From assembly GCA_947632175.1 (NCBI GenBank), contig CANROC010000028.1, positions 1 through 33,140 of the forward strand: a stretch of 33,140 nucleotides of DNA, in the 5' to 3' direction. Both the position numbers and the translations under genes were made by a program. Positions within the stretch are counted from its first letter, which is position 1, and each line of letters starts with the position of its first letter. Shown here piece by piece: positions 1 to 33,140 of this stretch. This DNA is from an uncultured Oscillospiraceae bacterium (GTDB lineage Bacteria; Bacillota; Clostridia; Oscillospirales; Oscillospiraceae). Below the pieces are notes generated by a model. The model saw only the letters and a list, made by a program, of their open reading frames with translations, searched no databases and was not told where the DNA came from.

Positions 1-848
1 CCGATGAGATATTCCAGCCGTTCACTCACAGCGGAGCCGCTGTTCATGGAGGCTACCAGCTCCGCCATCCGCGCTTGCGCTGACTTCCCAAGCGCATTTC
101 TATACTCGGTCTTGCGCTCGTAGGTGTGAAGCAGGTCCTGCTCGAAGATGTGCGTTGCGAACGCGGACTTGATATCCCGGATGCCCTGCTTGGTGAGATA
201 CCCCTCCTTGGGATTAGAGGAAAATACCATCATGTGTACGTGGACGTGTTTCTCCTTTTCGTGGAGGGCAGCGTACCAGCGCAGGTTTTTGGGATCTATC
301 TTGTAGCCCCTCGCTATCTCAGAGGAGCAGGAGTTTATCAGGTGACGCCAGCTGTCCACATCCGTGAAGCCCAGACGCTCCGCGTCCTCACGGCGCAGCG
401 ACACCACAGGCGTCCAGACGATGCCGGGGTGATTTGCCACCTTCTCCACGGCCTTGCTGAGATTTTGCACCTTCCCGTCCTTATCCCACAGTCCGTGGTC
501 GCCATCGCTGTGTACACCTGGACGATGGGAAACGTAGTCCAGATAATTTTCGCGCTCATCCATGGAGGCGATGAACTGCTCCCACACCTGGTCGATGAAC
601 TCGGTGGCGGAATTTTTAGAGGGAGAGGATCGGTAGTCTTCGTACTCAGCCAGCTCCTTGGACTGTGGGAAGCTCTTGATGAGCCGGGAGATGTACTCGC
701 GCTGTTTCTTTGTCGCCGGTCCATCTCCATGCTCAGACTTCAACAGCTCCACTCCCTCACGGGTAGCGATGTAGTTGGTGCGGTTTTTGAGTCTGGCCTT
801 GTCCTCTCCGCCCTTGAGGTATGGGGAGATAAAAATCAGCCGGGCCAC
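1..848 (-). CDS. MobP3-type conjugative relaxase, N-terminal part (runs off left edge)
   Basis: Nicks oriT and pilots the single strand during conjugation. Translating from a GTG at 848 gives a protein beginning MARLIFISPYLKGG, with a TNYIATREGVE segment, a KKQREYISRLIKSFP segment, and the three-histidine metal motif in HEKEKHVHVHMMVF near residues 205-220. These are the marks I recall for MobP3/MobL relaxases. The putative catalytic residue cannot be assigned with certainty. The frame stays open to base 1, so the C-terminus is missing. The GTG overlaps the end of the upstream ribbon-helix-helix gene by 13 nt, and an AAGGA lies about 10 nt before it, suggesting coupled translation. The upstream gene and the oriT-like region fit a relaxosome locus. 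Confidence 0.88.
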   Translation of the reverse strand, partial: MARLIFISPYLKGGEDKARLKNRTNYIATREGVELLKSEHGDGPATKKQREYISRLIKSFPQSKELAEYEDYRSSPSKNSATEFIDQVWEQFIASMDERENYLDYVSHRPGVHSDGDHGLWDKDGKVQNLSKAVEKVANHPGIVWTPVVSLRREDAERLGFTDVDSWRHLINSCSSEIARGYKIDPKNLRWYAALHEKEKHVHVHMMVFSSNPKEGYLTKQGIRDIKSAFATHIFEQDLLHTYERKTEYRNALGKSAQARMAELVASMNSGSAVSERLEYLI

Positions 849-1273
849 TTGGTATCATCCTTCACGGGTATCCGTCTCTGCACATCCAGCGCATGGTCGA
901 AGCTGACCTTGCCGCAGGTCTTCTTCACCTCGTCCACCGCAAACTTTCGGAGGGCCTTGCGGTCGATGTCGTCCACTCGGAAGTGGGCGGCGATGGTGTG
1001 GCAGGCCATGTTGAGCTCCACCGCCCACTTGAAGAGCAGAGAGCGGAGCCTGTCGTTGTTGTTTTCGAGGATGCCCTTCATGACTGTTGAGACAGCCTCT
1101 GGGAGATACTTGGAGGCGTCGTCGCACTCCAGATAGCCCAGGTAGAACTGAATCGCTTTATCTGCCAGCTCGCTCCGGCTCTGACAGTTGGCCTTCGCCA
1201 TAAGAGCGTCCATTTTCTGAATCGTTTCGGGTTTGAGCCAAAAAGTGGCTCCTTTGCGTTTATCGTCGCTCAT
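836..1273 (-). CDS. Ribbon-helix-helix relaxosome accessory protein (MobC-like)
   Basis: About 145 residues. The N-terminus has a ribbon-helix-helix signature (ATFWLKPETIQKMDALMAKA followed by QSRSELADKAIQFYLGYLE), and the rest is helical and charged. Proteins of this kind sit next to MobP-class relaxases and bind oriT to help nicking, often repressing their own promoter. The start at 1273 (MSDDKRKG) was chosen because GGAGG lies just before it; an in-frame ATG further upstream has no such site. It overlaps the relaxase start, so the two are probably one transcript. The role is inferred from fold and position; a plain CopG-type repressor is the alternative. Confidence 0.75.
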   Translation of the reverse strand: MSDDKRKGATFWLKPETIQKMDALMAKANCQSRSELADKAIQFYLGYLECDDASKYLPEAVSTVMKGILENNNDRLRSLLFKWAVELNMACHTIAAHFRVDDIDRKALRKFAVDEVKKTCGKVSFDHALDVQRRIPVKDDTKWPG

Positions 1274-1400
1274 ACGTCCTCCATTTCCGTTCCGCACAGC
1301 CAAAAGCGGGGCAAAGCCCTTGAAAACACTGGACTTTTACTCCTCTGTGGTGCGGAAATCTTATTTTCCAGCAGAAAACGGTGCGCTGTCCCTGCACAGA

Positions 1401-1423
1401 AAAGCCCCGCACTGCGGGGCTTT
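1401..1423 (-). terminator. Perfect 10-bp stem-loop, possible terminator
   Basis: AAAGCCCCGC and GCGGGGCTTT pair with a 3-nt loop. Read on the minus strand it lies about 190 nt after the stop at 1616 and is followed by TCTG rather than a long T-tract. It could end the long minus-strand transcript before the relaxosome genes, or be an oriT structural element. Confidence 0.4.
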
Positions 1424-1429
1424 GTGGGT

Positions 1430-1466
1430 GAGCCGTGCCGCAACGCGGTGCGGCTCTTTATCTTGT
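1430..1466 (+). other. oriT: Candidate oriT core: inverted repeat plus MobP-type nic-like site
   Basis: A 12-bp inverted repeat (1430-1441 and 1445-1456, loop AAC, ten Watson-Crick and two G-T pairs) is followed at once by TTTATCTTGTCC. TATCTTGT at 1459-1466 differs by one base from the YATCCTGY core of IncP/MobP nic sites. A nick after G1465 would be 9 nt from the repeat, close to the RP4 geometry. It lies upstream of the relaxosome genes, in a gene-free stretch rich in hairpins. Inferred, not proven. Confidence 0.45.
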
Positions 1467-1615
1467 CCAAAAATCGAACGGGGCCAAAAGCCTGAAAACG
1501 GGCTCTTGACCTCGCCCGACAGCGGCTCAAAAAGCCGCGCCTGTTTTGCGTGGTGCACCTGCCCCATGCGGATGGGGAAAACGGCACACGGGGCGAACAG
1601 CGCCGCGACAGGGGG

Positions 1616-2167
1616 TCACATGGACGGCCCTGTCATAGTGGGACCGCCGCTTTGCTGTTGCCCGCTCATGGTCTGCTCCGGGTCGCGGCACCGGATGTGG
1701 ATGCCCTCGCAGTCGTAGCCCACGGGCTTGAGGATGCGTTCCCTCAGAACATAGAGCAGGGACTCGGTGTCGAACTTGGTTTCCATGTAGAGGCCCTCGT
1801 CTATCTTCACCGGCGAGTCCATGCCGTCCTTATCTCCGAGGAGTACCCGGTCCCGCCCGAAGACCTTCCCGGAAATACTCATGAGCCTGTCGTGCATGGC
1901 AGGGTCGCTGTTGCAGTCGGTGAGGATAGCGGAGACGGCCTTCTTCCATGTCGTTGTCTCGACCGTCCTTCCGTCAGGGAAGCTCACCGAGAGAGGGCGC
2001 TTGCCCTTGAATACAGAGGGGTGTATATCCAGTGGGAGAGAGCGGCTCTCCATCTGAGACACCTGCCCGGAGAGCAGAGCGTCGATCCTCCTGTCTACCG
2101 TCTCGTGGAGCTGGGCGCGGAGCTCTTCGATGAGCTCCACGGGAAGTTCGCTGTTTGCTCGTTCCAT
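1616..2167 (-). CDS. Unknown accessory protein with Met-rich C-terminal tail
   Basis: 183 residues from an ATG at 2167, with GAGGTGG just upstream; a GTG at 2176 is less likely. The first 40 residues form a charged helix (ERANSELPVELIEELRAQL). The middle reads SFPDGRTVETTTWKKAVSAI, then DEGLYMETKF and a segment like those ending many element- and phage-encoded proteins (a DG..V..WK....I and GLY.ET pattern). I recognise the pattern but not a function. The C-terminus is GGPTMTGPSM, one of the shared Met/Gly tails described in the findings. No gene follows for about 340 nt, so this tail cannot be a by-product of a ribosome-binding site. Starts 11 nt after the upstream stop. Confidence 0.75.
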   Translation of the reverse strand: MERANSELPVELIEELRAQLHETVDRRIDALLSGQVSQMESRSLPLDIHPSVFKGKRPLSVSFPDGRTVETTTWKKAVSAILTDCNSDPAMHDRLMSISGKVFGRDRVLLGDKDGMDSPVKIDEGLYMETKFDTESLLYVLRERILKPVGYDCEGIHIRCRDPEQTMSGQQQSGGPTMTGPSM

Positions 2168-2177
2168 CCGCGCCACC

Positions 2178-3686
2178 TCACATCGTCTGCCCCATCATGG
2201 GAGCAGGAGCGTGCGTCTCGACCACGGGAGTCAGCTCCTTGCCGCGCAGCTTCTCGGTGAATATCTCCTGCCGCCGCTCCTGACGCTGCTGTGTCTTGCG
2301 GTTGGCGGCGTAGGCAGCGACGGAGAGGTCGTGGAATTTGTACTCATGCCAACCACTGCACTCGTCGAGTGTGGAGAGCGTCTCGGCATCCACGTCCACC
2401 ATGAACACGCCTACCACACGGCCCGTGTTATCTGCGCGCTCCACGAGGGCAGACTTGAATTCGGTGACGTCGCACTCACGCGCTCTGTAGAGAGTGGATG
2501 CGAATGGGGCACTCATCTCTCTGTTGAGGTAGCCCCGGATACACCCGGAGAGGTTCAGGAGGTTCATCCCGCCCTCGCTGATGAGGAAGCTGTCCCGTCC
2601 ATCCTCAGTCACCTTCAGAGCGGAGAACCGGCGCTGGGCCTCACGCTCCCGTTCCATGCGCTCATCCTCGGCGCGGATCTCCTGGCGGATGTCCTCACGG
2701 ACCTGTTCGGGGAGCTGCTCTGTGAGCCCATTAAGCAACTCCTCCATCTTTTTCTGGAGATCGTGGCCGGGCAGATGCTCCTCCAGAGCGTCTGCCCAGC
2801 GTTCGTCTATCCAGAGGGATATTTCTCTGCTTGACATTTTGTTTTCACCTTCCTGTTTCGTAGTCTTTCTCACCGTGGACGCGGCCTCCGCTTCTCGCTC
2901 GGTCAGATACTCCGCACACCACTCGTCCAGCGGTGTGCCGCATTGCTGGCAGTAGTCTCGCATCATGGTGAGGAGCATGGCGCGCTCGTCGTCGGAGAGC
3001 CGGTATCTCATGGGGATGTCCACGCCGTCATAGCGGCAGAGGGTCAACTCCAGAACGCCCACCACCTCGTCGGCGTCCAGATCGTAGTCGGCGTACACGT
3101 TCAGCCAGCTGTCACTGTCGTTTTTATCGAAGTGTGTACCGAACAGCGCATCCACATCGCAGTTGATGGCGAGGTAGAAGTTGAGGAGGTTGTCCATCTC
3201 CTCAATGCTGTCATCGGGAAAGAAATCACTCTCGTTGATGGGCCGGCTGGCGTAGAGTGTAACAGGCAGCGCGGCGGTGAAGGCACCTTCCTGAAGTGCC
3301 CGGTCAAATTTCTCTTGCCGCGCCTCATAGGGTGCGGACTCAGACGGCCCCGCGGACTTTGCGGCCTGGCAGACATCGTCGAGGTTGTACACTTTCCAGC
3401 CGCGGTCAGCGTCCAGCACGGACGCGACCGCGCCGACGAAGTCTACCCGGTAAATCCCGGCCCTCTCATCCGCCGCCTCCACATGGCTGATGACGAGCTG
3501 CTGGAATCTCTCCGCGTCGATCCGCTCCGCATCGCCGAAAATCACGCTGTTGGGGTTTCGCAGATGCTTTTCCACCGCGTCCGCCACATCGAGGAAGGTG
3601 AGGGGCCTATCTATGAGCAGATAGGTTTTCTCCCTCTCCCCCATGACGCACAGAGCGGAGGGACACGTCCTCACCTCATCCGCCAT
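2178..3686 (-). CDS. Two-module accessory protein (DUF6329-like), possibly two genes; Met-rich tail
   Basis: 502 residues. Residues about 18-115 and 300-460 are diverged copies of one domain: both carry a D..(E)F..LV segment, then a GW..Y..D...AA..A pattern (GWKVYNLDDVCQAAKSA and GWHEYKFHDLSVAAYAA). Between them, residues 140-255 hold the SDSWLNVYADYDLDADEVVG region that I recall as DUF6329-like in clostridial elements. Met284 at 2837 (MSSREISLWIDERW) is preceded by AGGAAGGTG. It begins a segment that I recall as a separate protein in related elements, so an internal start or a gene fusion is likely. The C-terminus APAPMMGQTM is a shared Met tail. The start at 3686 overlaps the DUF6103 gene. 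Function unknown. Confidence 0.75.
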   Translation of the reverse strand: MADEVRTCPSALCVMGEREKTYLLIDRPLTFLDVADAVEKHLRNPNSVIFGDAERIDAERFQQLVISHVEAADERAGIYRVDFVGAVASVLDADRGWKVYNLDDVCQAAKSAGPSESAPYEARQEKFDRALQEGAFTAALPVTLYASRPINESDFFPDDSIEEMDNLLNFYLAINCDVDALFGTHFDKNDSDSWLNVYADYDLDADEVVGVLELTLCRYDGVDIPMRYRLSDDERAMLLTMMRDYCQQCGTPLDEWCAEYLTEREAEAASTVRKTTKQEGENKMSSREISLWIDERWADALEEHLPGHDLQKKMEELLNGLTEQLPEQVREDIRQEIRAEDERMEREREAQRRFSALKVTEDGRDSFLISEGGMNLLNLSGCIRGYLNREMSAPFASTLYRARECDVTEFKSALVERADNTGRVVGVFMVDVDAETLSTLDECSGWHEYKFHDLSVAAYAANRKTQQRQERRQEIFTEKLRGKELTPVVETHAPAPMMGQTM

Positions 3687-3942
3687 CCTTCTTCACCTCT
3701 TTCGCTGTCGCCACAGCCGTCGTGGGCTTTGGAGCGGGCTTGGGCTTGGGACGGGAGGCGGGGGCGCCGCGGCTCTCAATGTACTCCCGCACCTCCTCCG
3801 GGACCGTCTGCTCGTAGAGAGTGTCCAGCACCTTTGTCAGTTCCTTCAGCGGAGTGGTGTTTTTCTTCTTAAGATAATGTGTCATCGCGTTCAGCTTGTC
3901 GTCGTCAATGGATATTGTCACATCTATCTTGTTCACAATCAT
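3676..3942 (-). CDS. DUF6103-like small protein with Pro/Lys tail
   Basis: 88 residues. An N-terminal IDVTISIDDDKLNAMTHYL segment and KELTKVLDTLYEQTVPEEVREYIESR resemble the DUF6103 family as I remember it. These are small helical proteins encoded next to clostridial transfer genes, perhaps ribbon-helix-helix related. The last 25 residues are rich in Pro, Lys and Ala (RPKPKPAPKP), a flexible basic tail that could touch DNA or membrane. It lies 9 nt after the NlpC/P60 stop, and AAGGAG precedes the ATG. It overlaps the next gene by 11 nt. Function unknown; a part in the transfer operon is inferred from position. Confidence 0.65.
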   Translation of the reverse strand: MIVNKIDVTISIDDDKLNAMTHYLKKKNTTPLKELTKVLDTLYEQTVPEEVREYIESRGAPASRPKPKPAPKPTTAVATAKEVKKDGG

Positions 3943-3951
3943 ACTCCTTTC

Positions 3952-5163
3952 TCAGTCATAGCTGATCCCCGGCACCTGGAGCCAGTGTGTGAAGCCGCGC
4001 TCAGAGAGCTTCGTCTTGACCACGCCGTACCTGGTACCCATGGCCTCTATGACCTCACCGCCCCCGATGTAGACGCCGATGTGCCCGTTGCACCACACGG
4101 CGAGGCCGGGGATCTCCGGGATGGTGTCTATGGTCCCGGACACCGTGGCGGCGTGGTACATACTGTTGGCTCCCATATCCGCGATGCCGTTTGCCTGGTA
4201 GCCGAAGGTCATCGTCTCGGTATTCAGCCAGCCGTAGCTCTTGATGAGCCCACAGCAGTCCACCGTGCGCCGTCCCAGCCAGTTTGCCCGGATGAAGTCC
4301 TCGTAGGGTCCCACGTTGTCCGGGTACTGCTCCAGCTTTGACTGGAGGAGGCTCTCCGTCATCACCTTCCCGGTAGTCCCCCACACATAGCCCCAGCCGT
4401 TTTCCCACGCTTGCACGGCGTAGGCGGCAAGGTCATGGGCGTTCTTGGTGGTGGGGTCGGTGAAGTGTGAGATGTCTATGTCCGTGGAGCTTCCCGTCCC
4501 GCGCTGGATGTCCCCCGTCAGGGAGATCCCGCCGTCCAGTGCGCCGGCGATCCTGGCGTAGATCTGGGCGATGTTCTTTTTGTCATCCTCGGTGATCTCC
4601 CGGCCAAGCCGCTGGCCGACGAGGGAGTACGCCTCACTGAGTGGGCGCGGTGTGGCCACCGTGTACGTTTCCTCCTGAGTGACCTGTTCGCCGTTCTCGT
4701 TCAGTACCGGGTTTCCCGCCTCGTCCACCACGGGGACGGTCCTCGTTTTCTCCTCTGTACTGTAGAAGCACTCCACGAAGTTATCTGCCGCCTGCTGGCT
4801 GGGAGAGTCCGAGTCAAAGCAGAGGGCATAAAAAACAGCCTTGACCCGGACCGAGTCAAGGCTGTTGTCCTCCATCATCCCGTTGGCCGTATTGATGGCG
4901 TTGTCCAGAACAGTGAAGGCGCTTTGCATTTCGGATATGCGGTCCCTATACTCCGCTGGCGTATCTGAGGAAATGGAGCCGCCGTAGAAGCAGATGTCCA
5001 CGGCGTTATTGTTGTGGCTGGCCGTCCCGGAGCCCAGAGAGCAGAGGAGCAAAATAATGAGGATGAGCGGAGAACAGATCGCCAGCGCCACCCATCCCAA
5101 CACTTTCCGCCCTTTCTCACTGGAGAGCAGGACGGCGGCCACCTTTGCCAACGCCTCGGTCAT
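3952..5163 (-). CDS. Membrane-anchored NlpC/P60 cell-wall hydrolase of the conjugation apparatus
   Basis: 403 residues. One membrane helix at about 21-43 (VLGWVALAICSPLILIILLL) is followed by an extracellular helical stretch and a C-terminal NlpC/P60 peptidase domain. The catalytic Cys is probably Cys303 in VDCCGLIKSY, with His361 in NGHIGVYIGGGEVIEAMG. Such enzymes cut peptide stems of peptidoglycan so the transfer channel can cross the wall, as VirB1-like proteins and the Tn916 hydrolase do. The bacteriophage-lysozyme domain found in some relatives is replaced here by residues 55-240, which I cannot assign. The ATG overlaps the TGA of the preceding gene, showing tight coupling. No Met tail: it ends PGISYD. 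Confidence 0.85.
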   Translation of the reverse strand: MTEALAKVAAVLLSSEKGRKVLGWVALAICSPLILIILLLCSLGSGTASHNNNAVDICFYGGSISSDTPAEYRDRISEMQSAFTVLDNAINTANGMMEDNSLDSVRVKAVFYALCFDSDSPSQQAADNFVECFYSTEEKTRTVPVVDEAGNPVLNENGEQVTQEETYTVATPRPLSEAYSLVGQRLGREITEDDKKNIAQIYARIAGALDGGISLTGDIQRGTGSSTDIDISHFTDPTTKNAHDLAAYAVQAWENGWGYVWGTTGKVMTESLLQSKLEQYPDNVGPYEDFIRANWLGRRTVDCCGLIKSYGWLNTETMTFGYQANGIADMGANSMYHAATVSGTIDTIPEIPGLAVWCNGHIGVYIGGGEVIEAMGTRYGVVKTKLSERGFTHWLQVPGISYD

Positions 5164-5747
5164 AAGCTCATCTCCATTCCGGCCATAGGCTGGGAGGTGG
5201 GAGGCGCAGTCTGTGTCTGCTCCTGCTTCGACGGGATTCCCAGCTTCTCCATGACTTTTTTCAGCTCCGGGCGGGGCTCCTGTGACGAGAGCATTTCCGC
5301 GAGGGCGTTCTTTTCCTCGGCGTTAAGGCAGAGTACGGTCCCCGCCTGCTCGTTGTGCCAGCCTTCGCCGTGGAAGGCTTTCGTGATGGCGGAGCCGACA
5401 AGGAACATCCTGTCCATGTCGTACCCCGTTTCGCCCAGGGTCTTGCCTGTGGCAAAGTTGCGGATGATGGATTTATCTTTTTCATACCATTTAAGGTACA
5501 CGTCCACATAGACGCCTTCACTTCCGCCGTAGTCCGCGGTGCAGAAAATTTCCGCGCCCTTGGGAATTGTCTTCCCGTTCTCCCAATCCATGCTCATGAG
5601 GAAGTATTCGTCGGGCAGGAAGCCGGACTCCTTCAGCCTGTTCTCTAACTCTCTGAACACATCCTCTGCCACGGGCTGGCCCACATAGCGCAGGTACCTG
5701 GGATCTTCCGGGTTGGGTTCCCATATTGCAAGATCAATAGGCTTCAT
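5160..5747 (-). CDS. Unknown protein between VirB4 and the hydrolase, Met-rich tail
   Basis: 195 residues from an ATG at 5747 with AAAGGAGG just upstream; the open frame before it is not needed. It is acidic and soluble, with no membrane helix. Segments include PVAEDVFRELENRLKESGF, DYGGSEGVYVDVYLKWYEKD, and ETGYDMDRMFLVGSAITKAF. I do not recognise the family; the overall look recalls element-encoded DUF proteins. The end, QPMAGMEMSL, is a shared Met tail, and its codons include GGAG, which serves as ribosome-binding site for the overlapping hydrolase gene. It is notable as a tail-bearing protein inside the channel operon, so a chaperone or substrate of the channel is possible but unproven. 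Confidence 0.75.
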   Translation of the reverse strand: MKPIDLAIWEPNPEDPRYLRYVGQPVAEDVFRELENRLKESGFLPDEYFLMSMDWENGKTIPKGAEIFCTADYGGSEGVYVDVYLKWYEKDKSIIRNFATGKTLGETGYDMDRMFLVGSAITKAFHGEGWHNEQAGTVLCLNAEEKNALAEMLSSQEPRPELKKVMEKLGIPSKQEQTQTAPPTSQPMAGMEMSL

Positions 5748-5758
5748 AAATCCTCCTT

Positions 5759-7714
5759 TCACCGTCCTCCCGCCGAGCCAAAGAGCGCCCGCTTGTATTC
5801 CGGGGCGTGGACCTCCAGCAGGAAGCGTTCCGCGCCGCACTTGTAAAGGCAGACGCCGTTTTGCGGATAGCGGATGAGCTCATACTCGCTGGGCTCCAGC
5901 TGGAGGTTGTTCATGTAGAAGTCCTTGTCCACCGCGCCGCAGTGGAAGATGAACTGATGGGTGGGGATGGCGAAGAGGGGCCTCGTCAGCTCCCGGATGC
6001 CGTCCACGTTGAAGTCCTCCAGATTCTGCGAGGCCATGATGAGGGAGGACTCCTTCTTCCTCACACGCTTGAGGGTGTTGCGGATGTACTCGATGGTCAT
6101 GCGGTTGCTGAGCCAGATATACAGCTCGTCCAGCGCCGCCACGGTGTTGCCCTCGGTGAGAAGCCGGTCGCTGAGATAGGACAGGACGTTGAACAAAAGC
6201 GCGTCCTTCACGTTCACATTACCGTTGAGCAGCTCCTTCACGCCGAACACAAGAAATCGGTCTGACGTGATGTTGGTGTGGCCGTTGAAGAATTTGCTCT
6301 CCGCGCCCACACACATGGAGTGGAGGCCCAACTTCACCTGCTGGAGAAGCTCCTTTGTGTAGAGAGGATTTTGTTCCCGGTCGAAGTTGTCCGCCGCCTC
6401 CTCGATCACGGCGTAGAGATCGGAGAGGGTGGGATAGTCCTCGCTCTTGAGCTTGGAAAAGTCCGTGTAGTCGTTGAGGCCGAATTTGTGGTACATCCGC
6501 TCCAGCATCAGCTCGATGGTGTCGATGTGCCACTGGCTGAAGTCCTTGTAGGCGCGGAAGAAATCCTTGAGAAAGGAGATGTGCTGGCTCAAACGTGAGC
6601 GTTTGCGAAACGCCTCCGGGGTGTCCGTGTCCTCCTCGCTGTCCCCGTCCACATCCCACACCTTGGGCTCCAGCGGGTTAATGATGTACTTGCCGCTCAT
6701 GAGGTCAATGAAACACCCGCCCAGGTTGGCGGCCAGATCCACAAGCTCATGCTCCGGGTCAAGACATATGACCTTTTTACCGGACTCCAGAAGATTTTCA
6801 AGGAGGAGCTTCAGGAGAAAGCTCTTGCCCTCGCCGGAGTTGCCGAGGATGAGGACGCTGCCGTTGGTCTTGTCCTCGGCACGGCGGTCCAGGTCCACGA
6901 TGACGCTGCTCCCGTACCGATCCTTGCCGATGTAGAAGCCGTGGGGGTCCGTCTTGCCGGAGTAGTTGAACGGAAAGAGGTTCGCCACCGAGGAGGCGGG
7001 GAGCACTCTCTCATACTGGCTCCCGAAGCAGTTGGACCCCGCGGGGTTCACGGACTGGAAGCCCTCCTGCTGGCGCAGCAGAATACGATCCGCACTGAGC
7101 TTGGAGCGCACCAGCTCCGCCATCACCTCGTTTGTCAGGTTCCGAAGTCCCTCCTGGTCCCGCGCCGACAGCTCAATGAACACGGCGCAGTGCATAAGAG
7201 GCTCATTGCTACGGTGCATGGAGGCGATGAGGTTCGTCACGTCCTGGAGGTTCATCTCCGCTGTGACCGCCTGCCTCACGTCGTTGTTGGCCCGGTTCAT
7301 GCGGTTTTTGTTGCTGGCGTTGTGTAGGATCTTGTTCTCCTCCAAAGGGTCCACGCGCCTTGTGTAGACGGACAGCGTCACGCCGCTCTTGTCCCCCAAG
7401 TGCCGTAAAAGGGCCAGCTCCTCAGTGCTGGTGGGGTAGCCCCGGATGGCGAACACGGTGCGGTAGGAGTTGCCGAGGACATAGCTGTCCGTGTTGAACT
7501 TCACCGCGCCGGGGGCGATGATGTCCAGAAAATCTTTAGGTTCGGGGACAGTGTCCCTCCTGGGCTTTTTCTCTCTCTGCTTCTCCGCGGGAGGCCGCTC
7601 AACACGCCGAGCCTCCTTGGTCTGCCGCACCGGGGGCCGTTTCCTGTTTACGGGCTTTCGTTTCTGGCATCCGTAGAGGATTGTCCTGCCTCCGCAGTGT
7701 TTTTTCTTACTCAC
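5759..7714 (-). CDS. VirB4-type conjugation ATPase (CD1110-like)
   Basis: 651 residues. This is the ATPase that powers the type IV secretion channel at the inner face of the membrane. A basic N-terminal 60 residues (KRKPVNRKRPPVR) precede the VirB4 core. The Walker A motif GNSGEGKS is at 291-298, Walker B AALDE at about 526-530, and ASQNLED at 561-567 fits the conserved Gln motif of the HerA/VirB4 family. The start is a GTG at 7714 inside the end of the preceding gene, with AAAGGGCGG before it. It follows a protein that looks like a separate VirB4 N-terminal domain. Length is somewhat short for VirB4, consistent with that split. It ends ALFGSAGGR, with no Met tail. Confidence 0.93.
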   Translation of the reverse strand: MSKKKHCGGRTILYGCQKRKPVNRKRPPVRQTKEARRVERPPAEKQREKKPRRDTVPEPKDFLDIIAPGAVKFNTDSYVLGNSYRTVFAIRGYPTSTEELALLRHLGDKSGVTLSVYTRRVDPLEENKILHNASNKNRMNRANNDVRQAVTAEMNLQDVTNLIASMHRSNEPLMHCAVFIELSARDQEGLRNLTNEVMAELVRSKLSADRILLRQQEGFQSVNPAGSNCFGSQYERVLPASSVANLFPFNYSGKTDPHGFYIGKDRYGSSVIVDLDRRAEDKTNGSVLILGNSGEGKSFLLKLLLENLLESGKKVICLDPEHELVDLAANLGGCFIDLMSGKYIINPLEPKVWDVDGDSEEDTDTPEAFRKRSRLSQHISFLKDFFRAYKDFSQWHIDTIELMLERMYHKFGLNDYTDFSKLKSEDYPTLSDLYAVIEEAADNFDREQNPLYTKELLQQVKLGLHSMCVGAESKFFNGHTNITSDRFLVFGVKELLNGNVNVKDALLFNVLSYLSDRLLTEGNTVAALDELYIWLSNRMTIEYIRNTLKRVRKKESSLIMASQNLEDFNVDGIRELTRPLFAIPTHQFIFHCGAVDKDFYMNNLQLEPSEYELIRYPQNGVCLYKCGAERFLLEVHAPEYKRALFGSAGGR

Positions 7715-8300
7715 GGTCTTTCACCGCCCTTTCTCCATCATAGCTTTCGAAATATTCCGTTGTCACGTCCTGCTGGTAATAGACGGCCAGAAGCCGCTTG
7801 ATGTCCTGCTCCCCGGCGAGGCGGACGTGGAAGCCCCTGTCGCGGATGGTCTTGGCGCGGGTGGTGATCCATGACTGGATGCTCTCGTTGGCGTGCCGCT
7901 CCACGGGGTAGATCAGGGCAAACTCCCGCGCCGAGGCCGTTGTGGTTTGAATCTGGTCCAGGTACTCCTTGTCCTTTCCGAGAAGCTCCCGGATGGCCGG
8001 GTTCGTTTCCTCCTCCAGCCGCTGCTGGTACCATATCTTGTTGCGCTCGTAGGACTCCCTTGAGTCCAGGGCACGGAGCGTGACGGTGTCCGTGCCGCGC
8101 AAAAGCTCCATGAGTGCGCGGACTCTGGCCGTGATGCCCTCGGAGGACAGCACGGAGAGGTTATCCGGGCGGACAAGGAAAAAGACGAACTCACCTTTGG
8201 CGGTCTTCACGCCGCAGTCGGTGAGCTCGTCTATCCCCATGAGCTGCCGGGTGGAGCGGAGCCGGCGAAGCTCCTGCTTATCTTTGCGTTTACTGCTCAT
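7707..8300 (-). CDS. VirB4 N-terminal-domain-like transfer protein
   Basis: 197 residues from an ATG at 8300 with GGAGG upstream. The pattern GVKTAKGEFVFFLVRPDNL, RVRALMELLRGTDTV, and SYERNKIWYQQRLEEETNPA resembles the N-terminal CagE/TrbE-type domain of VirB4 proteins, here as its own gene directly ahead of the ATPase. It is soluble, with a long helical middle (residues 80-115). Its start overlaps the VirB3-like gene and its end overlaps virB4, so the three are translated together. It probably docks VirB4 on the membrane components. The assignment rests on pattern and position and is moderate. Confidence 0.7.
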   Translation of the reverse strand: MSSKRKDKQELRRLRSTRQLMGIDELTDCGVKTAKGEFVFFLVRPDNLSVLSSEGITARVRALMELLRGTDTVTLRALDSRESYERNKIWYQQRLEEETNPAIRELLGKDKEYLDQIQTTTASAREFALIYPVERHANESIQSWITTRAKTIRDRGFHVRLAGEQDIKRLLAVYYQQDVTTEYFESYDGERAVKDRE

Positions 8301-8559
8301 CTCTCGGCCTCCATTCAAAGGTCTGAGGCACAAGGAAAAGGAAACGGGCGGCATAGCGCAGAAAGTCCAGCACGCTCATACCGTCCAGGCGGATAGTGAG
8401 GAAGGCGAAGACCGCCGTGCAGAGAAGGGGCGTGAACGTCCCCAGCTCGGCCAGCGCGAAGACAGAGAGCAGGAGCGCCCCGCCGATGATGCCCACGTCC
8501 TTCAGCTCCCACAACCACAGCTTTGCCTTGGCCTTCAGGTTTTCAGGGTATATATACAT
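8290..8559 (-). CDS. Small VirB3/PrgI-like membrane protein of the transfer channel
   Basis: 89 residues with two membrane segments (about 20-38, DVGIIGGALLLSVFALAEL; 43-57, LLCTAVFAFLTIRL) and a C-terminal amphipathic stretch (FLRYAARFLFLVPQTFEW). Small two-helix proteins directly before VirB4 are the VirB3/TrbD/PrgI components that recruit the ATPase. AGGAGG precedes the ATG, and a terminator ends only a few bases before that site, so expression probably needs read-through. It overlaps the following gene by 11 nt. Sequence alone is too short for a firm family call; position makes it likely. Confidence 0.75.
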   Translation of the reverse strand: MYIYPENLKAKAKLWLWELKDVGIIGGALLLSVFALAELGTFTPLLCTAVFAFLTIRLDGMSVLDFLRYAARFLFLVPQTFEWRPRDEQ

Positions 8560-8570
8560 GGGTTCCTCCT

Positions 8571-8603
8571 AAAAAAGTAATGCCCACCGCTTTCACGGTG
8601 GGC
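8571..8603 (-). terminator. Intrinsic terminator directly before the VirB3-like gene
   Basis: GCCCACCG (8582-8589) pairs with CGGTGGGC (8596-8603); the minus strand then reads ATTACTTTTTT and runs straight into AGGAGG of the VirB3-like gene. It can end the ribbon-helix-helix transcript and gate the downstream channel genes. Confidence 0.75.
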
Positions 8604-8617
8604 GTGTGAGTGGCGGG

Positions 8618-8929
8618 TCATTCCGCGGCCTTGGCCTCGTCCAGCGCCTTGCGGATGAGGTCGGTGAGGAATGCCTTCTTCTTGAGCTTGTGCGCCTCCA
8701 GATATCTGTCCAGCTCGTCGAACAGCTCCGCGGGGATCTGAATGGCCAGAGTCCTTGTCTCGCCGTTTTCCATTTTAACACTTCCTTTCTCGTATTCGTA
8801 GAATTTCGTAATGAGCCATGTTACATACTGACTCAGTGTCTGCCCGCTGCGCTCCCTCTCGGCGCTCACCTTGCTGTGAAGCTCCTCCGGGATCGGCGCG
8901 CAGAGGTTCTTTATTTTTCCTTCTGCCAT
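8618..8929 (-). CDS. Tandem ribbon-helix-helix regulator
   Basis: 103 residues from an ATG at 8929 with AAGGAGG upstream. Two ribbon-helix-helix-like units lie in one chain: residues about 8-48 (CAPIPEELHSKV, then LSQYVTWLITKFYEYE) and 58-100 (LAIQIPAELFDELDRYL, then KKAFLTDLIRKALDEA). A single chain could thus form the dimer-like DNA-binding unit. It sits at the head of the VirB3-VirB4 gene block, behind its own possible promoter and before an intrinsic terminator. An autoregulator of the transfer operon or an accessory relaxosome protein would fit. The second unit is the clearer of the two. No Met tail. Confidence 0.72.
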   Translation of the reverse strand: MAEGKIKNLCAPIPEELHSKVSAERERSGQTLSQYVTWLITKFYEYEKGSVKMENGETRTLAIQIPAELFDELDRYLEAHKLKKKAFLTDLIRKALDEAKAAE

Positions 8930-8963
8930 GATGGGGATACCTCCTTTCTTTGATCGTGAAGCA

Positions 8964-8992
8964 AGTATACCGAAAGAGCCGATACAAAGCCA
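8964..8992 (-). promoter_or_regulatory. Possible promoter for the ribbon-helix-helix gene
   Basis: On the minus strand a TATACT (-10, 8964-8969) lies about 35 nt before the start at 8929. The -35 17 bp upstream (TGGCTT, 8987-8992) is weak. It follows the terminator of the Bro-N gene, where a new promoter is expected. Confidence 0.4.
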
Positions 8993-9040
8993 TATCCAAA
9001 GCCAACAAAGAAAAGGCGGGAAACGAAGCAAGATAGACAA

Positions 9041-9073
9041 AGCGAAGTCCCCGGCTTGGCCGAGGACTTCGCT
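9041..9073 (-). terminator. Intrinsic terminator after the Bro-N gene
   Basis: AGCGAAGTCC at 9041-9050 pairs with GGACTTCGCT at 9064-9073, with further pairing of CCGGC and GCCGA around the loop. The minus strand continues TTGTCTATCTT. It lies within 50 nt of the stop at 9084. Confidence 0.75.
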
Positions 9074-9083
9074 CTGTCGGTAT

Positions 9084-9950
9084 TTACTTATTGTCGCTCG
9101 TTTTGGTTCCATCCTCGATGAGTTCTGTCACGACCTGCCCAAGCTCGGCGGCGTTTTTTGAGGTTATGACGGGCACACCGGTTTGCTCCTCCACAGCTTT
9201 GCGGGCATCACCGGCCACCTTGCCCCCGGCGCGGGCCACTGCCGCATTTTCGGAGAAGGACGCAGGATTCCGCTGGCGAGATATCTCCGTGGTGGTAGCC
9301 TCGGCCAGCATATTGAGTACCAGCTCCAAAGTGGTCATGTTGTCCCGCAAATTTTCCTTTGTGAGCCCCTTCAGGTTCTTATACTGTCTTGTGGTCATAC
9401 CTGACCATGCACGGGAAATCTCGTCCGTAAGGATCGCATACTCCATGCCTTTTTCCACCCCGCGTCGGTCCCACTCATCGGTGAGTTCCTTTCTCACCTG
9501 TATGGCCTGAAGACGCTGGTTGATCCACTCTCGTGAATACCCCTTTTTGAGATACGTCTCCAGCGCACGGTCTATCGTCAGCTCCGGGTCAATGGTTTCT
9601 TCAATCCGCTCCCGTCCAACCTGAGCCAGCCACATTTTGAAGGGCTCTGCTTTGGGTGAGGGAATGGATTGGATAATGCGGAGGAGCTGCTCGGTGTTGG
9701 CCACATCGGTAGTGTATCTTTTCCCGTCAGAGGACAACATTTTCAGTTGTACGATTTTTTCGTACAACTGATCAGCGCCCTCCGCCTTGAGTTTCCGTTT
9801 CAGGTCGCTCCAATAACGCCTCGGATTATCTGAGCCTGTCAGAACTGCTACAACATCCACAACTGAGAAATACCATTCCTCATTTTCCTCATCCCAGGCT
9901 GTGCGGATGCGCTTGTCCTCAAAGAGCTGAATGCTGTTGTTCTCCTCCAT
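9084..9950 (-). CDS. Bro-N domain, DinD-like protein
   Basis: 288 residues. The N-terminal 110 residues form a Bro-N domain (EWYFSVVDVVAVLTGSDNPR, then YWSDLKRKL and FKMWLAQVG). The rest matches what I recall of DNA-damage-inducible protein D: KKGYSREWINQRLQAIQVRK, LTDEISRAWSGMTTRQYKN, NLRDNMTTLELVLNMLAEA. Bro-N proteins are common on phages and mobile elements as antirepressors or DNA-binding regulators; DinD can inhibit RecA filaments in Escherichia coli. Here it might modulate SOS or recombination around transfer. It has its own promoter (TTGACT/TAGAAT) and terminator inside the transfer block, so it is an independent insert. AGGAGG precedes the ATG. Confidence 0.85.
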   Translation of the reverse strand: MEENNSIQLFEDKRIRTAWDEENEEWYFSVVDVVAVLTGSDNPRRYWSDLKRKLKAEGADQLYEKIVQLKMLSSDGKRYTTDVANTEQLLRIIQSIPSPKAEPFKMWLAQVGRERIEETIDPELTIDRALETYLKKGYSREWINQRLQAIQVRKELTDEWDRRGVEKGMEYAILTDEISRAWSGMTTRQYKNLKGLTKENLRDNMTTLELVLNMLAEATTTEISRQRNPASFSENAAVARAGGKVAGDARKAVEEQTGVPVITSKNAAELGQVVTELIEDGTKTSDNK

Positions 9951-9991
9951 CGGCTGACCTCCTGTCTCTGTAGGTCCGTGATTTAATTTTT

Positions 9992-10019
9992 ATTCTACCA
10001 TACAATTTTGGAAAGTCAA
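9992..10019 (-). promoter_or_regulatory. Sigma-A-type promoter of the Bro-N gene
   Basis: On the minus strand TTGACT (10014-10019) and TAGAAT (9992-9997) are separated by 16 bp, in an AT-rich patch of an otherwise GC-rich region, about 45 nt before the ATG at 9950. Confidence 0.65.
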
Positions 10020-10038
10020 TTAACGATTCGGAGGGTTC

Positions 10039-11505
10039 TCACGCGCATTGCAGGGCAATGGCGGCAGCGATCCGGCACATGACAAACTTCACGCACGGAA
10101 TGGCGACACTGTTTCCAAGGGCCTTGTACCGGGCAGAGTCCGACGCGCCGGGGATGTTGGTCCAGCCGTCCGGGAAGCCCTGGAGCCGTTCGCACTCCAA
10201 AGGCGTAAGGCGGCGAATGAGGCGAGGCGTGTCTTCTGTATTTGCTTCCTGGCAGACGAGGTCGGTGGCATCCTTGTGCTGTCGGGCGCTCTCGGTGCTG
10301 GCTACGTCGTCCTCGGTGAACACGTCCACCCTCTGGCGGCTGAACACGGCGTGGTGATCCTTTGCGGTGAGCGTATAGGCAATATCCTCCTGACACCCCA
10401 CGCCGTTGCCGCCGTTTTCCGATTTTCTGTCAATGATGTTGCCGACGATGCAAAAAACCGGTTCCTCCTGCTCCACCAGCGGCACATTGTTTCCACCTGT
10501 TCCGTATCTCGCAGACATGGTGGGGGCCACGTCGTGGGGGCCGGTATAGCGGGAGTCGATGCCGTGGTTTTCGAAAACCAGCGGCTGATGCCCGTGCTCC
10601 TGGGCTCTCAATGTACCGCTGATGTCATCTGAACACTCCATGACGGAGCCGCCCTGGTCGTTGAGGCACAGGACGCTGGGTACCATGTTGGTACCGCTCT
10701 CCGAGGCTTTCAGGGTTGGCGATGCTTCCTCCGTGTATCCGATCCCTCCGGCACCGGGGCCCGCTCCGGCGTTGAAGGCCGCCGAGAACAGGAGCCCCGC
10801 GGGGTTTCTCCCACCGCCTCCGTCCGCGCCGGCCAAAGTTGGAGCTACGCTGTCCGGGGTGAACACTCTCGCTTGTTGTGTATCCCAAGGGGTAAGGCAA
10901 TTCTCCGGCTGGGTGACGAAGGTCTGCATCTGCATATTCTGCGTCCGCATCAGAGCGCCGGACACGCCGTGAAGGTCTATGCCCTCATTCCTCTGGTTTA
11001 TATGGTAAGCATTCACCTTCATCGAGGAGATCATCGAGCAGATCATCGCCGAAGTCATCATCTCCATCGGTATAAGGCCAGCTTGTATCATCAGGGCAAT
11101 CTCCAGTTGCCGCGGGAGGGGTTTCCCTCTCTCCGTCGATCTCCGGAGAATACCCAGGCAGGCTGTCCTGCTTAAAGAGTATCTTGAATGCGGATGTGCC
11201 TCCAAAATCCGCGACAAGGAAGATTCTATTGCGTCTCTGGGGCACACCCCAGTATTGGGCGTCGAGGGTCCTCCAGGCAACGGATAGATCATTTCCCAAT
11301 ATGACAATCCCAGGATGTCCCCATGACCAGGGGTAAGGTCCAGGAACAGATACGGCACCGTACTTAATTCGGAGTATTTCTTCGAGGACGATGCGGAAGT
11401 CTTCCCCCTTCGGCTCGCCGCTGGAGAAGGCTCCGGGTACGTTTTCCCAGACCATGAATCTTGGTCGAACAGACACACCTGTCCGTCCACGTTGAATGTC
11501 TGCAT
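10039..11505 (-). CDS. C5 cytosine methyltransferase, C-terminal half with overprinted N-terminal extension
   Basis: 488 residues. Residues 431-449 (RRLTPLECERLQGFPDGWT) are C5-methylase motif IX and 458-468 (ARYKALGNSVA) motif X. Residues about 165-425 form the target-recognition part, with six repeats of a D/E-x-A/S-x-T-L/M-x-A pattern. Motifs I-VIII are missing from this frame; they are in the upstream gene, which overlaps residues 1-173 in another frame. The ATG at 11505 has a textbook AAAGGAG 7 nt upstream, so it is probably translated by itself. The first 140 residues (CLFDQDSWSGKTYPEPSP, then LSRILEAHPHSRYSLSRTA) resemble proteins I recall from phages and elements. The two chains could join as a two-subunit methylase. 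Confidence 0.82.
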   Translation of the reverse strand: MQTFNVDGQVCLFDQDSWSGKTYPEPSPAASRRGKTSASSSKKYSELSTVPYLFLDLTPGHGDILGLSYWEMIYPLPGGPSTPNTGVCPRDAIESSLSRILEAHPHSRYSLSRTACLGILRRSTERGKPLPRQLEIALMIQAGLIPMEMMTSAMICSMISSMKVNAYHINQRNEGIDLHGVSGALMRTQNMQMQTFVTQPENCLTPWDTQQARVFTPDSVAPTLAGADGGGGRNPAGLLFSAAFNAGAGPGAGGIGYTEEASPTLKASESGTNMVPSVLCLNDQGGSVMECSDDISGTLRAQEHGHQPLVFENHGIDSRYTGPHDVAPTMSARYGTGGNNVPLVEQEEPVFCIVGNIIDRKSENGGNGVGCQEDIAYTLTAKDHHAVFSRQRVDVFTEDDVASTESARQHKDATDLVCQEANTEDTPRLIRRLTPLECERLQGFPDGWTNIPGASDSARYKALGNSVAIPCVKFVMCRIAAAIALQCA

Positions 11506-11872
11506 TTCTCATCTCCTTTACGATCCTGCATTGCTCCATAAAAAGGCCGGAGCGCGCGCCGGCAAGTCCGGCACGCGCCCCAGCCACGCTAAGATCCTGA
11601 CAAGGGCTGCCTCCGCAGATGATGTCCACGGGAGGCAGCTTTGCCCCGTCCAGCTTCGTGATGTCCCCGACGTGGATCATGTCGGGGAAGTGGTGTTTTG
11701 TTACCTCGATGGGGAAGGCTTCGATCTCGCTGGCCCAAACTGGGGTGATCCCCGCAGCAATGGCCGCCAATGGGAAGCCTCCTATCCCATCGAAAAGGCT
11801 GCCCATTGTGACCTGGCCCATTCCGGCCCGGTCAATAAGGCCGCCTTCTTCTGAATACGGCCTTGCGTCCAT
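10985..11872 (-). CDS. C5 cytosine methyltransferase, N-terminal catalytic half
   Basis: 295 residues from an ATG at 11872 with GGCAGGAG upstream, 16 nt after virB6. It carries motif I (SLFDGIGGFPLAA, residues 25-37), motif IV with the catalytic Cys91 (GGSPCQDLSVAG), motif VI (WENVPG, 142-147) and motif VIII (VPQRRNRIFLVADF, 210-223). It ends in an acidic tail (DDDFGDDLLDDLLDEGE) with no target-recognition domain or motifs IX-X; those are in the overlapping second gene. Codons for IVKEM (residues 117-121) double as the ribosome-binding site of that gene. A single-base frameshift splitting one long gene is the rival explanation. Role: methylates cytosines, probably to shield the element from host restriction. 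Confidence 0.85.
   Translation of the reverse strand: MDARPYSEEGGLIDRAGMGQVTMGSLFDGIGGFPLAAIAAGITPVWASEIEAFPIEVTKHHFPDMIHVGDITKLDGAKLPPVDIICGGSPCQDLSVAGARAGLAGARSGLFMEQCRIVKEMRNADIQRGRTGVSVRPRFMVWENVPGAFSSGEPKGEDFRIVLEEILRIKYGAVSVPGPYPWSWGHPGIVILGNDLSVAWRTLDAQYWGVPQRRNRIFLVADFGGTSAFKILFKQDSLPGYSPEIDGERETPPAATGDCPDDTSWPYTDGDDDFGDDLLDDLLDEGECLPYKPEE
11513..11519 (-). promoter_or_regulatory. Internal ribosome-binding site for the second methylase chain
   Basis: AAAGGAG, 7 nt before the ATG at 11505, lies inside the first methylase gene, where its bases also encode Val-Lys-Glu of IVKEM. Its strength and spacing decide the start of the overlapping second gene and argue against a simple broken gene. 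Confidence 0.75.
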
Positions 11873-11888
11873 TTTCTTTCTCCTGCCT

Positions 11889-12785
11889 TTACTTAGAAAC
11901 CGCCGCCACGATGGTCTTCGTGGTGTTAACGGCTGCCTGGGCGGTGTAGACGGCGGACATGATGCTGGCTCGCGTCGTGGTGTCCAGTCCGAACGTCCCT
12001 GCGATCCGCGGCACCTCACCGGCTGAGAGCATGAGGCCCAAGCCCATAATAGCGTGGGTCTTGAAGACCAACAGCCCCGCGATGAGCATGGTGGACTGCA
12101 AAAACGCCGTCAGACACAGGCCAATAACCTGCTTCATCCACTGGACAAAGCCGTCCCCGTATCCTCTCGGAATGCTGAACATATACAGCGACCCTACGGC
12201 TATCTGGATGAGAAGGATGCCGCCTCTTTTCAGGTTTGCGAAGAAGACCTTGAACACGGCATAGGCCATTAAGATCACGGCAAACAGGACCATAATGGCG
12301 CTTTTTATGACGCCGAAGCCGAGAAGCGGCTGGCCCACCATGGAGGAGAGCGTGTCGTAACCGTTGAAGTCATTCAGGATAATGATGGCAAGCTCCCCGA
12401 TAGAGCCGCAGCCGGTGAGGGCCTGAGAGAGCGTCCCCTGCAGGGACACGGAGAGAGCGTAAAGACGCACGGGCACGATGGTGAAGAGGCTCACCGCCAT
12501 GAAGCCCTTGAGAATGTTCAACGCTGTTTGACGCACATTCCCTCTGCCGCCGCTGTACTCCACAGCGCATTCGAAGGCGCAGACGATGAGACTTACGGCA
12601 AAGAGGGCCCAGGCCAGCTTGGAGAAGAAGCCAACGACGGCCTGGACCCAGGGAAGGTCGAAAAGCTCCACGCCCATGTTCCCCATCTGCTCAAAGAAGT
12701 TTAAAAGAAAGCCGATGATCTGAGAGTATATCCAGTCCATGATCTCGGCGAGAATGGCAGAGGCCACAAAGTTCCATATGAACAT
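11889..12785 (-). CDS. VirB6/TrbL-like polytopic membrane channel protein (CD1112-like)
   Basis: 298 residues, with about six membrane segments (for example FFSKLAWALFAVSLIVCAF, AIMVLFAVILMAYAVFKVFF, LCLTAFLQSTMLIAGLLVF) and an N-terminal amphipathic region. The arrangement, the N-terminal IMDWIYSQIIGFLLNFFEQM, and its place after the DUF3852/DUF3851 pair match the VirB6/TrbL-like proteins of clostridial transposons as I recall them. It would form the inner-membrane part of the type IV secretion channel and is probably exported co-translationally without a cleaved signal. GGGGGG lies before the ATG. It ends TIVAAVSK, without a Met tail. Confidence 0.88.
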   Translation of the reverse strand: MFIWNFVASAILAEIMDWIYSQIIGFLLNFFEQMGNMGVELFDLPWVQAVVGFFSKLAWALFAVSLIVCAFECAVEYSGGRGNVRQTALNILKGFMAVSLFTIVPVRLYALSVSLQGTLSQALTGCGSIGELAIIILNDFNGYDTLSSMVGQPLLGFGVIKSAIMVLFAVILMAYAVFKVFFANLKRGGILLIQIAVGSLYMFSIPRGYGDGFVQWMKQVIGLCLTAFLQSTMLIAGLLVFKTHAIMGLGLMLSAGEVPRIAGTFGLDTTTRASIMSAVYTAQAAVNTTKTIVAAVSK

Positions 12786-12799
12786 TGGCTATCCCCCCT

Positions 12800-13213
12800 T
12801 TACATGGTCAGGCTCATACTGCCGGCCTCCATGCGCTGCGTCTGCTGTGAAAAAAGCTCCACATAGTTGCTGACGGCCTCCGTGAGCGCGGCATAGTCCG
12901 ATCTGGTGGGAGTAAACCCGTACCACTCCGTTTTCCCGTCGCAGGTCCATGCGAAAGGAGGGCTGTCCATCGGGAGGTTCTTCTTGGAGAAGGAATCTCC
13001 AAACCGTATGGCGGTGGTATCCAGTACGCCCTCCACCTTGCTGACAGCTTGGGCTCTGAGGGCGGTGTAGCGGTCGGCCACGCCCTGAGTTATAAACTCA
13101 AACTTGGCGACATTGTCCCCGCCAAGGGGGACGAATGCCGCTCTGCCGATGTATTTGGCATTAGAACAGACGGGGCCGACGATCTTGCGAAGCTCCTGTT
13201 CAAAGAACGTCAT
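12800..13213 (-). CDS. DUF3851-like transfer-operon protein, Met-rich tail
   Basis: 137 residues, no membrane segment. The segments NAKYIGRAAFVPLGGDNVAK, FEFITQGVADRYTALRAQ and GKTEWYGFTPTRSDYAALTE match my memory of DUF3851, which follows DUF3852 in clostridial conjugative transposons. Function is unknown. The C-terminus MEAGSMSLTM is one of the shared Met tails, and it is the tail-bearing protein closest to the core channel genes. Its stop is followed by AGGGGGG, which serves virB6. It starts 9 nt after the DUF3852 gene, so the three are one operon. Confidence 0.75.
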   Translation of the reverse strand: MTFFEQELRKIVGPVCSNAKYIGRAAFVPLGGDNVAKFEFITQGVADRYTALRAQAVSKVEGVLDTTAIRFGDSFSKKNLPMDSPPFAWTCDGKTEWYGFTPTRSDYAALTEAVSNYVELFSQQTQRMEAGSMSLTM

Positions 13214-13222
13214 AGCCGCACC

Positions 13223-13573
13223 TCAGATCCCAATAATGCTCCAGATGTAGGTGGGAGCGGTGAGGGTGAAGATGAGGCAGGCCAGAAGGATGGCCGGGGG
13301 AGCCCACTCGAACTGGCCGTGCTTGCGGTAGTCAAAGTAGGTGGTGCCCAGCTTGACAAAAAAGAAGATGGCGAGGATCATGTCGATGGCGGGGAAGACC
13401 ACATTGTTGACGATGGTCTTGAGCTGACCCGCCGCCGCGGACCAGGTGCTCTCAATGGCGCCGGACACATCGCCGGAGCCGGAGCCGCCACCAGAGGCGG
13501 CAAGGGCAGGCACGGCCAGGGCGCACACCATGACCATGATGACGAGGGTTGAGATAAAGAGTTTGCGTTTCAT
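13223..13573 (-). CDS. DUF3852 pilin-like (VirB2-like) transfer protein
   Basis: 116 residues from an ATG at 13573 with AGGAGG upstream. A signal peptide (MKRKLFISTLVIMVMVCALA, cleavage likely after VPALAA) is followed by a Gly/Ser-rich linker and two hydrophobic helices (VVFPAIDMILAIFFFVKLG and APPAILLACLIFTLTAPTY) around a short YFDYRKHGQFEW loop. Size and layout match VirB2/TrbC-type pilins, and the sequence matches DUF3852 as I remember it. It would make the mating pore or surface filament. A strong terminator ends just before its ribosome-binding site. Confidence 0.82.
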   Translation of the reverse strand: MKRKLFISTLVIMVMVCALAVPALAASGGGSGSGDVSGAIESTWSAAAGQLKTIVNNVVFPAIDMILAIFFFVKLGTTYFDYRKHGQFEWAPPAILLACLIFTLTAPTYIWSIIGI

Positions 13574-13590
13574 TTTGTTATCCTCCTGAT

Positions 13591-13632
13591 AATAAAAAAT
13601 TACGGGCCGCCCTTGCAAAAAGGACGGCCCGT
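13591..13632 (-). terminator. Intrinsic terminator directly before the DUF3852 gene
   Basis: ACGGGCCG (13602-13609) pairs with CGGCCCGT (13625-13632), extended by CCTT/AAGG inside. The minus strand then reads AATTTTTTATTATC and enters AGGAGG within a few bases. It separates the surface module from the channel genes, yet no clear promoter follows. Confidence 0.8.
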
Positions 13633-13646
13633 TGTTGAAAAATGGA

Positions 13647-14051
13647 TCACATCAGCATTTGCTGTGTTTGCGTTGGGGTAGTCGATTGTGACGGCTCGTC
13701 AGCCGAGGCAAATTCGGGTTCAAGCGCAAAGACTTCCTCCGCTTCACGTTTGTCCTGGATCTCCCAAAGTATGTGGGATAGCAGATCGTCGGTGTTGCCA
13801 CCGGGGTCGAGCATCCCCACCCAATAGTCGCTGACGACCTCTAAAGGGTCTTTGAACCGCAGGAGATATTCGGCGTCCGCCTCCGACACGTAGTCCGCCA
13901 GATCCTCCCGCATTTGCTTGACGGCTACGATCTCGTCCGCCATTGTAACGAGCCATTCCGGGGATTGTTTCATCCAATAGTCGTATTTTGCCTTGTAGCC
14001 CGCCTCAATTTTATCCTTCAGGCGCTCAACGGCGCTTTTTTCGTTGTCCAT
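13647..14051 (-). CDS. DUF3848-like small acidic protein, Met-ended tail
   Basis: 134 residues, acidic and helical. KAKYDYWMKQSPEWLVTMAD and YVSEADAEYLLRFKDPLEVV resemble DUF3848, a family I recall as a domain of large accessory proteins on gut Firmicutes elements; function unknown. The end, TPTQTQQMLM, is a weaker version of the shared Met tail. The ATG lies 4 nt after the adhesin stop with only a GGGG as ribosome-binding site, so it is probably translated by coupling. A terminator follows. The family call is from memory and moderate. Confidence 0.65.
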   Translation of the reverse strand: MDNEKSAVERLKDKIEAGYKAKYDYWMKQSPEWLVTMADEIVAVKQMREDLADYVSEADAEYLLRFKDPLEVVSDYWVGMLDPGGNTDDLLSHILWEIQDKREAEEVFALEPEFASADEPSQSTTPTQTQQMLM

Positions 14052-14055
14052 GGCA

Positions 14056-17000
14056 TCAATACCCCGTTCTCGGAAGCGGCGTGGGGTCGGTAGGGGCGTA
14101 AACGGTGGTGACCCAGCGGTCGACCGCCATCACCCACTGACCGTTGTAGACGCCGCCCACGTCCGCCACGTTGGTGAACTGTACGCCGTTCGCAAGGCTC
14201 GGAAGCACCGTGCAGTAGACCTTGGGGGCCTCCACCTGACGGAAGCTCGCGGGGACGATGCCGAAGACGTACATAAACTCCGTGACATACTCATTGCTTG
14301 CAAGACCGAGGGCCACGGGCGAGGCGGCGAGGGTATAGCTCCTCGCCGTGGAGAGGTTGTCCGCCAGAAGCCGGTATTCCTGGCTCAGATTGGTCTTGTA
14401 CACAATCTTGTAATTGCCCTGGGCGCTCCATGTGCCGGTGACGATCTTCGCCAACCGCACGGCTCCCGTGGGCAGGGTGTCCCGCCAGTAGAAGGACTCA
14501 AGAGAGGTGGTGGAGTTGTTGGCGATGCCGGAGAAGTCATAGCGGATGGTCTGGCCGGGCATGACCTCACTGTAACCACGCTTGGTGATGGATACATTGG
14601 TCAGAAGGCTCTTGTTGGTCATGGCCGCCTTGACGATCTGGCCGGCAAATTCTATCTCCACCTCGATAGGGGTCCTGTCCAGAGCGTAGAAGTCCGCCGC
14701 CTTGGATTCCACGATTCTGTATCTTCCCAAGGGCAGAGGCTTGGAGGCGGCAACACCATTTTTGTTGGTGACAACCGTATCCACAAGGCTGCCGGTACGG
14801 GCATTGTAGATTTCAAACACCGTGCCGGGGATAGGCGTCCCCGCCGCCCAGCCATTGTTGCTGTTGTAGTCCGCGCTGGTCTTGGTGATCTGGATCTGAC
14901 CGGTGACGGCGGTGTTCTTCCACTCAATGATCTCGTTCTTGCCGGACCCCACGAAGATGGTCTTGTACTCCTTGTCCAGCACATACCCCTCGGCGGCCTC
15001 CAGCTCGCGGACATAATATCTCCCGGCTTCCAAGGCAGTGTCCGTATAGGCGTAGCCGTTCTGGTCGGTGACGATCTGCTCCACTGGCTTCATATTGGCA
15101 TCGTAGACCATGAAAACCACACCATAAATTCCCTTGTCGGTGGCGCTGTCCGTCTTGTGGATGGTGATGCCGGAGATACGCCTGTTAGTGATCTCCAACG
15201 GCGGCGTACCGCCGTCCTTGACCTCGACACGGTGGGGCGTGTCGTCCAGCACATACCCGGTGGCGGCGGAGGTTTCGATCACCTCGTACCAGCCGCTGGC
15301 TAAATTGGGAAGATAGATCGTGCCGTTGGTGTCCGTGGTGTAGTGGCCGACGATCTCACCGTTCGCCTTGCGGACCTCAAACTGGACGCCCTTCAGTCGG
15401 GCGCCGGTGTCCTCGTCCTTCTTTATGACGGTGAGGCCGCTCATTTTGGTGTTGTAGACCACGATGGTCTGCGTATCTCCGGGGTTGACCACCACCGTCT
15501 GGCTGCGGGTCCCCTCGTCCATGACGTAGCCTTCAAGGGGCTTTGTCTCAGTGACGACCACCGTACCCACCACGCCGGGAATGCGTATTTCCCCGTTAGC
15601 GTCGGTCTTGTAAAGGCCCTTGCTGGACAGATGGCCGTAGTCCGCATCCACATAGCTGCCGTCGGAGTAGGTGATCTCAAACTCAACTCCTTCGAGCGGA
15701 GTATTATCTTTTTTATCCAGCTTCAACACCACCAGCGTCCCGGTAGGCTTGTTGTAAAAACGGAGGACATTTGCCTCTCCGCTCTTGATGAGGATGGATT
15801 TTGGGGATGTGTCCAAGATAAACCCGTCAACGGTCTTGACCTCCCGCGCCACAACAGTGGTTCCGGGGACCAGGTCATTGATGACAATACGCCCGTTCTC
15901 GTCGGTGATATACTCACCGTTGCTGTTTCCCACCGCCGCACCACTGGAGTCGGTCACAAGGAAGGTGACGCCCTTTATTGGCGTGGTCGTCCCCTCTATA
16001 TATTTCTCCAGAACGAGGGAAACGGTGCGGTCGTTCTCGAAAAAGAGGTCATTTCCTGTGCCCGTTGAACTGCCAGAGCCGTCGCCGGTGCTCACACTGT
16101 TGGAGCCGTTGCGGACAGTGATGGTTTTTGGCGTGGTGTCCAGCACGTACCCCCTGGGGACCTTGCTCTCGCGCACAACCACGGTAGTACCGGGGATGAG
16201 GCCGGTGACAGTAACGGTGCCGTCCGCTCCCGTGACATACCGGCCAATCAGGTTCCCATTGCCGTCTGTCACGGAAAACTCGGTATTGGGCACGGGCTTG
16301 TGCGTCTGAGAATCAAGCTTCGTGATGGTGAGACTGCAAAGAGGTTCATTATACGCGACCAAGGTCTGCGTATCGTTTGGTCCGACGACGACGGTCTGGG
16401 TCTGCGTCTTGGGGTCTATAACATATCCGGGGGCTGCCTCAAGTTCCTTTACGACGACCGTCCCCACCACGCCGTAGACGCGGATCTCGCCGTTTTCATC
16501 GGTCAGATACAGCCCCTTGCTGGACATATGCCCGTTATCATAGTCCACGAAGCTGCCGTCCGCATAGGTCAGCTGGAACTTGGCTCCGCAAACCGGGAGC
16601 TTTGTCACGGAATCCCTTTTCAACACCACGAGAGTGCCCTTGGCCTCGTTATAAAAGCGGAGGGCATTTGCCTCTCCGCTCTTGATGAGGATGGATTTCG
16701 GGGCTGTGTCCAGGATGAAGCCGTCAACGGTCTTGACCTCTCTGGCCACAACAGTGGTTCCGGGAGTCAGGTCATTGATGACGATACGCCCGTACTCGTC
16801 CGTAATAAACTCGCCGTTGGAGTTGCCGATGACCTTGCCGCTGGAGTCAGTCACCAGGAAGGTGACGCCCTTTAAGGGGGTGGTCGTCCCCTCTATATAC
16901 TTCTCCAGGACGAGGGTAGTCGTGGGGGTGTTATAGAACCACAGCTCCTGAGTGTCGTCGGGATTTATGACCACCGTCTGGCTCTGCCTTGCAGGGTCGA

Positions 17001-20000
17001 TGGTGTAACCGGGGATGGTCTGCACCTCGGTAACGATGAGCGTCCCGGTGACGCCGTCCAGAACGATCTGGCCGTTCTCGTCGGTGAAGTAAAGGCCGTT
17101 GGAGGAGAGCTGCCCTCCCTTGTTGTCCACAAAGGAGCCGTCCGCGTAGGTTATCTTGAACTGTACCCCCTCAAGCGGCGTCTTTCTGTCCGTACTTGAG
17201 AGCTTATGAACGATGAGGCCGCCTTCCGGCTTATCCCGGAACTCCAGCGTTACGGTGGCGCCGGCCTTGACCTCCACGGTCTGGGCTGTGTCGTCCAGGA
17301 GGTAACCGGGCTTCGCCCTCGTCTCTTTAATGACAAGGGACGTGCCGGGGTCGATGCCCTCCACAAGAAAGCTGCCGGAGCTGTCGGTCACATACTTACC
17401 GTTGGCGTTGCCGACGACCGTGCCCTTGCTGGTGGTCACTAAAAATTCAACGTCGGAAAGGGGCGAGCCGTCGCTGGCAGATACCTTTTTTACAAGGACA
17501 GAGCCCTTGGGACTGTTGTTGAAATAGAGGGTGACAACATCCTGGTCCTTGCCGGAGATGTAGAAGGATTGAGGGGCGGAGTCGATGACGTGGTCCCCGT
17601 CGCTCTCCACCTCCTCGCAAATGTAGTACCCGGCCTTCAGTCCGGTGACGGTGAAGGAGCCGTTGGTCCCTGTCTTGTACCGCCCAATGACTGTACCGCC
17701 TGTGCCGGACACATCGCCGCCCAGGTAGCGAAGCTCAAAGAGGCAGCCCTCAATGGCGGCCTTGCTGACAGAATCATACTTGTACGCAATGAGTGCGGAA
17801 AGCGGCACATTTTGGAAAAGAAAGGTGTGTCCTTTTCCGGCGGGGATGAACGCCTCCTGGGTGTCGCTGCCCTTGAAGGCAAAGCCGTGAGGCGGCTCCA
17901 GCTCCTTTACCCGGAACCATCCGTCCCGCAGGCCGTTAGCGGTGCCGTCCAGAACGATGCACCCGTTCTCGTCTGTGGTGAAAACGCCCAGGTCATTGTA
18001 CTCGCCCGTCTCGGTGTCGTTGGAGGCGTACCAGACCTGGAAACGCACATTGGAAAGCCGCTCATGGGTTATAGAATTTTCCTTGATGATCTCGATGGAC
18101 GGTTTCTTGTGGTTTTCAAAATATACGGTGTGATCCCTATTGGCGTACAACGTCACGAGCTGGCTGTCCGCGTCCATGAGGTAAGGTGACGGGACGGACT
18201 TCTCGGTGATCTCATACACGCCGGGGAGAAGATTTTCGAGGACCGCCCTGCCGTCCTTGTCCGTCTTGACCTCATCCACGCTGTGGCCGTCAGCGGCTTC
18301 CACAAGGAACACCGTATTGGGTACGGGCGCGCCCGTGTCGGCATCGGTTTTGATGATGACGAGGTTGGGCTTCTGAGCGTTGGAAACGACCAATTCCGCC
18401 TGTCTGCCGGGGACAAGCTCAACGTGGTACTCCAGCGGATTGCGGACATATCCCTCCGGCGCGGTCATCTCCAGCACGGAGTAAATGCCCGGTTCCAGAT
18501 CGTCAATGACGATCTCGCCGTTGGTGTCGGTGATGCGGTCGAGATAATGGGTCCCGTTCTCAATCTTGGCGATGCGGAAGGTCGCGCCGGAAAGCCGCTT
18601 GTTTGTGAGGCTGTCTGTTTTTACCAGCCTGAAGGTGGGCTTGCGCGTGTCCGTAAAAACGAACTGCGCCTTTTCGCCGCCCTCGATCTTGATGATCCGC
18701 TGGGCATCGTCGATGAGATACCCGTCCGGGGCGGCCAGTTCCTCCACGGTATAGGTGCCGGGATTCAGGCCAGAGAGGTCGATCTCACCGTTGGCATCGG
18801 TAATGTACTCCTGAGAGAAGTCCCCGCCCACCTGGGTGATGCGGAACTTGGCGTTTACCAGCGGCTCAAAAGTCTGGCTGTCCAGCTTAACGAGGTAGAT
18901 GCCGGGTTTTACATAGTTCAGAAAAACCAACGTGCCAGTTTGACCGGCTACAAGCTCGATCTCCTGCGGGTTGCTGTTCAGCACATGGGTGTCCGGCGCG
19001 GAAACTTCCTGGACCAAATATGTGCCAGGTGTCAGGTCATAGAGCAGAATTTCTCCATTGGCGTCGGTGGTGTAGGTGCCAATCAGCTCGGCGTCCCGAT
19101 AGACCTCGAAGGTGGTGTCAGGGAGGGGCTTCTTCGTCTGTGCGTCGTATTTGACGATTCTGAGCGCGGGCCGCTTCTCGTTCTCCACGATGACGGTGGA
19201 AGTCTTGCCGGGGTAGAGTTTCACATGATACTCAGTGGAATTGAGGATATATCCCTCCGGGGCAATCAGCTCCTGCACAGAGTACACGCCGGCGTCCAGC
19301 CCCTCCAGCGTGATGCGCCCCTGGGCATCCGTGACCTTATCTACATAATGGTCCGGGTCGTCTATCTTCCCGATGCGGAAGGCTGCATTGGCCAAGGGCG
19401 CATTATTTCTGGCGTCCCGTTTCTCCAGCACAAGGACTGGCCGCTTGGTGTCGGTGAACACAAACTCCGCGTTCTCTCCGGCCACAAGTTCAATGGTGCG
19501 TCTGGCCTCGTCAATGAGATACCCATCCGGGGCGGAAATCTCCACCACCTCGTAAGTGCCGGGGTCAAGCTCGGAAAGGTCGATCTCTCCACTTGCGTCC
19601 GTGGTGTACTCCTTGGCGAAATTCCCGCCGATCTTGGAAATGCGGAACTTCGCCCCGGCCAGGGGCTGCATGGTCTGGCTGCTTATCTTTGTGAGGTGGA
19701 TGCCGGGTTTCACAAGGTTGAGGAAGGTCAGGGTATGCCTGCCGCTCCCGGCCTCGATCTCTATCTCCTGGGGCGTGGAGTTGACCACATACCCCTTTGC
19801 CGCGACCTCCATCACAAGATACGTGCCGGGGTCAAGACTGGAAAGCTCGATCTTGCCGCTGGCATCGGTGGTGTAGGAGCCCAGGAGCTGCCCGTCGTGG
19901 TAGACCTCAAAGGTCACGTCCGGCACGGGCTTCATCGTCTGGGCGTCAAATTTCAACACCGTCAAAGACGGCTTTTCCGCATTTGTGACGTTGATGCGGG

Positions 20001-21924
20001 GGTCGTCCGTGGTGGCGGGGTCGTAGTTGTCTACATAGACGCCGTACTCCCGACCGTCCGCCACATACCCCTCCGGTGCGGTCACCTCTTTAACGGTATA
20101 GTAGCCCGTCGTCACGCCGGGGACATAGGCAAGGCCGCTGTCGTTGGTGGTAACGGTGGTGACGAGCTGGCCGTTGCGGTAGACCTCGAAAGTAGCGTTG
20201 GAGAGGCTCCTCAGATTGTTCTCGTCACATTTGTAGATCTCAATGGTGAGCTTGCGGACGTTATTGAAGGTGAGTGTGATATCCTTGGTGCCGTCCCAAT
20301 GGACTGTCTGCGGAGTGGGGTCCATCTCATACCCCTCCGGGGCCGTCACCTCATAGACCTTGTAGCTGCCCAGGGGCAGGGTTTCAACGTCCATTAGAAT
20401 AGTCCCCGACTGGTCGGTGACGGCGGTGGTGTAGTAGTCTCCGTCGATCTGTTCAAAGGCAATGACGGCATCCCGAAGGGAGTAACCCGTCTGCTTGTCC
20501 ACTTTCCTGACAGTGAGCTTGGGGCCCAAAGGGTCCTGAACAGTCACATCTGTGATCTGGCCGGCAGTTACCGTGACCTTTTGCGGCTCTACGACCATGT
20601 ATCCCGCGGGGGCCTGCGTCTCGGTCAGCGTGTATTCCACGCCGGGGATCAGGTTCCTCCATAGGATAATGCCGTTGCTGTCCGTCTCGCCGGTCTGCGT
20701 GCTACCGTCCGTGCCAGAAAGAGTAAATTTCGCCCCGGCAAGAGGCTGGCCCGCCCCGTCCGTCTTGGTGACGCGCAGGGAACCGGTTTCCGTCTCCTCC
20801 CCGCCCCAGCTGAGACTTCCCTGGGCGGTAAGATTGCCCTTGGAGGGGTCCGCGATGATATAACTCTGCTCGGTGGAGCTGGGGTTGTACGCCAGATAGA
20901 TCTGGTACTGCATGATGTAGGCCCCGCAGCGGACGGCGACCTCGCCGCTGTTCTTGGCCGCGTCCACGGGGATACACAGCTTTGCCCTGCCGGAAAACTC
21001 GAAGCCGTTGCTGTTGAGGCTCGTCTGCTTGGTGTCCGTGGGCAGGACCCAGGTGGATTTGCCCTCAAAGCTTCCCTTAGAAAGCTCCGCGTTCTCAAGG
21101 CTGGCAAAAATGGTCCCGTCAGGGGCATTCTCGGCCCACAGCTCGATGTTATACCCGGAGTAGTAGGTAGAGGTGCAGGAGGCGAAGGTGTACTCGCGTG
21201 TGTAATACTCCTTGCCGCCGATGCTCTCCTTCTTGATGCCATGCTGGCCGGATTCTACGGCATGGGCAAGTGTCATATCTGCGGGCAGCGCCACATTGGC
21301 GCCAAGCTTGTCTTCCTCTGCCCGGATATACATACCGGTCTTGGGGATGCCGTCCCAGTTTGCCGATTCACAGATAAGCTGTACAGCCCTGAAAACCCTG
21401 ATCTGCTGTTCGTCGCCTACCGGCTGGGCTATTGTTTCACGCCCGCTTGTGAAGCGCGTCCCCTCTACGGCAAGCTGCCCCAGGGTGGCCCAGATAGCAA
21501 GCTGGGTGGCGTAGGCGTACTCGCTCTCCGTGAGACCGTTCAGCAACGTCTCGCTGGGATAACGTCCAAGGAACGTCTCCAGGCTGTGCTGGGGGTAGCC
21601 CTGGGCGAAGGCCGCCGCCGTCTCCGGGTGGCCGTCATAGGCCCCGCGGATCTCCAGGCTCTTGGAGGTGTAGTCCAGGCCGTGGTCGATGCAGTACGCC
21701 GGTCCCGTGAGGCCGTCGTTGGTGGTATATACCGAGGTGGTAACGCCCAGCCTCGTCCCCTTGGTGGTATTCAGGTAGTAATACCTCCCGGTGCGGGAGA
21801 AGGTGGCTGTCTTGCTCCCGTCCGCGATGGTCTGAGCGTTAGCCCCGTGGGGTATGAGCCCCACGACCATGACGACCGCCAAGGCAAGCGCCAAAAGGCT
21901 TTTCATTTTTCTGGATAATCTCAT
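14056..21924 (-). CDS. Giant thioester/CnaB (SpaA-type) surface adhesin
   Basis: 2622 residues from an ATG at 21924 (AAAGGAG 7 nt upstream). A signal peptide (MKSLLALALAVVMVVGLIP) precedes a thioester domain: Cys78 in AYCIDHG and Gln141 in ATQLAIWATLG can form the reactive Cys-Gln bond used by Gram-positive adhesins to grip host or partner surfaces. Then come 22 CnaB/SpaA-type domains (about 14610-20785). Each keeps a first-strand Lys, a Glu in the G.Y.V.E..AP.GY motif and a final Asn/Asp, so each can form an internal isopeptide bond. A C-terminal domain of about 180 residues follows, ending PTPLPRTGY. LPRTG is a sortase motif, but no membrane helix or basic tail follows it. It probably promotes mating contact or gut adhesion; the operon holds a sortase and a transglutaminase-like gene. 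Confidence 0.9.
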   Translation of the reverse strand: MRLSRKMKSLLALALAVVMVVGLIPHGANAQTIADGSKTATFSRTGRYYYLNTTKGTRLGVTTSVYTTNDGLTGPAYCIDHGLDYTSKSLEIRGAYDGHPETAAAFAQGYPQHSLETFLGRYPSETLLNGLTESEYAYATQLAIWATLGQLAVEGTRFTSGRETIAQPVGDEQQIRVFRAVQLICESANWDGIPKTGMYIRAEEDKLGANVALPADMTLAHAVESGQHGIKKESIGGKEYYTREYTFASCTSTYYSGYNIELWAENAPDGTIFASLENAELSKGSFEGKSTWVLPTDTKQTSLNSNGFEFSGRAKLCIPVDAAKNSGEVAVRCGAYIMQYQIYLAYNPSSTEQSYIIADPSKGNLTAQGSLSWGGEETETGSLRVTKTDGAGQPLAGAKFTLSGTDGSTQTGETDSNGIILWRNLIPGVEYTLTETQAPAGYMVVEPQKVTVTAGQITDVTVQDPLGPKLTVRKVDKQTGYSLRDAVIAFEQIDGDYYTTAVTDQSGTILMDVETLPLGSYKVYEVTAPEGYEMDPTPQTVHWDGTKDITLTFNNVRKLTIEIYKCDENNLRSLSNATFEVYRNGQLVTTVTTNDSGLAYVPGVTTGYYTVKEVTAPEGYVADGREYGVYVDNYDPATTDDPRINVTNAEKPSLTVLKFDAQTMKPVPDVTFEVYHDGQLLGSYTTDASGKIELSSLDPGTYLVMEVAAKGYVVNSTPQEIEIEAGSGRHTLTFLNLVKPGIHLTKISSQTMQPLAGAKFRISKIGGNFAKEYTTDASGEIDLSELDPGTYEVVEISAPDGYLIDEARRTIELVAGENAEFVFTDTKRPVLVLEKRDARNNAPLANAAFRIGKIDDPDHYVDKVTDAQGRITLEGLDAGVYSVQELIAPEGYILNSTEYHVKLYPGKTSTVIVENEKRPALRIVKYDAQTKKPLPDTTFEVYRDAELIGTYTTDANGEILLYDLTPGTYLVQEVSAPDTHVLNSNPQEIELVAGQTGTLVFLNYVKPGIYLVKLDSQTFEPLVNAKFRITQVGGDFSQEYITDANGEIDLSGLNPGTYTVEELAAPDGYLIDDAQRIIKIEGGEKAQFVFTDTRKPTFRLVKTDSLTNKRLSGATFRIAKIENGTHYLDRITDTNGEIVIDDLEPGIYSVLEMTAPEGYVRNPLEYHVELVPGRQAELVVSNAQKPNLVIIKTDADTGAPVPNTVFLVEAADGHSVDEVKTDKDGRAVLENLLPGVYEITEKSVPSPYLMDADSQLVTLYANRDHTVYFENHKKPSIEIIKENSITHERLSNVRFQVWYASNDTETGEYNDLGVFTTDENGCIVLDGTANGLRDGWFRVKELEPPHGFAFKGSDTQEAFIPAGKGHTFLFQNVPLSALIAYKYDSVSKAAIEGCLFELRYLGGDVSGTGGTVIGRYKTGTNGSFTVTGLKAGYYICEEVESDGDHVIDSAPQSFYISGKDQDVVTLYFNNSPKGSVLVKKVSASDGSPLSDVEFLVTTSKGTVVGNANGKYVTDSSGSFLVEGIDPGTSLVIKETRAKPGYLLDDTAQTVEVKAGATVTLEFRDKPEGGLIVHKLSSTDRKTPLEGVQFKITYADGSFVDNKGGQLSSNGLYFTDENGQIVLDGVTGTLIVTEVQTIPGYTIDPARQSQTVVINPDDTQELWFYNTPTTTLVLEKYIEGTTTPLKGVTFLVTDSSGKVIGNSNGEFITDEYGRIVINDLTPGTTVVAREVKTVDGFILDTAPKSILIKSGEANALRFYNEAKGTLVVLKRDSVTKLPVCGAKFQLTYADGSFVDYDNGHMSSKGLYLTDENGEIRVYGVVGTVVVKELEAAPGYVIDPKTQTQTVVVGPNDTQTLVAYNEPLCSLTITKLDSQTHKPVPNTEFSVTDGNGNLIGRYVTGADGTVTVTGLIPGTTVVVRESKVPRGYVLDTTPKTITVRNGSNSVSTGDGSGSSTGTGNDLFFENDRTVSLVLEKYIEGTTTPIKGVTFLVTDSSGAAVGNSNGEYITDENGRIVINDLVPGTTVVAREVKTVDGFILDTSPKSILIKSGEANVLRFYNKPTGTLVVLKLDKKDNTPLEGVEFEITYSDGSYVDADYGHLSSKGLYKTDANGEIRIPGVVGTVVVTETKPLEGYVMDEGTRSQTVVVNPGDTQTIVVYNTKMSGLTVIKKDEDTGARLKGVQFEVRKANGEIVGHYTTDTNGTIYLPNLASGWYEVIETSAATGYVLDDTPHRVEVKDGGTPPLEITNRRISGITIHKTDSATDKGIYGVVFMVYDANMKPVEQIVTDQNGYAYTDTALEAGRYYVRELEAAEGYVLDKEYKTIFVGSGKNEIIEWKNTAVTGQIQITKTSADYNSNNGWAAGTPIPGTVFEIYNARTGSLVDTVVTNKNGVAASKPLPLGRYRIVESKAADFYALDRTPIEVEIEFAGQIVKAAMTNKSLLTNVSITKRGYSEVMPGQTIRYDFSGIANNSTTSLESFYWRDTLPTGAVRLAKIVTGTWSAQGNYKIVYKTNLSQEYRLLADNLSTARSYTLAASPVALGLASNEYVTEFMYVFGIVPASFRQVEAPKVYCTVLPSLANGVQFTNVADVGGVYNGQWVMAVDRWVTTVYAPTDPTPLPRTGY
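15751..16020 (-). repeat. CnaB repeat copy 18 (near-identical to 16648-16917)
   Basis: The 270-nt unit encodes LVLEKYIEGTTTP through LRFYN and matches the unit at 16648-16917 with about nine residue differences over 90. The units after each (TLVVLK...) are also alike, so a block of two domains seems to have been copied with one domain between. Confidence 0.8.
16648..16917 (-). repeat. CnaB repeat copy 15 (near-identical to 15751-16020)
   Basis: Partner of the 15751-16020 unit, offset 897 bp. The similarity is far above that of other repeats in the gene, pointing to recent internal duplication or gene conversion. Confidence 0.8.
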
Positions 21925-21950
21925 AGAAACTCCTTTCCAAAATGGATACA

Positions 21951-21979
21951 AAAAAGCGCCGGTTTTCACCGACGCTTTT
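21951..21979 (-). terminator. Intrinsic terminator between transglutaminase-like and adhesin genes
   Basis: AAAAGCG-C-CGGT (21952-21963) pairs with ACCG-A-CGCTTTT around a TTTC loop. The minus strand ends in TTTTTTG and reaches the adhesin ribosome-binding site about 15 nt later. Confidence 0.75.
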
Positions 21980-21996
21980 CGTTTTGGGTTATTGGG

Positions 21997-22983
21997 TTAT
22001 TTGGTTGAGCCGGGGACAAGGATCTCTTTCGCAAACATCACCCTATCCCCGTCCTTGATCTGAAAAGTGGGCCCATAGAGGGATGACGGCTCGTCCAGTA
22101 CATTCACATAGGGGCGAATGGACGTGTCATCCGCCACGTCTATGCCGCTCACGTCCACGCTCCACCACTGGCCGTCCACATAGACCTCATTCCATTGATG
22201 GGTCGAGCTGTGCAGGAACACGCATGGGATGTCCGCCATGCCGCACAGGAACATAAAGTTATGGGCGTAGGCCATGCAGTTGCCTTGCTTTACGCTGTCC
22301 GACACAAGGACCGTGCTTGGTGTCGGCGACACCCCGGCCCTGTACGTCAGCCGGTCGCAGACGTAGAAAGCGATCTGGCGGACCTTTTCAGCGTCGCTCT
22401 TTCCCGCAAGGGAATCTATGAAGGGCTTGCAGTATTCCGCCGCGGCTCGGTAAGCCTCCGGATAGTATGGCGTGAAGAAGTACCGCCCATCACTGCCCGT
22501 TTTCAGGTGGTACACAGGCCAGCTTCCGAAGACTGTGAGAACAGCCTGCATGGTGTCATTTGTTTCCGCAGACATGGCGATGTGGACTGAGTCCCTGCCG
22601 GTAACGACGGCCTGACGGAGCGCGTTGAACGCCTCGCGGGTATAAGGCCCCGTGAAGGCGGCAGGATTGGCCTCCTTCGCGTAGTCCTCACTCTGCTCCT
22701 CCGGCGCCACGCCGGTATAGGGCCTGTCCGACTCGATCTGTACCGTCCGCTCCTCCTCGTTCCAGTACACGTTAAAGCCCACCACCTGCCCTACATCCCG
22801 GAGCATGACGTAATTGCTCCCTCCAATGAGGTATGCCGGCAGCTCCACCTGCTTGCCGTCCACATAGAACGTGTTCGTGCTCCTCTCCGCCATGACCCCA
22901 GCGGCGTAAGCGGCAGTCCCGCCGCAGATGACCGCGCCAAGGGCAAAGCAGACAACGCCGTAAAGAATGGTTCCCTTTTTCAT
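21997..22983 (-). CDS. Secreted transglutaminase-like protein with stalk domain
   Basis: 328 residues. An N-terminal signal or anchor (GTILYGVVCFALGAVICGG, then AAYAA) is followed at 39-84 by a copper-amine-oxidase-N-type stalk domain (YVDGKQVELPAYLIGGSNYV, MLRDVGQVVGFNVYW). The C-terminal part is a transglutaminase-like fold with Cys236 (KQGNCMAYAH), His262 (THQWNEVYVDGQWW) and Asp277 (SVDVSG) as the likely triad. Such enzymes either cleave or form amide bonds on the cell surface. Between sortase and adhesin genes, it may modify or cross-link the adhesin or the wall; that is inference. AGGAGG precedes the ATG; a terminator follows. Confidence 0.85.
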   Translation of the reverse strand: MKKGTILYGVVCFALGAVICGGTAAYAAGVMAERSTNTFYVDGKQVELPAYLIGGSNYVMLRDVGQVVGFNVYWNEEERTVQIESDRPYTGVAPEEQSEDYAKEANPAAFTGPYTREAFNALRQAVVTGRDSVHIAMSAETNDTMQAVLTVFGSWPVYHLKTGSDGRYFFTPYYPEAYRAAAEYCKPFIDSLAGKSDAEKVRQIAFYVCDRLTYRAGVSPTPSTVLVSDSVKQGNCMAYAHNFMFLCGMADIPCVFLHSSTHQWNEVYVDGQWWSVDVSGIDVADDTSIRPYVNVLDEPSSLYGPTFQIKDGDRVMFAKEILVPGSTK

Positions 22984-23087
22984 GGTCTTTCCTCCTCTGC
23001 CCTTGTGGGCTTATATTTTCTATGCCCACAATACCAAGGAAATTGTGGAAAGTCCAGAGAAAAGTGAACGTCAAAACGGAGAAAGAA

Positions 23088-23849
23088 TTATTTGACCTCC
23101 ACGGCGGTGACGCACCAGCGGTAGGGCCGCTCGTTCATGACGCAGGTGTAGAGCGTGAGCTGGTTCCATGCGGTGGCTGCGGTCCCGCTTCTGTCTGTCT
23201 CGGAGATCTTCTCCACGCTGACCACGGCGTAGGTCCTTGTGCCGAGCTTGGTGGTGAGGGTGATGGTATCTCCGACTGCCAAAGTGTGAATCTTGCCGAA
23301 GATCTCATTGGTCCCACGGTTATGGCCCGCAAGACACACGTTGCCGTTCCAGATGGAGGTTTCCTCGAAGTGCGCCGCGCCCTTCGCCATGGAAGCGGTG
23401 GAGGTACCCTCGTAGATCCTGGCCTTCACTCCGATGGAGGGGATACTGATCTCTCCCAGAGAGCCGTCAGCGTACTTGAGGTCGGAAGTGACCTCGGTGA
23501 AATACGAGGCGGGGGAGCTTGTGGCTGCCTGACCACTGCCCACGGCGCCGGGATAGGTGACGGTCCCGCCGCCAATGACAGCATCGGAAGGGGTCACCGC
23601 CGTGCTGCTGCCAAAGGCATTTAAGGGATAGATGCCTCCCACACCGAAGGCGGGCGGGATCATCACGGCGTCCTTGCCCTTGTACTCGTTGGGCTGCTCG
23701 CCACGGTCAGCCGTATATACCGGTTCAACGGACGTGGGGTCGCCGTAGTCCGGCCCCGCCGGGGGTTCGATGGTGTAATCCGCCAGCGCCTGGGTCGCAA
23801 GAGCGAACACAAGGCACAGAGCGAGGGTCATGCTCAAAAGCTTCTTCAT
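23088..23849 (-). CDS. Sortase (class B/D-like) of the element surface module
   Basis: 253 residues. A signal peptide (LLSMTLALCLVFALATQALA) and a Gly/Pro/Ser-rich linker of about 90 residues precede a sortase domain at 120-253. His176 (CLAGHNRG), Cys236 (LTLYTCV) and Arg244 (RPYRWCV) match the His-Cys-Arg catalytic set. Sortases join LPXTG-type proteins to peptidoglycan or to each other; the likely client is the LPRTG-ended adhesin encoded downstream. No C-terminal membrane helix is seen, so the N-terminal segment may stay as the anchor. The ATG overlaps the TAA of the preceding gene by one base. Confidence 0.9.
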   Translation of the reverse strand: MKKLLSMTLALCLVFALATQALADYTIEPPAGPDYGDPTSVEPVYTADRGEQPNEYKGKDAVMIPPAFGVGGIYPLNAFGSSTAVTPSDAVIGGGTVTYPGAVGSGQAATSSPASYFTEVTSDLKYADGSLGEISIPSIGVKARIYEGTSTASMAKGAAHFEETSIWNGNVCLAGHNRGTNEIFGKIHTLAVGDTITLTTKLGTRTYAVVSVEKISETDRSGTAATAWNQLTLYTCVMNERPYRWCVTAVEVK

Positions 23850-24859
23850 TATCTTTCCTCCTCATTTTCCTCGTCATAGTATCTTTCGGACCGGCGCTTG
23901 ATGATGAGCGCGATCACAACGCCCACGCCAAGAATGGCGATCACACCGAGGGCGGCGTACACGGTGTTCCAGGGGAAGCTGACAGAGCCGCCCTGACTGC
24001 CGTTCCCTTGCGTGGGCTGCTGGTTTTCAGCGGGCTGGGGAGCAGTCGTGTCGGGGGCCTCCGTGCCGGTGTCCTCAACGACGGTACCCTGCCCATTGGG
24101 ATCGGTGGGGGTGGTATCCGGCTCCTGCTCCACGGGATTCAGCGACACGCCGCTGAAAATGGCCACATAGCGCACACGGTCAAGGCTTATCCTGCTCACC
24201 GTGCCCACATAGTCCGCCGTCACCGTGTAGCCGCTGACATAACTGCTCTTGGCGGTGCCGGAGTAGGTGGCCGTGGCGGTATACCGCTCATTGCCCTCGG
24301 AGCCAACGGTTTCCCACTGGATGGTCTGGAGTGTCAGCGTCCTGCCGTCGTCCTCCACCGTTTTGGGGATGTACGAGGTGTCCTGCCCTTCCAGATTGGG
24401 ATAGGTGCGGGTAGCGGTGACCTTCTTGGAGGAGCTTCCGTAGCCAGCCACTTCGACCCTCACCGTGTCCAGCTTCAGAGAGAGCACGCCGGAGAGCCCG
24501 TCCTCGGTGACCACCTCGCGTTCCTGGGGCAGCAGGGCCAGTACGGACTCCATGTCCTTCTTCTTACTGTCCAACGTCACCGTCTCGGTGTGCTGGCGCT
24601 CCTCATATTCGGGGAGCTCCTGCCGCAGAATGTCCACGAAGGTGTAAGCGAAGCCACCCAGCTCGAAGTCCGACCGGGGTATACCAGCGGGGTCCGCCTC
24701 CGGGGACAGGTCGTAGACCTTGCGGAGCTCCGTCCCGTCCTCCGAGACGGTGATGGAGGTGGGGTAGTAGGCATCGCTGTCGTCAGCGGCGAGGGCGGGT
24801 GTGAGAAGCGCCGCGCTCAAGGCAAAGAGCGCGGCGCAGGCTGTCAGGATGCGTTTCAT
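23849..24859 (-). CDS. Secreted, C-terminally membrane-anchored surface protein
   Basis: 336 residues from an ATG at 24859 with GGGGGTGAGG upstream; a GTG at 24868 is possible. A signal peptide (RILTACAALFALSAALLTPA) leads to a beta-rich ectodomain (repeated T.T.TY and V.V.GY segments). A Pro/Thr/Gln-rich stalk follows (about residues 240-290, TTPTDPNGQGTVVEDTG), then one membrane helix (VYAALGVIAILGVGVVIALI) and an acidic cytoplasmic end (RSERYYDEENEEER). Type I topology next to a sortase suggests a surface scaffold or sortase partner. I do not recognise the ectodomain. It overlaps the sortase gene by one base. Confidence 0.78.
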   Translation of the reverse strand: MKRILTACAALFALSAALLTPALAADDSDAYYPTSITVSEDGTELRKVYDLSPEADPAGIPRSDFELGGFAYTFVDILRQELPEYEERQHTETVTLDSKKKDMESVLALLPQEREVVTEDGLSGVLSLKLDTVRVEVAGYGSSSKKVTATRTYPNLEGQDTSYIPKTVEDDGRTLTLQTIQWETVGSEGNERYTATATYSGTAKSSYVSGYTVTADYVGTVSRISLDRVRYVAIFSGVSLNPVEQEPDTTPTDPNGQGTVVEDTGTEAPDTTAPQPAENQQPTQGNGSQGGSVSFPWNTVYAALGVIAILGVGVVIALIIKRRSERYYDEENEEER

Positions 24860-24872
24860 AGTCCTCACCCCC

Positions 24873-25277
24873 TCACATCGCCATCGTAGGGCCCGTGGGC
24901 GCGGATGCGGCGGTCTGCTGGGACTGGCGGTGCTTCTCGGCCATGGCGTCCATGGCCTGCCCGTAGGCGGCGATGGCGGTGGCGTTCAGCTTGTCATACA
25001 TCTCACGGGTGGTGGTGAACACGATGTCCTTGTACTCCTCGCCCACCTTCTTCTGAGGCATGGAGACGAAGGGTCCGTTCTTGCCCTGCACCAGCTTGGC
25101 GCCGCGAATGGCGAAGCAGCCGTTCACGTCCACCGAGAGATTGGCCAGCACCTGTCCCATATCGCTGACGGGATACGCCCGTACCGTGACGTCAGTGGGC
25201 AGGGCGGGCCGCTCCTGCTCCCTCTGTCCGGACACCTCCGGCGCTGTCTGCTTCTGTTCCTGTTTGGGTTTACTCAT
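24873..25277 (-). CDS. SpoVG-family protein with Met-rich tail
   Basis: 134 residues. After a polar 28-residue lead, residues 29-105 match SpoVG: VTVRAYPVSDMGQVLANLSV, then CFAIRGAKLVQGKNGPFVSM and PQKKVGEEYKDIVF. SpoVG proteins are small nucleic-acid-binding regulators of septation, sporulation and virulence in Firmicutes and also occur on mobile elements. The extra C-terminal segment (about 106-134) ends APTGPTMAM, a shared Met tail absent from chromosomal SpoVG as I know it. AAGGAGG precedes the ATG. It ends 4 nt before the GTG of the membrane-anchored protein gene, linking the accessory and surface modules. Confidence 0.85.
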   Translation of the reverse strand: MSKPKQEQKQTAPEVSGQREQERPALPTDVTVRAYPVSDMGQVLANLSVDVNGCFAIRGAKLVQGKNGPFVSMPQKKVGEEYKDIVFTTTREMYDKLNATAIAAYGQAMDAMAEKHRQSQQTAASAPTGPTMAM

Positions 25278-25323
25278 GTTGTTTTCCTCCTTGTATTTTA
25301 ATGTATAAAGCCGACGCGCGGCC

Positions 25324-26055
25324 TTATTTCATCTCCATCCCGCCCATCCCCTGGCTGGGTTCCGGGGCTGGGTTTCTAAGCTCCTGAAGCTTCTCTTTCG
25401 CCCAATCGGGCAGATACTTCTCGTCCAGAACGCCGTCGAAATCCTGCCGGTTCCAAAAGACTGTCTCGCCGTCGTCGATGCAGGTGGCAAGGACGGCTCT
25501 GCCTCTGGCGTTGGGGCTGCAGCCGAAGCCGCCTTGGGCGTACCACAGCTGGGCCTTCGGCGTCCAGTATTCCTCCTTCAGCGTGTCGGGAGAGAGTACC
25601 AAGACCTTTCCATTCAGGTCAACGCCGGAGAGGGGCGTGTACTGGCTTTTGTCTATGAGGCCAAGGGCTTCGTAAGCCTGCCTGACCTGGCCGATGAATT
25701 CCTCTACCGCAGGACGAGCGGCATCCACGTCAAAGTACATATCATGCTCCGGGTCGGGGAGGACGTCTATAGAACTGCTCCACTCTTCCATGCCCCTGCC
25801 GGCGCGCACTTTGGGGTCGAGATTGCAGACACTTTTAGCGAGAACATACATTGTCCGCTTGATCCCGTAATCCTCCGTCACACCTTTGGCGCAGTCGGGC
25901 GGGATATGCTCCCCGCCGCCGTCGCGGATAGCCTTCTCGATGGCTCTGGCGCAGCAGACATTCTCCTTGAAGCTCTCCCGCCAAAGCAACAGCTCATCCC
26001 GCCTCACGGCTTCGTCGTGGGTATAGCGGTAGATGAGGGGAAATTCATTCTCCAT
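25324..26055 (-). CDS. DUF3849-family protein with Met-rich tail
   Basis: 243 residues. The N-terminal half matches DUF3849 as I recall it: PLIYRYTHDEAVRRDELLLW, RESFKENVCCARAIEKAIRD and YGIKRTMYVLAKSVC. Residues about 145-225 add a beta-rich segment (KVLVLSPDTLKEEYWTPKAQ, then ARGRAVLATCIDDGETVFWN). Members sit on conjugative elements of gut Firmicutes; no activity is known to me. The C-terminus QGMGGMEMK is a shared Met tail, coded ATG-GGC-GGG-ATG; the next gene is 47 nt away with its own ribosome-binding site. The ATG overlaps the end of the AbrB-like gene by 11 nt. Confidence 0.82.
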   Translation of the reverse strand: MENEFPLIYRYTHDEAVRRDELLLWRESFKENVCCARAIEKAIRDGGGEHIPPDCAKGVTEDYGIKRTMYVLAKSVCNLDPKVRAGRGMEEWSSSIDVLPDPEHDMYFDVDAARPAVEEFIGQVRQAYEALGLIDKSQYTPLSGVDLNGKVLVLSPDTLKEEYWTPKAQLWYAQGGFGCSPNARGRAVLATCIDDGETVFWNRQDFDGVLDEKYLPDWAKEKLQELRNPAPEPSQGMGGMEMK

Positions 26056-26563
26056 AGACTGCCTCGCCGGACTTGAGGAGCATCTCCAGGGACGCGGGAC
26101 AGACGCCAGCGGCCAGAAGGCCCTCCATCATCGGCGCGGGAACATCCCAAAGCTCAGGCGGGTCGCCGGTGCTCTCGCATAACAGGATGCCGCCCTTCTC
26201 CGGGAATTCCGCATGGAGTACGGCGTCATCGGGGATATCCGCGATCTCCCGGAATTCCTCCGGGACCTGCATATCCACGGAGAAGTCCGTCTTACTGTAG
26301 GGACACTCCCCGTCGCAGGAGCCGCACTTCCCGTCACAGCTCCCGCACTCACCGGCAAGGTGAGCGGCAAGATCGGTGGAGAGCTCATAGAGCGCCCACG
26401 CCGCGCGGATGAGCTCCATGGCGTTCATGTTCTTCTTCAGCGCCACTACGCAGCCGTTGAGCGCGTTGCACTCCACTCCCTCGTGGGGTCCAAAACCGCT
26501 GGATCTAAGCGCCGCGGGCGGAATGATGGCGCCGTTTTTGGTAGTAGTCATATCTAATTTCAT
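26045..26563 (-). CDS. AbrB-like protein with a repeated cysteine cluster
   Basis: 172 residues. Residues 8-45 look like an AbrB/SpoVT swapped-hairpin DNA-binding unit (NGAIIPPAALRSSGFGPHEG, VECNALNGCVVALKK). Residues about 72-88 hold a direct repeat of Cys-Gly-Ser-Cys-Asp-Gly and end in CPYSK, seven cysteines in all. That is enough to bind zinc or an iron-sulfur cluster. A C-terminal helical region follows (APMMEGLLAAGVCPASLEML). A metal- or redox-sensing regulator is possible; the DNA-binding call rests on pattern only. AGGAGG precedes the ATG, 20 nt after the Dam stop. It ends GEAVYGE, without a Met tail. Confidence 0.72.
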   Translation of the reverse strand: MKLDMTTTKNGAIIPPAALRSSGFGPHEGVECNALNGCVVALKKNMNAMELIRAAWALYELSTDLAAHLAGECGSCDGKCGSCDGECPYSKTDFSVDMQVPEEFREIADIPDDAVLHAEFPEKGGILLCESTGDPPELWDVPAPMMEGLLAAGVCPASLEMLLKSGEAVYGE

Positions 26564-26582
26564 TTTCTTTTCCTCCTGTCAT

Positions 26583-27404
26583 TTAAAATAATGCTATTTG
26601 TTCAGGCTGGAGCCTGCTTCGCTCGAAGGGTTCATAGTTGGTAATAATGAGTTCAGGGAACTGACTGTTGGCCTCGTAACGCTGGCGCATCTGATGGAGC
26701 CGGGTCGTCTCGACGATGTATATCCCCGGAGCCGTGTAGAGCTCTCTTATAAACTCGTCGTCGTTGTACGAGAGGATGAACTTGCCATCGATGCCGAAGA
26801 GTATGTCACGCAGGCGGACGTGATCCAGCTCCAGGAAGCCTTTTTCACCGACATTTTTGTAAAACTTCTCGGTGTTGTGGTAGGGCGGGTCGCAGTAGTA
26901 GACGGTATCCGGACCGTCATAGTGGGGGATGAGCCTCCCGAAGTCCTGATGCTCAATGACCACGTCCTTCAGCCGCCGGTGGGCCTGCTCGATGATGGGG
27001 AAGTTGGACCACATATCATGGGGCTGGGCGGCGTAGCTTGTGAGGGCGGAGGAGTAGGAATAGCGGATGAGCTGATAGAACATGGCCGCTTTCTTGACCT
27101 GATTCTCCTTGCCGTGCTTTGCAAGCGTTGCCCGGACACGGTCAAAGTCCAGCCGGGAATTGAGAACGTATTTCAGCTCCCGCTGGAGCTCGTCCGGCCT
27201 CTCCCGGACGCACCAATAGAGGTTGACGAGCAGACCGTTCAGGTCGTTATACACCTCGAAATCCCGGCCGGGAGGCTTGTGGAACAGCACCCAGCCGCCA
27301 CCGCCGAACACCTCGACATACTTCGAGTAGTTCACCGGGAGCATACTGACGATCTGCTCCCGCAGCGCCTTCTTCCCGCCTACCCAGCTCATGAAGCTGT
27401 TCAT
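26583..27404 (-). CDS. Dam-type (D12 class) DNA adenine methyltransferase
   Basis: 273 residues. The N-terminal FMSWVGGKKALREQIV and VEVFGGGGWVLFHKP form the AdoMet-binding motifs I and X of the D12/Dam class. DPPY at 172-175 (VYYCDPPYHNTEKFY) is the catalytic motif IV, and ILSYNDDEFIRELY fits the following conserved region. It methylates adenine N6 in a short site, typically GATC for this class, though the site cannot be read from sequence. No cognate endonuclease is beside it, so it is likely an orphan that protects the element or affects regulation. The ATG overlaps the previous stop by 4 nt (ATGA), and GGAGG lies 10 nt upstream. Confidence 0.92.
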   Translation of the reverse strand: MNSFMSWVGGKKALREQIVSMLPVNYSKYVEVFGGGGWVLFHKPPGRDFEVYNDLNGLLVNLYWCVRERPDELQRELKYVLNSRLDFDRVRATLAKHGKENQVKKAAMFYQLIRYSYSSALTSYAAQPHDMWSNFPIIEQAHRRLKDVVIEHQDFGRLIPHYDGPDTVYYCDPPYHNTEKFYKNVGEKGFLELDHVRLRDILFGIDGKFILSYNDDEFIRELYTAPGIYIVETTRLHQMRQRYEANSQFPELIITNYEPFERSRLQPEQIALF

Positions 27405-27724
27405 CCGTCCCGGCCTCCGACCGGGTCCTGCCGCTCCCCAAAGTCTGCGAGGGCGCCCTCCAAGCCGACGATGGCCTTCTCGACGCCAGCCTGGAGCTTG
27501 CGGAGGCTCCTGATGGTGGCGTAGATTTCCCCGGCTGTCTCAGCGTAGAAGTAGCCCTCCTTCCCGCTGGCGATGGGGACGCCCCTGCACCTCAGAGCGT
27601 TGACCTGCACCCGGAGCAGGGAGCCATCGGTGTGGGCGGCGTGCTTCAAATCCTCCGCTTTCATGGCGTTCTTCCTGCCGTAGCATCTCGTGCGGAGAAA
27701 CGCCGCCAATTCTTCTCTTTTCAT
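27401..27724 (-). CDS. Small winged-helix-like protein coupled to the adenine methylase
   Basis: 107 residues. MKREELAAFLRTRCYGRKNA, MKAEDLKHAAHTDGSLLRVQ and VNALRCRGVPIASGKEGYFY fit a helix-turn-helix with a wing, a pattern I recall beside phage and element methylases. Residues 68-95 form a helix (IRSLRKLQAGVEKAIVGLEG). It probably binds DNA as a regulator or specificity helper for the overlapping Dam gene. AAAGGAA lies before the ATG, and a terminator sits about 40 nt upstream. Function is inferred. Confidence 0.65.
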   Translation of the reverse strand: MKREELAAFLRTRCYGRKNAMKAEDLKHAAHTDGSLLRVQVNALRCRGVPIASGKEGYFYAETAGEIYATIRSLRKLQAGVEKAIVGLEGALADFGERQDPVGGRDG

Positions 27725-27765
27725 TTTTCATTCCTTTCCGGGGCTCGTTTTCCCGAAAAGGGCAC

Positions 27766-27808
27766 AAAAAAAGAAGGGGCCGTCGTCCCTTTCAGGAAAA
27801 CGGCCCCT
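27766..27808 (-). terminator. Intrinsic terminator after the ArdA gene
   Basis: AGGGGCCGT (27775-27783) pairs with ACGGCCCCT (27800-27808). The minus strand ends TCTTTTTTTGTG. It lies about 45 nt after the ArdA stop and about 40 nt before the winged-helix gene. Confidence 0.82.
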
Positions 27809-27850
27809 ATACATTATATATTTACTATATTGCTATTGCTTTTCTGCTGC

Positions 27851-29026
27851 CTACATCATGCTCATCCCTCCCATCTGCGGCTCCTGGCAGACTGCCTGAA
27901 TGGGCTGCCGGTCCTTCCGCTCGATGCCTCCGTAGGGGGTCATGGAGATGTTCTGCTCCTCAAGGAGCTTTTCCCCATACCTATGGAGTTCTACGAAGGG
28001 AAGCAGGGTCGCCCTGTCGTTTTCGCCCAGCAAAACCGACAGCTCGTCCAGCGCCACGGCTTCAGGTCCGTCAAATTTGCGAGTGAACCAATATGAGTCA
28101 ACGCTGTCCATGAGCCTCATAGCGTTGGAGAGGTCAGAGCATCGGGTGGCCTCGACGAGAGCTTTGTATGCCAGAAGGTCGCTCTGCGGGAGGTCGCGGA
28201 GCTGTTTGGCGGTGTGGTTTGCGTAGCCGATGTTGTCCTCCTGACTGAAGGCGTCCCGCAGTGCCGGAACAAGGCAGTCTACGCAGCGCCAGGAGAGAAC
28301 AGACAAATCATTGGCTCCTAACTGTGCGCGGACGTTGTCGATCGCAGCGCGGCCACATGGAAGTTCCAGAGTCATCGACTGGCCGGAATCCATTATGGAC
28401 ACCTCCAACAGCGCCGTATAGTCCGGCTTTTTCGGTGTCAGGTCCAGGTCCTTGAATTCCTCCTTCAAGTCATCGATCCTCACCACGTATCCACGTTCTC
28501 TGATGAAGGCTCCGCACTCCCGGTCCGCCATCAGCTTGCCTATTGCTTCAAAGTTCAGAAAACCCCACGCCTGTTCCTGTACGTTCTCCAGCTCCGGCAC
28601 AAAGCCGTTCTCGGCGTAGAACTTGCCAAGGGAGGCGAGATCCGTGGCCTCATACAGCACCTGACAGCTGTCTACGCTGGAGGCAAGGTCATAGAGCCGG
28701 GGGATGTCTATCCCCACGCCGTTGTTTTCATCTATCCGCACCAGACCCTCAAAGGCGTCTATTTGCCATCCCTCCAGCGTCGTCAGCTTATTCGCCAGAG
28801 CGTTCAGCGCCCGAAGGTTCTCCTCCTCGCCGATGTGGGACCGCAAAAACAGGAAGTCACCAAAGCTCTCCACGGACACCAGCGTCTCACCGCCCTCGCC
28901 GTCCCGAACCTTTTGGAGCGCGTCCTCCAGCTCGTACTCCGTGGCCGGCAGAACGATGTCCGCTGACGGTCCACAGAAGCCATCTCTCCAGTTGTACACG
29001 CAGGCGGAGAAGATGACCTTATCCAA
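27851..29026 (-). CDS. ArdA-type anti-restriction protein with Met-rich tail
   Basis: 391 residues, about twice normal ArdA. The first 200 residues follow Ard[61 protein letters not shown] and [20 protein letters not shown]. The rest (about 205-370) is a second unit ([20 protein letters not shown], then [20 protein letters not shown]), perhaps a diverged ArdA-like half. ArdA mimics DNA and blocks type I restriction enzymes in the new host after conjugation. The TTG start at 29026 overlaps the DUF4314 gene, whose tail codons GGGAGG act as ribosome-binding site. The end, PQMGGMSMM, is a clear shared tail, with no gene directly behind it. Confidence 0.8.
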
Positions 29027-30002
29027 AGCTCATCCCTCCCATCTGCGGTCCCTTCTGCTCCCACGCTTTGGGATCAGCGCCGGGGACGGTCCAGCCGTGC
29101 ATACTTCCCGTTTCCATGGCTTGACGTTGAGCGGAGGTGACACCGAGGCGCTCATTCAGGTGGTCTGCCAGCGCCTCATTGCGTTGGCGGTCGTTCGTAC
29201 TCCAGTCCGAGGGGTAATAGCCTGACTCGCCGCGCTTGATGCAGATGAGGTCCCCCTGGCCGGGGAGGACGGAGAAGCACATCTCCGGCAGGCCCTCGGC
29301 AAGTTTGGGCGCAAACCGCTCCTGCTCCGTCTGAATGCTCCAGTTCTCCGAATTCCAGAGGTGGACGTTCAGGACTCCATCCGAAACCTTGAGGTCCCGC
29401 TGCTCGAAGCCCTCGCCTACGCCGTCAGACGCCTGCCCGGAGATAAACTCTTTAAGAGTCGATAGCTCCTCCGGCGTAAGCTCGCCGGCGACCTTGCACT
29501 CGGCCACGCCCCAAAGCTGGCCATCGCGCTCCTCCACGGTAAACTCGGCGGAGCGGACCTTGCGGTTCACCACGTCCTCCTCATCGTACCAGTGCATGAG
29601 ACCGCTCTCGCTCTCCTCCGGCAGCCGTTCACCGACGAGGGCGCGGGAGATCAGGCCCTCATAGGCAAGAAGGTCGCGCCCATCCAGCTCCGTGCCCTCA
29701 TTTTCAAGGTCGCCCCATCGGTTGCGCTCAAAAAGCTCGGCGGTCAGAGGCATATAGAGCTTCAGGGTATGCGCTTCCGGGGGCAGCACTGTGAAGCTGT
29801 CCTTCCCGACCACCACGCCAAGGGTCCGGCCATTGTCCCACTTCACGCCGAAGGTCCCAAGGTCGTCAATGTATTGAAGCGTCCCCATGCTCCCCGGTTT
29901 GATGGGGTTTGGGTCATCCGCGCCCATCTGCCGGAGCTTGATCCGCGACCCCACGGGATACTGCTCCCGCAGAAAATCCAGCCATTCCTGAGATATTGCC
30001 AT
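29019..30002 (-). CDS. DUF4314 protein with Met-rich tail
   Basis: 327 residues. Residues 17-67 are a DUF4314 domain ([46 protein letters not shown]), a small SH3-like barrel on mobile elements. The middle (about 95-235) has a segment pattern [40 protein letters not shown] that I recall from anti-restriction-type accessory proteins. The C-terminus [10 protein letters not shown] is a shared tail, and its codons contain the ribosome-binding site of the overlapping ArdA gene. The ATG directly follows the preceding TAA. Activity unknown; an establishment role beside ArdA is inferred. Confidence 0.8.
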
Positions 30003-30395
30003 TTACATCATCTCCATTCTCATCGTATTGTTCTGCTCTGCCATACTCATCTGCGGCTCGTAGACCTCCATCTCGTAGAGCACCTTCGGCTCGTTGCTCC
30101 GGGAGTCCATCACCGTTATGGAGCTGCCGTTGAACTTGTACATCCCGGCCTTCTCAAAATCTGACCGAAACCCCATGCCGTGGTTTATATTCGAGTATTT
30201 GTGTTTGGGCTGGTCCTTTATTTTGGAGTAGAAGCAGTTGGTCTGTACGGTGGTCACCACCCGCGTCAGCCCCACGATCTCCGGGTGCTTGGAGTGGTAA
30301 GTGGCCCGAATCTCCGTCCCCGGCTTTATGAGCCGCTTCAGCTCCGCCAGATTCTTGATCTGGCAGGGCGTTCTTTCTTCGTTTTCCTCTGCCAT
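30003..30395 (-). CDS. Small unknown protein with Met-rich tail
   Basis: 130 residues, no membrane segment. CQIKNLAELKRLIKPGTEIR, ATYHSKHPEIVGLTRVVTTV, QTNCFYSK and GMGFRSDFEKAGMYKFNGSS suggest a small beta barrel; I do not know the family. The end, NTMRMEMM, is a shared Met tail, and GGAG within it can serve the next gene, whose ATG follows the stop directly. AAAGGGGG lies before its own ATG. It is the first gene of the minus-strand run beyond hicAB, so a promoter should lie in the 107 nt shared with the divergent hicA, but I see no clear one on this strand. Confidence 0.7.
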   Translation of the reverse strand: MAEENEERTPCQIKNLAELKRLIKPGTEIRATYHSKHPEIVGLTRVVTTVQTNCFYSKIKDQPKHKYSNINHGMGFRSDFEKAGMYKFNGSSITVMDSRSNEPKVLYEMEVYEPQMSMAEQNNTMRMEMM

Positions 30396-30449
30396 TTCAC
30401 ATTCCCCCTTTCAATTTCAGTTATTGTAGTGATTCCTCACAACATTTTC

Positions 30450-30479
30450 TTGACACCATATATGACACCATGCTATACT
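30450..30479 (+). promoter_or_regulatory. hicAB promoter with direct-repeat operator
   Basis: TTGACA (30450-30455) and TATACT (30474-30479) with an 18-bp spacer and an extended -10 TGC. The 9-bp TGACACCAT occurs twice, at 30451-30459 and 30463-30471, 12 bp apart and inside the promoter, a likely site for HicB autorepression. A GGAGAGGA ribosome-binding site lies 8-15 nt before the hicA ATG. Confidence 0.75.
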
Positions 30480-30502
30480 GATACAGGAGAGGAAGTGCAA
30501 CG

Positions 30503-30754
30503 ATGAGCCAATTGGATAAGCTGATTGAGGATATACTAAGGCTTGATCCCGGTGTGCGGTTCGAGGAGCTCTACAAGGTCCTCGTCAAGCTCGGCTACAC
30601 CCCCGGCGCGCCGCGGAACGGCAGCAGTCACTATACCTTCCGCAAACCCGGATGTATGCCCATCACGATCCCGAAGAAGTCGCCAGTCAACAAAGCCTAC
30701 ATCGCCATCGTCGCCGATGTGCTCAGAGCGGATATAGAGGAGGATTCTCAATGA
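30503..30754 (+). CDS. hicA: HicA-type toxin (mRNA interferase)
   Basis: 83 residues. The HicA double-stranded-RNA-binding-like fold is shown by RFEELYKVLVKLGYTPGAPR and the catalytic-histidine motif GSSHYTFRKP (His43) followed by CMPITIPKKSPVNKAYIAIV. HicA cleaves mRNA until bound by HicB. It is the only plus-strand block in the window, with a strong promoter and a terminator of its own. It overlaps hicB by 4 nt (ATGA). It probably stabilises the element by post-segregational killing. Confidence 0.92.
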   Translation: MSQLDKLIEDILRLDPGVRFEELYKVLVKLGYTPGAPRNGSSHYTFRKPGCMPITIPKKSPVNKAYIAIVADVLRADIEEDSQ

Positions 30755-31098
30755 AGGATATTGAATATTACATGTCCCTGCCCTATCGGGTGGAAGTCGT
30801 GGAGGACAAGGAGGAGGGCGGATGGGCGCTCCACTGCCCGGAGCTCCCCGGCTGCGCTACCTACGCCGGCAGCGTGGAGGAGGGCTTCCGGCTCCTGGAG
30901 GACGCCAAGCGCTCGTGGATTGAGGCTTGCATCGAGGACGGGCGGGAGATCCCGGAGCCACTTGACCCCGAAGCGTACAGCGGCCAGTTCAAGCTTCGCA
31001 TCCCCAAGTCCCTGCACCGCCTCCTGGCCCAGCGCTCCAGCGAGGAGGGCGTGTCCATGAACCAATACTGCGTTTATCTCCTGAGCCGCGGAGTATAA
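30751..31098 (+). CDS. hicB: HicB-type antitoxin
   Basis: 115 residues from the ATG overlapping the hicA stop. The N-terminal partly degraded RNase-H-like fold (YRVEVVEDKEEGGWALHCPE, LPGCATYAGSVEEGFRLLED) is followed by a ribbon-helix-helix C-terminus (GQFKLRIPKSLHRLLAQRSS, then SMNQYCVYLLSRG). It binds HicA and represses the pair, probably through the TGACACCAT repeats. A terminator follows 6 nt after the stop. Confidence 0.92.
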   Translation: MKDIEYYMSLPYRVEVVEDKEEGGWALHCPELPGCATYAGSVEEGFRLLEDAKRSWIEACIEDGREIPEPLDPEAYSGQFKLRIPKSLHRLLAQRSSEEGVSMNQYCVYLLSRGV

Positions 31099-31104
31099 CC
31101 CTCG

Positions 31105-31134
31105 CCGCCGCCTGATTGGGCGGCGGTTTTTGTT
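31105..31134 (+). terminator. Intrinsic terminator of hicAB
   Basis: CCGCCGCC (31105-31112) pairs with GGCGGCGG (31119-31126), loop TGATTG, followed by TTTTTGTT. The minus-strand gene ending at 31138 runs into the same stem but without a T-tract after it. Confidence 0.88.
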
Positions 31135-31137
31135 ATC

Positions 31138-32145
31138 TCACATTGACATTGTAAAGCCTGCCGCTGGCGCTTCCTCCATCTTGGCCTTTAGCTCCGGCGC
31201 TTCGTAGATGGTCCTTCTGCCGTATGTGATGGCGCGGACATCCTTCGCCGTGAAACTTGCCAAGCTTCCGAACGCTTCCCGGTATATCTTGCGGTCAGCG
31301 GTGGGAGCGTCGAGGTCATCGTAGGTGGGATGGTAGCCGGAGAGGCTCCTCGCAAGGGTACGGATGGTAGCCTGGGCACCGTCCTTCTCGATGGTGACAC
31401 GGACAGTGTACGCTCCGCTGGCCCTGACAGCATCGGAGATCTGGCGCATCCTGTGGAGGGGATTGTCCGGGTCGGCAAGGATGGCGTCATATTTCTCGCG
31501 AAGGATATCTATCTTCATGAGCTCGGCCAGTATCTCCTCCTTGTGAAGGGAGATGTAGACCATGGCGGTGCGGTCCACGAAGCTCTTGCGGTCCTGAAGG
31601 TAGTCCAACAGGCCGTCGTCCATGTCTGTGGTGGTGTATTTAGACCTGAACTGTAAGCACTTATCCGGACTGGACTCCACCAGCAGGCGTGCGGCGGCTT
31701 CGTCCGCATATATTTCACGGTAGTCGGCAACCTCCTCTATGAGCTTTTTATCTGACAGCTCTTTGGGAATACCCTTGCGCCCATTGTTGACCCTGTCCTC
31801 GATGCGCTCCCTCACGCCCTTGCAAAATTCCTCGGTCAGGCTCCGCTCTGTGACTGCCGGATCGTTTTTCCAGTCAGACACAGCGCAGGCGGGGACGTTC
31901 GGACAGTAGAGCTTCTGCTCGTCCTGCTTGTATAGCCCGGTGAATCTGAAACCGCTGTTGATGCAGGGGAGCTCACGAAGGCCGGTATAGCCATCCTGAT
32001 GAAATATAAGGTCGATCCCCTCCCGCTGGGGGATCTTAATAAAGCAGGCCCAAACCTTTGTCCGCTCCACGGCCAGCATATCCTTACCGTCCTTCAGCCA
32101 CGCCATGAATTCCTCGGTCGTAAGCGGGCCTTTGTGTGTGATCAT
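31138..32145 (-). CDS. Unknown accessory protein, tandem paralogue A, Met-rich tail
   Basis: 335 residues from an ATG at 32145 with GGGAGGTGAG upstream (coded by the end of the previous gene). It is paralogous to the gene before it: shared segments are REGIDLIFHQDG, REKYDAILADPDNPLHRMRQ, ISDAVRASGAYTVRVTIEKD and the near-end FTAKDVRAITYGRRTIYEAP. The middle (about 85-180) is helical and charged. I do not know the family or function. Unlike its paralogue it continues past the common YEAP with a tail, PAAGFTMSM, of the shared type. No gene directly follows, since hicAB converges on it. Confidence 0.75.
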   Translation of the reverse strand: MITHKGPLTTEEFMAWLKDGKDMLAVERTKVWACFIKIPQREGIDLIFHQDGYTGLRELPCINSGFRFTGLYKQDEQKLYCPNVPACAVSDWKNDPAVTERSLTEEFCKGVRERIEDRVNNGRKGIPKELSDKKLIEEVADYREIYADEAAARLLVESSPDKCLQFRSKYTTTDMDDGLLDYLQDRKSFVDRTAMVYISLHKEEILAELMKIDILREKYDAILADPDNPLHRMRQISDAVRASGAYTVRVTIEKDGAQATIRTLARSLSGYHPTYDDLDAPTADRKIYREAFGSLASFTAKDVRAITYGRRTIYEAPELKAKMEEAPAAGFTMSM

Positions 32146-32146
32146 T

Positions 32147-33118
32147 TCACTCACCTCCCTTCGGCGCTTCATAGATCGTTTTTGTCCCACGGGTGATCCT
32201 CACAATGTCCTGGGCGGTGTAGTTCGCATTCGCTCCGAACAGCTTGGCAAACCTCTCCCGGTCCTGCGGCGGGAGGGCCTTTGTATCGTAGGACTCGTGG
32301 TATCCCATGAGCTTTCCTGACTCCTCAATGAAGGTGAGCTCCGCGCCGCTTTTCCGAACAGTAACATCCACATAGTGTCGCGCCCCGCTATGGCTGACGG
32401 CATCAGAGACAGCCTTGATCGTGTGGATCGGGTCATCTTTATTCGCCAAAAGGGAGGCGTATTTGGTTCTGAGAACATCCGCCTTGAGGAATCCAAACAG
32501 GATCAATTCCCTGCCGTTGGCAATGAAGTTCTCGACAGTGGCATTTATATACCCTTCTCTATCCAGTAGATAGCCTACCAGCTTATCCCCCCAAGCGAAT
32601 CGCTCGAATGTTCCGATGTAATGTATGTCCTCCGGCTTTTTGCCGGCGAACAGCAATGTCGCAGCATCCCTCTTTACCTCTCTATCCCCGTACCGAGTAA
32701 GCTCTTTCAGGAGATCGAGGGTGGTTATCTTTTTGGCTCCGTACTTCTCTCTGTCAGTCGTAACGATTGCCGCGACCCGGTCATTCACCGTTTGGTTGAA
32801 CTCTTTCAACAGCATCCCCTTGCTTTTAGCGGACTCCTCCGGGAGGTCCTTCACAAGCTCGCTGAGATGATTACAGCAACAGAGGCGGTCCTGCTCCCTG
32901 ACATAGATACCGCAGCAGTAGAAGAAGCCATTATGCCCCAGGAGCAAGTCTCCCTCCATGTACTGCATGAAAATGTAGTCGATCCCTCTATCTGTGGGGA
33001 GTTTGAGCAATACCGCGGAGTCCGGGTCCCCCTCTACTTTGAGATTTAGATACGGACTTTTGCCCCTGACCCAGTTTAAGAGCTTCTGCGTGGAAGTAGG
33101 GGCTTTCAAGGTTTTCAA
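32147..33118 (-). CDS. Unknown accessory protein, tandem paralogue B, without tail
   Basis: 323 residues from a TTG at 33118; GGGAGG, coded by the tail of the gene before it, lies 8 nt upstream. It shares DRGIDYIFMQYM, RTKYASLLANKDDPIHTIKA, VSDAVSHSGARHYVDVTVRK and YTAQDIVRITRGTKTIYEAP with paralogue A. Three adjacent cysteines (RLCCCNHLSEL) are distinctive. It ends right after the common domain (YEAPKGGE), with no Met tail; the KGGE codons form the ribosome-binding site of paralogue A. Function unknown. Confidence 0.75.
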   Translation of the reverse strand: MKTLKAPTSTQKLLNWVRGKSPYLNLKVEGDPDSAVLLKLPTDRGIDYIFMQYMEGDLLLGHNGFFYCCGIYVREQDRLCCCNHLSELVKDLPEESAKSKGMLLKEFNQTVNDRVAAIVTTDREKYGAKKITTLDLLKELTRYGDREVKRDAATLLFAGKKPEDIHYIGTFERFAWGDKLVGYLLDREGYINATVENFIANGRELILFGFLKADVLRTKYASLLANKDDPIHTIKAVSDAVSHSGARHYVDVTVRKSGAELTFIEESGKLMGYHESYDTKALPPQDRERFAKLFGANANYTAQDIVRITRGTKTIYEAPKGGE

Positions 33119-33119
33119 T

Positions 33120-33140
33120 TTACATTCCTCCCATCGTCAT
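33120..33140 (-). CDS. 3' end of an upstream gene (partial), ending in a Met/Gly tail
   Basis: The minus strand at the right edge reads ATG-ACG-ATG-GGA-GGA-ATG-TAA, in frame to end a protein with MTMGGM, 1 nt before the TTG of paralogue B. Only six codons are visible, so the protein is unknown. Its ending matches the shared tail and carries the next gene's ribosome-binding site. Confidence 0.5.
   Translation of the reverse strand: MTMGGM

Follow-up and report, generated by a model that had tools for sequence, protein, structure and literature searches.

C-terminal Met/Gly tails as a candidate type IV secretion address in a MobL/TrbL_5 ICE family

Why should the products of twelve genes in a single stretch of DNA end in much the same few residues? 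The question is raised by a stretch of 33,140 nucleotides from an uncultured Oscillospiraceae bacterium (contig CANROC010000028.1; the whole stretch is called the window below), which contains genes for a VirB4 ATPase (5759..7630), TrbL/VirB6 (11889..12785) and the N-terminal part of a MobL relaxase (3..848), all on the minus strand; together with VirD4 these make up the array by which a MobL/TrbL_5 ICE is recognised. VirD4 is absent from the window and in relatives such as L031 is positioned after the relaxase. The C-terminus of the window relaxase is off the contig and its ending is unreadable; an 80 percent relative encoded in this genome has the ending ...DHEDEKMNQTMG, and the plasmid collection contains one record spanning 80 percent of the relaxase.

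Met/Gly endings in the window

Gene calling with our own script, used throughout, gave 33 genes in the window, 11 of them with at least two Met in the last eight residues (tailed, in what follows), against 8/609 non-redundant control proteins (Fisher p about 6e-11). A twelfth Met/Gly ending, additional to the 11 called genes, belongs to a gene truncated at the end of the contig (33120..33140), of which only the last six residues, MTMGGM, are readable before the stop. With that reservation, the twelve endings quoted in a preliminary description of this DNA were all found on the minus strand, at the stop positions given there, and their form is roughly P-x-M-G-G-M-x-M.

Several of the bearers, all encoded on the minus strand, have no Pfam match, namely the proteins at 1616..2167 (...GGPTMTGPSM; 3/3 family members tailed), 2178..3686 (...APAPMMGQTM; 18/24), 12800..13213 (...AGSMSLTM; 3/8, with Met in the last six residues in 8/8), 30003..30395 (...NTMRMEMM; 8/9) and 31138..32145 (...AAGFTMSM), while the protein at 13647..14051 (...TQTQQMLM; 7/10) has a weak DUF3848 match under the Pfam cut-off. 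Those with a recognisable affiliation are a SpoVG-family protein (24873..25277; ...PTGPTMAM), which is the only SpoVG match in its own genome, a DUF3849 protein (25324..26055; ...GMGGMEMK), an ArdA-like protein (27851..29026; ...QMGGMSMM) and a DUF4314 protein (29019..30002; ...QMGGMSFG; 6/10 tailed). Every member of the SpoVG and DUF3849 families is tailed (9/9 each); in the ArdA-like family, whose window member matches Pfam under the cut-off and whose L080 member matches ArdA above it, 13/17 are tailed and 17/17 have Met in the last six. The tail is likewise retained throughout the family of the protein at 5160..5747 (...QPMAGMEMSL; 9/9), including the aligned relatives in L029, L030, L031 and L035, which have a long extra part that is missing in the window protein and consists of ankyrin repeats in L031. 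In this protein, the one whose tail was examined for it, disorder is predicted over the last 24 residues. An NCBIfam scan of ten of the window bearers gave no usable name, and none has more than one Pfam domain, whereas polyvalent proteins combine several effector domains in one polypeptide.

The preliminary description had also held that the tail is missing from VirB4, TrbL/VirB6, a hydrolase, methylases, a sortase, an adhesin, HicAB and Bro-N, and reading of these endings confirmed it, some of the names being that description's own labels. The hydrolase (3952..5163, minus strand) has no Pfam match at E 0.01, and its family is untailed (0/26). The ending of an untailed paralogue of the protein at 31138..32145 was also read (32147..33118, minus strand).

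Related elements and the distance to the following gene

Related elements were represented by 51 loci, partly overlapping, with flanking genes included and with one (L133) that also holds an Arg-type element, and here 72/416 non-redundant proteins were tailed, compared with 8/609 in controls from 12 stretches of the own genome and 20 of others, which are presumed chromosomal, retain any mobile genes and include one stretch adjoining a VirB4-like match; since the sequences are related by descent, the counts are not fully independent. The enrichment expected by the preliminary description was thus recovered. Met is raised only at positions -1 to -6 of proteins from the related loci, an extreme C-terminal placement. 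The tail also separates cargo from machine: the channel components are never tailed (VirB4 0/27, VirD4 0/21, TrbL 0/22), and among the 50 families with at least four members, 9 have at least half of their members tailed, a number that averaged 1.4 over 2000 shuffles and never exceeded 6, and in 31 no member is tailed. In most bearing families of this size the tail is kept by most members despite divergence, which answers the concern that it might be lost freely among homologues, but retention is not universal, with 9/24 Toprim proteins tailed and the DUF4314 family as given above. A Fic protein and an AbiEii protein adjoining mobilizable-type relaxases are Met-tailed.

Could the endings have arisen by chance, or all tailed proteins from one common ancestor? 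The same families recur across elements, and their counts are therefore not independent; tailed members are nevertheless spread over 34/198 families clustered after removal of the last 20 residues, and we regard this explanation as highly improbable. A few of the 34 families are represented by single weak cases.

A further alternative is that the endings are by-products of the ribosome-binding sites of following genes. Six window tails (2178, 5160, 12800, 24873, 29019 and 30003) and that of the cut gene lie at most 14 nt from the next gene or overlap it, so that the same codons might also act as a ribosome-binding site, and the codons at 29019 and 33120 do resemble one; in the wider set, an SD-like word stands in the last codons of 23/61 tailed genes that are followed by another gene within 15 nt. 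However, such words are equally common in untailed close genes (130/343), the tailed share is similar with the next gene within 15 nt (61/404) and beyond 30 nt (44/260), and beyond 30 nt only 3/44 tailed genes have an SD-like word. In the window, five tails are separated from the next gene by 39 to 342 nt (1616, with the full 342 nt to the next called gene, 13647, 25324, 27851 and 31138, the last facing a convergent gene). As the Met tails show no dependence on gene spacing, overlap with ribosome-binding sites, a possible undoing of the tail named in the preliminary description, was rejected for them and has a negligible probability as a general account.

Relaxases, Arg endings and coupling proteins

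In loci where VirB4, VirD4, TrbL and Toprim were not found (IME-type), 24/33 MobL relaxases are tailed by the two-Met rule and 29/33 have Met in the last six residues, whereas for MobL relaxases with ICE genes nearby the numbers are 1/26 and 19/26; these labels follow from the core genes found per fetched stretch, and as short contigs (L072, L100, L101) are among the loci, some IME labels may be wrong. Among MOBP relaxases, 5 of the 25 readable endings from 30 loci are of the Met type, and the tail is thus found in two relaxase families. In C-terminal stretches of MobL proteins sampled phylum-wide, Met is present in the last six residues in 3/15 and absent in 12/15. Three elements with Met-less MobL relaxase endings have cargo that still ends in MSM or MKL. 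The idea that relaxase and cargo endings agree in each element was discarded, as it fails in these three ICEs, whose relaxases end in RQSY, HQSY or RQNL.

These relaxase counts bear on a reading in which the tails serve assembly or regulation within the donor, docking proteins on a common hub (relaxosome or coupling complex) with no export. The sequence evidence fits such docking equally well, and tailed cargo next to untailed conjugative relaxases would allow a cargo-only hub; on the other hand, the strongest tagging falls on relaxases of mobilizable-type loci, and ArdA-like, SpoVG-like, Toprim, YodL, Fic and AbiEii proteins seem to have no obvious common donor task. We consider docking of this kind unlikely, while giving it some weight. 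Docking without export would look the same as an address for transfer. Several conjugative relaxases have no Met ending.

A different common ending, Arg, occurs in Tn1549-like elements on the relaxase, YodL and giant proteins. Arg is the last residue of 55/121 proteins of Tn1549-like loci, against 46/614 in controls and 18/397 in Met-type loci; by this count of the last residue, Met-type loci do not share the C-terminal Arg motif of the Agrobacterium signals. Arg endings are uneven within Arg-type elements (Toprim 5/8, PcfB 3/6, MOBP relaxase 7/8), and one VirB4 of 5 likewise ends in Arg. They occur at every gene spacing (21/58 beyond 30 nt) and use all six Arg codons, and a ribosome-binding-site origin was rejected for them too. 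Among homologues the endings are swapped: in six families, 43/67 members from Met-type elements are Met-tailed and 0 end in Arg, while 15/18 members from Arg-type elements end in Arg and 0 are Met-tailed. The homologue of the window DUF3849 protein in a Monoglobus Arg-type element, for example, ends in ...KRNKDKER.

Short hydrophobic C-terminal endings can serve as degrons, and the tails might accordingly be stability tags that hold down the amounts of these proteins in the donor. Three of the Arg-type elements carrying homologues with the other common ending come from the same host genus as Met-type ones, which argues against degrons, as a host protease is not expected to vary with the element; we judge this alternative improbable. 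Of the possibilities raised in the preliminary description, a type IV secretion address is favoured over stability control by the sequences, because the tail is borne by mobilizable-type relaxases and homologues in another ICE family have a different common ending.

In a VirD4 tree, Met-type rows stand apart from Arg-type rows, a separation that is partly built in because the Met rows come from one BLAST family and were labelled by element type. L085, L089 and L102 carry the Met label although they are hardly tailed (a search for the two-Met tail in L089 and L102 found none), and the VirD4 of L246 was removed from the tree by a coordinate filter.

A third ending, noted as a lead, runs from a basic stretch into [DE]/G-hydrophobic-Glu-Leu/Val. 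It is borne by five proteins from a Vescimonas stretch that possibly comprises two neighbouring elements, and by a single Monoglobus element protein; 5/614 control proteins end in hydrophobic-Glu-[LVI].

A candidate address and its meaning

We propose, with a probability of about 0.65, that the Met/Gly tail serves this ICE family as a C-terminal address tag directed to its type IV secretion system. A tagged protein would consist of a folded part, a polar flexible stretch and the hydrophobic Met/Gly ending, the last being read, in all likelihood, by the VirD4 coupling protein or a partner bound to it. This reader would bring ArdA-like, SpoVG-like, Toprim/DUF3991, YodL, DUF3849 and DUF4314 proteins, and in many elements also the relaxase, to the channel, and the establishment proteins would probably cross into the recipient together with the DNA or alongside it. 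Where the coupling protein differs, a different ending would be read: MobL/TrbL_5 ICEs would use Met, Tn1549-like ICEs Arg and a further group perhaps acid-hydrophobic-Glu-Leu. Mobilizable elements may put the tag on their own relaxase to be taken along. The data suggest that each element family marks proteins for recruitment by its DNA-transfer machine with a tag of its own, and sending to the new cell is probable. In a broader form, which we hold at slightly better than even odds, Gram-positive conjugative elements would mark whole sets of establishment proteins with a C-terminal barcode specific to the element, and this barcode would change with the coupling protein. Confidence in both readings is lowered because 12/15 of the phylum-wide relaxases count against them and the VirD4 tree is partly circular.

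The BID domain is folded, in contrast to the short tail found here. It is the T4SS signal of VbhT, a Fic toxin that moves between bacteria (PMC5675462), and similarly the Fic protein near a mobilizable-type relaxase here bears a Met tail. T4SS signals known so far frequently lie at the C-terminus, and their earliest descriptions called them positive or hydrophobic; Agrobacterium VirB/D4 takes the relaxase MobA through its C-terminal 48 residues, and positive charge matters in the signals of this system (PMC10025392). Like these elements, that system has C-terminal signals on differing proteins, and the Tn1549-like Arg endings recall its positive charge; unlike it, the Met/Gly ending is uncharged and the elements are Gram-positive. 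For Tn1549-like ICEs, delivery of ArdA, YodL, primase and helicase proteins with the DNA has been proposed (PMC5512222), a likeness to the cargo considered here; no C-terminal tag is described in excerpts of that paper, and its main text does not mention methionine, a C-terminal tail, a C-terminal signal or a secretion signal. Maintenance proteins of F plasmids cross via the conjugative T4SS, with no common short C-terminal tag described in excerpts of those reports (PMC8406263; PMC11288057). MobL (Pfam), the family to which the relaxases of these elements belong, was likewise described with no C-terminal transfer signal in excerpts of the source (PMC5313138). A literature search of titles and abstract openings returned no description of such tags.

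Little is known of the proteins that accompany DNA in Gram-positive conjugation; transfer has been proposed for polyvalent and antirestriction proteins, with no known signal to direct it. A tag that predicts cargo from sequence makes protein co-transfer directly testable, and tag matching could assist in pairing mobilizable elements with the ICEs that carry them. If the barcode reading is true, the proteins sent to the recipient would be readable from sequence, and the cargo list would extend to toxin-antitoxin proteins from mobilizable hitch-hikers with a copied barcode.

Methionine-rich endings in the window and in related elements

The genome, 3.54 Mb in 82 contigs, includes the window as the whole of contig C28 (33,140 bases), which holds a partial integrative conjugative element (ICE) with VirB4, TrbL/VirB6 (PF19511) and the N-terminal 282 residues of a MobL relaxase. 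The twelve Met/Gly endings quoted in the preliminary description, roughly P-x-M-G-G-M-x-M, were all found in the sequence; by our own gene caller, 11 of the 33 window genes carry a two-Met tail, defined as at least two Met among the last eight residues, the twelfth bearer being truncated by the contig end. The adhesin (14056-21924; 2,622 residues) ends in LPRTGY, and a sortase-like ending of this kind is present in 10 of 11 members of its family. Two adjoining genes, 31138-32145 (tailed) and 32147-33118 (untailed), are paralogues, and the gene caller placed two genes in the cytosine methylase region (10039-11872), which overlap and belong to a single family, so that the gene may be split.

The same description had suggested a test for enrichment of such endings in related elements, and the tails proved to be enriched there. 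Operon-strand proteins from 51 related-element loci were compared with presumed chromosomal stretches (12 from the window's genome and one from each of 20 other genomes), with relatives removed at 60 percent identity from both sets, and 72 of 416 element proteins versus 8 of 609 control proteins satisfied the two-Met rule (Fisher p ~1e-21, a test assuming independence, which the proteins do not fully have). Enrichment of Met is limited to roughly the six final positions (15.9, 8.9, 9.6, 7.5, 7.7 and 7.0 percent in elements; 1.3, 1.3, 1.0, 2.0, 1.5 and 2.5 percent in the control), and Gly is in excess at -4 to -6 in the element proteins. Judged by eye, the eight control endings that pass the rule seem to lack the Pro, Gly or polar residues followed by M-x-M. 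Alternatively, the tails could be produced by the ribosome-binding sites of the following genes, with which some of them do overlap; this explanation was rejected, since the tailed share was similar where the neighbour starts within 15 nt (61/404 genes) and where it lies more than 30 nt away (44/260; p 0.59).

Clustering of 803 distinct element proteins, after removal of the last 20 residues, gave 198 families, 34 of them with at least one tailed member; among the 50 families with at least four members, nine were at least half tailed (mean under label shuffling, 1.4) and 31 had no tailed member. Every member is tailed in SpoVG (9/9), DUF3849 (9/9), amidoligase (3/3) and the relatives of the window protein with its stop at 5160 (9/9), and most are tailed in ArdA-like proteins (13/17), YodL (4/5) and the relatives of the window proteins stopping at 30003 (8/9) and 2178 (18/24). 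Tails occur on 7/10 DUF3848-like and 6/10 DUF4314 proteins and on 9/24 DUF3991/Toprim proteins adjoining the relaxase, 21/24 of which have Met among the last six residues. Methylases (1/33) and a DUF6103-like family (1/27) are nearly untailed, and the tail was absent from all members of VirB4 (0/27), VirD4 (0/21), TrbL (0/22), the hydrolase (0/26), the small protein preceding the relaxase (0/27), the adhesin (0/11) and DUF3852 (0/19). The window protein that gives the 5160 family its name (5160-5747) lacks a long part that is found in four of six aligned relatives, with ankyrin repeats in one of them (L031), yet retains the tail. Modelled with AlphaFold2 on the basis of seven sequences, this protein has a mean pLDDT of 75, with the last 24 residues below 50.

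Endings of the relaxases

The C-terminus of the window's MobL relaxase is absent from the contig, which truncates the gene. Two other MobL relaxases of the same genome end in ...DEKMNQTMG (contig C17) and ...DMQMQGFSM (contig C35); at G000:C16:1480-3365 (L013) the relaxase frame stops early, and a separate short downstream frame ends in ...DVQMQGFSM. We surveyed 59 MobL relaxases of more than 400 residues from genomes of the family, labelled ICE where genes for VirB4, VirD4, TrbL or Toprim were present in the stretch and IME where they were not. At least two Met stood in the last eight residues in 24/33 IME-type and 1/26 ICE-type relaxases, and any Met in the last six in 29/33 and 19/26, respectively.

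Of 30 MOBP (PF03432) relaxase loci fetched, 25 had a readable ending, which was a Met ending in five; four of these are preceded by the motif GHKxDDHE, also carried by MobL relaxases, while the fifth (L197, ...GFGGMGGMSM) lacks it. The motif is also present in L191, together with a single Met, and most of the remaining MOBP relaxases have basic residues at the end. MobL and MOBP are separate Pfam families, yet PF03432 weakly matches one MobL relaxase. The motif stands directly before the tail in MobL relaxases and in the MOBP relaxases of L182, L184, L185, L190 and L191, and it matched 48 MobL-labelled proteins and 7 others (overlapping loci counted).

Some observations speak against reading the tail as a transfer address. 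Across the phylum, Met was missing from the last six residues of 12/15 MobL C-terminal stretches; seven of these 12 have a GHA-DD motif and end in RQSY, HQSY, RQNL, HTNY or QQSN, and the other five are of different kinds or unclear. Since three of the seven GHA-DD elements keep cargo ending in MSM or MKL despite a Met-less relaxase, a tag in common with the cargo is not required of a relaxase, for which docking may proceed via the motif region or a partner. No two-Met tail was found in loci L089 and L102.

A different ending in Tn1549-like elements

In 14 MOBP-relaxase loci without a Met ending, 2/212 genes have a two-Met tail. Three of these loci and five named records (Monoglobus, Cohnella and three Subdoligranulum) make up an Arg-type set, whose common ending is Arg, typically -ER or -AR; the named records had been picked because their relaxase or VirD4 resembled that of the initial loci, without use of endings. 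Arg is last in 55/121 non-redundant proteins of this set versus 46/614 in the control and 18/397 in Met-type loci. It closes 7/8 MOBP relaxases, 8/8 members of the family following PcfB, 3/3 YodL, 5/8 Toprim and 3/6 PcfB proteins, and rarely or never VirD4 (0/8), MobC (1/8) or VirB4 (1/5); 4/6 proteins of more than 1,000 residues end in -ER. The Arg ending occurs at all gene spacings (21/58 at more than 30 nt), and all six Arg codons are used.

Six families are common to both types of element: Toprim, DUF3849, DUF4314, DUF3848-like, YodL and the 30003 family. Their members in Met-type loci have a two-Met tail in 43/67 cases, a Met among the final six residues in 60/67 and a final Arg in 0/67, versus a final Arg in 15/18 and a two-Met tail in 0/18 in Arg-type loci, where members are not all independent, L209 and L211 being near copies. 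The DUF3849 pair from the window (LPDWAKEKLQELRNPAPEPSQGMGGMEMK) and Monoglobus (LPEWAKEKAQELSNKKRNKDKER) illustrates the contrast. A fully supported branch in a 30-row VirD4 tree separates the 21 Met-type rows from the rest. The agreement of this split with the endings is partly built in, because the Met-type rows were drawn from a single BLAST family and their labels follow the type of element.

L247 and L250 may have yet another ending in common, a basic stretch followed by acid-hydrophobic-Glu-Leu/Val, which is no more than a lead. A stretch of Vescimonas fastidiosa that carries a CD1110/CD1112/CD1115 ICE encodes DUF3849 and MutS-like proteins ending in DMEL, an ArdA protein ending in EIEL, a PcfB ending in GVEL and, farther upstream, one protein ending in DLEV. 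In Monoglobus, a relative of the MutS-like protein has the ending DMEV, and the ArdA protein and PcfB end differently. The two rows of this possible type fall within the Arg group of the VirD4 tree, beside Cohnella.

A proposed address for type IV secretion

The first signals found for type IV secretion systems (T4SS) were described as positive clusters or hydrophobic residues, with a common consensus said to be absent (PMC10025392). Entry alongside the DNA has been proposed for polyvalent and antirestriction proteins that such elements encode (PMC5512222), and maintenance proteins are reported to be moved by an F plasmid (PMC8406263). Near mobilizable-type relaxases, the Met tail is found on a Fic protein (L091:7752-8369), on a protein that is Fic-like by similarity to it (L127:8056-8679) and on an AbiEii protein (L126:12962-13966); the first recalls VbhT, described as a Fic toxin moved by a conjugative T4SS (PMC5675462). 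The simplest account is probably that the ending is an address read by the coupling protein or its partner, each kind of element having its own, a reading in which we infer both binding and export. Mobilizable elements that depend on a resident ICE would then bear the ending on their own relaxases.
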